DNA of 64,000 bases, taken from the NCBI GenBank assembly GCA_022984795.1, contig JALIHJ010000038.1:186001-250000 (forward strand), written 5' to 3'. Source of the DNA: Fabrea salina (lineage: Eukaryota; Ciliophora; Heterotrichea; Heterotrichida; Fabreidae). Below, one piece after another: positions 1 to 64,000 of the stretch (position 1 is its first letter; the number at the start of each line of letters is the position of its first letter). Under the pieces are notes generated by a model that saw only the letters and a program-made list of their open reading frames with translations, ran no database searches and had not been told where the DNA came from. The translations under genes and the position numbers were made by a program.

Positions 1-1
1 A

Positions 2-2356
2 GGAGTGCTTGTTGAAGAAGAGTGCCAGTGCCTTCCTGGGTTTTGTGGAAAGTTTTGTGAAAACACTTGCAATGACTGCAGCGGACACGGAGTCTTCAAT
101 GGAGACTTTTGTAAGTGTGACAAGGGCTTTGAAGGAGCTAACTGTGAAAAAGCTTGCTTGAACAGGTGCTCCAAACATGGAGAGTGCTTTGAAGGCAGGT
201 GTGTGTGTGACTCCGGCTGGGAGGGAGAAGACTGTTCAGTGGACTTGAACTGCCCAGAAAACTGCAATTCAAATGGAATATGCCAAAAGGGCCAGTGCAA
301 GTGCTTCCAAGGTTACTCTGGAGAAGCTTGCCAAGTTGAAGTGTGTCCTAGTAACTGCACTGTAGTTGATGTGAGGTACGAAGTTTACTCTGGAGAAAAG
401 CACTCTTTTAAAACCAAAGAAGACATACCACTGGAGTTACTAGGAGAGCCAGTGTACGAAGTGCTCAACTCAAGGGGCTTCTGCACTTCAGGAGGCTGTG
501 AGTGTAAAGAAGGCTTTAGTGGGAAAGCCTGCCAAATCACAGAGGAATGCCCTAAAGATTGCAGTGGAAACGGTGAGTGCAAAGAAGGCATGTGCAGGTG
601 CTCTGCAGGGTGGGGAGGCAGAGACTGCAGTTTGAAGGTGTGTCCTAACAACTGCAACCACAACGGACAGTGCATACATGGAATTTGCGAGTGCTACTCT
701 GGGTACTTTGGAGAAGACTGTGCAGACTTTTGCCCCAACAATTGCTCTGGGAACGGAATCTGCAAGGACACACGCTGTAAGTGCTATGAGGGGTATGGAG
801 GCTCAGATTGTAGTGTGAAAAAAGAGTGCAACTGCAACGGAAGAGGAGAGTGCAGAAGAGGAATGTGCTACTGCGAACCTGGGTACTTCGGGGAGAACTG
901 TGAAGAAGTTGTTCCTTGCCCTCACAACTGTAACTCAAACGGAGAATGCATCAAAGGGAAATGCCAGTGCTTCGAAGACTGGAGTGGAGAGGCCTGTGAA
1001 GAACCAAAGGGTTTATCGGCAAAGTGCAAATTTGGAAAGTTCTTGCAAGGAGAGTGTAGGTGCAGTAGGGGATTCACAGGAAGAGACTGTTCAGTTCCAG
1101 TTTGCAAGGGTTCTTGTAAGGCTTGTTCTGGAAGAGGAGTGCTTTTTAAAGACAAGTGCTACTGTGAACCGAACTACACTGGAGTTAACTGCGAAATTCC
1201 TTTTGAGTGCAAAAATAGCTGTTCAGGGAACGGAGTTTGTGACATGGGCAAGTGCCACTGCAACTTAGGGTTTACCGGGGAAGACTGCTCCCAAGAAGTT
1301 AGTTGCTTGCAAACCTGTCCACCAGGATCTATTTGCAGTCATGGAACTTGTTTCTGCGCAAACTGCACTCAAACCTGTGAAAACTCTTGTTCGGGAAATG
1401 GCGTGTGCAAGGACAACAAGTGCATTTGCCAAAAAGGGTTCTTTGGAACAGACTGTTCTCTAACTAAAAGTAACTACTGTGGAAGAGGAGTTTTAAGAGG
1501 TGGAATGTGTGACTGTGAAGTAGGTTGGACAGGAGACAACTGCACAGAGCCCATCCCTTTAAACTGTCCTGGTTCAGGAATCTGCTCTGGAAAGGGCAAG
1601 TGCTTGTTTGGCAAGTGTCACTGCTACCCTGACTTTGAAGGCAAAGACTGCAGCAAGAAAAAACAGTGTCCTGACAACTGCAACGGAAAAGGAATTTGTA
1701 AGTACGGTAAGTGCTTTTGCGAACCTGGTTACGAAGGAAAGACTTGCCAAAAACAAGTTAGTCTTGGAGAGTGCCAAGACTGCAAAGGAGTTTGCTACCA
1801 AGGCAAGTGCAGCGAAGACCAGCTGTTTATTCAGCAAAGTTTAACAGATGAGCACTGTCCTCTAGGTTGCTCAGGAAAAGGTTTCTGTGTGAACAACAAG
1901 TGCTTGTGTGAAGAAGGCTGGACTGGAGAAGCTTGCGAGAAGCATGTGCTACAAGAAGGTTCCCTTTTTTGTGAGTATGAAGAACAAGAATGTGCAGGGA
2001 ACGGAATTTGCTACTCAGGCAAGTGTTATTGCGACCCTCAGTACACAGGCAAGTTTTGTGAAAGGCCATTGAGTTGCCAGAACTGCATAGGTCCCCACAA
2101 GGCGTGCATCATGGGGAACTGTGTGTGCGAAGAAAGTTGGGGAGGGAAGAACTGCACAGAAGATCTTTCTTGCAAGGACCTAGACTGCGGAGGTAACGGG
2201 TTTTGCTTCAAAGGAAAGTGCTTCTGTGAAGAAGGGTATACTTTGCTTAGGGGGAAGTGTTTGCACCACTTTTGGGAAACTGGGTTAGTGACTTTTGGAA
2301 TGTGTGCTGGGTTAGGAGCTATTTTGCTTGTAACCCTTTATGTAACTAATAAGTAA
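2..2356 (+). CDS. EGF-like repeat type I membrane protein, 5' end outside window
   Basis: The frame is open to the left edge of the window, so the start and any signal peptide are missing. About 783 residues are visible. They form roughly twenty tandem EGF-like modules of the tenascin type, with cysteine-rich units ending in CxCxxGxxGxxC. Around residues 122-158 one repeat is interrupted by a non-repeat insert. The chain ends in a hydrophobic helix (about residues 756-780) and a tail of only a few residues (TNK), so a large extracellular or lumenal stalk anchored by a single C-terminal helix is inferred. Such proteins usually act in adhesion or at the cell surface; no specific orthologue is recognisable. 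The stop is TAA, and the next gene's ATG follows after 5 bp on the same strand. Confidence 0.85.
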   Translation, partial: GVLVEEECQCLPGFCGKFCENTCNDCSGHGVFNGDFCKCDKGFEGANCEKACLNRCSKHGECFEGRCVCDSGWEGEDCSVDLNCPENCNSNGICQKGQCKCFQGYSGEACQVEVCPSNCTVVDVRYEVYSGEKHSFKTKEDIPLELLGEPVYEVLNSRGFCTSGGCECKEGFSGKACQITEECPKDCSGNGECKEGMCRCSAGWGGRDCSLKVCPNNCNHNGQCIHGICECYSGYFGEDCADFCPNNCSGNGICKDTRCKCYEGYGGSDCSVKKECNCNGRGECRRGMCYCEPGYFGENCEEVVPCPHNCNSNGECIKGKCQCFEDWSGEACEEPKGLSAKCKFGKFLQGECRCSRGFTGRDCSVPVCKGSCKACSGRGVLFKDKCYCEPNYTGVNCEIPFECKNSCSGNGVCDMGKCHCNLGFTGEDCSQEVSCLQTCPPGSICSHGTCFCANCTQTCENSCSGNGVCKDNKCICQKGFFGTDCSLTKSNYCGRGVLRGGMCDCEVGWTGDNCTEPIPLNCPGSGICSGKGKCLFGKCHCYPDFEGKDCSKKKQCPDNCNGKGICKYGKCFCEPGYEGKTCQKQVSLGECQDCKGVCYQGKCSEDQLFIQQSLTDEHCPLGCSGKGFCVNNKCLCEEGWTGEACEKHVLQEGSLFCEYEEQECAGNGICYSGKCYCDPQYTGKFCERPLSCQNCIGPHKACIMGNCVCEESWGGKNCTEDLSCKDLDCGGNGFCFKGKCFCEEGYTLLRGKCLHHFWETGLVTFGMCAGLGAILLVTLYVTNK

Positions 2357-2361
2357 TTTGC

Positions 2362-4233
2362 ATGTCAAAGCAGTCTTTTATCAGCCGTCACATTGTTCTT
2401 TACAACAGTACAACACCTACTTACGGAGTGGTTAAGGTTTACAACAGCTTTGTTTCAGAAGTTATACTTGAAGATGAATCTACTCCTGTTGAAGAACTCA
2501 TGGCCAAGCATGCTGACTGGAACCCTTTGAACTTTGAAGAGTACTACATTTCGCCTGGAATGGTAGACTTCGTTAGACAGGAGTTCGAAGACACTGAAAC
2601 TCTTACTCGCAGGGCTTTGTCAGGAGGGGTTACTTTTTTAGCTGTGGAAACTTCTCACTACAACCCAACAGGTCCTGATGACAACACTGGGTACTGCGAC
2701 TTTGGTTACGTCAGAGTCGTAGGCGACTCAGTAGACAGGTGCCAAAGTGCTATTGCTTTGAAAGGTTACTTAAGTAAGCCAAGCCAAGTTATTCCAAGTG
2801 TACAAGACTTAACTACTTTTATAGAACATGCCAGGAACTTAAGACTTCCAATACTCATTGACGCTGCTTTAGCAAGTCAAAGACAACTAAGCTTTGCCTC
2901 GCCTTACAGACTTGAAACTTTAGAAACAAGGAACCAGTCCTCAAGCAAGGTACTTGATTCCAATGCTTTCCCAGACGAAGTGAACATTTCCGACTCAGAC
3001 TCAGAAAGCCGCGGGTCTTCAACGTCAGGACCAAACAAAACCGAAAGTTCTTTTTCAGACATTGACTTAGAAAAAGAAGGTTGCGGAAGGTCTAATTCCG
3101 AAATTAACTTAAAGCGCAGTTGGAACCTAGAACTAGAAACTAACTTCTCCACTATATACGAAGAGTCAGAGGAACAGTCGCCAGCCAGTCCAGTGTTTAG
3201 AAAGCCCCGCAAAAGAGCCAACACTCACACGATTTTTGACGACTTGCACCACCGCATCAAAAAAAGCGAAAGCATGAACGAAAACCTCAGTGTTGCTGAA
3301 AGCAGAACTTATGAAAGGGCAGGCAGCACTACTTTTGTTCCTAAACCCAGAAGCATCTCTTTTGACATCACTGAACTAGAACGCTCAGTTGACTCTGAGT
3401 TAGAGTCTTCCCCCTCTGAATCGCCCCCTAAAAGACCTAAACCACCGCCTCTAAACATAATCAAAGAAGAACCTCCCAGACGCAACTCTACTCTGTACGT
3501 AACGCACCTAGCTAACTTCCCTGATTCTTGGGAGCTCACAGGAATCAAGTTCGTAACCAGTGCTATTAACGAAGAAGACCCTCCAGTTCACTTTACTAAC
3601 TTGTCCTCAGCAGGTTCCTTTGATAAACTTCAGAAAGCCAAAAAGAAGCACTTAAAGGTAACTTGTGACATTTCTGCTGTGCAACTTGTGTACTCCTCAG
3701 ATGATGTTGCTGAAGGAAACACTAGGTTCAAAATGAATCCTCCAATCAGAAGTGCCAAAAACAACTCGCTTTGTTGGGAGTTACTCAAATTCAAAGTAAT
3801 TGACGCAGTGCTTTCACACCACGCCAGTATAAGTGCTGAGTTTAAGTACTTGGAAGAAGGCAACTTTAAAAAAGCCCTTAACGGAGTGGACTCTTTAGGT
3901 TTTAACCTGCAGAGTTTGTGGAAAATTCTTTGTGAGCAAAGTCACACTTCGAGGGAAGCTGAGCACTACTTAGTTCGTTTGGGCAAGTGGCTTTCACTCA
4001 AGCCAGCTCAAGTTCTTAACTTGCCCGACAGAGGAGCTATCCAGCCTAACATGAAAGCTGACTTAGTTATTTGGAAACCCTATGACACTTGTAAGGTCTC
4101 CAAAGCCCCTGAAACCTTTGTGCACCTCCACAGAGAAGTAAAAGGCCAAATCCACTATGTGTACTTAAGGGGCAAGCTAGCTTACGATAGAGGAGTTTTT
4201 TATCGTTTTGGACTGAAAGAGTCTAAAGTTTAA
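2362..4233 (+). CDS. Dihydroorotase/allantoinase-like amidohydrolase, probably inactive
   Basis: 623 residues. The N-terminal part has the amidohydrolase signature 'ISPGMVDF' followed by 'RRALSGGVTFLAVE', as in dihydroorotases, allantoinases and dihydropyrimidinases. The C-terminal part has the family ending: 'LSLKPAQVLNLPDRGAIQP', 'KADLVIWKP' and a final GQIHYVYLRGK strand. The metal-binding D-x-H-x-H that should follow PGMVD reads D-F-V-R-Q, so both histidines are absent. A long serine- and acid-rich, probably disordered segment (about residues 190-400) splits the barrel. I infer a non-catalytic scaffold, comparable in principle to the CRMPs, which are inactive dihydropyrimidinase relatives. 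The TAA stop directly abuts the stop of the convergent BUB3 gene with no base between. Confidence 0.7.
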   Translation: MSKQSFISRHIVLYNSTTPTYGVVKVYNSFVSEVILEDESTPVEELMAKHADWNPLNFEEYYISPGMVDFVRQEFEDTETLTRRALSGGVTFLAVETSHYNPTGPDDNTGYCDFGYVRVVGDSVDRCQSAIALKGYLSKPSQVIPSVQDLTTFIEHARNLRLPILIDAALASQRQLSFASPYRLETLETRNQSSSKVLDSNAFPDEVNISDSDSESRGSSTSGPNKTESSFSDIDLEKEGCGRSNSEINLKRSWNLELETNFSTIYEESEEQSPASPVFRKPRKRANTHTIFDDLHHRIKKSESMNENLSVAESRTYERAGSTTFVPKPRSISFDITELERSVDSELESSPSESPPKRPKPPPLNIIKEEPPRRNSTLYVTHLANFPDSWELTGIKFVTSAINEEDPPVHFTNLSSAGSFDKLQKAKKKHLKVTCDISAVQLVYSSDDVAEGNTRFKMNPPIRSAKNNSLCWELLKFKVIDAVLSHHASISAEFKYLEEGNFKKALNGVDSLGFNLQSLWKILCEQSHTSREAEHYLVRLGKWLSLKPAQVLNLPDRGAIQPNMKADLVIWKPYDTCKVSKAPETFVHLHREVKGQIHYVYLRGKLAYDRGVFYRFGLKESKV

Positions 4234-5202
4234 TTAAGATTTTGGCATTACATCTGTGTCCTGAACTTCTCTTATGTAGAGTTTAGTTGGAGGTTGGGAA
4301 GGAGCATCTCCTTGTTCAAACAAGTAAGAACAGGCTATTGCTAACTGGGACCCTTCTTTGTTGAAACTTAGTGAGCACACTGGACTGGGGTACTGTCTTA
4401 GCTTCCAGAGTCTTTTTTTGTTTTCTGGGTCCCAAACGTTCACTAAGCAGTCACTGCCTCCTGAAGCAAAGGTCCCGAACTTCTTGTGGAAGGCTAAAGC
4501 GTTGACTGGGTAAACAAAAATCTGTCCTGACTCGTCTTTTCTGTGGCACTTGAAAGAGTAACTTTTGGCAGGCATTTCAAAGTACTCTACTCCTACTCTG
4601 CCTTCAATAGAGGCTATTACGTATCCTTTTGCGTTGGGCATGCACTCTAGAGACCTTGTTTGGTACTTGATAGGCGTTTCTTTAACTTCTAAAGGGTTTT
4701 CTAGACTCCGCAAGTCGTAAACTAGAACTTGTTTGTCGTTGGTAGATGTTACAAGTGTGTTCTCTGCACAGCTTAAAGCAACTACTTTTCCAGGGAGTTC
4801 CAGTGTACTTTGCCACTTAGTTGCAGCTCTAGGGTCCCACTTCCTCAGAGTTTTGTCCCAGGACCCCGACAACACGCATCCTGACTCTTTGTGGAATCTA
4901 ATGCACCTTACTGGAGCATTGTGCTCCCCAAGTGTTTCTGTTTGGTTGGTTGCGAAGTTGTGCATTTGCACACGGGTTTCGAGCCCTCCGAATATTCCTG
5001 TGTCAGCGTGCACGTAAAAATCACAGTCTAGTACAGCAGCGTTGGCTTTGAAGTAACCTGAACGAAAACCCTCTTCAGTGTTGTACAGGTTCACTGAAGC
5101 GTCCCAGCTCGACCCTAGAAGTACGTTTTGTTCACTGTGGAAAGTTACTTTGCTAAAGCTGTCTTCAGGGACTTGGGTGATTTCTTTTTCAGGTGATTCC
5201 AT
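4234..5202 (-). CDS. BUB3: BUB3-like WD40 mitotic checkpoint protein
   Basis: 322 residues of WD40 repeats filling the chain, with no extra domain. Features typical of the BUB3/RAE1 group include an early 'SSWDASVNLYN' blade, a 'SGSWDKTLRKWDPRA' blade, and the late 'VYPVNALAFHKKFGTFASGGSDC' region interrupted by short loops. BUB3 binds GLEBS motifs of BUB1/BUBR1 at kinetochores; RAE1 in mRNA export has the same fold. The match to the BUB3 arrangement ('NALAFH', 'NVWDPENKKRLWKLRQYPSPV') is better. It is convergent with the amidohydrolase with no gap. On the other side its ATG is 6 bp from the stop of the citrate synthase gene on the same strand. Confidence 0.8.
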   Translation of the reverse strand: MESPEKEITQVPEDSFSKVTFHSEQNVLLGSSWDASVNLYNTEEGFRSGYFKANAAVLDCDFYVHADTGIFGGLETRVQMHNFATNQTETLGEHNAPVRCIRFHKESGCVLSGSWDKTLRKWDPRAATKWQSTLELPGKVVALSCAENTLVTSTNDKQVLVYDLRSLENPLEVKETPIKYQTRSLECMPNAKGYVIASIEGRVGVEYFEMPAKSYSFKCHRKDESGQIFVYPVNALAFHKKFGTFASGGSDCLVNVWDPENKKRLWKLRQYPSPVCSLSFNKEGSQLAIACSYLFEQGDAPSQPPTKLYIREVQDTDVMPKS

Positions 5203-5208
5203 TTACCA

Positions 5209-6414
5209 TTAAGATTTTACTATGCTTTCTAAGTCTTGCAGGTCTGAGCTTTCAGCATACTCAATAGGCAGTTCACAAGCTCTGTCAAAAATGTAGTTGC
5301 TCAGCATGCCTAAGCTTCTTGAAAACCCAAACAAAGCTGGCCCCATGTCTTTTACTTCTACTCCTGACATGTAAAGGCCTACACCTGCAGCCAAGTCTCC
5401 ATTAGGAACACAGTTCTTGGACTTGCTTCTGAGAACAACAGGCACTCCTTGCACAACACTCTCAAGCACTGGGTACAAGTTGTGCTCTGAGTAGTTTTCT
5501 TTGAGTACTTTCATGAGGATCTTGAACCGAGGGTCTTCTTTAAACACTGAGTGACCAAACCCCGGAACTGGATTTTCTGCTGCTTCTAAGTCTCTGTAAC
5601 TGTCCTGAAGCATCCACTCCAAGCTGTCTTGGATAGCTCTTGCGTGCAGGTGGCCTTCCATAGCATTAAGTCCTCCTGAAACAGCTTTGTAAGGGTCAGA
5701 AAGTGTAGAACCTATAGCTTTGCAGGCATGAGAAGAAACACTTCCACTCCCGCCTTCAGCAAAGACTCCTACAAAGTGCCTTAAGAACTTAGACTCCTCC
5801 ACTCCAGAACTCTCACAAAACCTTCCTAAAAGGGCGTTTTGGTCAGAGTCACTCCAAGGCTTGTTTAGTTTTTTAGTGTAAATATAAGACAAAATCCCAG
5901 GCGACTTGCCAAGTATGTCCAAAGCATCCTCAAAGGCGTGGATCCACAGTTCCTTCCTAGGGACCTTTCCGTAAGTCTTGGCAAAGCTGGAGTGGCTTTG
6001 GAGCGACATAAGGGCCAAGGAGTACATCTGGAGACTAGAGAACTCAGGAGGAATGCTTTCAAGTAAGTCGCGAGTTTCAGAAGGCAGGTCTTTTCTGGAG
6101 TGAAGGCCTTCTTTAAGTTCACTAAGGTCTTCTTCAGAGGGGCACTTAGAAGTTAGCAGGTAAAAAAACAACTCTTCAGGGGTCTGTAGTTCCTCCAGCA
6201 CCCTGGAGAGGCTTTTTGAATTAATACTGATTCCTGAAGTCAAACTAGTTGTGTAAGAATTCAGTATTGGGACGTTTTTTAAGCCACTCAGCACATTGTG
6301 GACCGTCAGTGTGGTCAGAAGTTTTTTGGACTTTTTGATTCTATGAGTTCTCTCCGAAAGACCAGCAGTGATCTTAGAAAGCTTCCTAAAAAGATGAGGA
6401 CATGTGCTTGCCAT
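5209..6414 (-). CDS. CS: Citrate synthase, divergent, probably mitochondrial
   Basis: 401 residues from the ATG at 6414; the open frame runs further upstream, but the codons there do not look coding. The N-terminus is basic and serine-rich, which fits a mitochondrial presequence. Core motifs align with eukaryotic citrate synthase: 'SVSSHACKAIGSTLSDPY', then GHLHA (matching the catalytic His of GPLHG), PGFGHSV (second catalytic His) and PNGDLAAGV (catalytic Asp), then LFGFSRSLGMLSNYI. The substrate-binding His of the usual HEGGN reads AEGGS, and the Arg of the GHAVLR segment is Lys, so the enzyme is divergent. In Tetrahymena citrate synthase is also reported as a filament-forming cytoskeletal protein, so a structural role is possible here. 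Confidence 0.8.
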   Translation of the reverse strand: MASTCPHLFRKLSKITAGLSERTHRIKKSKKLLTTLTVHNVLSGLKNVPILNSYTTSLTSGISINSKSLSRVLEELQTPEELFFYLLTSKCPSEEDLSELKEGLHSRKDLPSETRDLLESIPPEFSSLQMYSLALMSLQSHSSFAKTYGKVPRKELWIHAFEDALDILGKSPGILSYIYTKKLNKPWSDSDQNALLGRFCESSGVEESKFLRHFVGVFAEGGSGSVSSHACKAIGSTLSDPYKAVSGGLNAMEGHLHARAIQDSLEWMLQDSYRDLEAAENPVPGFGHSVFKEDPRFKILMKVLKENYSEHNLYPVLESVVQGVPVVLRSKSKNCVPNGDLAAGVGLYMSGVEVKDMGPALFGFSRSLGMLSNYIFDRACELPIEYAESSDLQDLESIVKS

Positions 6415-6579
6415 TTTAATTAGCCAAAAGCACTTTAGAAATTTACTGAAGCACTCCAAGTACCCAGCACGTGCTAAAAAACTCCAAAAACACCAAGCAG
6501 ACCTTACCTGCAAAGCACAATTTTTTTTTGAATTATGATTGCATGACACCATTTTCTGAAAAATTATGCACCAATAAAA
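6415..6579. promoter_or_regulatory. Divergent intergenic region between citrate synthase and CNOT4-like genes
   Basis: A 165-bp spacer between two divergent start codons, one of the longest between adjacent genes in the packed part of the window. It contains a run of nine T on the + strand and an A/T-rich stretch just before the + strand ATG (caataaaaATG). It presumably holds the promoters of both genes. No defined factor site can be named. Confidence 0.4.
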
Positions 6580-7551
6580 ATGAGGCCGACCCAAGAGGGA
6601 TGCGCCCAAGAGGGTTTGAATCTTGAAAAAGACTCCTTGACTTGCTTTTCCCCAGCAAAGTCACCCAATCCTAAAAAAAGGAGACTTCCTAAACCGCTTC
6701 GCTTGAACTTCACCCACATGTCCAACATGAGGGTAATCCAGCGAAAACTAGTATACATAATCAACCTTCCACCCTCTGTAGCCGACGAAAGTACTCTTCT
6801 TAGGTACGAGTATTTCGGGCAGTATGGAACTATCACTAAATGCTGTGTAAATAAGCACAATGCATTTGCAGGATATGGAGCTTATATTACCTACTCTACT
6901 GAAGAAGAGGCCGCCAAGTGCATCAAGGCCTGCCAAGGCTTCAAACTAGACGGCAACGTTTTAACCACAACTTACGGCACCACAAAATATTGTTCATACT
7001 TTCTCCGCGGAATGAATTGTCCCAAAGTTGACTGCTTGTACCTCCACAAGATGGCGCCTCCATGCGACAACTTGAACCGGGAACAAGTGTCCAAAACTAA
7101 GCAAATCGAACCTGAAGGAGCTTTAGTTTACGCACTCAACATCCAAGTGGTCAATTCAAGTGACACCAAACTTCCTGCAGCCTTCATTGCTAGGGAAAGG
7201 GCGCAGTCCGAAGCAGTGCCATTTATGCCGCGCACCCGTCCGAGAATTTATTCTCGAGACGTGCCTTCTAGGAGCAGATTTGAGTTTGTGGAGGTTTGTG
7301 AAGAGAACTACGAAGACCTCCCTCCCTACTTCGAGGAAGTGTTGCAGTCCACATCTGCCTCGTCCCCCACTGCTGAGATTTCTAGCGACGCTTTACAAGA
7401 AATTTTAAGTCCTGACAACCCGGACATTTGGGCCACTGACATTTTCGAGGCATTTCCTTTCAGAAAAAGTTTTGATGAGACTTCTTCTACTTTCAAAAAC
7501 GATAGCTACTTAGTGGCCCCTAAGTTTACTAGCACTATAGAGCTAACTTAA
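6580..7551 (+). CDS. CNOT4-like RRM and CCCH zinc-finger protein lacking the RING domain
   Basis: 323 residues. Residues about 50-130 form an RRM of the NOT4 type ('VIQRKLVYIINLPPSVADE', 'LLRYEYFGQYGTITKCCVN'). It is followed directly by a CCCH finger with spacing C-x8-C-x4-C-x3-H ('CSYFLRGMNCPKVDCLYLH'), the arrangement seen in CNOT4/Not4. In CNOT4 a C4C4 RING precedes the RRM and recruits E2 enzymes. Here only about 50 basic residues precede the RRM and no RING cysteines are present, so ubiquitin-ligase activity is not expected. The C-terminal 150 residues are low-complexity. An RNA-binding role near the CCR4-NOT complex is inferred. It is convergent with SPB1, with 29 bp between the stops. 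Confidence 0.75.
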   Translation: MRPTQEGCAQEGLNLEKDSLTCFSPAKSPNPKKRRLPKPLRLNFTHMSNMRVIQRKLVYIINLPPSVADESTLLRYEYFGQYGTITKCCVNKHNAFAGYGAYITYSTEEEAAKCIKACQGFKLDGNVLTTTYGTTKYCSYFLRGMNCPKVDCLYLHKMAPPCDNLNREQVSKTKQIEPEGALVYALNIQVVNSSDTKLPAAFIARERAQSEAVPFMPRTRPRIYSRDVPSRSRFEFVEVCEENYEDLPPYFEEVLQSTSASSPTAEISSDALQEILSPDNPDIWATDIFEAFPFRKSFDETSSTFKNDSYLVAPKFTSTIELT

Positions 7552-7580
7552 ACACATAATTAGGTTTCTAATTAATAGAT

Positions 7581-9671
7581 TTACTTACGTTTTAGGGCTC
7601 TTTTGTCTTTTTTGAGTCGTTTGTCAACGAACTTAACGTGTCTGCCAGACTTGCCTTTGTACTTGCCTTTGTGCACGTTTCTGCTGACTATGTACTTCTT
7701 TTTAGGTTTGTTTTTGTCTATTTCTTTTTTGTAGAGTTTCTGCATTTGTTTGACTTTTATGTGTTCAGCCACGTCGGACTGGTTGGCTATGGCTTCAGCT
7801 TGGGGTTTGAGTTTCTCAAGTTTGTTTGCAAGGCGTCTTTTCCTTCTGTTGATGGCTTCAACTACTTTTTTGATGGGGCGTTTGTTGTAAGCTTCAACTT
7901 CTTTTCTGGCAGCTCTGAGTTCTTCGGAGGTCACGGGGAGAGGGGCTTTGTAGTTTGCTTCTTGGTCTTCTGTGAACCAGTCGGGAAGGTCTTCGGGGTC
8001 GTTAAAGGAGTACCGGTTGTAGGTGTAGTTAACTATGTCGCTTCTCCTTTTCTTGCGGAGCATAGCTTTTCCAAGGGCTATTGTTTCGGCCAGGGCTTCG
8101 GGGTCGTCTTGTTCAGGGTGTTCCTGAGGGACTACTTCGAAGGAGGCTTTGGGTTCTTTTTTTTCTTTTTCTCTTTCTTTGCGGTTTTTTTTCTTTTTGG
8201 GTTGTTCTTGTTCTTGGAAGTCTTCTAGGTCTGCGAATTCTTGCCTTTGGAACCACCGAGAGGCTTCTTCTTTCTTCATGCTTTGTTCAACTAGTTCTTT
8301 GAGTTTGTCTTCTTCGGTTTCTTTTTTCTTTTGGGGTTTTTTGGAGGTTGTTAGGGTTTCTTCTATGTTGTTGATGAGTGCTTCGTCTTCGAACTGCAGG
8401 CCTTCGTCTTCTTCGTAGTAAACTTCTTCTTCTGAGTCTTCAGGGTCAGTGTAGTCCATTTCTTCGAGGTTCTGGTCTTTGAGAGTGGGGTCTTGGATAG
8501 TGAACAGTTCGCTGTCGTTGTTTTCGATTTCTAGAGGCACTTTGGACTTTTTCCTTTTCTTTTCTTGTTCTTTTTCCTTTTTGCGTTTTCTTTTTTCTTT
8601 CCTTTCTACTTTCTGAACTAGTTCTTCTAGTTCTTCGTCTGAGTTTTTTTCTGGTTTTTCTTGGGTTTCGATTTTTTCTTGGGTTTTTTCTAGAAGTCTT
8701 ATTATTTTGTGACGCCACTTTATCAGCACTTTAAGTTCGTTTTTGCCCAGCACTCTTATGTCCTTGCAGTACTCCAGCATGTCTTTAGGCGGTTCTTGGG
8801 CTTTTAAGTACTCTTCGCTTTCAGGGTCTGTGTAAGTTAGTTGGTCGTAGTCAGCTAAAAACTGAAAAGGGTTAGTGCACTCCACGAACTGGCACAAAGT
8901 TCCTTTTCTGAACTGTGAGAGTCCTCTAGACTCGTCAATAGGTTTGCGTTTCTGTTCCTTCGCTGGGGCTAATTGTGACAGACTCTTAATGTTGTGTTTC
9001 TCAATAATGTCTTCGGACTCCATAAACACATACTTAGGGTCCAGCAGTTTAGGGTCAATGGTGTGTGGGGCTTTGTATTTCTGGCAGACTACAAAAATCT
9101 CTGCTGAGGCTTGGCGACTTGCCACAGGTTTAGTTGCGTTTACCTTGCCAAAAAGCTTGTTGAACACCCACAACAAAGAGTTGTAGTCAACTGACCTAAA
9201 AATCTTAGTGATAAAGAAACCGTCTTTTCTAAGTACTTTGGTGGCTAGCTTCAGCGACTTAAGTACTAGTTCGTTTTGTGTGTAGGCGTCTTGTTCCCAG
9301 TTCGTTCCTACGTTAGGGGCTCCGTCGTGCATCACTACGTCTGCCTTGTGGTTTTGGAGTTCAGACCTAATTCTTGTAGTGCACTCTTGAGTAGTGATGT
9401 CCCCTACAAAAGTAGTAACTCCCTTTATAGGCTTAATGGGCACTAAGTCAACTCCAACTATCAAACTCGACACTGGCATGTTGTTGGCTGCAACCTGAAG
9501 CCACCCTCCAGGAGCTGCACACAAGTCCACTACGCAGTGAGCAGATGAAAGAAAGTCGAATTTTTTGTTCAGCTGAATTAGTTTAAAGGCTGCTCGGGAC
9601 CGGTACCCTTGGTCTTTGGCAAGGTGGTAGAACTTATCTAGACGACTTTTGGCCTTTGACTTCTTTACCAT
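7581..9671 (-). CDS. SPB1: SPB1/FTSJ3 rRNA 2'-O-methyltransferase
   Basis: 696 residues from the ATG at 9671 (MVKKSK); four upstream codons are open but start with TTG. The N-terminal RrmJ/FtsJ domain shows the S-adenosylmethionine loop VVDLCAAPGGW and the catalytic K-D-K-E tetrad: Lys in RSRAAFK, Asp in VMHDGAPN, Lys in FITKIFR, Glu in SAEIFVV. It is followed by the DUF3381 region, long K/E-rich nucleolar segments, and the conserved Spb1 C-terminal domain ('DPEDLPDWFTEDQ', then the basic tail ending near 'SGRHVKFVDKRLKKDKR'). Spb1 methylates the A-loop guanosine of large-subunit rRNA during 60S assembly. Its ATG is 24 bp from the divergent ATG of the next gene. Confidence 0.95.
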   Translation of the reverse strand: MVKKSKAKSRLDKFYHLAKDQGYRSRAAFKLIQLNKKFDFLSSAHCVVDLCAAPGGWLQVAANNMPVSSLIVGVDLVPIKPIKGVTTFVGDITTQECTTRIRSELQNHKADVVMHDGAPNVGTNWEQDAYTQNELVLKSLKLATKVLRKDGFFITKIFRSVDYNSLLWVFNKLFGKVNATKPVASRQASAEIFVVCQKYKAPHTIDPKLLDPKYVFMESEDIIEKHNIKSLSQLAPAKEQKRKPIDESRGLSQFRKGTLCQFVECTNPFQFLADYDQLTYTDPESEEYLKAQEPPKDMLEYCKDIRVLGKNELKVLIKWRHKIIRLLEKTQEKIETQEKPEKNSDEELEELVQKVERKEKRKRKKEKEQEKKRKKSKVPLEIENNDSELFTIQDPTLKDQNLEEMDYTDPEDSEEEVYYEEDEGLQFEDEALINNIEETLTTSKKPQKKKETEEDKLKELVEQSMKKEEASRWFQRQEFADLEDFQEQEQPKKKKNRKEREKEKKEPKASFEVVPQEHPEQDDPEALAETIALGKAMLRKKRRSDIVNYTYNRYSFNDPEDLPDWFTEDQEANYKAPLPVTSEELRAARKEVEAYNKRPIKKVVEAINRRKRRLANKLEKLKPQAEAIANQSDVAEHIKVKQMQKLYKKEIDKNKPKKKYIVSRNVHKGKYKGKSGRHVKFVDKRLKKDKRALKRK

Positions 9672-9695
9672 TATAAATGTCAATTAACACTAATT

Positions 9696-10046
9696 ATGTC
9701 AACTGACTTCAAAGCTAACAAAGAGTTTTACTACAAGAACCGGTCACAAATCAGTGTTGAAGACAAAAAAAGACTTAGAAGTCTTACACTTAAGCACATG
9801 TACTACTTATCTGGAGGAATGATTGGCGGAATAGCCCTGCAGTACCCCTTCAAGGTGTCATCTGCTGTAGCGAACTTGCCAATGCTTGTGCAGTTAGTGC
9901 TCAGAGTAGGCTCTTTAGCTGGGCCTTTTGGCTACGCGCACAACTACTCTATGAAGCACAACTTAGAGCCTTTCTTTGCAGAAATGAGCCAAAAGTACTC
10001 CTACCTCAGAGAGGAACTTCCTGTGCTTGAAGTCCAGCATAACTAA
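9696..10046 (+). CDS. Small hydrophobic protein, unknown
   Basis: 116 residues, not recognised. A basic N-terminus ('NKEFYYKNRSQISVEDKKR') is followed by a glycine-rich hydrophobic segment ('YYLSGGMIGGIALQYPF') and a second one ('LPMLVQLVLRVGSLAGPFGY'), so one or two membrane helices are likely. The tail is hydrophilic. Size and layout would suit a small mitochondrial inner-membrane subunit, but nothing identifies it. It shares a 24-bp divergent spacer with SPB1 and ends 12 bp from the convergent RND gene. Codon choice matches its neighbours, and a clean ATG to TAA frame in this tight slot supports a real gene. Confidence 0.65.
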   Translation: MSTDFKANKEFYYKNRSQISVEDKKRLRSLTLKHMYYLSGGMIGGIALQYPFKVSSAVANLPMLVQLVLRVGSLAGPFGYAHNYSMKHNLEPFFAEMSQKYSYLREELPVLEVQHN

Positions 10047-10058
10047 CTTAGTTTATAA

Positions 10059-12745
10059 TTAAGCCTTTTGGTTTTCTTGAGGGTTGTCTTTTAGTGAATC
10101 TTGGTGCTTTTCTGACTTGCTTTCTACTTTTTGGGTTTCGCCGTGAGTGTTTGCTGCTGGGCCAATGTAAGAAAGAACCACGGGCAAAAGAACCAATCCG
10201 TGCAGTGAACCAAACACAACTATTGCAAACCAACTCTTAAAGAACTGCGTAAATATGTATGAGTTAGAACCACTCAGCACAATGATGGCTAAGAAAGTCG
10301 AGATGCTTCCATTGACCACAGCAACTCCTAAGTCGTCCATAGCTTTGACGACTCTTTTGTTCTTAGTGGAACCGTCGCATCCTTTGAAGCTGTGTGCAAT
10401 GTGCACGTTGTAGTCTACAGTAACTCCAATTGACATGATTGCATTGGTGATTGTAACCATGTTCAGAGTGTCGTCCCAGAAGTAAAGCAGTGCTAACAAA
10501 GACACTATTGTCAGACTCACCATACTGAGCACCAAAACAGCCCCTAGGATGTCTGCAGTCATCACCAACACTATCACAAAAATAGTTGCAAGTGCAGATA
10601 CTATTGAAACAATAGCTTCTTCATCAAAGACAGCGTATTGTTCGTAATATAAGAACTCAGGGTTGTAAGGAAAGGTGTTTCCAGGCCCGTACTCATTGCA
10701 GATAACTTCTGGTGTCTTCCATTAAGTCTACACTGTCACTGGAGTTTTCTGGGTCGATCACTTCACTTCCTATTATGCTTCCAATTAACTCGCCGTTGCT
10801 GTTAAACTCCAAGTTAGACCCGTAGCGGTTGAATTCTTGAGTTTGCTTCCACTGTGCCATACACTCGTTAAAGTGCTCACTTGGAATAACTCCCTCTGAG
10901 TCCAAATTTTCCAAAACACTGCACTCGCCCCTTGCTACCCAAGAGTTAAAGTTGTTGTACCAAGAGTCAACAGACCCATTTACCACCCAGTCCTTAGTGC
11001 AGCCTTCACACTCTTGGAACTTCTCAGCCAGGGTAACTAAGGACTTCTGGACCTCCTCGTTTTTAAAGTCTGCGTCTACTGTGTAGACTCTTAAGCTTTG
11101 GCCTTGCTGGTTGAAGTACTGGTCTCTGACTTCAAAGGTATCTTTGATTTCAGCGTCTCCAGTTACAAACCACTCCAAGTCAAAGTCCATCTTGAGTTCA
11201 GTGGCTCCCCACACGTTTACTGCAAAGAAGGCTGCAAATATAACCAAAACAGCTATTTTAACAGGAGTCTTTGTGAGGAAAGGAGCGTAGTAGTCCCTCA
11301 TGAACTTTTTGCTCAAGGGTTCTTTCACAGAGCCGTCTTGGTTGTAAATGTACTTTCCGTAACAACAAGGTTTTGACTCAGGTTTGCAGAAACACAACCC
11401 ACAAAAGTCACCCATCCTCCTCTTAGTTCTTCTTAAGTCAAGTGCCACAGCTGCTGAAAACAAAGTGATTTGGTTAAAGTAGTCAAAAAACATCCCCAAA
11501 CAAGTGAAGATTGCAAAGTTCCTAATTGCTGGCAAGGAAATAATGCTGCTAATTGCAAAGCTGCAAACGTTAGTCAGCGAAGTAATAGTTATGCTGACTC
11601 CTGCGTGCTTCAGCATGTAGTTCATCTTGTAAGAAGGAGACTGTTCAATGTCCACTTGGTTCAAAGTCATCAACAGCACGTACATGTCATCCACTCCAAT
11701 TCCAATCAACAGAAAAGGAAGTACACTCACTACTCCTGAACCTTCCAGTCCAAAGTATGTTCCCAGACCCAGTGCTTCCACGTATGCCATGAATATCCCA
11801 ATCAAGCCTACCAAGGACACTCCTAGTCTAGAGTTGTAGGTGTACAACTTGCCCACCACCAAAAAGGTGTAAAGTATTATCAGAACTATTCCTATCTGAA
11901 CTAGCATCAAGTCTCCCTGTAAGAGTGCCTTCTAAGCCTCTAGAAATTCCAGTTGAGCTGTATAAGTAAAGCTCTACATGTTCTGAGTTAGAATTGAACT
12001 CGTCAATAAAGTCCTCCCACTCAACGTCGTAGCCTTCGTAGTACTCTTCGTCTTCTTTAGCGTTGAAGTAGTAAGTCCAAGAAATTGCAGCTGCTTTCTG
12101 GACGTTGTTGGTACCATCTTCATTAATGGTTATTTCACTAGGCTCTGTAGTTCCAAACATTGACTCCACGTTGATGTAACTCGAACTTCCTTCTGGGTAA
12201 AGAGTAGGATGCCCTTTGCCTGAGTTGATTCTTTGCAGTAATTCATCATCACTTGTAACATCAATTACATACCCGTCATTATCAGAAGTTCTGAAGAACT
12301 CAAGTGGGTGGTTTGAAGTTTCACAGGTTCCATCTTCATCGTTCTTGAAGCAGTAGTCTTCGAACTTGTTGTCTCCGTCCTGGACTTCGTTTTTAAATCT
12401 TTGGTCAAATTCTAGAATTTCGCGGTAGGCCTCCAGTGTAATTATGTTTTCGGAGTTCTTCGCAACTGCGTAAATAACGTTTCTAGTGGGTTGTTCTGAA
12501 AAAACTTCGTTCACTGTGTCCTTGTCTTCAAGAGCCTGACATCCAATTGGGGTCCATTGATCTTCATCTGTAGATTCCTCGTAAATAGTGAATCCGTACA
12601 CCAGCGAGAAGAAAATCACCAAGGAAACAGCCATTATTGGAAGGGGGAACCTATTGACTATTTCTCCCCACTTGCCAAAGACCCCTTCTAAGAAGTCGTT
12701 GACTTTTTGTGATATCACGTAAAGTACACTTTTTTCTTTTGCCAT
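10059..12745 (-). CDS. Patched/NPC1-type RND membrane protein, one 16-nt intron and one 1-nt frameshift
   Basis: Two exons, 10732-12745 and 10059-10715. Together they give about 889 residues once a 16-nt intron is removed and one extra G is ignored (11915-11917). Architecture: N-terminal helix (IMAVSLVIFFSLVYGF), first lumenal domain, a sterol-sensing/RND block starting 'GDLMLVQIGIVLIILYT', a second lumenal domain, and a second helix bundle. The proton-relay type motifs GIGVDDMYVL and GVTVDYNVHIAHS are present in the two halves, as in Patched-domain proteins and bacterial RND pumps. The family moves sterols or other lipids. Removing one base restores TLTGDLMLVQ across the frameshift, which is what the family shows at this point. 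It could be a sequencing error, a real lesion or recoding. Confidence 0.8.
10716..10731 (-). other. 16-nt intron in the RND protein gene
   Basis: On the coding strand the intron reads GTAGACTTAATGGAAG. Removing it joins ...DS to TPEVICNEYGPG, carries the frame past an otherwise immediate TGA, and restores the C-terminal half. It is less canonical than the 15-nt introns in this window (GTAGA rather than GTAAG) but keeps an A at position 10. Confidence 0.7.
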
Positions 12746-12815
12746 TATTAGGAGTCACTTTACCCAGAGTTAAATGTCAATAACCAGTAATCTCGTTATA
12801 AAGCTTCTAGAACAT

Positions 12816-13958
12816 TTACCTAGTTACTCTAAAAGACCTGACTTGCTCCAAAAGACTTCTGGCGTAGGCATCGTTCTCGAAGTGAGCTCTGACTGGAGCT
12901 AGCATTTGGTTCAAGGCCTTAGCAACGGCAGGTTTAAGGTCGGCGGGATGCAAGTTATTTTCTGCAAAGTCTTTTTCTAGTTCTTCGTAAGAAGTATACA
13001 GTTTGTTGCCTCCGTTTTCAGGAGTTCTTTGAATTAGAAGTTCTCCGTTGCGGTTGAAAATAATGTGCTTTGTGTAAGAAAGAACAGGGTTGTTCAGGAT
13101 GTCCGAAGGCAAACAGTAAGCCTTTTTGATTTTGGAATTGACCTCTTCTTCAGAGTCCTCCATGAAAATTGCACTTCCAACGTCACTTTTGCTCATCTTT
13201 TCCTGACCTTGTTTGAGTCCCATCATCATTGGGTGGGAAAGCACCACTGGTTTCTTCTCTCTTCCTATTAAGTCGCAGTACTCACGAGCCAACACGTTTA
13301 CTTTCCTTTGGTCCATTCCTAACTGGCAGATGTCAGCCTCTAGGAAGAAAATGTCTGCACACTGCATGCACGGGTACAGGATCTGTGCCGAAGCCATTTC
13401 GTCCGACTCAGCCCTGCCCATGATTTGCGAGCACCTAGTAATTCGCTTGATGTTGTTTTTGCGGGCAATGTCCATAACCCTCAGCCAGTACTCGTTAGGC
13501 CTTTTGTTGATTTCTTCAGAAGCCCACAAGAACTTAACGTTCCTCATGTCCATGCCTGCAGCCCTCCAGATTTCTACCATGTACTTGCCTACTGTTTGTA
13601 TCTTGGCTAAGTCTCCTCCCATCTTGTTGTTCAGCAGTGCAAACCAGTCAGCCACCCAAAACACAAATATGCACCCGCAACTTGTAAGCTTGTTGACATT
13701 TATTGACTTAAGAATTCCTTGGGCAATGTGCATCCGTCCTGAAGGCTCGAAGCCGTCGTAGCAAACAGGGTGGGTTTTGGTTTGGAGCAGAGTGCCCAGT
13801 TCTTCAGGCTGGATGCACTCTTCTGCTACTGAGAGGCAAGTCCTGAGTTTTTCCTCGAAACTGAGTGAACTAGGAACAGGGTCGTACTCTGCGTTGACAT
13901 CTCTAGTGTCTTCACTTTTCCACACCAGTCCTCCATGGGTTGGGTCTACCTGTGCCAT
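12816..13958 (-). CDS. YARS1: Cytosolic tyrosyl-tRNA synthetase
   Basis: 380 residues, a class Ic synthetase that charges tRNA-Tyr. The Rossmann fold opens with 'CYDGFEPSGRMHIAQG', the HIGH-type motif here being HIAQ, and the KMSKS loop is intact ('GQEKMSKSDVGSAIFM'). The tyrosine/tRNA region 'ILYPCMQCADIFFLEADIC', with Q and D in the expected places, is typical of the eukaryotic/archaeal type. The protein ends after the anticodon-binding helices with no EMAP-II-like C-terminal extension, as in yeast and most protists. Its start codon lies 12 bp from the divergent start of the next gene, so the two must share a minimal promoter. Confidence 0.95.
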   Translation of the reverse strand: MAQVDPTHGGLVWKSEDTRDVNAEYDPVPSSLSFEEKLRTCLSVAEECIQPEELGTLLQTKTHPVCYDGFEPSGRMHIAQGILKSINVNKLTSCGCIFVFWVADWFALLNNKMGGDLAKIQTVGKYMVEIWRAAGMDMRNVKFLWASEEINKRPNEYWLRVMDIARKNNIKRITRCSQIMGRAESDEMASAQILYPCMQCADIFFLEADICQLGMDQRKVNVLAREYCDLIGREKKPVVLSHPMMMGLKQGQEKMSKSDVGSAIFMEDSEEEVNSKIKKAYCLPSDILNNPVLSYTKHIIFNRNGELLIQRTPENGGNKLYTSYEELEKDFAENNLHPADLKPAVAKALNQMLAPVRAHFENDAYARSLLEQVRSFRVTR

Positions 13959-13970
13959 TTACAATATTAC

Positions 13971-14621
13971 ATGGACAGCAATGGTATTTTGAAGTTTCAC
14001 GCTTCTTATTTCGTCGAGGGCGAAAAAGTAAGACTAACCACTGAACTAATAACAGGCGACCCACAAACCCTGGACATCGAAGCTGTGTTTCTGGACTCCC
14101 AAGTAGTTTACAGGGGTTTCATGACTGACGAAATGTGCGATGTAGGGACTGTGCTAAGCATGCTCAAAATGAACCGAGCAAGTTTAAGTCTTGTTGAAGA
14201 AGGTCTTCTTCTGAGGTGCCCACCTATAAAGATCCTTTTGACTCCTTCAGAAGAAGAACTCGATGTCAAGCAACTCCGAATTGAAATGCTGGAAGAAAAA
14301 ATAGAAGAACTCAATAAAACCCTCCAAAAAGTCCAAGTGCGGCTTAAAAAGGTAGAAGAAAGAGCAGGCAGCGAAGCTCCTCAGCCTTTTGAAAACAGAA
14401 GCGAGTTGCTGACTTTCCATGTCTGGCCTAAGTCCAGAATGCTGCTGTCAATAGTTTCAAGAATGCTTAAAGAAGGCTTACTAAGTCGCCGCCAGAAAGG
14501 CAGACTTAAGGACTTAATCTTAGAAGAAGACTCTCACATGCTTAAGTGCTTGCAGCAGTACGAAATGGACGGCAACAGGAAACAACTCTACTCTTCTTTT
14601 TTAGAGATAGCTTCTCAATAG
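13971..14621 (+). CDS. Coiled-coil protein, unknown
   Basis: 216 residues from the ATG at 13971. An in-frame ATG at 13935 lies inside the tyrosyl-tRNA synthetase gene on the other strand and is less likely. The N-terminal 95 residues look like a compact beta-rich domain ('ILKFHASYFVEGEKVRLTTE', 'VVYRGFMTDE'). A heptad coiled coil follows (about 105-145, 'IEMLEEKIEELNKTLQKVQV'), then a helical C-terminal part ('LLSIVSRMLKEGLLSRRQKG'). I do not recognise the family. It ends in TAG, one of only two TAG stops in the window, 4 bp from the convergent PP2C stop. Confidence 0.7.
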   Translation: MDSNGILKFHASYFVEGEKVRLTTELITGDPQTLDIEAVFLDSQVVYRGFMTDEMCDVGTVLSMLKMNRASLSLVEEGLLLRCPPIKILLTPSEEELDVKQLRIEMLEEKIEELNKTLQKVQVRLKKVEERAGSEAPQPFENRSELLTFHVWPKSRMLLSIVSRMLKEGLLSRRQKGRLKDLILEEDSHMLKCLQQYEMDGNRKQLYSSFLEIASQ

Positions 14622-14625
14622 CTTG

Positions 14626-15552
14626 TTAATTACTGAATCGAATAATCATAATAGTCATGTTGTCACACCCTTTGCCTAGGTATTCTTGTGTGCTTTTAGC
14701 AAGGCACCTGTCACAGACTTCTTTGGTGATGTCTTCAACGCTCATTCTGTTGAGTCGCTCATAAACAAAGTCCACACACTCCTGAGAACTCAAGATATCC
14801 CAAATTCCGTCACAAGCCATCACCAAAAAGTCGTCGTTCCTCTGCAGGTCTATTGAACCTACGTCTGGCAAAGCAGTTATTACATGTTTGTGTGGAGACA
14901 CTTTTTTAGGCTTGTAGCCAAAGTCCCCTAGCGCCCTTGTCAAGTTCAGACCTCCGTTCACTCTTCCTTGGTAGATTTCTCCTCCGTTTGAAATCACTCT
15001 GTTATATTCTGACTCTAATTCTGGTTTGTGGTCAGTAGTTAGTTGTATTGCTTGACCTTGTCTTGCCAAAACTGCTCTTGAGTCGCCTGAATTTGCAATA
15101 TAGATTTTGTTGCCTTTAACCACACTCACTACAGCGGTGCATCCTGAATTACACTCAAACTCTTCCAAGTCAGAACTAGTTACTTTGTAGTCACTTGGAA
15201 GTTGTTTGTTAAGTCTGCAGAGTTCTTTGTTGCCATGTTGGGACTGCATAAGTGCGTCCATTCGCAAGTAAACTTCAGTCAGGGCTTCTTCAACAGCCCC
15301 TTTCTGAAACTTCCGGTTTATAACTAACTGGTGAGCAAAGTTCTTGCTGACGTACTGGGCAACTTCACTGCCTCCGTGACCGTCAAAGACTCCAAAACAA
15401 CTAGTTTGGTTGTCTATGTGCAAGTTTACTAAGAAAGCATCTTCCATACTTACTCTCCAGCCCTGCATGCTGCAAACGGCAAAGTTCAGTCTTCCATTGG
15501 ACCCGTTGCTGGTTTCTTTAGTGGTCACAGGCGAACTTAGCAAACCTCCCAT
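14626..15552 (-). CDS. PP2C-family serine/threonine phosphatase
   Basis: 308 residues forming a single PPM/PP2C domain. Metal-binding acidic motifs are all visible: SMEDAF, VFDGHGG, MACDGIWD and GCDNMT. The sequence 'VCSMQGWRVSMEDAF' is the standard opening of the family. The N-terminus MGGLLSSP fits an N-myristoylation signal (Gly2, Ser at 6), suggesting membrane attachment, as in some protist PP2Cs. It is the last gene of a same-strand run PNKP-PLAC8-LRRC9-PP2C and starts only 7 bp after the LRRC9 stop. No regulatory domain is attached, so the substrate cannot be told. Confidence 0.95.
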   Translation of the reverse strand: MGGLLSSPVTTKETSNGSNGRLNFAVCSMQGWRVSMEDAFLVNLHIDNQTSCFGVFDGHGGSEVAQYVSKNFAHQLVINRKFQKGAVEEALTEVYLRMDALMQSQHGNKELCRLNKQLPSDYKVTSSDLEEFECNSGCTAVVSVVKGNKIYIANSGDSRAVLARQGQAIQLTTDHKPELESEYNRVISNGGEIYQGRVNGGLNLTRALGDFGYKPKKVSPHKHVITALPDVGSIDLQRNDDFLVMACDGIWDILSSQECVDFVYERLNRMSVEDITKEVCDRCLAKSTQEYLGKGCDNMTIMIIRFSN

Positions 15553-15559
15553 TTAATAA

Positions 15560-18500
15560 CTAATTACGTTTATGGTGTCTTGAAAGTTTTTTGGGATTTA
15601 AGTTAAAAATGTTTTTGGGTCCGAAAGTAAACGTTTTCTGGAAGTTAAGTTCTAAGTTCCTGGGCAAACTGAAGCCAACGTTCCTGAAGACTTGGGTTTT
15701 GTTTGCGTCTAGTTTGTCTTTTTCTTCCTTTGACACTTTTTCTCTGTTTAAAAACAACAAGTTGGGCAGTCTGCTGATGATCAAAAGTCTGTTTGTGTTC
15801 CTGCGGAGAAACAAGTTCCCGTTGAGTTCCAGTTCTACAAGGGACTCCAGCTTCCTTAACTTGTCAATTTCCCTAGAATCTATGATGCGGTTGTTTGCAA
15901 GAAACAACACTTTTAAAGAACCTAACCCACAAAGGTTGTCTAAACTCCGAATGTTGTTGTTTTCTGCGTTCAGGAAAATTAAGTAGTCTAATCGAAGTTC
16001 AACTTCGAACTTTGAAAGTTTGTTGTAGGACAAGTCAACTTCTCTTAGGGCAGCAAACTGGTCTAGGTGCTCCACCTTAGTGAGTTTGTTGTGAGAAACA
16101 ACTAAGGTACTCAGTCTGGTGAAGTGATTAACTTGGAGTTCTTTGAATTCCCGAATGTTGTTGAAAGAAACATCCAGCATTTCAAGCGAAGGAAACTTAC
16201 TGAAGCAGGGGGTTTCACTTGCATGCAGAGTACTAATAGAGTTGTTCGAAATGGTCAGTTTGACTAAGCAAGGCAAGTAAGGAATGGGGTCTAAGCTTTC
16301 AAAAATGTTGTGTGAAAGGTTCATTTCTTGCAGAAGAGGGAACTTTGAGTGGCTTAGGAAGTTGTTTAGGTTGTTGATTCTAGCAAAGGACAAGTCAATT
16401 TTTCTAGTAGTTACAGAGTTAGTTTCTTGGATTCTTCCCAGAAGCACTTCCTCGGTTAGTTTGCCTGCGTAAGTTTCTTTGGCTGTTTCTGTTTCTTGAA
16501 TAGTAACTGTTTTCCCGTCCAGAAACTTTAAACTAGGCAAGTTGTAAATAAGGTAAATCCTGTAGTAGTTTTGGTTGCTAACTGGGTTTTTAAACAGGTC
16601 CAGAATAAAAAGGGTCTTGTTAGCCTTAAGGCCCAGTGCTTCTTTTAAGTCACTTATAAAGTTGCAGCTCAAGTAGACTTCGTTTAAGTTCAAAGCACTT
16701 TCTAGTCCTTTCAAAGAGGAAACTTGGTTGAAGCTCAGGTTCAGCCCTTGTAAGTAGTTTAGGTTTTGTAACTCATCAATCTCTGAAATAGAGTTGTGGG
16801 ACAGGTCTAATTGCTTAAGCGAACCTAGAGAATGAATGCCCTGCATACTTGTTAAAGCATTCCAGGACAGATCCAGTTCCTCCAAGTTAGGTAAGTTTTG
16901 TAGTCCTTTGAAACTCTTAATTAGGTTTTTGCTTAAGTCTAAGCTTTTAAGAGCTGTTGACTCTTGCAAGTTGACTGACCTAAGATGTTGGTTGGACAAG
17001 TTTAAGAAGTCGATTCGGGACTTGTAATTAAAGTATACTCTAGTTGCTGTGTGGGAAGGTTTTTTAAAGAGGAACTCAGTTGTAGTTAGGGGTGTTTCTT
17101 CTGGAGTCACTGCTTGGTAGTCAAGTGTTTGCAAGTGCTTCAGGTGGAATAGTATGGTTCCTTTGTAGGAATAACTGGAGTAAATAGGGTTGCAGAACAA
17201 AGACACCGATTTTAGTTCTGAGGGCAAGTAGCTAATGTTCCGCAAACAACTTATAGAGTTGTGGTGCAGGTATAAAGTTTGCAGCTCACTGCACACAGAA
17301 AGCCCCTTAAGTTTAGAAATTCTATTGAAACTTAGATTGCAGTACTTAAGTTTGTGCAAACCAAGCAAAGGAACTATACTAATTAGTTTGCTCCAGCTCA
17401 AGTCAAGTTCTTGAGAAGCCTCACTAATCAGAGTTTCTATGTTTTTTTCAGAACTTAACTCCTCAGAAGTTTCTGGCTGAGTCACCAGCAAGTCACTAAG
17501 AGTTTCCTGGGACAAAAGCTCCTCTTCAACAAACTCAGAAATAGTAAACCCCAAATAGTTAACTTCTGGACTTTCAAACACTTCTTCAGGAACCTGCTCC
17601 TTAAGTTTTTGGGAGCACATAGGGTGGTTTTCATGGCAGTACTCAAAGTCTATTAAGTACTCTGGAAGCACAAGTTGGTTGTCAAAGAAAAACCAAACGT
17701 GGTTTGCTTTGTCCGACTCACTAGTTCTGTACACAGAAAAACTTGACTTGGGCTTTTTAAGAGGGTACATCTCCCAAACGTCACAAACAGACATATCTTT
17801 TTCGTAGTAAGGAACTTGCATGTCCCAAGAAGACTTGCCTAGGAACCCTTTGCACATAAGCACTTGTGCAGAGGGCCAGTACAAACTAGGCAAGTCTGTT
17901 TCTAAGTTTCTGATTCTGTCATAGTCTGCTGTGGCTACACAGTTCGTAAGACCCAAGAACTCCCTTCCAGAGAACCCTTCAGAAGCTACCTGAGTAATGT
18001 CTTCGCCAGGCACTTTCCCGTAAAACAAGTACTCTTGCTTGTTTTTGAAGGCCTTTGTTCTGGGGGTTAGTATTGACTCTGCTTTATCTTGGAACTTCTT
18101 CTGCAGAGTCTTGTTGTGGACTTTAATTACTCGGATTATTCGAATCTGGGGAGACTGAGCAGGGTACTTGGAGTAAACGTACTCGCAGCAGTCCCTGTAC
18201 CAGTCTTTGGTGGAGTCGCCTATTTCAAAAACTACATTGCCAGCTGAGCTTAGCTCCTTTACCTTCATAGTTGAAAACTCTTCACTTGAGTGCCTGAGTT
18301 TAGAGACTGTGTGTGAGTAGAGCCTTCGAAGGGAGTCTTGGTCTTCTAGACCTCCAGATATGACTTGGTTGTAGTGGTCGTCTCTGAGCAGAGCTTTGCT
18401 GAACATTACTTTTTGGAACACATTCCAGAAGCTACTTAGTTTCTCTTCAAACACCTTTTTGGTTACTTGTTCGAAGTAGTCAATGGTCCTTTTGGTGATA

Positions 18501-19231
18501 GCAACTGTATAGTTGTAGAAAATAGTTTTTTTCAAAAAGTTTTGTTCTTCTTGGGTTTTTAAGTCTTCTGATATAAAGACTCCGTCTAAGTAGGACACTT
18601 GAGGAACGTAGTACACTACAAAGGTGCGGTAGTTACTGAGTTCGCAAATGGGGTTAGTTCCGAATTCACAAGACCCCAAATAAAGTTCTTTTAAGGGCTC
18701 AACAAAGGATAACAAGTAAAGGTTCTCTAAACTCTCTATGGAGTTTCCTGAAAGGTTCAAGTTACTTAGGTTCTTTAGTTCCAAAACTTGTTTAGAGACC
18801 CATGAAAGTTGGTTTCCGGCTGCCCACAGTTCACGGATGCTTTTAAGAGCTTTAACTCCTTTTAAGTTTGCCAAGTAGTTGTTGTTTACCCAAAGAGTTT
18901 TAAGGCCACTAGGCAACTTCATAGAAGCAAACTCGGATATGGAGTTGTTAGACAAGTCAAGTTTCTCAAGTTTACTCAAAGGCAACAAGTCAACAGTTTC
19001 TATGGCATTTTCGTTTAGCCACAACTCCTTTAAGTTGCTTAACGAATTCAAAGCCCCTACTTCGCTTAAACAACACCTGCACAAACTCAAACTTTTTAGC
19101 AGATAAAACTCTTTCAACACCTCTAAACTAGGAATCGTTTCCATGCAAAGGTCCAAACTAGTTATCTTGCAAGCCTCTTCGTAAGTAGACTTTCCACTCC
19201 ACTTTAACTAAGTAATCCTTACTGCTTCCAT
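15560..19231 (-). CDS. LRRC9: LRRC9-like leucine-rich repeat protein with a 9-nt first exon
   Basis: 1,218 residues from two exons: 19223-19231 (ATG plus two codons) and 15560-19207, separated by a 15-nt intron. Architecture is LRR block, linker, LRR block. The first repeats (about 20-190) are followed by a non-repeat region containing 'DSTKDWYRDCCEYVYSKY', RIIRVIKVHN and 'WFFFDNQLVLPEYLIDFEY', which closely match human LRRC9 at the same place. SDS22-like repeats with capping motifs follow (about 590-850), then more after residue 900. LRRC9 is found mainly in ciliated organisms and is thought to be an axonemal or basal-body-associated protein; its molecular role is poorly known. The ATG directly abuts the TAA of the upstream PLAC8 gene. 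The stop is TAG. Confidence 0.82.
19208..19222 (-). other. 15-nt intron in LRRC9
   Basis: Coding-strand sequence GTAAGGATTACTTAG, phase 0 after the third codon. Without removal, TAG stops the frame after three codons; removal joins MEA to LKWSGKSTYEEACKITSLDL and so to the long LRR frame, which otherwise has no convincing ATG until residue 27. Confidence 0.85.
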
Positions 19232-19621
19232 TTAATCAGAATAATTTATTATAGTTCTTTTAGAGTCGCCTTTGAACTTAAGCATTGCTTGACGCCATTC
19301 CTGGACTCCTGAACAACAGGGCAGCCACATCCAAAGACAACAGTCCAGAAGGTAGTTCCCATTGATACTGAACTCTTCCCTTATCTTGGTCCTTGCATAC
19401 CCAGAGGCAAAGCACCCAAACAAACAGTCCAGCAAAATAGTGATGAAAATCTGGTTATCATCCCTAGTAATTAACTTCATAATAACTGCTTGCATAATTG
19501 GCATCCCACAGGGCACCAACCAAGCCCACAGACACATTATGGGGTTTTCGAAGCACTCAAAAACGTGAACATCCCACTCATTGGTTCCAGTGTTTTTCAC
19601 AAGGGGTTTAGCATCAACCAT
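19232..19621 (-). CDS. PLAC8-family cysteine-rich membrane protein
   Basis: 129 residues from the ATG at 19621 (MVDAKPL). The PLAC8/cornifelin/DUF614 pattern is clear: 'EWDVHVFECFENPIMCLWAW', a small hydrophobic middle part, then 'CCLWMWLPCCSGVQEWRQ'. Family members sit in membranes and in plants and fungi affect metal transport or cell size; no more specific role can be assigned. The TAA stop is followed immediately by the LRRC9 ATG (TAAATG), and its own ATG is 7 bp from the PNKP stop. An upstream open frame overlapping PNKP is not needed. Confidence 0.85.
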   Translation of the reverse strand: MVDAKPLVKNTGTNEWDVHVFECFENPIMCLWAWLVPCGMPIMQAVIMKLITRDDNQIFITILLDCLFGCFASGYARTKIREEFSINGNYLLDCCLWMWLPCCSGVQEWRQAMLKFKGDSKRTIINYSD

Positions 19622-19628
19622 ATTACTA

Positions 19629-20789
19629 TTAAGAGTGCACAAAGCTGAAAAATAGTTTTTCGTCTTGTTCGTTTTCAAAGGGACCTGCCACCAAGTCGAC
19701 TTCCTGTATTTCTTCAAAGCCTTCTTCTAAGCTAGGACTTTCGTAGTCTTTGAAGAACTTGTGGATTGGCATAGCTGGAATCTTTCCTGAGAGTTGCTGG
19801 CGGTGCTTGTTAACTCCTCTTAAAGCATTTAAGTGGAAAGCTACATCTTTGGTCACCTTGAATGCAAAGCACCTTACAGGGACGTTGTAGTTCTGGGCCA
19901 TTCTGATGTAGTCGCTTCTAACAGCTTCAGTAGGGTTGGTGTTATCAATTACACAGGACTTTCCAGCTTGGAGTGCTTTTTCCATTTCTTTGAGGCACCT
20001 AGCTTTGGTTTTGAGGGTGTCGTTGTTAACTCTCACATAGTCACTCAAGTGAGTTTTCCAGAAAGTAGACTTTCCCGAGGCTGGGGAGCCCACGAATATT
20101 ATGCATTCTTGAATGTCCCTTACAGTGACTCCGTTCTTAAGAGCACTTCCTGACTTGTTTATTTGTTTGGGGTCAAACTGGGGCTTAGGAACTGTTTCTT
20201 TCTGGCCTAAGAAAAACTGTTCTGGAGTTTGGAACTTCAGTCCTACGTTCAAAGCAAACTTCAAGTCAGTGTCGTTAAAGTCCTTTTTGCGAGTTCCTTT
20301 GGCAGGCCTGCCAGCAGCGTCCCCTATGTAAAAGGAGTTGCTGAGGTCTACTTCTTGGTCTCCGTTTAGGTTTGAAGTAAAGTAGTCCCACATGCCTGTG
20401 CAGGGTTTTCTGAAGTGGTTCGAAGCAATAGAAGCCATAACTAAGACGGGTTCGTCAAGGGCTTCAACTACTTTTTGCACTTTGTTTTGCCAGGCTTTTT
20501 TGTCTTGTTTGCCCTTTTCGATGCCTGCTTGGTTGGAAATGATCACTTTTCTGTGGTCAGGGTACTCTTTAAGTACTTTTGGGATGTTTTCGTAGAGGAG
20601 TTTCCAGTCCTCTTGGCTTTGAGCAAAGGTTTTTCCAGACTTAGTGCATATAAGTGTGGAGTCGAGGTCCATAGCAAGGACTAAGTTGGAAGGCTCTGAC
20701 CCCATGTCAAGGTACATAAGGCCTTGTTCTTCGCTCCAGTTAGTGACTTTTTGTGCTTTTTCTGAAGATTTCTGAGTTCTTTTGCTCAT
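19629..20789 (-). CDS. PNKP: Polynucleotide kinase 3'-phosphatase
   Basis: 386 residues from the ATG at 20789 (MSKRTQK); the in-frame upstream codons lie in the short divergent spacer. It is a bifunctional DNA end-processing enzyme of single- and double-strand break repair. The N-terminal HAD phosphatase has the DxDxT signature 'MDLDSTLIC', the 'VIISNQAGIEKGK' segment and FYIGDAAGRP. The C-terminal kinase has the P-loop FVGSPASGKST and the 'RVNNDTLKTKARC' region. The FHA domain that recruits the animal enzyme to XRCC1/XRCC4 is missing, as in fungi, plants and many protists. It heads the four-gene same-strand run and is divergent from a small membrane protein gene 22 bp away. Confidence 0.93.
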   Translation of the reverse strand: MSKRTQKSSEKAQKVTNWSEEQGLMYLDMGSEPSNLVLAMDLDSTLICTKSGKTFAQSQEDWKLLYENIPKVLKEYPDHRKVIISNQAGIEKGKQDKKAWQNKVQKVVEALDEPVLVMASIASNHFRKPCTGMWDYFTSNLNGDQEVDLSNSFYIGDAAGRPAKGTRKKDFNDTDLKFALNVGLKFQTPEQFFLGQKETVPKPQFDPKQINKSGSALKNGVTVRDIQECIIFVGSPASGKSTFWKTHLSDYVRVNNDTLKTKARCLKEMEKALQAGKSCVIDNTNPTEAVRSDYIRMAQNYNVPVRCFAFKVTKDVAFHLNALRGVNKHRQQLSGKIPAMPIHKFFKDYESPSLEEGFEEIQEVDLVAGPFENEQDEKLFFSFVHS

Positions 20790-20811
20790 ATTTTTTCTTA
20801 TAAGTCTAAAT

Positions 20812-21075
20812 ATGAACATGATAAATATGAACAAAGACCTGATGGAAAGCCTGAAAGTTATAAGCTACGCCCTGGCATGCCCTTGGAAGCTCCCCAAGCA
20901 AAGAATAGGGTTCATTTGTATGGGGAGTTTGTTTTTCTGGAACATAGTTGGTTTTTACTTGCTAGACGCTTGGAAAGGCAACCCAGAAGAAGTTAGTTAC
21001 CTCTGGAGTGCAGACCTAAACCACAACTCTTTTTGGATCAAGTACCAAAAGTACTTCACAGAGAACAACCGGTAA
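20812..21075 (+). CDS. Small single-helix membrane protein, unknown
   Basis: 87 residues from the first of three closely spaced ATG codons (20812, 20818, 20827); the third gives 82 residues and is equally possible. One clear hydrophobic helix lies near the middle ('IGFICMGSLFFWNIVGFYLL') and is followed by an aromatic, hydrophilic tail. This layout is common among small subunits of mitochondrial respiratory complexes, which are poorly conserved in ciliates, but nothing in the sequence proves it. It is divergent from PNKP (22 bp) and is followed after 16 bp by the radial spoke gene on the same strand. Confidence 0.6.
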   Translation: MNMINMNKDLMESLKVISYALACPWKLPKQRIGFICMGSLFFWNIVGFYLLDAWKGNPEEVSYLWSADLNHNSFWIKYQKYFTENNR

Positions 21076-21091
21076 CTTAAATTAATACAAA

Positions 21092-22450
21092 ATGGCCGAA
21101 CTCGAAAAACTCAAGTCCTTACTTGAACAATCAAAAGGAGAAAAGGACCAGAACCTGCAAGAACACCTCACAAAAGTATTTTCGCAGTTGATATTTGACT
21201 ACCCAAGGGACCCTTTGTCTTCCTTGGAACTGACTTCTCTGCAAGTGAAATCCAACTCTTTCAGTTACCAGCCCACACCCGCCCAAAGTTCTTTGAAGGA
21301 GTCCTTTGCCCAAGTAGCTCCACTAGTCAAACAAGCCCAGGACCTAATCAAGAAGCCCATGGAAGAAAACGAAGAAGGCAAACTCGTCGAAGCAGTCCCT
21401 GAACCCCTTCCCCACATTCCTGACCTGCTCCAAGAACGCAAAGTACTTTCTGCTGCTGGAATCGACTTGGGCGAAGAAGAAACTTTCAGACTCCAACAAG
21501 CACTTAAGTCCTTAGTCAGGGACAAAGGAGCTAAAGAAGTAAGGCTCTGGGGCAAAATCATAGGCACTCAAAAAGACTACTATGTTGTAGAAGGCGTTGG
21601 CGAACCCAACGAAGAAGAAGACAGACCTAACGACTTCGAAAAAAGAGGAGAAGGAGTCAACGCTTACACCTACTGGGTCACTAACAGTGTGTACCAAGAA
21701 TTCCAAGAACTCCCTGACGTAAACCCAGACCAACTCAAAGCTGCAAGGACTGTCAGGAAGCTTTTCACAGGAGACCTTGAAGCAGAGATTGTGACCAACC
21801 CACACTTCCCCGGAAAGGAAAAAGACCTTTTGCGGGCCCAAATAGCCAGAATTACTCACGGAACCTCCATCATACCCAAAGGACTTTACAGAGTCCAAGA
21901 AGACTCCCCTCAAGAAGTCGAAGCTGACGAAGAAGCTGTTACTCCCAGTGCCAAAGAACTCTCAAGTCTGGATGGGTGGGTCCACTTCCAACCAGGCATC
22001 CTCAAAGCAGGCCGGATTGTCCACATGGAACCTGAACCACCTGAAGAAGAAGACATCGACATTGACGAACTCAAAGCTAAGATTGTAGAAGAAGATCCAT
22101 TTGACCCAAGACTCAAAACCATCACTGAAGATAAAGGCCTTCCAAGTGTTGGGAGGGCTTGGGTAGGCAAAACTGTAGGAGACCCCCAAGAGTACGAAGA
22201 ATACCCCCCTAAGGAAAACCACACTACTTTTGCTAAGACTGTGATTAGGTCTTTGTGGTGGCCCGGAGCAGTGACAGTACAGCAGAGCCGCAACTGGGTT
22301 AGCTTCTACATTGGCGATGGACTTAAGGCCGCAACGAGCAAGTTCTACCCAGTGAGTCCCCCTCCAGTGTCTGAGGAACCCCAAGACCCCCAAGAACAGT
22401 CTGACCCCTACCCTGAAAACCCCCCTGAAGAAACTCCTCCAGAAGAATAA
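21092..22450 (+). CDS. RSPH4A: Radial spoke head protein 4/6
   Basis: 452 residues, covering the radial spoke head domain of the RSPH4A/RSPH6A/Chlamydomonas RSP4-RSP6 family. Diagnostic segments are 'EVRLWGKIIGTQKDYYVVEG', 'GVNAYTYWVTNS', 'FTGDLEAEIVTNPHFPGKE', 'LLRAQIARITHGTSIIPKG', 'GWVHFQPGILKAGRI' and the end 'SLWWPGAVTVQQSRNWVSFY' with the usual IGDGLK. The tail is proline- and glutamate-rich. The protein forms the spoke head that contacts the central pair in motile cilia. The last 230 bp of the coding region (from 22221) are included in the 2,622-bp tandem unit, so 3' fragments of this gene recur at 24843 and 27465. Confidence 0.93.
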   Translation: MAELEKLKSLLEQSKGEKDQNLQEHLTKVFSQLIFDYPRDPLSSLELTSLQVKSNSFSYQPTPAQSSLKESFAQVAPLVKQAQDLIKKPMEENEEGKLVEAVPEPLPHIPDLLQERKVLSAAGIDLGEEETFRLQQALKSLVRDKGAKEVRLWGKIIGTQKDYYVVEGVGEPNEEEDRPNDFEKRGEGVNAYTYWVTNSVYQEFQELPDVNPDQLKAARTVRKLFTGDLEAEIVTNPHFPGKEKDLLRAQIARITHGTSIIPKGLYRVQEDSPQEVEADEEAVTPSAKELSSLDGWVHFQPGILKAGRIVHMEPEPPEEEDIDIDELKAKIVEEDPFDPRLKTITEDKGLPSVGRAWVGKTVGDPQEYEEYPPKENHTTFAKTVIRSLWWPGAVTVQQSRNWVSFYIGDGLKAATSKFYPVSPPPVSEEPQDPQEQSDPYPENPPEETPPEE

Positions 22451-22460
22451 TTTAACTAGT

Positions 22461-23366
22461 TTATTTCTCAATAGGAAGAACTTTAGGTTCGCGCTTGATA
22501 ATCTGGGCCTTCAAGGGCAGTACTCCAAACCCAAGTGCAGCCATAACAATCCAACCAATGAGCAAGTAAGAAGCTGTGCTTTCACTGCTGTCAGTAATAG
22601 TTGCACATATAAAGAACCAAAACTGCCCAAACAGAACAGCCATTCTGGAACTTGCCACAAGGAGTTCTTGGTAGCACTCAGCAAATGCCAAGTATGCAAT
22701 TACAACTGCTGTAGCAAGAATACCAGGCCAGGGCAACTTGAGTGGGGCAAACAAACTAACCACGGCTAAGATGAGTAGTTTGTAAATTCCAGGGAAGTAG
22801 CTTTCATTTCCCCACCTTTTCTCGATTCCGTTTCTTTCAGACTTCAAAACAGGGAAAATCACTCCTGCCAAAAAGTAAGCCAAGGCTATAACTAAAAACC
22901 CTATTTCAATCAGGGCCATTTGCCCAGTTTCCCAGCAAGTCACGTTGTTGTAAGAGTCTATCTCTCCGGATCCGTCGCAGAACTGCACTTCAGTCATGTG
23001 AGCCACTATGGGCACAAATCCAATTCCAAAAACAATATGGTCGAAGAACCAAATGACAGGCGTTGCAGGAGAGTTCTGCTGCTTGTTCCACCTGTGGATC
23101 TGAGTTGCAAACACAAAGTAAGCAACTGAGGGAATGATTACAAGCACTATTGCAATAACATAAAGCGCAATAAACGCGTTTCCGTCGAACCTCAGAGCTA
23201 ATGCTTTTAAAACGTCAAAAAAGTCATTTGCCCCTGAATTCCAGGAGTCTCCGGGCTTAGGTGCGTCCTTTATAAAGGACATTGCTTGCAAGTGCTCAAT
23301 AAGCATTTCGCAGCCCAGTGCTGCTATTGCCAAGTACTTATTGTTGTAAAGGGCTTTTGGTTCCAT
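22461..23366 (-). CDS. Seven-helix membrane protein, unknown (copy 1)
   Basis: 301 residues, not recognised. Hydrophobic segments lie at about 63-88, 103-124, 150-174, 194-208, 213-233, 239-258 and 265-285, so about seven membrane helices. The loop between the second and third contains two cysteines (130 and 144) and an N-glycosylation sequon (NVT, 141-143), suggesting that this loop faces outside. The tail is short and basic. It ends 10 bp from the convergent radial spoke gene, and its ATG is 23 bp from the stop of the PG-repeat gene upstream on the same strand. The same gene recurs with identical translation at 25083 and 27705. Confidence 0.8.
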   Translation of the reverse strand: MEPKALYNNKYLAIAALGCEMLIEHLQAMSFIKDAPKPGDSWNSGANDFFDVLKALALRFDGNAFIALYVIAIVLVIIPSVAYFVFATQIHRWNKQQNSPATPVIWFFDHIVFGIGFVPIVAHMTEVQFCDGSGEIDSYNNVTCWETGQMALIEIGFLVIALAYFLAGVIFPVLKSERNGIEKRWGNESYFPGIYKLLILAVVSLFAPLKLPWPGILATAVVIAYLAFAECYQELLVASSRMAVLFGQFWFFICATITDSSESTASYLLIGWIVMAALGFGVLPLKAQIIKREPKVLPIEK

Positions 23367-23389
23367 TTATTATTGTTCAACATTTTAAA

Positions 23390-24842
23390 TTAAGCATCAC
23401 CTCTAAATAGTAAGTTGAAAGAGCGCTTAACCCAAGTTTGCTCGTTATGCTCTTCGTAGTAAGAACCTGGGCCTGGCAGCTCTTTAGGCTTCGAACTGAA
23501 ACGTTCAGACTTGTTTATAAACACCCTAGCCATGGTGCTATGTGACTGGTTCTTAGTAGAGTCCCTTAAGTCGTAGTAACCAGGTCCAAGGTCGTCTGGT
23601 TCTTGTTTATAAGTGAACCTTTGTGCTTTAGAAGCAAAAGCAACTGGCTTCCTGGACTCAGGGTTGATCTGAGCAAGTACTGGGTGGATAGGCGCAGCAG
23701 GGGGTTTTTTGTTACCTATTGGCGAAGGCACTTCGTAAGAGCCTGGTGCAGGTCCTTCTTTTTTGACCCCTGAAATTTCTCTTTTAGCTTTGCTTAAAAA
23801 CACAGAAGACGGCTTGTGGGAAGTGAAGTTATGCATCCCTAACCTATTTGCAGCGTCAGGCGGGTAGTAACCAGGGCCGGGGGTTTCTTCTTCCACCCTT
23901 ACAGCAAACCTTTTTTCAGTGCTTCCAAAGACACCTTGGCGTGCTTTGGTTTTTTTGCTGAGTCTCTCTACAAGGTTAGGGTCGTTGTAGCTCCCAGGTC
24001 CAGGGTTAGTGTCAAGCTTCTGTTGGAACCTGATGTTCGTTGAAGAAAAAGGAGCCCTGCTGTCTCCGGGCTTTCTGTTTCCGATTGAAGAAGACTCGCT
24101 TGAATAGTAGCCAGGCCCCACTTTGGTGTCTGGAGTTTTAGACTGGAACCTTAAACTTCTGCTTCCGAAGTACTGAAGGTGCCTAGGAGGCTTTTTGGTA
24201 GCAAAGCTACTGTAGCCGTTCTCAAAGTAGTACCCTGGCCCTGGCACAGCGTAACTTTCTTCCTCTGAGGTTTCTTCTTCTTCGGCCACAGTTTTTCCGT
24301 GCTCTGGAATGTAGCTTTCTCGTTTAATGCCACTAGCAAAGGCCGCGCTTGGCTTGGACTTGTACATAGGCACTGCAGTTGTAGGGGTTTCTTGGTAGCT
24401 TCCTGGACCAAGGTTCTTGTTAGTGTCTACTCTGCCGAACAACTCCCTTTTTGAAGTGCTTTTATGCCACTCAGTGCCTTTTTTGGAGTGATAAGAGCCT
24501 GGGTACTGTGCATTGTAGTGTCCAGGACCGACTGTGTTTCTTCCAGTGCCGTCATAAACGACTTCGGGGTTTTTCTCCATAACTAGTTCCCCAGTGTCAG
24601 TTTCTCTGTAGCCAAACACTTGGTTCCTTGCTGGAATTGAAGGTGCTGAAGGAATCCGCATCCAGTTGACATTGCTCCAGTCTTTTCTTTTCTTAGTTTT
24701 GGTTTTTTTAGGCCAGTTAACAGGTAAGTTGTAGGAACCTGGCCCTGGTTTTTGTTCTGCCTTAGATTCTTTGAAACGTTTGCTTTTGCTGGCAAAAGGT
24801 CCGTAAGACTTGGACTCTGCGTAGGGGTCTCTTGACTGGCTT
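23390..24842 (-). pseudogene. PG-rich repeat gene copy 1, lacking its 5' end
   Basis: It carries the sequence of the intact gene at 28634-30316 from residue 78 (SQSRDPY) to the end, but the first 77 codons and the promoter are absent because the tandem junction cuts the gene at 24842/24843. The frame stays open across the junction into the antisense of the radial spoke gene for about 83 codons, giving a chimeric 567-codon frame. That frame has no ATG before the one at 24661, which lies well inside the repeat region. A shortened protein from 24661 is possible but unproven. Confidence 0.8.
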
Positions 24843-25072
24843 ACACTACTTTTGCTAAGACTGTGATTAGGTCTTTGTGGTGGCCCGGAGCAGTGACAGT
24901 ACAGCAGAGCCGCAACTGGGTTAGCTTCTACATTGGCGATGGACTTAAGGCCGCAACGAGCAAGTTCTACCCAGTGAGTCCCCCTCCAGTGTCTGAGGAA
25001 CCCCAAGACCCCCAAGAACAGTCTGACCCCTACCCTGAAAACCCCCCTGAAGAAACTCCTCCAGAAGAATAA
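24843..25072 (+). pseudogene. Radial spoke head gene 3' fragment, copy 2
   Basis: The last 230 bp of the radial spoke head coding region, with its TAA, duplicated as part of the tandem unit. It has no upstream coding part and no promoter of its own; an in-frame ATG at 24863 is fortuitous. Confidence 0.85.
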
Positions 25073-25082
25073 TTTAACTAGT

Positions 25083-25988
25083 TTATTTCTCAATAGGAAG
25101 AACTTTAGGTTCGCGCTTGATAATCTGGGCCTTCAAGGGCAGTACTCCAAACCCAAGTGCAGCCATAACAATCCAACCAATGAGCAAGTAAGAAGCTGTG
25201 CTTTCACTGCTGTCAGTAATAGTTGCACATATAAAGAACCAAAACTGCCCAAACAGAACAGCCATTCTGGAACTTGCCACAAGGAGTTCTTGGTAGCACT
25301 CAGCAAATGCCAAGTATGCAATTACAACTGCTGTAGCAAGAATACCAGGCCAGGGCAACTTGAGTGGGGCAAACAAACTAACCACGGCTAAGATGAGTAG
25401 TTTGTAAATTCCAGGGAAGTAGCTTTCATTTCCCCACCTTTTCTCGATTCCGTTTCTTTCAGACTTCAAAACAGGGAAAATCACTCCTGCCAAAAAGTAA
25501 GCCAAGGCTATAACTAAAAACCCTATTTCAATCAGGGCCATTTGCCCAGTTTCCCAGCAAGTCACGTTGTTGTAAGAGTCTATCTCTCCGGATCCGTCGC
25601 AGAACTGCACTTCAGTCATGTGAGCCACTATGGGCACAAATCCAATTCCAAAAACAATATGGTCGAAGAACCAAATGACAGGCGTTGCAGGAGAGTTCTG
25701 CTGCTTGTTCCACCTGTGGATCTGAGTTGCAAACACAAAGTAAGCAACTGAGGGAATGATTACAAGCACTATTGCAATAACATAAAGCGCAATAAACGCG
25801 TTTCCGTCGAACCTCAGAGCTAATGCTTTTAAAACGTCAAAAAAGTCATTTGCCCCTGAATTCCAGGAGTCTCCGGGCTTAGGTGCGTCCTTTATAAAGG
25901 ACATTGCTTGCAAGTGCTCAATAAGCATTTCGCAGCCCAGTGCTGCTATTGCCAAGTACTTATTGTTGTAAAGGGCTTTTGGTTCCAT
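25083..25988 (-). CDS. Seven-helix membrane protein, unknown (copy 2)
   Basis: Complete second copy with the same 301-residue translation as at 22461-23366. Its 23-bp upstream spacer and the adjoining 3' end of the PG-repeat sequence are also copied, so the immediate upstream context of all three genes is the same. Expression from each copy is therefore plausible, which would raise dosage of this protein threefold. Confidence 0.8.
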   Translation of the reverse strand: MEPKALYNNKYLAIAALGCEMLIEHLQAMSFIKDAPKPGDSWNSGANDFFDVLKALALRFDGNAFIALYVIAIVLVIIPSVAYFVFATQIHRWNKQQNSPATPVIWFFDHIVFGIGFVPIVAHMTEVQFCDGSGEIDSYNNVTCWETGQMALIEIGFLVIALAYFLAGVIFPVLKSERNGIEKRWGNESYFPGIYKLLILAVVSLFAPLKLPWPGILATAVVIAYLAFAECYQELLVASSRMAVLFGQFWFFICATITDSSESTASYLLIGWIVMAALGFGVLPLKAQIIKREPKVLPIEK

Positions 25989-26011
25989 TTATTATTGTTC
26001 AACATTTTAAA

Positions 26012-27464
26012 TTAAGCATCACCTCTAAATAGTAAGTTGAAAGAGCGCTTAACCCAAGTTTGCTCGTTATGCTCTTCGTAGTAAGAACCTGGGCCTGGCA
26101 GCTCTTTAGGCTTCGAACTGAAACGTTCAGACTTGTTTATAAACACCCTAGCCATGGTGCTATGTGACTGGTTCTTAGTAGAGTCCCTTAAGTCGTAGTA
26201 ACCAGGTCCAAGGTCGTCTGGTTCTTGTTTATAAGTGAACCTTTGTGCTTTAGAAGCAAAAGCAACTGGCTTCCTGGACTCAGGGTTGATCTGAGCAAGT
26301 ACTGGGTGGATAGGCGCAGCAGGGGGTTTTTTGTTACCTATTGGCGAAGGCACTTCGTAAGAGCCTGGTGCAGGTCCTTCTTTTTTGACCCCTGAAATTT
26401 CTCTTTTAGCTTTGCTTAAAAACACAGAAGACGGCTTGTGGGAAGTGAAGTTATGCATCCCTAACCTATTTGCAGCGTCAGGCGGGTAGTAACCAGGGCC
26501 GGGGGTTTCTTCTTCCACCCTTACAGCAAACCTTTTTTCAGTGCTTCCAAAGACACCTTGGCGTGCTTTGGTTTTTTTGCTGAGTCTCTCTACAAGGTTA
26601 GGGTCGTTGTAGCTCCCAGGTCCAGGGTTAGTGTCAAGCTTCTGTTGGAACCTGATGTTCGTTGAAGAAAAAGGAGCCCTGCTGTCTCCGGGCTTTCTGT
26701 TTCCGATTGAAGAAGACTCGCTTGAATAGTAGCCAGGCCCCACTTTGGTGTCTGGAGTTTTAGACTGGAACCTTAAACTTCTGCTTCCGAAGTACTGAAG
26801 GTGCCTAGGAGGCTTTTTGGTAGCAAAGCTACTGTAGCCGTTCTCAAAGTAGTACCCTGGCCCTGGCACAGCGTAACTTTCTTCCTCTGAGGTTTCTTCT
26901 TCTTCGGCCACAGTTTTTCCGTGCTCTGGAATGTAGCTTTCTCGTTTAATGCCACTAGCAAAGGCCGCGCTTGGCTTGGACTTGTACATAGGCACTGCAG
27001 TTGTAGGGGTTTCTTGGTAGCTTCCTGGACCAAGGTTCTTGTTAGTGTCTACTCTGCCGAACAACTCCCTTTTTGAAGTGCTTTTATGCCACTCAGTGCC
27101 TTTTTTGGAGTGATAAGAGCCTGGGTACTGTGCATTGTAGTGTCCAGGACCGACTGTGTTTCTTCCAGTGCCGTCATAAACGACTTCGGGGTTTTTCTCC
27201 ATAACTAGTTCCCCAGTGTCAGTTTCTCTGTAGCCAAACACTTGGTTCCTTGCTGGAATTGAAGGTGCTGAAGGAATCCGCATCCAGTTGACATTGCTCC
27301 AGTCTTTTCTTTTCTTAGTTTTGGTTTTTTTAGGCCAGTTAACAGGTAAGTTGTAGGAACCTGGCCCTGGTTTTTGTTCTGCCTTAGATTCTTTGAAACG
27401 TTTGCTTTTGCTGGCAAAAGGTCCGTAAGACTTGGACTCTGCGTAGGGGTCTCTTGACTGGCTT
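26012..27464 (-). pseudogene. PG-rich repeat gene copy 2, lacking its 5' end
   Basis: Same truncated form as copy 1: residues 78 to the end of the intact protein, fused in frame across the second junction to antisense radial spoke sequence. The first ATG inside the retained part is at 27283. The native start and the first two PG repeats are missing. Confidence 0.8.
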
Positions 27465-27694
27465 ACACTACTTTTGCTAAGACTGTGATTAGGTCTTTGT
27501 GGTGGCCCGGAGCAGTGACAGTACAGCAGAGCCGCAACTGGGTTAGCTTCTACATTGGCGATGGACTTAAGGCCGCAACGAGCAAGTTCTACCCAGTGAG
27601 TCCCCCTCCAGTGTCTGAGGAACCCCAAGACCCCCAAGAACAGTCTGACCCCTACCCTGAAAACCCCCCTGAAGAAACTCCTCCAGAAGAATAA
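27465..27694 (+). pseudogene. Radial spoke head gene 3' fragment, copy 3
   Basis: Third occurrence of the last 230 bp of the radial spoke head gene, again without the upstream part of the gene. Confidence 0.85.
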
Positions 27695-27704
27695 TTTAAC
27701 TAGT

Positions 27705-28610
27705 TTATTTCTCAATAGGAAGAACTTTAGGTTCGCGCTTGATAATCTGGGCCTTCAAGGGCAGTACTCCAAACCCAAGTGCAGCCATAACAATCCAACC
27801 AATGAGCAAGTAAGAAGCTGTGCTTTCACTGCTGTCAGTAATAGTTGCACATATAAAGAACCAAAACTGCCCAAACAGAACAGCCATTCTGGAACTTGCC
27901 ACAAGGAGTTCTTGGTAGCACTCAGCAAATGCCAAGTATGCAATTACAACTGCTGTAGCAAGAATACCAGGCCAGGGCAACTTGAGTGGGGCAAACAAAC
28001 TAACCACGGCTAAGATGAGTAGTTTGTAAATTCCAGGGAAGTAGCTTTCATTTCCCCACCTTTTCTCGATTCCGTTTCTTTCAGACTTCAAAACAGGGAA
28101 AATCACTCCTGCCAAAAAGTAAGCCAAGGCTATAACTAAAAACCCTATTTCAATCAGGGCCATTTGCCCAGTTTCCCAGCAAGTCACGTTGTTGTAAGAG
28201 TCTATCTCTCCGGATCCGTCGCAGAACTGCACTTCAGTCATGTGAGCCACTATGGGCACAAATCCAATTCCAAAAACAATATGGTCGAAGAACCAAATGA
28301 CAGGCGTTGCAGGAGAGTTCTGCTGCTTGTTCCACCTGTGGATCTGAGTTGCAAACACAAAGTAAGCAACTGAGGGAATGATTACAAGCACTATTGCAAT
28401 AACATAAAGCGCAATAAACGCGTTTCCGTCGAACCTCAGAGCTAATGCTTTTAAAACGTCAAAAAAGTCATTTGCCCCTGAATTCCAGGAGTCTCCGGGC
28501 TTAGGTGCGTCCTTTATAAAGGACATTGCTTGCAAGTGCTCAATAAGCATTTCGCAGCCCAGTGCTGCTATTGCCAAGTACTTATTGTTGTAAAGGGCTT
28601 TTGGTTCCAT
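27705..28610 (-). CDS. Seven-helix membrane protein, unknown (copy 3)
   Basis: Third complete copy with the same 301-residue translation. It is the only copy lying downstream of an intact PG-repeat gene, so it keeps the presumed ancestral neighbour on its 5' side, while copy 1 keeps the ancestral neighbour (radial spoke gene) on its 3' side. Confidence 0.8.
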   Translation of the reverse strand: MEPKALYNNKYLAIAALGCEMLIEHLQAMSFIKDAPKPGDSWNSGANDFFDVLKALALRFDGNAFIALYVIAIVLVIIPSVAYFVFATQIHRWNKQQNSPATPVIWFFDHIVFGIGFVPIVAHMTEVQFCDGSGEIDSYNNVTCWETGQMALIEIGFLVIALAYFLAGVIFPVLKSERNGIEKRWGNESYFPGIYKLLILAVVSLFAPLKLPWPGILATAVVIAYLAFAECYQELLVASSRMAVLFGQFWFFICATITDSSESTASYLLIGWIVMAALGFGVLPLKAQIIKREPKVLPIEK

Positions 28611-28633
28611 TTATTATTGTTCAACATTTTAAA

Positions 28634-30316
28634 TTAAGCATCACCTCTAAATAGTAAGTTGAAAGAGCGCTTAACCCAAGTTTGCTCGTTATGCTCTTCG
28701 TAGTAAGAACCTGGGCCTGGCAGCTCTTTAGGCTTCGAACTGAAACGTTCAGACTTGTTTATAAACACCCTAGCCATGGTGCTATGTGACTGGTTCTTAG
28801 TAGAGTCCCTTAAGTCGTAGTAACCAGGTCCAAGGTCGTCTGGTTCTTGTTTATAAGTGAACCTTTGTGCTTTAGAAGCAAAAGCAACTGGCTTCCTGGA
28901 CTCAGGGTTGATCTGAGCAAGTACTGGGTGGATAGGCGCAGCAGGGGGTTTTTTGTTACCTATTGGCGAAGGCACTTCGTAAGAGCCTGGTGCAGGTCCT
29001 TCTTTTTTGACCCCTGAAATTTCTCTTTTAGCTTTGCTTAAAAACACAGAAGACGGCTTGTGGGAAGTGAAGTTATGCATCCCTAACCTATTTGCAGCGT
29101 CAGGCGGGTAGTAACCAGGGCCGGGGGTTTCTTCTTCCACCCTTACAGCAAACCTTTTTTCAGTGCTTCCAAAGACACCTTGGCGTGCTTTGGTTTTTTT
29201 GCTGAGTCTCTCTACAAGGTTAGGGTCGTTGTAGCTCCCAGGTCCAGGGTTAGTGTCAAGCTTCTGTTGGAACCTGATGTTCGTTGAAGAAAAAGGAGCC
29301 CTGCTGTCTCCGGGCTTTCTGTTTCCGATTGAAGAAGACTCGCTTGAATAGTAGCCAGGCCCCACTTTGGTGTCTGGAGTTTTAGACTGGAACCTTAAAC
29401 TTCTGCTTCCGAAGTACTGAAGGTGCCTAGGAGGCTTTTTGGTAGCAAAGCTACTGTAGCCGTTCTCAAAGTAGTACCCTGGCCCTGGCACAGCGTAACT
29501 TTCTTCCTCTGAGGTTTCTTCTTCTTCGGCCACAGTTTTTCCGTGCTCTGGAATGTAGCTTTCTCGTTTAATGCCACTAGCAAAGGCCGCGCTTGGCTTG
29601 GACTTGTACATAGGCACTGCAGTTGTAGGGGTTTCTTGGTAGCTTCCTGGACCAAGGTTCTTGTTAGTGTCTACTCTGCCGAACAACTCCCTTTTTGAAG
29701 TGCTTTTATGCCACTCAGTGCCTTTTTTGGAGTGATAAGAGCCTGGGTACTGTGCATTGTAGTGTCCAGGACCGACTGTGTTTCTTCCAGTGCCGTCATA
29801 AACGACTTCGGGGTTTTTCTCCATAACTAGTTCCCCAGTGTCAGTTTCTCTGTAGCCAAACACTTGGTTCCTTGCTGGAATTGAAGGTGCTGAAGGAATC
29901 CGCATCCAGTTGACATTGCTCCAGTCTTTTCTTTTCTTAGTTTTGGTTTTTTTAGGCCAGTTAACAGGTAAGTTGTAGGAACCTGGCCCTGGTTTTTGTT
30001 CTGCCTTAGATTCTTTGAAACGTTTGCTTTTGCTGGCAAAAGGTCCGTAAGACTTGGACTCTGCGTAGGGGTCTCTTGACTGGCTTACTGCAGAGATAGA
30101 GTTAGTTTGCAGTTCGTAGTTACTATAACTTCCTGGACCAGGCGATGTCACTTGGTTGATAGGCTTGTGGACTTCTCTTTGCGTAGTCGACGAAAAAGGC
30201 GCATACGCTTTGGTCTTTTTTTTCTCTGTGTGTCCTCCATAAGCACCTGGGCCCACACTGGTCAACTTTGAAGTTCCAAAATCAAGGCTCCTCTCTGCTC
30301 TGCTTACAAAGGCCAT
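28634..30316 (-). CDS. PG-rich (SHIPPO/STPGR) repeat protein, STPG2-like, intact copy
   Basis: 560 residues with about a dozen PGPGSY/PGPGYY-type repeats spaced 30-50 residues apart, each preceded by a short basic 'apFxSxxxRF' segment (for example 'AYAPFSSTTQRE', 'FGSTEKRF', 'FASKAQRF'). This is the sperm-tail PG-rich (SHIPPO) repeat of ODF3/CIMAP and STPG proteins, several of which are microtubule inner or associated proteins in axonemes. The opening ('GPGAYGGHTEKKK', 'SPGPGSYSNY') resembles STPG2 most, but assignment within the family is tentative. The native ATG is at 30316. Spacer to the RCC1 gene stop is 47 bp on the same strand. Confidence 0.75.
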   Translation of the reverse strand: MAFVSRAERSLDFGTSKLTSVGPGAYGGHTEKKKTKAYAPFSSTTQREVHKPINQVTSPGPGSYSNYELQTNSISAVSQSRDPYAESKSYGPFASKSKRFKESKAEQKPGPGSYNLPVNWPKKTKTKKRKDWSNVNWMRIPSAPSIPARNQVFGYRETDTGELVMEKNPEVVYDGTGRNTVGPGHYNAQYPGSYHSKKGTEWHKSTSKRELFGRVDTNKNLGPGSYQETPTTAVPMYKSKPSAAFASGIKRESYIPEHGKTVAEEEETSEEESYAVPGPGYYFENGYSSFATKKPPRHLQYFGSRSLRFQSKTPDTKVGPGYYSSESSSIGNRKPGDSRAPFSSTNIRFQQKLDTNPGPGSYNDPNLVERLSKKTKARQGVFGSTEKRFAVRVEEETPGPGYYPPDAANRLGMHNFTSHKPSSVFLSKAKREISGVKKEGPAPGSYEVPSPIGNKKPPAAPIHPVLAQINPESRKPVAFASKAQRFTYKQEPDDLGPGYYDLRDSTKNQSHSTMARVFINKSERFSSKPKELPGPGSYYEEHNEQTWVKRSFNLLFRGDA

Positions 30317-30363
30317 TTTCTTAGTGCTATAACTGATTATTCAAAAGTGGTATGAATACAACC

Positions 30364-31677
30364 TTAAATTCTTATCTGGGAAGTTCCAGGACGGTCCAAA
30401 AACTTCTTTTTGTAAACAGGTTCTTTGAGGAGGTTCTTTGGGTCTGTGCTTAAAAACATCACGTGGTGGGTTCCAGCTGCTATTTGCAAAGCCACTTCTC
30501 CACCTAAGAAGTCACTTGCCAGCTTAACTGGGGTTAGTTGGTCTTCTTCTTCTTTGTTTCCTAAAACGTAGTTCAGCCCAGATCCCCAACTGTACACTTC
30601 TCCTTGCTTGGTCAGGGCGTAAGTAAACTCGTCCCCACAAGTTATTTTCTGTATGTGTTCAGGCAACTCAATGAGCTCCGGAGTGTTTACCTTGCGCTTC
30701 TGGCCTCCTAGTCCTAGTTGCCCGTACAGGTTCATGCCTGTTCCGTAGACCTTTCCGTCAGACGCTAAAAACACACTGAAGTACTCTCCTCCTGAAATGT
30801 CAACTACGTCTATTCCTTCTAAGTCTTCTACCCACTCCGGAGTAGTTACGTTTTCAAAGTGGCCCAACCCCAACTGCCCGTCTAAGTTCAGACCCCAACC
30901 GCAAATGTAACCTGCAGGGTTGTCGTGGTAAGTCACTTGTTTGTAAAAAGAGTGGTTTCCACAAGCCCACACGTTCTTAACTTCCCTCACAGGCAAAGAG
31001 TAGATCTTAAGTCCCCTTTCACTTCTGTTGCGCAAAGCAGGTGTCCTTCCAATCTTGCCAGAACTGCAGTCTCCCCAGCAGTACACCTTTCCTACTCCTT
31101 TTTTGTTGATTGTCATTATGATGGCATGGTTTATCCCACTAGTCACTTTCACAGGCTTTTCGTAAGACAGTTCCGAAGACTTTACTTTTTGGGGCAAGCG
31201 CTGTGGGGGGGCTATTTCGCCACCTCCAGGACTCTAAGTAACTCTTACTCGGAAAGAACCCCAAAAGTACACGTTGCGTTTTTTGTTTTTGATTGCAATT
31301 GCCAAGCAGTGGTTGTCCCCTGCAGAAACCTGCAGAACTGGAGTAGGAATGTCTACTTTTTCGGGAGAAATGCCTGAACCTGAATGGCCCAAAGCTCCGT
31401 CGTCGTTGCAGCCCCAAGAGTAGAGTTCGCCATCGGAGGCTATAGCTAAGGTGTGCATTGACCCGCAAACCACCCTTAACAGGTAGGGTTTTAAATTCAA
31501 ACTAGTAGGTTTAAGAAGGATCTTGTCGTGTTCTCTTGCTTCTTTGTTGTACATGTAGTGACTCAAGTAAGGTTCTTCAAAAGGAATTCCTGACTGGTTG
31601 TAGTCTGAAGACCCCAGTGTGTATAGAGAACAAGGTATCCACTTTGAAGGAAATCTATTTATGTTAACTTCATTCAT
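30364..31677 (-). CDS. RCC1-repeat beta-propeller protein, one 15-nt intron
   Basis: Exons 31249-31677 and 30364-31233 give 432 residues. RCC1 blades are clear: 'GSMHTLAIASDGELYSWGCN', 'SAGDNHCLAIA', 'GWGLNLDGQLGLGHF', 'GTGMNLYGQLGLGG', CGDEFTYALTKQGEVYSWG. A single seven-bladed propeller accounts for the length. RCC1-like proteins range from Ran exchange factors to ciliary (RPGR) and scaffold proteins; no Ran-GEF-specific feature or extra domain is seen, so the partner is unknown. It lies among ciliary genes. The start is preceded by TTATAA a few bases upstream. Intron removal fuses FWGSFR to SPGGGEIAPPQ. Confidence 0.85.
31234..31248 (-). other. 15-nt intron in the RCC1-repeat gene
   Basis: Coding-strand sequence GTAAGAGTTACTTAG, phase 0. 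Left in place it ends the frame at TAG in the middle of the propeller; removed, both halves join in frame to one seven-bladed length. Confidence 0.9.
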
Positions 31678-31693
31678 ATTTATAACTCAAGAA

Positions 31694-32206
31694 TTACTCC
31701 TTGTTAATTGCGAACCCTTGAGTAGGTCCATGGGCAGCCTTCTGAGCAGGTTGCTTGGACTCTTCTTTCAAGTTCAAAATTTCTTGTTCGGCTTTTTTTT
31801 TGTATTCAGAGTGAAGCTTCAGGTGGTTGCTAAATAGTGGTTACCGAAAAGTTTCCTTGAGCTTTTTGTTCTCGAGTTCTAGGTTTTTGATTCTTTGTGT
31901 TTTCTTCAAACTGAGTTTTTCTTTTAACTTAGAAAGTTCAACTTCGTAGGTCTGCAAAGCTTCTTTTGCCCTTTGCAACTGGATTTCAAGTAAGTCTTTG
32001 TGCTCAAGGACTTCTTCTATTTCGCCAATGTTGAGGTTACTAGGTATTTTCACCACTACTTCTGCTCCAAACTCTTCTTCTTCTACTTTTTGGAGTCTAA
32101 ACAGTTCTTGGGGTTCCTGACCTAAGTTCTTTCGGCACTCAGCCAAAACTTCTTCGCGGCCTCCTGAAACCTCAAAAGCTTCAGTCAAAAGTGAAATTCG
32201 CACCAT
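31694..32206 (-). CDS. Coiled-coil protein, one 15-nt intron, unknown
   Basis: Exons 31845-32206 and 31694-31829 give 165 residues from the ATG at 32206. The N-terminal 60 residues are acidic with no known domain ('LTEAFEVSGGREEVLAECRK'). From about 75 to 145 it is one long charged coiled coil ('LQTYEVELSKLKEKLSLKK', then after the intron NHLKLHSEYKKKAEQEILNL). The frame would otherwise stop at TAA five bases into the intron. I do not recognise the family; length and position among ARL6, RCC1 and dynein genes suggest a ciliary or cytoskeletal role, as inference only. Its ATG is 4 bp from the divergent ARL6 ATG. Confidence 0.75.
31830..31844 (-). other. 15-nt intron in coiled-coil gene
   Basis: Coding-strand sequence GTAACCACTATTTAG, with A at position 10. 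Removal joins KETFR to NHLKLHSEYKKK and continues the coiled coil to a proper TAA 16 bp before the RCC1-repeat gene. Confidence 0.85.
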
Positions 32207-32210
32207 TTTA

Positions 32211-32735
32211 ATGATTTCTATTCTGGTCGTTGGACTTGATAACGCTGGAAAAAGCTCACTAGTAGCCCACTCCAAACCAATTCCCCAAGAAGGCATCATA
32301 GAAATCCCTCCCACTTTAGGTTTCTCAATAGAAGAAATCACCATGCCCCGCGGAGAACGCGGCATTGTTTACGATGTCAGCGGGTCTGGAAGGTACAGAC
32401 AAATGTGGGACCACTTCGTAGGAGAGGTTTCTGGAGTTGTTTACGTGATTGATTCCACCGACAAAGAAAGACTAACTATTGTGAAGCAAACTATTCACGA
32501 GTTTTTGAAACACCCTTTACTCAGGAAGAAACCTGTAGTTTTCCTAGCTAACAAACAAGACCTCCCCAACGCCCTTGGCAAAGACCAGTTAAAAAGACTC
32601 TTGGCTTTGGACGCAAAGTACATTTCAAGTCCCTTTTCAGTAAAGCACTCCAAAGGCACCACCGGGATGGGCTTTAATGACGCACTGACTTTTATAGAAA
32701 CTAACCAAAGAAATAAACTTATTTTTAATTCTTAA
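32211..32735 (+). CDS. ARL6: ARL6/BBS3-like small GTPase
   Basis: 174 residues. G boxes: G1 GLDNAGKSS, switch I 'EIPPTLGF', G3 'YDVSGSGRYRQMWDHF', G4 ANKQD. The switch II run SGxGRYRxxWxH is specific to ARL6 (human SGQGRYRNLWEH), the GTPase that recruits the BBSome to membranes for ciliary membrane traffic. Two oddities: the glutamine after SG, needed for GTP hydrolysis, is serine, and only about 8 residues precede the P-loop, where ARL6 normally has an amphipathic helix of some 15-20 residues. No upstream exon can fit, because a divergent ATG lies 4 bp away. The TAA overlaps the stop of the convergent dynein gene. Confidence 0.75.
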   Translation: MISILVVGLDNAGKSSLVAHSKPIPQEGIIEIPPTLGFSIEEITMPRGERGIVYDVSGSGRYRQMWDHFVGEVSGVVYVIDSTDKERLTIVKQTIHEFLKHPLLRKKPVVFLANKQDLPNALGKDQLKRLLALDAKYISSPFSVKHSKGTTGMGFNDALTFIETNQRNKLIFNS

Positions 32736-35700
32736 TCGTCTAGTTGGCACAGTAAAGCTACACCTCTCCTTATCCAGTGAACAGCTTCGTTTATTGTAGG
32801 AATTTCTAAGAAAAGCACAAAGTTAGTGGAGTGACCTGTTGTGCTCAGAGTACCTGCTCTCAAAGAAGTTTTGTAAAGAGGAGCGTTGTAAACTAGTTCT
32901 TTGGGTTGAACTTCTAGAGTCACAGGTTCCAGTAGAATCACAGGCATTTCAATGAACAACACTGCAGGGTCACTTTCTTCTATTCTGCCCCTGCCAAAGT
33001 CCCACTTAGCTCCTTGCATGAACAGACCGTAAATATTAACTCCTACTTGTGGTAAGTCGTGGATGTCTTCTTTGAACTTGTCTTTAACCACTGTTTTGAA
33101 CTTCAGAGTGTCAATGGGAGTTTTGGTTTGTCTTGCGTACATCTGCAAAGCAGCCGTCATAAACCCTTGTGGGAAAAAGAACGAAGACAGCCAGTAAGCT
33201 GGCCGGGGACCTTTTGTTAACCAGTCGTGGATAAAGTTCACACGCTCTATGAGGTCTTTGACCCAGGAACCCAAAGGCTTGAGTGAAGGGTAAGCAATGT
33301 CAGACCAGATCTCTGGGATCTTTTGGTTGAGGAAGTTCTTGTACATGCTTTCGAGGTCTGGACCCATCACTACGTCACCCCTTATGGCTTTTTGGAGTTG
33401 AGCAAGTGAGTTCTTGACGACATTAAGAAGTTGGTTGAACCTGACGATTTCCTGGCCTATAAACACACCTAGTGAGTTGATGGCGCCTTCTTCGTTCTTG
33501 GCAAAAGTGTCAGGGTGCTGTTCGTTTTCTACGTCCATCAAAGGTGGAATTCTGGCTTCAATGTCCTTTGCAATGTCGTTTACTACCTCGTCAGGACTCT
33601 TGCCGGAGCTTCCAGCAGAAGCTTTGGGGTGGATTGAAGTAAGGGTTTCTCGGAACTCTTTGACAGTTTTTTGGTTGAAAGTGATGTTGGCGTTGGAGTG
33701 CAGCCCAAACACTTCAGGGTCGTCGTCAAGGGGCAAAAACTTTATGTAGTCCTTAACGTCTTCTAGAGCCTCGGCTTCAGGGCACTTGTAGATTCCAGAC
33801 ATAGAAAAGGTGTAAGTGGGGTTCATCACTTCTGGAGTAAAGTACTTGTCAAGCAGTGCTTTTATAAGTCTAACGTCTTTGTCGTCAGTTACTCTTCCGC
33901 CGTAGTTGATCTCGGCAACTAGTACCTTGAGAGTGCCATAGGGAATCACTTCTTGTTCGTTCAGGTACATAAACAGTTGCATTTTGCTAGTTACGAAGTC
34001 AGAAGTCATCCACTCGTAAGGAATGTTCCACCCAATAGCTCCGAACTTCCTCCTTTCTAGAATCACAGCGTGGAAGAAAGCCAGAGAAAACAACAGTTTC
34101 TTGTACTCCATCGATTTAGCACACCCTAAATAGTTCTCCTCCGTAACGTCTTGGAAAGTCCTTCCTAAGTTAGCTTTAAGTCCCTTAGGTGGTTCGTTAG
34201 TAAGTTTAATTCCGCTTTGCAGCACAGGCACAGGGAAGTTTTTGCTCGGTTCTGAAGTCAGCCAGAGTCTGTACTCAGGATGTATGTCGCTTTCAACTTG
34301 TTCTTCTTGGATCCTTTCAAGTTCCCCCATCCAAGAAGCAGCTAAGTGGCAGTTCTGCAGACAAACCCAATCTCCGTTTCTGCGTCCGTTGTCAATGTAC
34401 TTCTCTGCCAGTTTTCCTTGTCCCTGGCCCAGAGACAGCATTCTGAACCTTCCGTCCATTTCGTTTTCAGCTGCTAACTTAAGCAAGTCCGAAATAGGGT
34501 CAGCTCCAGGCGAAAGCACAAAGATGATGGGGTTCAAGCAGTTGGAGTCCTCGTAAGCTCCTTTTAAGTCGAAAGGAGGCGACTCTATAAAGAACTCTCC
34601 TAGTTCTTCTTTTATGTACTTCTTGACTCCTTGAATCATGATTTCACTTTTGATCAAGTTGCCTAGTAAGAACCTTTGGAAGGACGAAAGACTTGACTCG
34701 TAGCCTGCAGGAATGGTTTCTTCAAAGGGGTTCTTGCTGTTGACGTAAGAAACCCACTCAGAGTTGGTTTTGATCGACTCAGCAATGCCTAAGTAGTTAG
34801 TGTGCACTTTCTCAAGTTCTTGAATGCCAGCCCAGGCACTCCCAGGAATAGTGAAGTTAGGAGTTTCCAAAGGGTCTCCTTCTAAGTCTTCTGTGCCTTT
34901 CATGAAGTAAGCCCATTCTTCCTCAGTGAGTTTCCCTGCTTGGATAGATATCCTTGCAGTGTTTATGAAGGAGTAAAGCAACTTGTCTTTTTCAAAGAGT
35001 CCTCTGCAAATGTTTAGGTAAAACGACTTAGTCACGTCGCTCACCAAAATGTCTAGTCTTTTGTCTAGGTCGTCGCTTTTCTCTGACTTAGCAAGTCGCA
35101 AGTTAAACAACTTGTTGAAGAAGTCCAGTGAGTACTGGTACATAGGGTCAATCAGTCCAATGTCTGCTATCACAAAGTACAAAATAGACCCTCTTTCTGC
35201 AACTACTCTGTAGCTTTCCCTCGCAACGTCGATGTTTTTGGCAGTTTCTTCGGCTTCAGCCATCCTAACGTGAATCACTTCACTAGTCTTTTTGGAAGCG
35301 TCCAGAGTTTCAATCAGTGCTTGGTCGTCCAAAATGTCGTCGCCTGACTTAGAAATCATGTTGAGGATCTTGTCTTCGAGTTCCTGAAGCATGTCTTTGT
35401 CGTTGGAAATCTGAACTATCAGGTTGTTTTTCTGGCTTTCTAGTTCAGGCCTTTCAGCCCTAACTACGTCCACAAGCAGTTGGTCCTCAAGTCCTTTTGG
35501 AGTCACTGTAAAGTTAATGACTGCTACTTTTATGCATATTTCAGGCAAGTAGTGGGGGTTAGGTAGTTTAGAAGTCATGTAGAACCTAAAGTCAGGACTG
35601 TAAGGCACGTCTTTGTCCCCTAGTCTAAGCACGTTAGTTCCTCCCTTCCTTACTATTTGTTTCTGGAGCACAGGGTCTATACTGGGGTCAAGGGTTTCTT

Positions 35701-38700
35701 CAACGTTTTCAAGCAAAATGGGGTTCCCGAAGTGAATCCCGTTTTCAAGAGTTTTGAGGAAGTTGGGCTCACTGAACTTGATCACTTTGAGTGTTTCTCT
35801 GTCCATAGACTTGATCCAGGAGTTCGCTTGGCCTTGGGGGTCAATGATCAAAGGCCACCTTCTGCTTCTTGTGCAAATGACTGCGTTGTCAATTGACAGT
35901 TGGTCTGCAGGCAGACCTGCTAAGTTCCACTCCCTAACTTCTACGTCTTCTGCCATGATTCGCTGCAAAGTAAAGTCTGGAGCCACTGGCACTTTGTTCA
36001 CCTGAGCAAACTTCATCCAGCCTTCCAACAAACTAGTTCTGTAAGCCATGGTGAAGGGTCCCAAGTAAGCTACGAACCCTGCTGACAACATAATGTTCCC
36101 AACTAAGTTCTTCAAGTCAACTTCTAGGATCTTGGCTGTTTCACTCCAGCGTTTGCTTTCACTGCCTAACCCTTTGACGAGTTTTTCGGCTCTTCCGAGT
36201 CTGGCAACAGTGAGTTCGCTCTTGTTGGCAAGTTCCTCTCCTTTTTTGATGCTTGACTGGAAAGTAGCTTCTAGTTCGCCTACTTCGTCCTGAACAGCTT
36301 TGAGTGCAGACTGCTTAACAGCTAACTCGTCCTGGGCTTTTTTAAGTTCTTTTTCTGCTTTTTTGAGTTTTTCTCTTTTGGGCTCTACTTCTCTGTTGAT
36401 TCGTGCGAAGTTTTCCATTGCACACACAAACTCACAGAGTGCCCCTGCAGCAGCTGACTTCTGTCCTACGTAAGTTTTGTTGAAGTTGGGGTCGCTTACG
36501 TACTTAGTGAGTTTTCTGAGCAGAGCTGGACTAATGTCTTCTTTGGCGTAGTTCAAGCACCTGTCACGGAAGTCCATTTCACTAATTAGTTTCCTGCCTT
36601 CTTCCCAGTTCTCTTTTCTGCCCAAAAGCAAGCAAACTGCGTTGATCACGTTTTTAACTGCGCCGTCAGGGTTACTGTAGGTCTTGAGCTCTCCAATGGA
36701 GCCTTTGTCTAGTTTTTGGAGTGCTTTGGAGGCAGCTGCTACTATGGGTTCGGCTTCGTCTAGTTGTTTTTGGCAGTCGTCTTTGATTTGGGCAACTTCG
36801 TTCATAGTTTTGGCACACTCAGCTTCGTCTTTGGAACAAACTTCTTCTTTCTGTTTGGCGTCTGCTTGTTTGACCTGGAGTTCTTTTTGCATCTGTTCGT
36901 TTTCCACAGTTTTTTCAGCCAGGATCTTCTGGAGTTCTACCTGGTCCTTTTGGAGTTCAGCCACCATTTCGTTGGTTTCCTTGAGTTTTTTGAGTCCTGT
37001 GGTGTACTTGTTGATCTTTTCAGGCACTTTCTTTTGTTGGTCTTTGAGCATGATTAAGTACAGGTTTATGAGTTCTAGGTAACTAGAGGGCGTGGTGTAG
37101 TTTTTGCGCCGGAGTTCTTGTTCGAACTGCTTTGACTTTCTACTCACTGAAGTGTGGATCTCTACACACACTTTACTCAAAGCGTCCCCGAGTTCCCCAA
37201 TTCCTAAGTTTTCGTTTTGTTTAAAGGCTTTTTGGGCCACAGAGAAAAGGGCTTCTTCTGGCCAGGGGTTGTACCAGTCAATGGTGCAGCAGTTTATGAT
37301 TGAAGGGAACTGTCTGCACCTAACTCTGAACTGCTCTCCAACAGGACTGAAGGCCAGTATAATGTGCAGGTTGTCCCTGCAGAGTTGCACGTAGTGAGAA
37401 AAGATCTTGTCAGGAGTTTCTCCGTCTTCGAGTTTCCCGGCTTCTTTAGCTAGAGGACGGACGCTGTCTATGATTTCCTGCATGTCTGCTATTTCGTAAA
37501 GGTTGGGCACTTCGCCTGTGTTGAGGATGTTGTTGATGTCCTCCAAGAAGCTTTCTTTGACTATTTGGGTATCGCTGAACACAAAAGCAACTTGCTCGTT
37601 TTCAGCCCCTGCTTTTTTCAAAAGGGTTTTAAGGTCTTCTCTGAACATTGCGCTTCCGTAGTTCCGAGTAATTTCAATAGAAAAGGGCTCGAACCCTGCC
37701 ATCGAAGCAGCAAGTTTCGCCAAGGACTGCCTGCCACTTCCTCCAACTCCTACTAAAAGTGCGTTGCCTCGGGGCTGTGCTAGTATCCTTGAAATCCTTG
37801 TTAAGTGGTTAATGGCGTCTCTGAAAAACACAAGGTCCATTCTGGTGGGGTACATTTCGTTGTACTGCTTAAGTGCGTTAGCCAGGGCTTCGAAGAGTTT
37901 GTCGTCGTACTCAATTCTGGTGTAGGCCTTCATGGGTCCACTCATGAAGTCTCCAAACAACACATCTGTCCACTCTTGTTTGTCCAGTGAGTAGTCAATG
38001 TACCTTTTCATCTTCTTTTCTAGTTCGTTGTTGAACCAAGACCTGTCTTTTTCGTCTATCAGTCTGTCTCTGAAGACCCGACTCATTTCGTGCAGCCACA
38101 AAAGCAAAAGGGTCTTTTCGTCACTTAAGTTGTCGTAGTTAATCATCAGAATTCCTTGCACAACCTTACTTAAGTCCCTAAGGTTAAAGGTATAGTGACT
38201 TTTGGAAGGAGTAGGCAGTAAGTCGTTGCATATCTTCAAGTAAGTTTCTACACTAGTTTTAACTATTGAGTCTGCGTACTCTGAAAAGTTAGCGTCGGGG
38301 TGCTCGTCCAAGAAGCCTCTTAGTATCGAAGCAAAAATAGTTTCCATTGACTGTTGCGACAACTGAGTTTGCCATATCATGTTGAAGTGTCTAGTGAAGC
38401 GCTGCGGAAGAGGGTTCCTTCCACCTCCTGGAGGCGCACACGCTCCTACAAAGGTCACATCCTCTACACTTTTGAAAAAGAACTTTTTTAAGTCGTAGAA
38501 CCCTCCTTCCATGATTTGTCTGAGTAGTTCAACAGGGGGCTGGGACCCGTACCTGTCCAAGACTGGCATGTTCACGTCGTCAATGAACATTATCATCTTC
38601 TTGCCGATGGGAGGCCTTCTTAGTTTCTTTTTGGGTTTTTGGAGTTTTTCTTCAAAGATGTCGTTGAGGTTGTTAGTTGAAGTCTGGGCAGAGCAGTTCA

Positions 38701-41700
38701 CCACGTAAGACACAAACCAGTCAGACTTGGAGTTGCTGATGTAGTCCTTCACAATAACTGTTTTCCCAACTCCAGTGTCGCCCATGAAAAGCACGTGGCA
38801 TGACTGCTTAGCTAGGGCTTCTAGGAGAAAACTGTACTTCACAGTGTCTACTGTTTGCACAAGGATGCTGAAGTAAGGCAACTTGCTGTCGTAGTTGAAG
38901 GGCTGCACTTTGGTTTCCCAGGACACGAACTCCACCATGTCGTCGTCTATGCAGTAGTCGTAAATAGTTCCGCTGTAAGGGAAGTTGCTGTAAAGCATCT
39001 GGGTTTCTTTCCTGAGTTGTTTGTCAAACATTTCGCGACTCTTGTCGTTCAAGTTGGCACCTAAAGACCAAGTCAAAGCAAAAATCAAGTAAAGGTTCAC
39101 CAGTGTTTCTGCGTCTTCTGGGCGTTTCTTAGAAACCATTTCTTCGTTGAGCAAAGCCTTCAGCAAGTTAAGGCACGAAGAAACCAAGTTAGTGTCAGTG
39201 CTTGGAATTTCCTCTCTGCAGTGCGACCTAACGAATGGAAGCAACTTGCCTATTAAAGGCTTGAGTTCCGACACTAAGTGTTCAGAGTGCGAAGGAAGTT
39301 GCTCTTTAAGGCTTACAGACCAACTGTCAACTAAGGGCTCCCAACCCAAGTAGACAGGGTCGATGTAAACCATTCCGCACCTACTTACTGTAGCTGGAGA
39401 AGCCTGAGCTAAGTCCTGAACTTCAAAAAGCATAGTGATGGTTTCGGGAATCTTGATTCTTTCTCCGCTTACCAAACAAAGCATTTTGTTGTCGTCCAAA
39501 ACAGTGTTCATGCTTTCTATCCACAAAGAGTCAACTGGCCCGTCGAAAACTATCCACTTCAAAGCTGGGCTTTCGTCTTCTTTAGCAGACCTCACTAAAA
39601 TAGGCACTATGCCGTCAGTGAAGTCCCCAGTAAGACTGGTTTGTCCGTAGAGTTCACCCATGCTGATAGCTTTGGGGTTGAGTACGTAGTAAAAGATCTT
39701 TTGGTGCCAGGGGTCCTTTGTTCTGGTGTCGTCTTCTTCTTCTTCTTCAAAAAGCTGAGTAAGGGCTCCTGCAAGGATTTTGTAAAGGGTTGTTTTGCCT
39801 GTGGCAGCTGGGCCTACAATCATGTTGCCGTGCCTCACCAGCATAGTTTCAAACAGCTGAATTATCTTAATCACAAAGTTGTCAGGTTCCTGGAAGTTGC
39901 GTTCTCTAAGTTGGTTTCTGATGGCTCTTTCTAAGTCGCCGTAGTCAATGTAAGGAACTGTCACGGAAGGAAACAAGTCTTTAATGATTCCTCTGAACAA
40001 AGGCAAGTCCTGTTCCAAAAACTTAGGCACGTTGGAGTCTCTCATAGCTCTAATCAAAACTACGTCTTCAGAAGTGTCTGGGTTCTTCCTCCTGAGTTGA
40101 CCTGCCATGACCAACACACTTTTCACAGCCCTCATTCCAAAGTCGTAGTGGTCTTGTTTGGACAGTTGTTCTGAAGCTAACTTGTACAGCTGAACCATCT
40201 TCCTAGCTAAGGACCTGGCTTCCTTAAACCCCTCTGAAAACAAAACAATTTCTGCAATCATGGCGTAGTCCGGAATCATCATGGACACTGGTCTGAAAAG
40301 GGCCTTTAAGTTGTCTGGAAGTTCAGTGCGTCCAGCGTAGCCAGGGTTCATAGTAATGAAAACTCCAAACCTTTTGTCTAACTTCAGGTTTCTCCCAAAG
40401 AACTCAAATTCTTCTTGGTTAGCTCTGATTGCGTACTGGATAGTCAGGATTTGCTGTGCAATCACAGAAAGCACTTCAATGTCTATGCGGTTGAACTCAT
40501 CAAAGCAAGACCAAGCTCCAGCCTGAGCTAGTCCCGAAAAGAACCTAGACATAATGATCACGTCAAGTCCGTCCGAGCAGTTAAACACAACTGTTTGGAT
40601 TGCCAAAGCCTTTCCCAGGTCCTTAGTTGTTTCAGTCTTGCCCGTGCCTGCTGGTCCCTGAGGAGCTCCTCCGTAGTACAGGTGAAGTGCCCCTGTAAGT
40701 GTGAGGTAACACTTGTCAGTAAGTGGAGTAATGACTAGCCTTGGACCGTTTCCAAGATACTCGTAACCGTAAGTGAACTTAGAGTTGGTTTGTCTAACTA
40801 TGCAGTTGTCTACGTCTGCTTCCCAGTAGTACCTTAGTTGTTTGCTCCACTCAAAGTCAAAAACTGACTTCACGTTGGAGGAAACTAAGTTGCCAATTAC
40901 ATCCCTTCCGTGCACGTCCAGCACTATCAAAGCTCCCATTAAAGTTCTTTGGTCTCCCGAAAGGTCGCCTCTCACTATGCCTACCATGTCGTCAATTTGC
41001 TTCATGCAGTACTTGTGGAACTCATCAACAGCGTTGGGGTTTGTTTCTTGCTCTACTTCGTAAATAGCCTGGGTGGCTTTGTAGGTCCACATCACTTGGT
41101 CCACAGTAAGTACGCTTTGTGCAGGAAGTCCCTGTTCTAGAATCCAAGACTTCCTGTCAAGTCCATTGGAAGGGTAGTTCTGGTACCCCTTTTTAGTGAA
41201 GTCGTAAAGAGTGAGTTTCATCATGTCTTCAATGGCGTTGAGCCAGTGTTCAACGTTTCCTTCAGGCACCACAGGCGAGCTGAAAGTTACTTCTTCCCTT
41301 TCGCCACTAATCATTCCTTCTATGCTAAGCCCTTCTTTGCTTTCTTTAAACATCAGTTTGGCCATGTTGTCGAAGCACTTGCGCAGGTGGTCTTGGACCT
41401 TGTAAGGGTTCCTGGTTTGGCTTAGGATTTCTAAAAGTTCATCGTCTGCTAAAAAGTAGAACCTAGGGAAAGCCAGTCTTTTGCTTTCTAAGTACTCATC
41501 CAAACCCTTTTTGATCTCTTCAAGCAACTTGTTGTTCTTAATGAACTTTTCAAGCAGCCCGTCTGAAGAGCAAGCGTCAACTACCAAAGGGTTTTTGTTG
41601 GTCCTCAGCATAAGGTCCCTCCAGAACCTGTCAACTGACTGGAACTTAGTAGTTTCTCTGGGGAGTTGCTTTTGGATGTCAGGGGCACTAAAGATGTTTT

Positions 41701-44700
41701 CAAGGTACATCCACTGTTTCTGGCAAGACAACCATTCGTCTATCACGTCTTGGATCAAACGGAGTTTCACGTCCCACTCCTCAATGATGCCCCTGATTTC
41801 TTTGACGTGTCTGCTTCCCAGCATAGTTTGCACAGAAACTTGGTGGTCTTCTAACTGAGTTAGGATGTCTTCGATCTTAGTGATGTAGAACTTGTCTTTG
41901 GAGTCCCTGTACCTGCTGAGTTCAAAGTAGGTTTTGGCCCAGGCCTGCTTGATTTCTTCAAGCGAAGTTTCAAGGGCAAACTCTCCGGCTGCAGTTGAAG
42001 AGATTTCTTCTACTTTGTCCCTGATGCTCAGAATGCCCCACTCCAGCAGGTCTGACAAACTAAAGGGCCTTCCTTCTACGTACTGGACTTCAAGGGCGTC
42101 AAAGATCTTAGTCCAGTGTCTAGTTTTAAGGGCTTCAATGCTCAGTTCTTCAATGATGGGAAGCATGTCCTTGACTTCCTTGATTTTTTCAAACAGGTCT
42201 TCAGAAACAGCGTCTTTCCCTTCTTTGCTCAAGCTAGCAAGGACTCCTCTGACTTGAGTTACGCCTTTCGAAAAGGTCATGACTTGCTTTTTGGTGTCTT
42301 GGCCGAGACTTCTGAAGTCCTCGTTCATTAGTCGGTCTTTGAACTCCTGCCAGTCCTTTTTGAGAGTCCAGAGTTTCCGTTTGGCTTCGAACTTCATGTT
42401 GGTTTCTTCTAGTTCTTTGACTTGAGTCACGTTCATCTCGAACACTTGTTGGTAGTGCTTGAACTTTTCTGCGTTGCTTTGGCACTTTTTAAGTTTAGTT
42501 TCAAGTTTGGAAATGTCAGACAACACGTCTGAAGGAATGGCGTCCACAGTCACTAAGCTGCCTTCGTCGAGTTTTTTGGAAATATCGTTTTTAAGGGCTT
42601 CTTTTAGTTCTTCGATTCTTTTCAAGAGTCTTGTTTGCATTTCTTCTTGTTTGTTTTCTTGGAACCCGTCTGCCCTTTCAACGTTCTTAACAGCTTCGAC
42701 ACAGTTGGTTTCTAATTCCTTGATCTTCATGCTGGTTGTTTGGATTTCGTGAGCGAACTTTTCGGACTTAAGGGTTTTTTCGATCTTGTCCAACTCAGCT
42801 TTGATGTTTTCGAAGTTCTTGATTTTGATTCTGCTTTCTTCAAGGTCTTCTTTGAACTTAACGAAGTCTGACAAGTTAGAGGGTTCTTGGGTAAGTCGGA
42901 TGTTCATGTTGGTCATCTCGTCGTTGGCTGCGTCTGCCCGTGCTTTGGCCATGTTGTTCAGGTAGTTCTTAAGGTCTTCTTGCATTTTGGTCAGTTTGGA
43001 GTTCAGTTCTCCCTTGACTTCTTTTCCTTCGATGTTGAGGATTCCTTTGATGCTGGCAGGTGGGTTGGAAGGAACTTTAGTTGCCACGTCCTTGCTTTGC
43101 CACTCTTTTAGTTTCTTGAGTTCCTCGTTTATGTGCTGCACAGTGTGTTCTTCTGACTTAAACTGTTCGAAGTTCCAGCTTTCCACGTACTCGTACACGT
43201 CTCTGGCTCTTTCAAAGGTTGAGTTGACGTACTCCTCTGCTTCAGAAAAGTCCACTAGGATCTTTTCAATGATTTGGTCTTTGTTCCTCTGGAAGCTTTC
43301 TGAGTGCTTGATGATGTACTCGATGTTGGGGAACCTGCCAGGCAAGTCGTCAGGAACGTACTCGTCAAACCGGTACACTAGTTTGGAAAGACTGTTGAAG
43401 TCAGCAATCACGTTTTCAATTATGCCTTCCAGCAGTTCTTTGAACTCGTCACAGTTAGGGTTGAAAAGCATGCAGTCTTTCCCGTAAGCAACTTTGGTGT
43501 TGAAGACCCTTGTTTTGGTCTCCATCAAGGTGTTTTTGAAGATCCGCACTCGGCCTTGGATGAGAGTACTTAGTGTTTCCAGAACGAGGTAGTCCAGCAA
43601 CCTTATGTAGGGGTCTAGCATTTCCCGGTGTTCTTTGGCAAGTCTCAGCATGTGGTTTCTTTCCTTTTCGTCTTTTTTCTGCTGCACCATTGACTTCTTT
43701 TTGTTTTTCCTGCCTAAGTTTTCGGGGTTCATGTCTTCGAGGTCAGGCAAGTTAGCACTTTCCTTAACAGCTTCGCACACGTTCTGTGCCTCTGCAATGA
43801 GCTTTTCAATGATGGCTTCGAACTCCTTTTTGGACTCTACTCTTTTCTCCTTTTGGTCGTCAGCGTAAGCACTGATGTCCAAAGAAACTCTGTTGTCTTT
43901 GAGTTCCAGAACTCTCGAAGTAGTCATGTTGTACAGCAACTCGTTCACTTTGGGGAAACTCTCCACAAAAACTGGCTTTGCAAAAAAGAGTTTCCTTTTA
44001 AGTTTCTCGCGAGTAGCGCAGTAGTGCCTGTACCTGACGTTTTCCCGCCAAAGTTTAAACACCTTTCCGTTCAGGTAACTCTTGAAGAACTGCATGCTAG
44101 TAAGTAGGTTGTACATCTTGCTTTGGTGCATCCAGTCAGACAACGAGTAAAAAGTAGTTCCTGACCCTTCTCCTCGCAACCTAGGAACTACGTGCACTAC
44201 TCCCTGTGCTGAAATAGTGTAGTACTCTCCACTAACTTCTTTTTCAGGCACCACCACTAAGTCGTAAGGACGGAACTCGCACTTTTCAGGGGGAGCTTTG
44301 ACGCAGTACAAAAACTTAACAGGAGTGGTGTTTCCGTTTTTCGCGAAGAAAGAAATAGCGTCTTCTCCTGTGCGGATTTTCTTGAGTTCGTTGAAGAGGT
44401 TGCTTTCTCTGTCGACAAAAAGTGTCTGTTGTGCTGAAGAGGGGCCAGAAGACTTGGACTTTTTGGTGCTAGACATCATTTTCAAAAGGGCGTTATAATC
44501 AAATTCTTCCGAAGTGGGGGTCCGGGGAGTGTCTTCTTCGGAGTCTTCTTCTTGTTCCAAAGGAGGCAACTTCTTGGACAGAGTTGCTCCACTGGGTTTG
44601 TCTGAACCAAAGGGAAGGTCCCACTCTTCCAGTTCTTTGGAGATGTCTACCGTGTAAAGAGACTTAAATTGGCTCTTTACATGAGAGAGCCCGAGTGTTC

Positions 44701-44791
44701 CTGGGGACGTTAGTTCACTCTCGCGTCCTGCTATTTTGGCAAGTTTGCTTTTCTTTTGGAATTCACCGAACTTAACTAACCGCTCGTCCAT
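32732..44791 (-). CDS. Axonemal inner-arm dynein heavy chain, DNAH6-like
   Basis: 4,019 residues without any intron. Tail regions DHC_N1/N2 lie in the first 1,250 residues. The six-AAA motor ring follows, with P-loops at about residue 1,380 (GPAGTGKTETTKD, AAA1), 1,665 (GPAATGKTTLYK, AAA2), 2,005 (GDTGVGKTVIVKD, AAA3) and 2,347 (GVGGSGRQSLAK, the AAA4 variant). The coiled-coil stalk with microtubule-binding tip lies at about 2,560-2,900, and the C-terminal domain ends in 'VHWIRRGVALLCQLDD'. Length and the N-terminal 'FRPYDLVVVPEKEVSGEYYT' segment fit the single-headed inner-arm group (DNAH6/3/7/12), DNAH6 being closest from memory. It powers ciliary beating. Its stop shares TTAA with ARL6. 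Confidence 0.93.
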   Translation of the reverse strand: MDERLVKFGEFQKKSKLAKIAGRESELTSPGTLGLSHVKSQFKSLYTVDISKELEEWDLPFGSDKPSGATLSKKLPPLEQEEDSEEDTPRTPTSEEFDYNALLKMMSSTKKSKSSGPSSAQQTLFVDRESNLFNELKKIRTGEDAISFFAKNGNTTPVKFLYCVKAPPEKCEFRPYDLVVVPEKEVSGEYYTISAQGVVHVVPRLRGEGSGTTFYSLSDWMHQSKMYNLLTSMQFFKSYLNGKVFKLWRENVRYRHYCATREKLKRKLFFAKPVFVESFPKVNELLYNMTTSRVLELKDNRVSLDISAYADDQKEKRVESKKEFEAIIEKLIAEAQNVCEAVKESANLPDLEDMNPENLGRKNKKKSMVQQKKDEKERNHMLRLAKEHREMLDPYIRLLDYLVLETLSTLIQGRVRIFKNTLMETKTRVFNTKVAYGKDCMLFNPNCDEFKELLEGIIENVIADFNSLSKLVYRFDEYVPDDLPGRFPNIEYIIKHSESFQRNKDQIIEKILVDFSEAEEYVNSTFERARDVYEYVESWNFEQFKSEEHTVQHINEELKKLKEWQSKDVATKVPSNPPASIKGILNIEGKEVKGELNSKLTKMQEDLKNYLNNMAKARADAANDEMTNMNIRLTQEPSNLSDFVKFKEDLEESRIKIKNFENIKAELDKIEKTLKSEKFAHEIQTTSMKIKELETNCVEAVKNVERADGFQENKQEEMQTRLLKRIEELKEALKNDISKKLDEGSLVTVDAIPSDVLSDISKLETKLKKCQSNAEKFKHYQQVFEMNVTQVKELEETNMKFEAKRKLWTLKKDWQEFKDRLMNEDFRSLGQDTKKQVMTFSKGVTQVRGVLASLSKEGKDAVSEDLFEKIKEVKDMLPIIEELSIEALKTRHWTKIFDALEVQYVEGRPFSLSDLLEWGILSIRDKVEEISSTAAGEFALETSLEEIKQAWAKTYFELSRYRDSKDKFYITKIEDILTQLEDHQVSVQTMLGSRHVKEIRGIIEEWDVKLRLIQDVIDEWLSCQKQWMYLENIFSAPDIQKQLPRETTKFQSVDRFWRDLMLRTNKNPLVVDACSSDGLLEKFIKNNKLLEEIKKGLDEYLESKRLAFPRFYFLADDELLEILSQTRNPYKVQDHLRKCFDNMAKLMFKESKEGLSIEGMISGEREEVTFSSPVVPEGNVEHWLNAIEDMMKLTLYDFTKKGYQNYPSNGLDRKSWILEQGLPAQSVLTVDQVMWTYKATQAIYEVEQETNPNAVDEFHKYCMKQIDDMVGIVRGDLSGDQRTLMGALIVLDVHGRDVIGNLVSSNVKSVFDFEWSKQLRYYWEADVDNCIVRQTNSKFTYGYEYLGNGPRLVITPLTDKCYLTLTGALHLYYGGAPQGPAGTGKTETTKDLGKALAIQTVVFNCSDGLDVIIMSRFFSGLAQAGAWSCFDEFNRIDIEVLSVIAQQILTIQYAIRANQEEFEFFGRNLKLDKRFGVFITMNPGYAGRTELPDNLKALFRPVSMMIPDYAMIAEIVLFSEGFKEARSLARKMVQLYKLASEQLSKQDHYDFGMRAVKSVLVMAGQLRRKNPDTSEDVVLIRAMRDSNVPKFLEQDLPLFRGIIKDLFPSVTVPYIDYGDLERAIRNQLRERNFQEPDNFVIKIIQLFETMLVRHGNMIVGPAATGKTTLYKILAGALTQLFEEEEEDDTRTKDPWHQKIFYYVLNPKAISMGELYGQTSLTGDFTDGIVPILVRSAKEDESPALKWIVFDGPVDSLWIESMNTVLDDNKMLCLVSGERIKIPETITMLFEVQDLAQASPATVSRCGMVYIDPVYLGWEPLVDSWSVSLKEQLPSHSEHLVSELKPLIGKLLPFVRSHCREEIPSTDTNLVSSCLNLLKALLNEEMVSKKRPEDAETLVNLYLIFALTWSLGANLNDKSREMFDKQLRKETQMLYSNFPYSGTIYDYCIDDDMVEFVSWETKVQPFNYDSKLPYFSILVQTVDTVKYSFLLEALAKQSCHVLFMGDTGVGKTVIVKDYISNSKSDWFVSYVVNCSAQTSTNNLNDIFEEKLQKPKKKLRRPPIGKKMIMFIDDVNMPVLDRYGSQPPVELLRQIMEGGFYDLKKFFFKSVEDVTFVGACAPPGGGRNPLPQRFTRHFNMIWQTQLSQQSMETIFASILRGFLDEHPDANFSEYADSIVKTSVETYLKICNDLLPTPSKSHYTFNLRDLSKVVQGILMINYDNLSDEKTLLLLWLHEMSRVFRDRLIDEKDRSWFNNELEKKMKRYIDYSLDKQEWTDVLFGDFMSGPMKAYTRIEYDDKLFEALANALKQYNEMYPTRMDLVFFRDAINHLTRISRILAQPRGNALLVGVGGSGRQSLAKLAASMAGFEPFSIEITRNYGSAMFREDLKTLLKKAGAENEQVAFVFSDTQIVKESFLEDINNILNTGEVPNLYEIADMQEIIDSVRPLAKEAGKLEDGETPDKIFSHYVQLCRDNLHIILAFSPVGEQFRVRCRQFPSIINCCTIDWYNPWPEEALFSVAQKAFKQNENLGIGELGDALSKVCVEIHTSVSRKSKQFEQELRRKNYTTPSSYLELINLYLIMLKDQQKKVPEKINKYTTGLKKLKETNEMVAELQKDQVELQKILAEKTVENEQMQKELQVKQADAKQKEEVCSKDEAECAKTMNEVAQIKDDCQKQLDEAEPIVAAASKALQKLDKGSIGELKTYSNPDGAVKNVINAVCLLLGRKENWEEGRKLISEMDFRDRCLNYAKEDISPALLRKLTKYVSDPNFNKTYVGQKSAAAGALCEFVCAMENFARINREVEPKREKLKKAEKELKKAQDELAVKQSALKAVQDEVGELEATFQSSIKKGEELANKSELTVARLGRAEKLVKGLGSESKRWSETAKILEVDLKNLVGNIMLSAGFVAYLGPFTMAYRTSLLEGWMKFAQVNKVPVAPDFTLQRIMAEDVEVREWNLAGLPADQLSIDNAVICTRSRRWPLIIDPQGQANSWIKSMDRETLKVIKFSEPNFLKTLENGIHFGNPILLENVEETLDPSIDPVLQKQIVRKGGTNVLRLGDKDVPYSPDFRFYMTSKLPNPHYLPEICIKVAVINFTVTPKGLEDQLLVDVVRAERPELESQKNNLIVQISNDKDMLQELEDKILNMISKSGDDILDDQALIETLDASKKTSEVIHVRMAEAEETAKNIDVARESYRVVAERGSILYFVIADIGLIDPMYQYSLDFFNKLFNLRLAKSEKSDDLDKRLDILVSDVTKSFYLNICRGLFEKDKLLYSFINTARISIQAGKLTEEEWAYFMKGTEDLEGDPLETPNFTIPGSAWAGIQELEKVHTNYLGIAESIKTNSEWVSYVNSKNPFEETIPAGYESSLSSFQRFLLGNLIKSEIMIQGVKKYIKEELGEFFIESPPFDLKGAYEDSNCLNPIIFVLSPGADPISDLLKLAAENEMDGRFRMLSLGQGQGKLAEKYIDNGRRNGDWVCLQNCHLAASWMGELERIQEEQVESDIHPEYRLWLTSEPSKNFPVPVLQSGIKLTNEPPKGLKANLGRTFQDVTEENYLGCAKSMEYKKLLFSLAFFHAVILERRKFGAIGWNIPYEWMTSDFVTSKMQLFMYLNEQEVIPYGTLKVLVAEINYGGRVTDDKDVRLIKALLDKYFTPEVMNPTYTFSMSGIYKCPEAEALEDVKDYIKFLPLDDDPEVFGLHSNANITFNQKTVKEFRETLTSIHPKASAGSSGKSPDEVVNDIAKDIEARIPPLMDVENEQHPDTFAKNEEGAINSLGVFIGQEIVRFNQLLNVVKNSLAQLQKAIRGDVVMGPDLESMYKNFLNQKIPEIWSDIAYPSLKPLGSWVKDLIERVNFIHDWLTKGPRPAYWLSSFFFPQGFMTAALQMYARQTKTPIDTLKFKTVVKDKFKEDIHDLPQVGVNIYGLFMQGAKWDFGRGRIEESDPAVLFIEMPVILLEPVTLEVQPKELVYNAPLYKTSLRAGTLSTTGHSTNFVLFLEIPTINEAVHWIRRGVALLCQLDD

Positions 44792-44802
44792 TTATTATAA
44801 GG

Positions 44803-45816
44803 TTACATTTGAGAAGTCATATTCAAAAGGTTCATCTTTTTAGTTGGTGACGGCCTTCGCGACTGGGACTTCTCTCTGAGCAGTTGGAGTTCCAGAGACT
44901 TCTTTTCCGAAACAACAGGTTTGTAGTGCTGCTTGACAATGCTCGAGTACTCCCTGATCCTTTTGTTGACCCAATCCCTTTTGGGCTTGATGGGACTTTC
45001 GTTGCTCGAAAACTCTCTGAAGGAGTGGAAGTAAGCATTTGCTATGGGAGTAAAACTCCTTTCTTGGGGTTTGTGGGGAATCGGAGGCAGTTCTGGGCAC
45101 TCACCTTTGTTGTGGAGGTACTTAACTTTGGGAGCTATGGACCTTGACCTTCCAGAGTTTAGAGGCTCTGAAACTTCTTTCCGGTTCCCTAAGTAAAGGT
45201 CCTTGGCAAGTTTCTCAAGTTCTTCGTATAGCGGTTTTCCGTTTAGGTTCTTTTTTAAGTTGTCTATGTCTTCTTTAGTGAACTTAGCTTCGGCCCTCAC
45301 TAGGGGGTCGTAAACTGGAGTGTTGGTGTCCAGCAGGTGGTAAGTGATTACTTCTCCGTTTTTAAGGGTTTTTTGCACAGTAGGTGGAGGCAACTTTTGG
45401 GACTTTTTAAGCAAAGACTGGGGAATGTAAATTGGAACGGTCATTCCGTCTTCGTAAGACTCCCTTTGGGCGTTGGGGGGTGACTTGGCCTGCTTGGGAC
45501 TAGGAGAGATTTCGAAGTCAACTTTGTTGCCGTAGATCATGTCTTTGGCCAAGTTGTGCAACTCTTTGAACTTTTCAAGTCCACTTGGTTTATAAGACGA
45601 CACAGAAAACACAGAACTCTTTTTGGACTTGGTTTTTCTGGAGTAGGCTTCTCTGAGTTCAGCTTCTAGTTTTTGGATCTTCAGTTGTTTCTGGCGTCGA
45701 CTGGTTTCTGACTTAGTTGACTCTTCTTCCTGGGCAAGTTTCCTTGCTAGTTTTTCAGATCTTAGTTTGTCAGCTTCTAGTTTTTTAAGAGCGTAAACTT
45801 CGTTTCCAAAAAGCAT
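44803..45816 (-). CDS. Basic coiled-coil protein with two internal repeats, unknown
   Basis: 337 residues. The N-terminal 65 residues are a charged helix ('RSEKLARKLAQEEES', 'RRQKQLKIQKLEAELREAY'). A motif of the form (F/Y)xELxxLAKDxxxGN occurs twice, at about 83-97 (FKELHNLAKDMIYGN) and 197-211 (YEELEKLAKDLYLGN). The rest is proline- and basic-rich. The family is not recognised. The gene lies on the same strand as the dynein heavy chain, whose ATG follows its TAA after 11 bp, and divergent from VPS13 across 27 bp. A cytoskeletal or axonemal role is only a guess from composition and neighbours. Confidence 0.7.
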   Translation of the reverse strand: MLFGNEVYALKKLEADKLRSEKLARKLAQEEESTKSETSRRQKQLKIQKLEAELREAYSRKTKSKKSSVFSVSSYKPSGLEKFKELHNLAKDMIYGNKVDFEISPSPKQAKSPPNAQRESYEDGMTVPIYIPQSLLKKSQKLPPPTVQKTLKNGEVITYHLLDTNTPVYDPLVRAEAKFTKEDIDNLKKNLNGKPLYEELEKLAKDLYLGNRKEVSEPLNSGRSRSIAPKVKYLHNKGECPELPPIPHKPQERSFTPIANAYFHSFREFSSNESPIKPKRDWVNKRIREYSSIVKQHYKPVVSEKKSLELQLLREKSQSRRPSPTKKMNLLNMTSQM

Positions 45817-45837
45817 TTAATCAATTAGTGATATTGC

Positions 45838-45843
45838 TTATAA
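45838..45843 (+). promoter_or_regulatory. TTATAA directly abutting the VPS13 start codon
   Basis: The hexamer TTATAA ends at the base before the ATG at 45844. The same arrangement is seen at RB1 and at the small gene at 58547, with near variants at SPB1, RCC1 and the dynein gene. Given the tiny spacers it may be a core promoter or start-site element; function is inferred. Confidence 0.4.
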
Positions 45844-48800
45844 ATGTTTGAAAGCTTAATTGAAAAAATACTTCTAGCGAAGCTCGGAAGGTTCATAGAA
45901 GGCCTCAACAAAGAGCAACTGAAGGTTGGTTTGTGGTCTGGAGACATCACTCTTGAAAACGTGTACCTTAAGTCTGATGCACTTTTGTCTCTCCAACTCC
46001 CCTTTGTTCTGAAATACGGACGCCTGACTCGGTTGGTAGTGAAAGTTCCTTGGACAAGACTTTCCAGCAGTCCTGTTGAAATCAAGATCCAGGGACTTTA
46101 CGTACTCGTGACTCCCCACGACAAGTCCGAGTGGGACTACAGCCAACAAGGCGAAGTCTTGAAAAAGCTCGACCTGATCAGCACCCACGAAACTCGTCTC
46201 CAGCAAAAAAACACCCTTCTTTCTGCCGAAGAAGACCTCAAGCAAAAAACCTACTTAGAAAAACTCACTGCCCGAGTTCTGGACAACTTGAAAGTAACTA
46301 TTGAAGACATCCACGTAAGGTTCGAACAAGACATGCTGGGCAGAAAGTTTTCGTGTGGAGTTACTTTGGAAAGAACTGAGTGCTTCACAACTAACCAAGA
46401 CTGGAACATCGAGTTTGCTGACAGGTACCAAAGCGGAAAAGCTACAATGAGCATTTACAAAGTGCTCAACGTAGTTGGGTTGGGCGTTTACTGGAACTCA
46501 GGAGAGTCCCTGATGCTGCACAAAAACAAACCTGAACAAGAAGTACTTTCTACAATGCACAGTTTAATCCACCAGAAAGACATGGAGTTTTTGATCTCGC
46601 CTATGAACGTGCAGGCCAAAGTGCAGCACTCAAACGACCTAACTAGTTTCGACAAACCCCGCTACACCCTAAGTGTAAGCTTAAACGAAGTAGTTACTTG
46701 CTTCCAAAAAAGACAGTTCCACGACACCATTAAACTAGTAGAGTACTTTGCAGACTACAACAAGTTCATTTTGAAGGCGTAAGGTTTACTTAGTGAAAAC
46801 AAAAAGAAGTTCAGGATCTTTGCTCCCCAAGAAAGAACTCCCAATGAACTCTGGAAGTTCGCTATTGAGTGCGTCAAAAAAACCGTCAAGCAAAGAAAAA
46901 ACCGAGCAGTGAACATGTTTGAAATGCCACCAGACATGAAAGCCAAACACGAAGAAAGGTTCAAAATGCTCCACAGAAAACTCAAAAAACACGGAGAACT
47001 TAGTCCTGACTTCAGGTCTGAGTACGAAAACATCATTTACTTAAGTTCTTTAGAAAACTTGTACGAGTGGACTTCTAAAGTCTTTGCTGTTTTAGAAAAA
47101 GAAGCTGGAAAACCCAAACCTGAACCCAAAAAAGGCTGGTTCAGTTCTTGGTGGGGGTCCACAAACTCCCAACAAGAAGAGGAACTTTACGAAAAAATAT
47201 TTGAAGACATTGACGTTTCACAGCAAGACTTCCAAGTCCAAATTCCCAGACACTACGTTTGGCTGGAACTCCAATTCAACCTAGACAAAGGAATTTTCAA
47301 ACTCAACAAAAAGATTTCAGAGTCCCAAGACCAAAGCTTATCCTTCACCTACGAAGGACTTTGTGCCCAAGTAGGCATGAGGCAACCCGGAGGCGACTTT
47401 TCTGTCAGCATGCAGAACTTTTCAGTCCAAACTGACTCAGAAACTGTTTGCCAGAAACTAAGCTGCTCAAGTTACCCAGTTTGGCAAGTTGACCTAAACA
47501 CCAAACCACTTCAAATGGAATGCGAAGCAAGTCTACACCTCCAGTCGCAGCCACTGGAGATCAACTACAGTTCCGAAGCTGTTTCCCAAATAATATCTTT
47601 CTTTGTTGTCCCAAATGCAGACCAAAACGCCAAAATGGCTGCTTGGGACACTATTCAGGAACTCCAGGACACCACCCAAGGAACCATTACTGACTTGTTG
47701 TACGGAGAAACCAAGTACCTAATCCACATAGCAGTTAGTGGGCCTCGAGTTAGAATTCCCTGTGCAAACAATAAAGGTAACTTTTTAGTTAACCTGGGCA
47801 AACTCAAACTAAACAACAGTTTAGAAATCAACGAAGGAATGTACGAAAACTTCAAAGTGTCTGTAAGTGACATAGAACTGCTGTACGAAGAAGAAGTTGA
47901 AGTCCCAGTTATTAGCAAGTTCGGAATCAAAACCAAAATGGACTTTATGAAGTCCAGGTTCAGAAAAAGAAAGTGGGACCTTTCCGACCCTAGCTTGTTT
48001 TCAGAACCTGACTTTGTTTTCAGAGGGAAACTTCCTAGTTTCACTGCGTTTTTGTCCCCTTCAATATACAACAAGTTACTTAAGTTGCCTGAAGTGTTTT
48101 CTATCAAAGAAGACGTTTGGAGCTCAATTTCTTTGGAAAAGTCCGAAATACTCAAAAGTGCAGCTTTGATTTCCAAACTTAACAAAAAGGGTACTGGAGT
48201 CCAGAGTTGGTACAAGTACTTAGCAGTGCTTTCAGGCCCTTACATTTACTTCTTCAACAACGAAAAAGAAACCTTTGCTTCTTCTTACTTCTACGTCAAG
48301 GACTGCGACATAGTTGACGTTTCAGGGGAAATCGGAGTGGACTACTCAATCAAGTTAGAAAACAGGTTTGGTCAGTGCGTGCTGAGCTTTGACAAAGAAC
48401 CACTCTTCAGAAGGTGGTTCCAGGGACTCAGTGACAAAGTAACTGACTTAGAAAGTTACACTAGTGCAGCAGCTAGTTCTTACTCCAAGTCAAAAGTGAG
48501 CAAGAGTTTAGTGAACTTTACCTTTGCCGTTCCAGCCTTTTCAGTAGTACTTACTAACGAAGAAAGAGTAAAGCTTACTCAATTCGAACTTGGAAAGATA
48601 AAAACTGAAGTTGCTGTAGAGTCCATGAAACTAAATGCAAGTGCTTCTTTAGCTTCTTTGTTGGTGCATGACCTACAAAGACCCTCTACACCTCACTTTA
48701 GCACACTCATCAGAACTTACCACCACGAAAAGTTAATTCACCTTGACTTGTGCATGTTGAACAATAACCACCCTAACTACCAGCACACAGACATGGACGT

Positions 48801-51800
48801 ACAAGTAGCCTTTGGAAGTGTAGAACTTAACTGGAACCCAGACTTACTTACAAGCATCATGAACTTTTTTGAGTTTGCAGGTTACTCAGAACAAGCTGTC
48901 CAAAAAACTGAGGCAGTGGGGGAGTTGCAGCCATCCCACGTGTTGCTTAACTTGAAGGTGTTTATTTCCAACATTGACTTGTACTTAAACACAGTGGAAA
49001 ACGAAATCTCACTTGCAGTGGCTTCTATCAGCAACTTGAACTCTAGAGTTCTGCTGATGAACGGAGGCTGGAACTGGGAAGGAGAGCTGGGCAACCTAGA
49101 AGTATCCGACCTAACTAACTACCCCTCAACTGCGATTCAAGAAAAAGTCAAGCCCTTTAAGTTGTTTTCTTTGCGTGAAGGGTCCAAAAGTTTGTTGAGG
49201 TTCAGCATTTTCTTTTTTTCAGAGGACAACCCTGTCAAGCCCAAAGACATTGGGGGCTCAGTGGACTTAGAACTTTCTTCAGTCCAGTTGGTGTTTTTGA
49301 ACCAGCCGTTCATGCGCATAGTTGACTTCTTCAACTACAAAATACTTGGACTCTTTGACACTCAGTCCAGAGTTAGGGACGCCAACCACTGGTCTCCTAT
49401 CTACAAGTTGTCCCACTTACTTAACTTGTCAGCAGTCCAGTCACTGCAAGAAGGAATCTCTGAACAGGCACTTAGCTTCACTAAGTTCTCAATCCAAATC
49501 CACAACCCCTTAGTAACACTTACTCCCAGACCTGATTATGAAGACTACTTTTTAGCTGACTTGGGAAACATCACCATTTCAAACTACCAAAAACTTTCAG
49601 ACAAAAGAGGAGACACAGTGTGGGATGACGTTTACAAAATCCAAATGGCCAACATAAACATCAGTGTGCACGACCAAAAAGTAGCTGAGGAGTTTAACTT
49701 AGACATGGAAGTTGAACGCCCAGTGATGACTCCTAAGCAAGAAAGAAACCCCAGCATTGACAAAAGGTTCTTTATTTTGGGGAAGTGTGCCAAGATCTAC
49801 CTAACTCTCGACCAAGCCAACTACTGCTTGCTTCTGAAGCTGTTTGACTTGAACTTGTCTTACGACGACCAGTTAGACAACTTCATCAACCCTAACTGTG
49901 CACCGCCTATCCAGCCCAGTGACGACCCTGACCACGGAGGAGTGTTCATTGACTTAAACTTAGACATAGACATTATTTCTGTGCTTCTGAACCACGAAGC
50001 CGAAAATGTTTTGGAAATTTTCACGTGCAAGCAAACTCTTGTTCTCAAAAAGTACAACGACTACTCTATGGACATCGGATTCGAAAGCTTTAACTTGTTG
50101 GGGCTGATTAGTTCCGAAATGGTTGAGTCCGAACTAGCTAGCGAGGAACTAGTGGGCCACGTGTTCACAGTTCCCTCTGAAACTTTGCTAGGACTGCTTG
50201 ACTACGACTCTAGCATGCGGCTTTCGCATGTACTTCTAGGCCCTCTTTACGACTCTGAAAACGAAACCAACAAAGCCTTTACTCTGGACCTCAAGAGTGC
50301 CTGGGACGGAAACAAAGACATCGTTATAGAAATGAGTCAGTTCAGAATAAACTTCCACTACGCAGCTATACTGCAGGTCCAGAACTTCTTTTACTACGGA
50401 ATTCCAGACTACTCAAAAGACTACCACACGCCCTTTGACTACATGGACAAGTTCAGACCTTCACTTGGACTAGTTTCTAAAGAACTCCAAACTACTTACG
50501 AAGCTCCCCGTCTAGGCGTTAACTTGTTCATCAAACAACCTATTTTGGTGCTGCCTAGTTTTGTTTCTAGCAAAGTCTTAGTAGCCCAGTCAGACGTGAC
50601 TTTTGTTTACATGCGCGAGCACGAAGGACTGTCTAAAGGAGGCGAAGTTCCTTCTTGTGTAAAGAGGTTCACTAGTCACGAACTAGAAATCTACTCCTGC
50701 AACCTAGAACAGTTGTCCAACGAGTCTTCTTTCCAAAGCATACGCAAACGCAAAATAGTAGAACCTCTGCAGGCTATTTGGGAAAGCACTGAAGAAAGAG
50801 TCCAGCAAACCTACATGTACAGCGTTAACTACATGCTAGGAGCTCTCCAGGCAACTATTTCCCACAGAGACTTACTGTTGCTAGGGAACATCATGAAGTA
50901 CCAACAAGAAACCCTTCAAAAGGGCAACGACTTGATTGAAGCACTCCAGTTCATTGAGAACTTCACTGAAATTGACGAGGTTCCTGAAATCAACGAAACT
51001 ATTCTAAGGTTGGAAGAAAAACCTGTTTTCAGGAGAAGTGTAACTCAACGCAGAAAAAGCACACTTGACAGTTCACAAATCAAAAAGTCACTTGGCGAAG
51101 AACCCCAAGAAAAGTTCACAACTATCACTAACTTCTCTTTGGCAGGACTCTACGCTATCTTAGTTAACGATGCTTCAGGAGCCTACTCTCCCTTGATCTC
51201 AGTAAACTTAGGTGACCTTAACGCCCGCATGACTCAGAAGGAAAGTAACTGGACTCTAGCAACTATGATATCCCTTAAGTCCAACTTCTACAACCCCATT
51301 TTCGACGTGTGGGAGCCTTTGGTGGAACTCTTCAACACCAGAATCGACGTAGTGGACTCTCCTGAAAACACTCCTAAACAACAAGTCATTGTGCTGGTTG
51401 AAGAAGAAATGCCTTTCAACATCAACATTTCTGAAATCATGGTTAACCACATGTTTTTAGTTTCTGAGTCCTGGACCCAGACTTCCCAACCTTCTGAAGA
51501 AACCAAGGAAGTAGTTTCATTACTGGCAATCCAAAACAAAACAGGCTACCCCATCATGGCTGAAAAAAAGTCACACACAAACAACCAACAAACAGGCTCC
51601 CTTATAGTAATTGACCCTGACCAAACTCTTGACTACGAAGTAGACTCAACTGAAATCCGCAACTTAGACTTGTCAACTGAGTACTTCGACCTAACTCTCT
51701 ACAAAGAAAGCATTCCTCTGCAGCCAATTAAAGATGTCCCCATCAATAAGGTCCAGGCTTTAACTTACCTTGTTGAACTCGAAGGTGAAACTGTTCCTAT

Positions 51801-54800
51801 AAACGTAGAAATCAAACTAAACGGCACTAGAAAAGTCCTGACTGTGACTAGCAATGTTTTGATCGTCAACGAAACTGATTTTAACTTCAGAGTGCTTTTC
51901 AGCAAGCCCCACAAAACCAACGAAGTGGAGTGCTTAGCTGGGGCCGAGACTCCTGTTCCTGTTGACTTTGAAAAGCACTTACTAGGACTGGCTCCCAACC
52001 ACTTGAGTCTCCACGAGTGGAGTATGATTTCGCTGCAGGAGTTCTGTATGAGGAAACACGGCCACTGCACTGAAATCAGAATTGAAAACTTTTACTTAGT
52101 AGTTTACTTGCAAAAACTCAAGTCCAACCCCAAAGTGAGTTACTTGCACATCAAAGCACCTGTGATCTTCAGAAACTCACTGCCTTGCGAAATCGAGGTT
52201 AGCATGATCATTGACCGCAAAAAACACCTCGACACCCTTATATGTGTGCAGGGGACCAAACTAAGTTCCCATAAAGCGAGTGGATACAGTGAAACCAGCA
52301 TAGTGGTTACTTTGCCCAACATGAAAAAGTCAAGCATGGTTCCAATCATTTCAAGACGGGAAAAAACTCCTAGGTTCATCAACCTCCAGGACTTCAAGAA
52401 ACAAGGACTCCAGCTTCTTCTGGACTACAAAAACCAAGGAGCCCACATTTTTACCTTTTTTGTGGACTTAGTAGTTATCAACAACACCCAGTTGCCTGTT
52501 TCCTTCAGCTACAGAAAAAGAGGAACTTCAAAAACCATCCCTGCACAGAACTTCGAAACCAAAATGCTTCCCTGCAACTCCACCAAAAAGATGGCTGTCC
52601 ACCTAGGTTCCAAAAAGAGCCAGTACTTCAAAACAGGCGCAGTGGGGGCCCAAAGCTTAGTTTCTATAGAAAGCGAAAAAACTCCTAGTGGACATAAAAT
52701 GCTATACGAGTTTGTGTACGAAGTTTACTTGGCCCAAGCTATCAAAGACGAACTTCTCTTCACTAAAACAGTTGTGGTGTCCCCTAGGTTCTTGTTGGTC
52801 AACAAAATGGACCAAAGTTTGTTTTTGAAGCAGTACGGCAGTTCAAGTGCTGAAGTAGTTCTGACCAAAGAAACAACTATGCCTTTCCACTGGCCAGACA
52901 ACTCCCAACCCAACCAGTTACTCCAAGTCAAAGTTGCTGAGGGTTCTTGGGACTGGTCAGGTGCTCTGTCCATTTCCAGCATTGCTAACTTTGCTATTCA
53001 GTGCAAAAACTTAGAAGACTTCGGAATCTACAAGTTAGTGAACGTCCAAGTTAAGTTGATGAACTGCACTGCTTACGTGGTCTTTGAAGAAGAAGACGAA
53101 AACCAGTGCTCTTACAGAATCGAGAACCACTCTAAGTACATCTCTATGTTGGTTTACCAGCACAAGTCAAAGTCCCAGTCTAGGTGGATCAACGTAAACT
53201 CCTACTCAGCATTTGCCTGGGCACAGCCACTGAACGAGCACAGAATCAGCATTGAGTTTTTCGATGGGGCTTTGGAAGACTACCCTGTGCAGACAGGGGC
53301 CAAGTACTCCTTTTCCTTTGACAAAATCAACCAAACTTACATGATCAAAATCATGAAAACATCTGAGATCGGCCACATGCTTTACGGAATGACCTGCAAC
53401 GACGGCTCCACAAAAGTACTTAAGTTTGCTGACGTGCCTCTTGGAAGGTACGACCCCGAAAATGAAAGAATCTACACCCAGTACAACTTGAACATTTCTA
53501 GGTTCGGAATTAGTTTGGTGGAGCACTACCAAAACCAGTCTACTGAAATCATGTACTTTTCAGCCAAGGACTTAGTGGTTTTGGCCCAAAGAACTAAACA
53601 CCAGTGGAAGAGCGAAATGATCATCCAGTCAATGCAAATAGACAACCAGTACAACCCCAATGCCTTGTTTCCCGTTTTGCTTTACCCAGGGACCTCAGAA
53701 GTCCACAACGTTTTGCAACTCTCTTTGATTTCGTACATTGGAAGCCAAAACACCCGTCACTTTGAAACTTGTGAACTCTTGATCCAAGACCTTACTTTAA
53801 ACCTAGAGTCACTCATTGTCAAAAAACTACTCCAGATTTCCGGAAGGTTGTTTTTGGGGGAAAACCCAGTATACGAAGTAACTCAGCTTTACGAAATGAA
53901 TTCTTCAGAGTCCTGGATGCACCAAGAATTCCAAGTCCAGGACACTCGGTACTACTTTGAAAAACTCAAACTCTGCCCAATTAAGATTTTGATTTCCTTC
54001 GTTCCTCTCAAAGACTTAGAAGAGTCCTCAGTAGACAGCTTTGCTACTGTAGCAAACGCTCTGGGCATGGTTATAACTGCCATAGACTCTGCGCCCATAA
54101 GACTCTACTCAGTGGAGATGAACGACGTGTTTGGGTCTCGCTTCCAGATAATCATGGCCCTTTGGATGCACTACAAAGCCCAGCTAGCCAGTGAACTCTT
54201 CACACTTATAGGCCACGCAGAGATTCTCGGGAACCCCATAGGCTTGCTGAACAACTTAGGCACTGGAGTGTTTGACTTTTTTTACGAACCTGCCCAGGGA
54301 ATGATTCAGGGACCTGTCAGTGCTGGCAAAGGCTTAATCAAAGGAGCAGGGTCCTTGTTTAAGAACACAGTTGAAGGGACCTTTGGAACAGTTTCGAAAC
54401 TTGCGAACTCCTTTGCTACAGGGATCACCAACCTTACTCAGGACCACGACTACATTCTAGACCGCCAAAGAGAAAAGGCCAAAAACCGACCTGACAACGT
54501 TGTTTCGGGATTGGGCATGGGCTTCAAGTCCTTTTTCTCAGGAGTGGGAAAAGGACTCACTGGGATAGTCACTGACCCCGTTAAAGGCTACAAAAAAAAC
54601 AAGATAAAGGGAATGTTCATGGGAGGCTTCAGAGGGATATCTGGACTCGTGGTTAAACCCATGGCAGGTATGCTCGACGCTGCTTCTAGAACTGCTGAAG
54701 GCATCAAAAACACCACTAAGGTCTTTGAAAAAGCCACAACTTTCCAAAGACAACGTGCTCCAAGACCCCTTTACGGGCCAAACTGCATTTTGAAACCTTA

Positions 54801-55164
54801 CAACGAGTACGACGCTCAGGTTCTGTTCTTCATGGGACAACTCAAAAAAGGCATGTTTTGGAAAGAAAGGTTTATGGGACAAGTAGTGGCTAAGGACTTG
54901 AGGGGACAAGTTGTGGTTTGTGTGGTGTACCTGCACAAAACAGTTCTGGCAAACCCCAGGGACAAAAAGGTCACTTGGATTGTTGAAAACGAAAGCATAC
55001 TTACTACTGAAATCCTTGAAAAAGGAGTAGCCCTCCACACGCTTCCAAGCAACTACAAAAAAACTAAAAACAAAACAAGTTTCTTAGTTCCTTTGGCCCA
55101 GCAATCCCACAAGAGTCTTATTCACGACAAGATCCTTGAAGCCCTAAAATTCATCTTTAAGTAA
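45844..55164 (+). CDS. VPS13: VPS13 bridge-like lipid transfer protein, one 15-nt intron
   Basis: Exons 45844-46778 and 46794-55164 give 3,101 residues. The N-terminal chorein domain is clear ('MFESLIEKILLAKLGRFIEG', 'LWSGDITLENVYLKSDAL'). The RBG-repeat rod follows, then a PH-like insert at about 777-865 ('WYKYLAVLSGPYIYFFNNEK'), the VAB/SHR-BD region in the middle third, and the ATG2_C and DH-like/PH end ('GNPIGLLNNLGTGVFDFFYE', 'GFRGISGLVVKPMAG'). VPS13 proteins span contact sites and move phospholipids in bulk. The second exon's frame opens before any ATG, so the two frames belong to one gene joined by the intron. It ends 2 bp from a convergent gene. Confidence 0.95.
46779..46793 (+). other. 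15-nt intron in VPS13
   Basis: Sequence GTAAGGTTTACTTAG, phase 2, splitting an Ala codon (GC/T). Without removal the frame stops at TAA two bases in; with removal it continues ENKKKFRIFAPQERTP into the 2.7-kilocodon second exon. Confidence 0.93.
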
Positions 55165-55166
55165 AC

Positions 55167-55676
55167 TTAGTTACTGTATTTACAGTCCAACTCCTCAAAG
55201 TCTTTGTCTGGAAGGTCACTCTGAGGCGATACATCAGCACTTTCGCAGTCTTTGAGTGGGGGTGTTTTGGGAGAAGTTTCTTCGCCAAAGTAATTATAAA
55301 AGTGGCTGTGATGTCTAGGAATCTTTTGAGAGCACACAACAGGTCTCAAGAACTGGTGGCCTTTTTCCAAGTGAAATGAAATGTTGTCGCAGTGGAGGTC
55401 ACATTTCTGGTACGAAAACTCGTATATCATGATTTGGTGCTTGAGGACGCTGAGAGAGTAAACCTTAGGGGACCTAGAGTGCTTTTTGGCTTCGAAGACA
55501 ATATTTCCATCAACTAAAGCTTTCCTTTTGCAGGACAAAAAACTCGAGATCAGTTCTACTATGTGCTCTTTTCCGTCCAAGTGAAACTTCCACTGGAACC
55601 TTTTTTTAGAAGGCTTTATGTGCTTGCCAATATTATAAACTTCAAAACCTAAAGGTTCGAAGTATTTGTCCGTCAT
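55167..55676 (-). CDS. Possible FAIM1-like beta-sandwich protein
   Basis: 169 residues. The first 110 residues have a beta pattern: 'RFQWKFHLDGKEHIVELISS', 'CKRKALVDGNIVF', 'QKCDLHCDNISFHLE'. This resembles the FAIM (Fas apoptotic inhibitory molecule) domain, in which a WKF..L..H.VE strand is followed by SGKR..VDG and by Y.L.I.G. FAIM proteins bind and protect unfolded proteins in animals and occur widely in protists. The resemblance is partial and made by eye. The tail is acidic and rich in Ser, Pro and Asp. The gene is convergent with VPS13 (2 bp between stops) and divergent from RB1 (91 bp). Confidence 0.6.
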   Translation of the reverse strand: MTDKYFEPLGFEVYNIGKHIKPSKKRFQWKFHLDGKEHIVELISSFLSCKRKALVDGNIVFEAKKHSRSPKVYSLSVLKHQIMIYEFSYQKCDLHCDNISFHLEKGHQFLRPVVCSQKIPRHHSHFYNYFGEETSPKTPPLKDCESADVSPQSDLPDKDFEELDCKYSN

Positions 55677-55761
55677 ATTTTATGGATTGTACTACCATTT
55701 ACAAGCACCGAAGTAACCCATCCCGCGTAACGAATTAATCAAATAAGTACCGCGACTCCAT

Positions 55762-55767
55762 TTATAA
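55762..55767 (+). promoter_or_regulatory. TTATAA directly abutting the RB1 start codon
   Basis: TTATAA immediately precedes ATG at 55768, as at VPS13. It lies at the end of the 91-bp divergent spacer. Confidence 0.4.
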
Positions 55768-58212
55768 ATGAACACCAGCGAAATCAAAAGCTCGCCATCC
55801 CAAACTTTACTAAGTGAACTCTGCAACAAGTTGAACTTAGACAGTCACATACGTCTAACTGCTGAAAACTACCTTTACGACTACAAGCAAAAGGATGACT
55901 CCTGGGACGAAGTCAAGTCCAAGTGCATTGTAAGGTGTGTAATTCTAGCAGCTTCTCGGAGCTCGCGGTCAGAAACTCGTCCTCTTTCTATAAGTGCACT
56001 GTTGCGAGACCCCTCAGCTCCAGACCTGCACACTTTTATTCTGAAGTTGAAGGAGTTCTCCCGCCTGAGTCTCGAAGATAATGTAAATGCTGAACTGCAG
56101 CGCATCATCAACAACTTTGCCTTTTCTTTGACTCTCTTCAACAAGTACGAAGAAGTCTGGGACAAAGTTAAGTTGGAAGGCCCAGAAGAAGACGTGAGGA
56201 AAATCAAAGACATGGGCTGGTTAGTTTTTTCACTTGCCAAAATCAACTTGCTCCAAAGAAGGAACGAAATCGTAGAATGCGCTTGCATGCTACTTGGGAC
56301 TTTTCACTTCATAGTCATGAACAGAGGGGACTCTGTAGAGTGTGCTGTGGAAAGGGACTCTGATAAAGTCCTTAGATTCTTGAGTGAAATCCTCAAAGCC
56401 CACCCCGAACAAGTCAACGTGTCTGCAACTCACCTTGCTTTGATGATTGAGCAGTTCAAAAAGCACGACGTCCTCAGAGGCACCCAGCCCAACTCTTCTA
56501 GTGTCCAGGGAATTTTGGACTCCCCACACCTTTCTTACAACCTCCAAAGCCTGAACCAGCACTATATCCAAAAACTGCTTCCTGACGACATTGACGAAAC
56601 TCACTTTATTTTTAAACAAACCAAAATCAGCACTCCCTTGAAGCCCCACGTAAACTACATCAAGTCCACACACAGGTTTTCTTCCCAAAGAGTTCTGAAC
56701 TACGAGGACGACGAAAACTTGTCAATTCACTCCAAACTCCACGAAATCAAGTTCCCCAACCAAGTAAGCAACTCACCTTATTCAATAAAAACCTTTCCAC
56801 CACCTACTCCCATGACTACTGCCATGGAAATGGACTCCTGGCTCAACTCCCACACTGACTCCCAGCTAATGGAACTTCCTGAAGTTGTAATGGAAAAACT
56901 CCCTGCTTCAGAACTCGAAATGGTTAAAAGGATTATAGTAGAATTCAAAAAAGAATTTGAAGTTCTTTTTGAAAAGTATGAAATTGGAAAGGTGCAGACT
57001 TCTAGTTTCTTAAGGGAGAACTTTAACATTGAGTCAATCAAGCAAAACGAAGTCAACAGCAAAGTCGAACTGACCTTTAAGTTATTTTACAAAGTGTTGT
57101 CAGGCCTCATAAGTAACGAAGAAAAACAACAAGAACTCAGGTCCGAAGCCAGGGATTTGTCCATAGTTTTGAAGAACGAAAACTTCTACAAAGCTATTTT
57201 GGCTTGTTGTCTCGAAACTCTGCTCTTCATCCACAACATCACTGCTTTGGAGTTCGAAGAAGTCCTTGACTTGTGCAAAGTCACAGCTTTCGACGCTTGG
57301 AAACTCATGAAGAACTTCATAGACTTCGACCCCAAAATCCCCACTCCTCTTCGCCAGTACTTCAAAAACCTCGAGTTAAGAGTCATTACTTCCCTGGCCT
57401 GGAACGACTCTTCCCCCATTCCTCACCTAATCAAACAGCACCTCAGCACCAACGAAGACATTTCCCATCCAGCACTTCTCATGTTCTGCCGGAGAGTCCT
57501 TTCTCACAGTGCAATTAGAATCATGGAACTCTCCCAAATGCTAGGTTTGGATGAAAGCATCAGGGAAGACATCTGGTCAGTTATGAAAAATGCTTTGAGT
57601 GAGGAAACCGAACTGTTCATCAATAGGCACATGGACCAGATTGTTATTTCCACTATTTACGGAGTTTGCAGGGCCAAAAACTTAAACGTCACTTTTAATA
57701 GCTTAATAACCAAGTACACAGAGTTCTACAGTGACTCAGGAAAACTCTTTAGACAAGTCCGCATAGACGACATGAACACTACCGGAGACATCATCCAGTT
57801 CTACAATGAAGTATTTGTGAGGCACATGAAGAACTACCTACTTGCTTTAAGCAGGTCCACAGCTCCTCCTGTTTCTAAGCCAAGACTCCCTGCGTTCAAC
57901 CCCTCAAGTCCACTTCCTCTAAGCCTTCCTCAGCCTATGATAAGCTACAGTCCCTCTCCTTCGCCCCTTCCTGTGCGTTCTCCCTTAAGGTCTCCTTTCA
58001 TGACTCCCCGGACTCGGCGACTGTATGCTTTTGGAGAGTCTCCTTCGGCTAACCTGGACTCCATAAACCGCATGATGCAGCGCAACGACAAGTTGTTTGA
58101 CGAAGAAGACTTGGGAAACCCCACCAAAAGACCCAAGCACATTGAAAAAATCTTCAACGAAGGCGAAATTGACGAGTGCTTGCCTGATGATTTTGCTGAT
58201 TTTAAAGACTAA
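55768..58212 (+). CDS. RB1: Retinoblastoma-family pocket protein
   Basis: 814 residues. An N-terminal cyclin-like helical region (about 1-250) is followed by pocket A starting 'TPMTTAMEMDSWLNS' (about 350-530) and pocket B ('PTPLRQYFKNLELRVITSLA', 'LLMFCRRVLSHSAIRIMELS', 'VISTIYGVCRAKNLNVTF', about 560-700). The C-terminal tail is rich in SP/TP sites and contains the conserved family ending 'RRLYAFGESPSANLDSINRM'. Pocket proteins hold E2F/DP and chromatin factors at S-phase genes and are released by CDK phosphorylation; the many SP/TP sites fit. A full RB in a heterotrich agrees with multi-copy RB families reported in ciliates. Confidence 0.92.
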   Translation: MNTSEIKSSPSQTLLSELCNKLNLDSHIRLTAENYLYDYKQKDDSWDEVKSKCIVRCVILAASRSSRSETRPLSISALLRDPSAPDLHTFILKLKEFSRLSLEDNVNAELQRIINNFAFSLTLFNKYEEVWDKVKLEGPEEDVRKIKDMGWLVFSLAKINLLQRRNEIVECACMLLGTFHFIVMNRGDSVECAVERDSDKVLRFLSEILKAHPEQVNVSATHLALMIEQFKKHDVLRGTQPNSSSVQGILDSPHLSYNLQSLNQHYIQKLLPDDIDETHFIFKQTKISTPLKPHVNYIKSTHRFSSQRVLNYEDDENLSIHSKLHEIKFPNQVSNSPYSIKTFPPPTPMTTAMEMDSWLNSHTDSQLMELPEVVMEKLPASELEMVKRIIVEFKKEFEVLFEKYEIGKVQTSSFLRENFNIESIKQNEVNSKVELTFKLFYKVLSGLISNEEKQQELRSEARDLSIVLKNENFYKAILACCLETLLFIHNITALEFEEVLDLCKVTAFDAWKLMKNFIDFDPKIPTPLRQYFKNLELRVITSLAWNDSSPIPHLIKQHLSTNEDISHPALLMFCRRVLSHSAIRIMELSQMLGLDESIREDIWSVMKNALSEETELFINRHMDQIVISTIYGVCRAKNLNVTFNSLITKYTEFYSDSGKLFRQVRIDDMNTTGDIIQFYNEVFVRHMKNYLLALSRSTAPPVSKPRLPAFNPSSPLPLSLPQPMISYSPSPSPLPVRSPLRSPFMTPRTRRLYAFGESPSANLDSINRMMQRNDKLFDEEDLGNPTKRPKHIEKIFNEGEIDECLPDDFADFKD

Positions 58213-58292
58213 TAACTAACTGTAAACTTCTAGAAAGTTTCCATAACATTGATATTTTACATGGACGTTCTAGAATGTAAAAAGGGCCTTAG

Positions 58293-58547
58293 TTACTGGT
58301 TAATTAAATATTCCAAGTGCAAGGGTTGCTTTGAATTCTTAGAGTTGTTGTTCAGATAGTCATCAAAACTCGAGTAGTTAAATTTACAATTTTCAGAACT
58401 CCAAATGAACCGACTAGGTTTCTCAACTGGAGTGTCCTTGTCAAAGTCATAGTCATAAATTTGTTTTTTGAGTGCAAGCTGTTGATTAAGTTCATCCTTT
58501 AAAGATTCGAAGAAATCTAGGTCGGATTCTCTGCATAAATTTTCCAT
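58293..58547 (-). CDS. Small acidic protein, unknown
   Basis: 84 residues, not recognised and without a clear domain. The N-terminus is helical and acidic ('ESDLDFFESLKDELNQQLAL'); the C-terminus is rich in Asn, Ser and Tyr. Evidence for a real gene is its clean ATG-TAA frame, the TTATAA placed directly before the ATG, and its placement with 12 bp to the TPR gene's stop on the same strand. Convergent with RB1, 80 bp between stops. Confidence 0.5.
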   Translation of the reverse strand: MENLCRESDLDFFESLKDELNQQLALKKQIYDYDFDKDTPVEKPSRFIWSSENCKFNYSSFDDYLNNNSKNSKQPLHLEYLINQ

Positions 58548-58553
58548 TTATAA
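58548..58553 (-). promoter_or_regulatory. TTATAA directly abutting the start codon of the 84-residue gene
   Basis: On the coding strand TTATAA ends at the base before ATG (58547). It must function, if at all, within the 12-bp spacer to the preceding gene's stop. Confidence 0.35.
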
Positions 58554-58560
58554 TTCTTAG

Positions 58561-59331
58561 TTAGTCTTGTAACTGATTAGCTAGTTCTTCTTTGCCCCAG
58601 TCTGAGTAGAGTTGGTGCAGGTCTTTTTTAACCAGTTTTGTTTCTGAATTTGAAGCTCCGTGCCAGCTTAGTTTTAATTCGTAGGCTCTACCTGGAACTT
58701 ACCTTTTCAGTAAACTTTCAGCTTTTTCAAAATCAGACTTGGACTTGTGAACAAGACCTGCTTGTCTCAATGCTTTGACAGTATTAATGTTTCCTTTGCC
58801 ATAAGCCCTTTCAACTTCCTCCAGAGAAAGTTCTAGCACCTCCTGTGCTTCTTGGAGTTGCCCTAACATTCTAAGGCACTCTCCAATCCCCAAACGAGCT
58901 ACCATGAGGTCAGCAGGGCTGGAGTCTTGCCCTCTGAGTTCCAGCAACTTCCTGTAGAGCTCAAGGGCTCTTTGGAAGAGTTGGTTTCCTTTGCAAGCAA
59001 AGGCTAAGTTTTCCAGAATTTTCAATGACCAGTTGCCGGTTTCTTGGGACTTATGAGTTTTGTAGAGTTGTTCAAACACTTCTTGGGCTTTTTGGAAGTC
59101 CCCTTTGGCGTTGTACACCAGACCTAAGTTGGAAAGAGTGTTTCGGTGCATCCAGGAGTCTTCCCCCAAACTTTTGCTGAGGTTAAAAGCCTCCAAAGCT
59201 AGTTTTTGTGCCTAAGTTTGGTTTACGTCTTCGTAGTTGCCTGTGGAAGACAATTCGTTCAGTCTCCTATTGATTCTAGATATGTTAATTTCAGTTTGGC
59301 TAATGAGCCTTTTAAGACTACGAACAAGCAT
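58561..59331 (-). CDS. TPR-repeat protein with two 15-nt introns
   Basis: Three exons, 59227-59331, 58703-59211 and 58561-58687, give 246 residues. The middle holds four to five tetratricopeptide repeats of the kinesin-light-chain-like type ('LSNLGLVYNAKGDFQKAQEV', 'LENLAFACKGNQLFQRALEL', 'LGIGECLRMLGQLQEAQEVL', 'ALRQAGLVHKSKSDFEKAES'). The N-terminal exon adds a helix that leads straight into the first repeat (NYED joined to AQKLALEAF). The last exon adds a capping tail (RAYELKLSWHG...). It is a protein-interaction module with no identifiable partner. Without splicing only the central 166 codons would be seen. Confidence 0.85.
58688..58702 (-). other. 15-nt intron 2 of the TPR gene
   Basis: Coding-strand sequence GTAAGTTCCAGGTAG, phase 2, A at position 10. 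Removal joins SLLKR to AYELKLSWHGAS and carries the frame to the TAA at 58561. Confidence 0.88.
59212..59226 (-). other. 15-nt intron 1 of the TPR gene
   Basis: Coding-strand sequence GTAAACCAAACTTAG, phase 0, A at position 10. It ends in an in-frame TAG unless removed; removal connects the only upstream ATG (59331) to the repeats. Confidence 0.88.
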
Positions 59332-59341
59332 AATTATTTAA

Positions 59342-59602
59342 TTAGTAGTTAGAAACAAAATTGTTTCTCAGTCTTAAACTCAAGAGTTGATTACTCACCT
59401 GGAAAACTCTGTCTACTTCATTCGAGTATTTACAGTTGTCTGGGTTAATTTCTGACTTTTCGGAGTCCTTAAGTATTTCATTAGGCGAAGTAAGACTCAG
59501 GTCCAGGAATTCGTTGTGCTTCGTGCTAATGTTTTGTTTAGTGCTTAGTGAGTTGTTTAAACTCATCTCTTTTTCGTTGTTCACAGCTTGACAACATCCC
59601 AT
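59342..59602 (-). CDS. Small protein with lipidation-type N-terminus, unknown
   Basis: 86 residues from the ATG at 59602. The start MGCCQA fits N-myristoylation at Gly2 with palmitoylation at Cys3/Cys4, as in small membrane-tethered regulators. The rest is polar and Asn/Ser/Glu-rich with no domain visible. It lies 10 bp upstream of the TPR gene on the same strand. An upstream in-frame ATG at 59626 would hide the MGCC start and is judged less likely. Confidence 0.5.
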   Translation of the reverse strand: MGCCQAVNNEKEMSLNNSLSTKQNISTKHNEFLDLSLTSPNEILKDSEKSEINPDNCKYSNEVDRVFQVSNQLLSLRLRNNFVSNY

Positions 59603-60303
59603 TTTACTATTTCTTAACTTATTCAAACCCTATTTAAAATGGCCATAAACTTTTTTCGTTAGATTGGACTCTTGGAACTGTTAGGGAACCTGAGCCTCCA
59701 TGAAAGGACCTCTTGGGAAAAGGTCAGAAAAGGAGGCTTGGTTCACTTAATTGAAGATCCGACTCTGTGCTAAGTAGAACAAAAATACTACTAAAATGGA
59801 CCCAATAGAGAGGTTCATCCAGCACAAGAGAAAGACCAGTAAAGGAGAGCCTGTTCATTCAAGTAGACTAAAAAATACTACTTAAATGGGAGATTTCAAC
59901 TTTACTCAAGATCAGGTTGATGTTGTCTACGGACCCAAAACCTAATAACTAACTAGATTAATTTTTAATTCGTTTGAGTTTTTTTCTTTGGCTTTTTGTG
60001 CTTGAGTTGAACTTCCTTAGAGCTTGTGCTTCCTGTTTCCATATTTTTTTGGCTTCTTATTTGCTTTTCTGTCTTCTATAATCTACTGCTATTGAGTAGC
60101 AATTTTAGAAGCTTAAAAGAGTTGATTGCTGCTGTTTCTTAGTTTAAGTACCAAGTGCTGTCTTCGATTGATAGCTTGACTGAAAGTACTTTACTACGTC
60201 CCAGTCCTTGAGTTATTCTTCAGAAATCAGACTCTAGAATAACAACTTGAGAGCAGTGTTTTCATCCCTTTTAACCAGGACTTAAATTCTTTTCATTCCA
60301 ATA
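59603..60303. other. 701-bp intergenic region with an imperfect 30-bp direct repeat
   Basis: No convincing gene. An imperfect direct repeat is present at 59772-59800 and 59861-59891 (aagtaga, then a run of A, tactact, then taaatgg or aaaatgg). Each copy ends in an ATG opening a frame of 30 codons or fewer. On the minus strand a short basic frame of about 30 codons lies around 59960-60055 but has no start. A small perfect hairpin (tgcta/tagca) lies near 60090. Confidence 0.4.
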
Positions 60304-61602
60304 ATGGTATTTCTAGCGTTGTTACTACTTGGGTTAACAAATTCACTTCCACTCACTCACCCTGAACAAATCCATATTTCCTGGGGCAATGAAGAAACTT
60401 CTATGTATGTTTCTTGGGCTTCGATTGTGCCTTCTTACGGGTCTAAAGTTCAGTACACCCAAATCAAGAACCCCAATCAGATAACTAATTCTTACACTTC
60501 AGAAGTAGAAGGCACTTGGGTGAGTTACCCCAACAACGATGTTAATTTCTTTACAAGGACTCTGTTTTCCTGCCACGCCGAGTTGAAGGACCTGACCCCT
60601 GGCGAGTTTTACCAATACCGAGTTGGAGATGATATTGGCGGGTGGAGCAAGCCTTTTGTATTCCAAGCTAAGAAGCCAGATTTAGGCCAGCCACGCAAGT
60701 TCATATTCTACGGCGACTTGGGCATTGAACCTGAAACAACTTCTACTGTGGATGCTCTTAAAGCCGAAACCAAAAACTACGAATACGATGCAATCATTCA
60801 CGCAGGAGACATGGCTTACGAGCTGTCAGACACTTTAGGAGCTAAAGGAGACGAGTTCATGAACATGATTCAGCCCTTTGCGAGCAGAGTTCCTTACATG
60901 GTAGCTCAAGGAAACCATGAATCCTGGGCAATGGACAATACAAGTCAGTATAAGTACAGATTCAAGATGCCAGGAAATTCCAATAACTTCTGGTACTCCT
61001 TCAACGCGGGAAAAGCCCACTTCATTGCTTTCAGTGCTGAGTTCGTCATTCAAGGAAAGCCTGAGTTGCAGCAGCAGCAACTTGAGTTCATAAGGAATGA
61101 TCTGAAGAGTCTAGACAGGCAAAAGTACCCCTGGGTAGTTATGTTCACTCACCGACCTATTTACTGTTCAGCTAGCAAAAAGGGGCTACTGGGAGCTCAT
61201 TGGAAAAGGAGCAACAAAGATTGTCTAAAATCAGCCCCCGCTGTAAGGGAAAGCTTTGAAGACATCTTTTATGAGAACAAAGTGGATTTACTACTCTCTG
61301 GACACGTACACGCTTACGAGCGACTTGGGCCTGCTTATGAGAACTCTAGCATGGGTTGTGAAGAGGAGTCCCAAAACCTGTGCGTTAATGGAAGGGCTCC
61401 TGTAAGTATAGTTAGTGGAATACCTGGACAAAGCGAGTCTTACGCGCCAGTGTCGCCTACTCCTCTTCCCTGGTCCAAGAGCCAAAACACCATTAAAGGT
61501 TACGGAAGACTCACTGTTTTCAACTCCACCCACTTGCTCTGGGAACAGGTTTCTTCTCAAGACCAAAAGGTACTTGACTATCTTTGGTTAATCAAAAAGT
61601 AA
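60304..61602 (+). CDS. Secreted purple acid phosphatase
   Basis: 432 residues with an N-terminal signal peptide (VFLALLLLGLTNSLPL). A fibronectin-like N-terminal domain precedes the metallophosphatase. All five metal-ligand motifs of purple acid phosphatases are present: FYGDLG, GDMAYE, QGNHES, MFTHRP and SGHVHAYER. The enzyme uses a dinuclear Fe-metal centre to hydrolyse phosphate esters at acid pH; with a signal peptide and no membrane anchor or ER-retention signal, a lysosomal or secreted location is expected. It is spaced widely from its neighbours, unlike the other genes here. Confidence 0.93.
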   Translation: MVFLALLLLGLTNSLPLTHPEQIHISWGNEETSMYVSWASIVPSYGSKVQYTQIKNPNQITNSYTSEVEGTWVSYPNNDVNFFTRTLFSCHAELKDLTPGEFYQYRVGDDIGGWSKPFVFQAKKPDLGQPRKFIFYGDLGIEPETTSTVDALKAETKNYEYDAIIHAGDMAYELSDTLGAKGDEFMNMIQPFASRVPYMVAQGNHESWAMDNTSQYKYRFKMPGNSNNFWYSFNAGKAHFIAFSAEFVIQGKPELQQQQLEFIRNDLKSLDRQKYPWVVMFTHRPIYCSASKKGLLGAHWKRSNKDCLKSAPAVRESFEDIFYENKVDLLLSGHVHAYERLGPAYENSSMGCEEESQNLCVNGRAPVSIVSGIPGQSESYAPVSPTPLPWSKSQNTIKGYGRLTVFNSTHLLWEQVSSQDQKVLDYLWLIKK

Positions 61603-63904
61603 TAATCTTTCCATATTTTCCTTCAATTCCATATAAAAGTGCGGTGTTTTTCGAGATAGTACACAGCACTCTTCATTAGTTAGACTCCACACTCTAAGAT
61701 CAGTTTCATAAGTGCTGTAGCCATTGAAGTGACAATGTCTGTGTACCCTAACACCCTAATTGGTCTGTTCAGAGCTAGACTCTACACTCTAAAGATCACC
61801 AACTCATCATTCCTGCAAATAACTACACAGAATATCCTATTCCTATGGCTTTAAAGCATTTAAGTTATTTGTCATACGCTACTTTCTTTCGGACAAAGCG
61901 ATCGAATAGACTGTACCACTATAGCCTTCTAGAATACCAGTTTGTCTGAAAGGAGGTTCTAGTACTCCAAGATGGAAAGACACTTATTAGAACTGCTACC
62001 TTTGCAGGAACCTTCTAGATACTCAGAAACTAAAGAAAGACTTATTCTAAAGCATTGCTAGCAAAGCACTTCAACAACCTACTTGACCAGTGATTGGAGG
62101 TTGATAACTTCTAACAAAACATTCAAATTTAGTAAGCATTGGTTAACCTAACTAACTTAAAGGTCACTTAGACTTACCTAATCAACCCTTTGCTATGACT
62201 ATCTAGTGCTTTCTTTGTCTCCATCATTTACTTCCTAGTAGTTTGTATCATTAGTTCCTGTTCATTTCTCTACTGTTTCATGCTTCCTTGTGCTCTATGT
62301 CTTATAGATGCATAAAGTATGTTAGAAAAGAAGATTATGCTCTACTACCCAATACTTCTTTCTATTCATTCACGACACTAAACAACTTTGCTTCTAAGTT
62401 CTTTTGCTGAACACAACTACCAAGTGACTGTTTATTGAGTGAACAAACACTAAGTAACTCTGTTGAAGCACTAGTCTTAATCAAAGTGGTTGATTATAGT
62501 TTATTGGAGACTTGGTTCTAGTTGCAGAGGTTACTGAGTTCTCACTTAGCTAGTTCTTTCTAAGTGTTTAGGATGTTTATGTCGTTGTCTAATACTTAGT
62601 TTCTACACGCATCACTCAAGTAACTATTCAAGTTTCTAAGTTGAATGCTTCTTGAATTTCCTAGTTACTGCGTTGTTGCTACTTCCATTTCTAAGACTCT
62701 AAGTAAGTTGCTCAAGCTTTCTAAGCACTAAAAGACCATGCTGAGAGTCTTTTTAACAACGTGCTTAACTGTCCTATGTTGTGAGTGTAGGACTGTTTCT
62801 GCAAGCAATCATAAACAGTCTAACTATGCAGTGAAGTATTGGAATCTGTCTGAATTCAGTAGCTAGACAAGCACTAGTTTTACCAAATTCAATCTAGTGC
62901 TTGTTATAGTCTTCGTTCTGTGTTCAAACTGCACTCCTCAGTCTTAGAACTGTGTTTCTGACAACCTAGTTTTTCACTGTTTGCACTTTGGTCTCTGGAT
63001 CCCTTTCTACTACCCTTTGTTTCCATTCCTAAAGGCTTCCTGCAATCAACATAACTCCAGCAAAGTTCAAGACCTCTAGTTATTATACCTAAACTAATAA
63101 ATCAGACTGTGATGTATGAGTTTGTTCAACTGTAAGAATCAATAAGTCAACAAGTAACCAATTGTTCATAAGCATGATGTCTTCAGACTGTTCAGAACTC
63201 TATAATCAAACAGAGGGTTTACTGAGTTCCTATCAAAGGATTGACTCTGGAAGATTACTTACTACCAGTGAAAGCTTGTTTCTAGAACCAGTAGAAAGGT
63301 ACTCTCAAATATTGGTCCCTTTTCAACTTGGGTTTAAGAATTACAACTCTAGAGTCAATTAACCAAGTCCTAGGTGTATTAAGCATAATGACTGCTTGTT
63401 GTGTTTCATTATCTATGTCTAATTCACAAACAATAGCTACTTGACAACTCGAGTTCCGAGTAACCAAAGCAAGAGTATCCAATAAACTACTTAAAGTTTA
63501 ACCTTATTAAGAACTAATTCTAGTTTTACCTCAGACCTTTTCTGGTACTGCCTGATAAATGGAACCTAGGCTGATTGTTAGCAATACTGTCGTCTGAGTT
63601 TCTGCAATGCTGCTTGCACTTCTCAAAGCCTAATCTTTCTTGTGATTGCTAGCTTAGTGTAGAATTTGATGCTCTTGAGGTTCTGGTTAGTTGTTCACAG
63701 TCCTTACTGCTATACCTTAAGTTCTGGCTTCTCTCCGGTAGTATGTCACCATCTACCATTTCCCGCTCATACTCTATTGCTATTCCTGTACTATCACCTT
63801 TAACCTTACAAGTTTACTTACCTTCAGCCTTTTGTGTGCTGTTCAAGGTTAGGCCCAGCCCCCTAGACTTCTTAACTTAGTCAAGCTCATATCCCCCTAA
63901 TTCA
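61603..63904. other. 2.3-kb region without a recognisable gene
   Basis: No frame above about 66 codons, no tRNA or known small RNA could be recognised by eye, and no splice pattern linking short frames was found. A 23-bp near-identical direct repeat (tagactcYacactctaa..) is present at 61681-61702 and 61776-61798. A TATA-like run (catataaaag) lies at about 61630. Two modest frames, 63162-63362 (+) and 63282-63482 (-), overlap on opposite strands. The base composition looks lower in G+C than the coding parts. Confidence 0.5.
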
Positions 63905-64000
63905 ATGGCTAATAAAATGTTGAGTCGAGTCACCCGCAACTTTGCTAAAATCAGAGTTCCCCAAGGGTTTTCTGGAGAGTTGAAGTTCTACAAGGGCGAT
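63905..64000 (+). CDS. Start of a gene cut by the window end, possible mitochondrial presequence
   Basis: An ATG at 63905 opens a frame that is still open at the last base (32 codons). The beginning, MANKMLSRVTRNFAKIRVPQ, is basic and amphipathic and lacks acids, as mitochondrial targeting sequences do. It changes to a more ordinary composition (GFSGELKFYKGD). Too little is present to name the protein. Confidence 0.55.
   Translation, partial: MANKMLSRVTRNFAKIRVPQGFSGELKFYKGD

What the first reader, a model, noticed from the sequence alone, without database searches (positions are those of the whole stretch)
10716..59226. Seven introns of 15-16 nt, among the shortest spliceosomal introns known
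Six introns are exactly 15 nt (LRRC9, RCC1-repeat, coiled-coil, VPS13, TPR x2) and one is 16 nt (RND gene). The 15-mers share GTAA at the 5' end, AG at the 3' end and A at position 10; three differ only at positions 6-8 from GTAAGnnTTACTTAG. Every one removes an in-frame stop and joins two clearly coding frames. From established knowledge, such introns are known in heterotrich ciliates (Stentor, Blepharisma), so this is the strongest clue to the organism.
Basis: partly seen in the sequence, partly recalled or inferred. Interest (0 to 1): 0.85.

Follow-up and report, generated by a model that had tools for sequence, protein, structure and literature searches.

The report
Six probable 15-base introns
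This stretch of what looks like a ciliate genome carries six probable introns only 15 bases long, the tiny kind already described from Stentor and its relatives; a claimed seventh, of 16 bases, is more likely ordinary coding sequence beside a one-base frame change.

Summary
Six of the seven claimed introns hold up. Each is exactly 15 nt, reads GTAA-N5-A-NN-TAG, carries an in-frame TAA (phase 2) or TAG (phase 0), and its removal keeps one reading frame open. Two lie in TPR-matching stretches: TPR_12 scores 106.0 bits spliced, 92.4 with both retained; VPS13_N scores 304.0 against 299.3. RCC1 is neutral by profile; LRRC9 and the coiled coil rest on motif and frame.

The seventh (16 nt, 10716-10731) is not supported. 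Its letters encode part of a helix that aligns to Patched-1, and excising it lowers that match from 83.5 to 75.6 bits. It also lacks A at position 11, a weak point, since 191 of 633 Stentor 16-nt introns do too. The same gene has a second frame change near 11.9 kb.

Length, ends and A10 match published Stentor introns (PMC9505925); heterotrich introns are reported as about 95% 15 nt (PMC11441545). High GC (43.7%) suggests Fabrea salina or kin; identity was not tested. No RNA evidence was available. Ordinary for heterotrichs.

The parts
19208..19222 (-).
   Evidence: exact fit to GTAAGNNTTACTTAG, and an in-frame ATG lies three codons upstream. LRR matches. Coding score of the left flank is -3.0 (only 3 of its 20 codons are exon). 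A start at 19144 without an intron is not excluded
31234..31248 (-). 15-nt intron GTAAGAGTTACTTAG, phase 0, in an RCC1-repeat gene (30364-31677)
   Evidence: one RCC1-like domain match (residues 18-403) runs across the junction; scores neutral (WD40_RLD 260.2 spliced, 258.9 retained; RCC1 186.3 spliced, 186.8 retained)
31830..31844 (-). 15-nt intron GTAACCACTATTTAG, phase 2, in a coiled-coil gene (31694-32206)
   Evidence: both flanks coding-like in the spliced frame; no Pfam match at E up to 1
46779..46793 (+). 15-nt intron GTAAGGTTTACTTAG, phase 2, in a VPS13 gene (45844-55164, 3101 aa spliced)
   Evidence: VPS13_N 304.0 bits spliced, 299.3 retained; all 4 matched PDB sequences cover residue 312, the junction
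58688..58702 (-). 15-nt intron GTAAGTTCCAGGTAG, phase 2, second intron of a TPR gene (58561-59331)
   Evidence: junction at residue 205 lies in the best TPR_12 stretch 139-210; TPR_12 106.0 bits spliced, 89.7 with this one retained
59212..59226 (-). 15-nt intron GTAAACCAAACTTAG, phase 0, first intron of the TPR gene
   Evidence: TPR_12 106.0 bits spliced with 4 stretches, 97.1 with 3 stretches when this one is retained
10716..10731 (-). claimed 16-nt intron GTAGACTTAATGGAAG in a Patched/NPC1-like gene (10059-12745): NOT supported; read here as coding sequence beside a one-base frame change
   Evidence: C-terminal match to Patched-1 (7v6y) is 83.5 bits with these letters coding and 75.6 with them excised; position 11 is T

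Best explanation
Six spliceosomal introns of 15 nt in the somatic-type genome of a heterotrich ciliate. Inferred mechanism: U1/U6 recognise GTAA(G), U2 presents A10, the 2'-OH of A10 attacks G1 to give a 10-nt lariat loop with a 5-nt tail ending in AG, and the exons are joined. If an intron is retained, the TAA in the 5' site (phase 2) or the TAG of the 3' site (phase 0) is an in-frame stop. Shown here: sequences, lengths, phases, in-frame stops, continuity of the reading frame and, for three junctions, a better fit to protein profiles. Inferred: splicing itself, the branch point, the lariat and the organism. The seventh candidate (16 nt) is coding sequence in a Patched-like gene that has two frame changes.
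For: Motif and length. In-frame stops found without the motif: 4 of 5 with 30-codon flanks lie in it, while 14 of 6230 stop trinucleotides in the window do. With GTAA...TAG ends and 20-codon flanks (threshold 0), length 15 has 4 bridging cases and no other length from 9 to 60 has more than 1. Profile gains on splicing: TPR_12 and VPS13_N. Stentor introns match in length, ends and A10 (PMC9505925). Against the seventh.
Against: No RNA-seq or cDNA was available. With plain GT...AG ends length 15 does not stand out. With shorter flanks most motif-blind hits lie outside the motif (5 of 9, 7 of 11). A retained version always carries a 5-residue insertion, so the VPS13 gain of 4.7 bits is weak; RCC1 repeats score slightly better retained (186.8 against 186.3), and TPR with both introns retained (92.4) scores above TPR with only the second retained (89.7). 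The LRR-gene intron could be dispensed with by using a downstream ATG. The left flank of 58688 scores -0.9, though it is the best of the frames tested.
Confidence: 0.94

Rival explanations
1. All seven are introns, including the 16-mer at 10716-10731.
For: It starts GT, ends AG and joins two coding-like frames (flank scores 12.1 and 6.6). Lack of A at position 11 is not fatal: 191 of 633 Stentor 16-nt introns have the branch A elsewhere.
Against: Its letters encode VDLME, part of a helix that aligns without gaps to Patched-1 (small gaps follow further on); excision lowers that domain from 83.5 to 75.6 bits for 7v6y, and the alignment then begins only after the junction. All 11 Patched-1 chain sequences listed fall, by 8.0 to 10.6 bits over the whole protein. 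The test is not fully even: the coding version is 5 residues longer and its dropped base was placed by me. NPC1 chains change by about half a bit, Dispatched 6xe6 and efflux pump 9j3d rise by about half a bit, and Pfam does not separate the readings (MMPL 36.5 against 36.6).
Confidence: 0.08
2. The 15-mers are germline-limited DNA segments (IES-like) bounded by TA...TA.
For: All six contain TA at positions 2-3 and 13-14.
Against: TA-to-TA excision would remove 11 nt and gives a stop after 1 to 32 codons in 6 of 6, whereas 15-nt excision stays open past the 300 nt tested in 4 and to the gene end, 42 and 45 codons on, in 2.
Confidence: 0.01
3. The in-frame stops are pseudogene lesions, sequencing errors or reassigned codons.
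For: The Patched-like gene in the same window does carry two frame changes.
Against: Unrelated lesions would not be expected in one 15-nt motif in the right register; ORFs of up to 4019 codons are open with all three standard stops in force.
Confidence: 0.03

Closest known systems
Stentor coeruleus 15-nt introns (PMC9505925, sections read; the 2017 genome paper is not held)
   Same: 15 nt dominant, GT...AG with GTA strictly conserved, A at position 10, introns in a minority of genes (18.14% there; 5 of my 32 gene models here)
   Different: Here 4 of 6 have G at position 5 and AU content is 64.4% against 75.63% in Stentor; n is only six
Blepharisma stoltei 15-16 bp introns (PMC9942806, passages)
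   Same: Length class, compact gene-dense genome
   Different: Blepharisma reads UGA as Trp and is 66% AT; this window is 43.7% GC and its long ORFs are open under the standard code
Fabrea salina introns (genome paper not held; PMC13344042 passage says a conserved branch A is reported for it)
   Same: Heterotrich, GC above 38.32% and smallest known ciliate genome (PMC13166879 passage)
   Different: Its intron lengths and genetic code were not seen in any call; identity with this window not tested
Loxodes magnus introns (PMC11441545, passages)
   Same: Very short introns, in the sister class of heterotrichs
   Different: Mode 17 bp; under 16 bp negligible

Membership tests
Heterotrich 15-nt spliceosomal introns | Length 15 nt | tested here: met
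   6 of 7 candidates are 15 nt
Heterotrich 15-nt spliceosomal introns | GT...AG with GTA conserved | tested here: met
   6 of 6 start GTAA and end TAG
Heterotrich 15-nt spliceosomal introns | A at position 10 | tested here: met
Heterotrich 15-nt spliceosomal introns | Removal restores the protein | tested here: met
   Open frame in 6 of 6; profile gain at 3 junctions, neutral at RCC1, no profile test of the junction for the LRR and coiled-coil genes
Heterotrich 15-nt spliceosomal introns | Removed from RNA by the spliceosome | not testable with these tools
   No transcripts held
Heterotrich 16-nt introns (for 10716-10731) | A at position 11 | tested here: not met
   Position 11 is T; typical but not strict, 442 of 633 in Stentor
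Heterotrich 16-nt introns (for 10716-10731) | Removal restores the protein | tested here: not met
   Removal opens the frame but lowers the Patched-1 domain match from 83.5 to 75.6 bits
Fabrea salina genome | Sequence identity to the published assembly | not testable with these tools
   No genome is held for the window and the genome paper is not held

The most novel reading that the evidence does not exclude
In 15-nt introns the splice sites double as stop codons: GTAA gives an in-frame TAA in phase 2 and the final TAG an in-frame stop in phase 0, while phase 1 of this consensus gives none. All six introns here are in phase 0 or 2. Such a genome may avoid phase 1, so that every retained intron is detectable by translation although intron length is locked to a multiple of three.
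Probability: 0.2. Interest if true: 0.45.

Novelty: already known. Interest (0 to 1): 0.25.

Why it matters
It finds the heterotrich intron type in a GC-richer sequence and shows a practical trap: where introns are this short, a one-base frame change can be mistaken for a 16-nt intron. The phase pattern, if it holds genome-wide, would link intron length, splice-site sequence and translation-dependent quality control.

Tried and rejected
Whole-genome search for the motif: no genome is held for this window. Generic GT...AG length scans do not single out 15. ARAGORN found 0 tRNAs and Rfam 0 matches at gathering score, so no snRNA was found in the window. Relatives: a 1000-aa ORF segment in viral contigs and the long VPS13 exon in genome contigs gave no confirmed relative. 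Other 16-mers: 504-519 (+), GTAA...TAG, reads as coding in the first gene; 11886-11901 (-), GT...AG, would remove residues that align ungapped with Patched-1, but I did not test its excision. IES reading: rejected.

Phase-1 introns: in the scan, the sense-strand hits inside genes other than the six are 930-944 (+; phase 1 of its gene, but removal makes a stop), 39302-39316 (-) and 56650-56664 (+), both phase 0 without a stop and read as coding. So no phase-1 candidate was found, but a stop-free intron off this motif would be missed. If phases were equal, none of six in phase 1 has probability (2/3)^6, about 0.09 (worked by hand): weak.

Literature: 8 paper searches. PMC9505925: outline with abstract and three sections. 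PMC5014332: abstract and outline. PMC9942806, PMC11441545, PMC13166879, PMC10980511, PMC10946202, PMC4967479, PMC6935857, PMC13344042, PMC12911363: passages found by term. PMC10946202 says that a conserved A near the intron 3' end is seen in Stentor and some spirotrichs but was not detected in the other species it analysed, so A10 is not universal in ciliates. Whether the phase idea is already in print for heterotrichs I cannot say: one search listed 20 of 26 papers and I opened one of them.

Full report
Observation. The window is 64,000 bases at 43.7% GC. I drew up 32 gene models by hand from the ORF table; the median of their 31 gaps is 21 bases. These spans are approximate: the first gene is cut by the window edge, four models (g10, g15 and two tandem copies) do not begin at an ATG as listed, the coiled-coil end was set two bases short, and possible small genes at 58.2-60.3 kb were left out. 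Aligned, positions 1-4 are GTAA, 10 is A and 13-15 are TAG in all six; position 5 is G in four.

More than chance. GTAANNNNNANNTAG: 7 found, 1.99 expected, 1 of 100 shuffles reached 7. GTAAGNNTTACTTAG: 3 found, 0 in 100 shuffles. The looser motif alone is only moderately rare; the strength is in its coincidence with in-frame stops. A scan that does not use the motif, looking for stops between coding-looking flanks in one frame, found 5 places with 30-codon flanks, 4 of them in the motif; with 20 codons 4 of 9, with 15 codons 4 of 11. The other places lie, by their coordinates, on the opposite strand of a gene model, in another frame, just upstream of a gene, or between genes. Of 6230 stop trinucleotides on both strands, 14 lie in the motif in the right register, two for each of the 7 motif hits. 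Generic GT...AG scans by length gave no peak at 15; with GTAA...TAG ends, length 15 had four cases and no other length from 9 to 60 more than one (20-codon flanks, threshold 0). In the stricter version (threshold 2) it was three cases against one at length 60.

Protein evidence. TPR gene: TPR_12 scores 106.0 bits with both 15-mers removed, 89.7 with the second retained, 97.1 with the first retained and 92.4 with both retained. VPS13: 304.0 against 299.3 bits; the 4 matched PDB sequences all cover residue 312, the junction, the two alignments shown having small gaps near it. RCC1: one RCC1-like domain match runs across the junction, but scores hardly change (WD40_RLD 260.2 against 258.9; RCC1 repeat 186.3 against 186.8), so the profile is neutral. 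LRR gene: the PDB search hit general leucine-rich-repeat proteins and no listed stretch (best 60 of 207) starts before residue 12, so it does not test the junction after residue 3. Coiled coil: no Pfam match; its support is motif, frame and coding-like flanks. Since retention always adds five residues, a few bits of difference are weak evidence.

The seventh candidate. The 16-mer at 10716-10731 lies in a Patched/NPC1-like gene (Sterol-sensing 119.5 bits, Patched 108.1 bits). Read as coding, its letters begin a helix that aligns without gaps with Patched-1, and that domain scores 83.5 bits for 7v6y; with the 16-mer excised it scores 75.6 and the alignment starts only after the junction. All 11 Patched-1 sequences listed fall, by 8.0 to 10.6 bits over the whole protein. 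NPC1 chains change by about half a bit, Dispatched 6xe6 and efflux pump 9j3d rise by about half a bit, and Pfam does not separate the readings. The comparison is not fully even, because the coding version is five residues longer and I chose where to leave out a base. Position 11 is T, not A, but 191 of 633 Stentor 16-nt introns also have the branch A elsewhere. The gene changes frame again at 11828-11931, in the same direction. The only GT...AG 16-mer my scans listed there, 11886-11901, would remove residues that align ungapped with Patched-1; its excision was not tested. The frame change near 10.7 kb is thus best read as one extra base downstream of the 16-mer. Whether it is an assembly error, a lesion or frameshifting is open.

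Organism. Stop codons of the 32 models: 28 TAA and 2 TAG, plus two more TAA (g15, coiled coil) once their ends are corrected; no TGA. Identical tandem copies are included. ORFs of up to 4019 codons are open with the three standard stops in force. Blepharisma reads UGA as Trp and is 66% AT. Stentor uses the standard code and no call excludes it; that its genome is far more AT-rich is my recall. [quoted passage not shown] A conserved branch A is reported for Fabrea (PMC13344042). That Fabrea introns are tiny is my recall of the abstract of a paper that is not held. I put Fabrea salina or a close relative at about 0.7, as a judgement.

Comparison. Stentor: 8173 of 8806 introns are 15 nt, 8005 of these with A at position 10; GUA is stringently conserved (PMC9505925). 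The six introns here fit these features. Loxodes introns are longer, mode 17 bp. Ciliate introns of a length divisible by three often carry in-frame stops, explained by nonsense-mediated decay, in the five genera studied by PMC5014332 (abstract). The phases here (three phase 0, three phase 2, no phase 1) agree with that, but six introns cannot establish it.

Verdict. Six ordinary heterotrich-type introns, well supported without RNA data; the seventh rejected. Known biology, low to moderate interest.

Noticed in passing
window 10059-12745 (-): Patched/NPC1-like gene with two frame changes in the same direction (between 11828 and 11931, and near 10.70 kb). I did not search the other genes systematically for such changes.
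   Followed up: partly
window 22221-30088: Three tandem copies of a 2622-bp unit, identical throughout, carrying the end of the gene at 21092-22450 and two further genes whose functions I did not search; very recent duplication or assembly artefact.
   Followed up: partly
window 61603-63900: About 2.3 kb without a recognised gene (37.2% GC, longest open stretch 80 codons) in a tightly packed region; no Rfam match.
   Followed up: partly
whole window: TAA is the stop in 30 of 32 hand-made gene models (identical tandem copies included), TAG in 2, TGA in none.
   Followed up: partly
window 32732-32735: Two convergent genes (32211-32735 + and 32732-44791 -) overlap by four bases at their stop codons.
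   Followed up: no
window 49509-49523 (-): GTAAGTGTTACTAAG, one mismatch from the intron consensus, lies antisense to VPS13; taken as chance.
   Followed up: no
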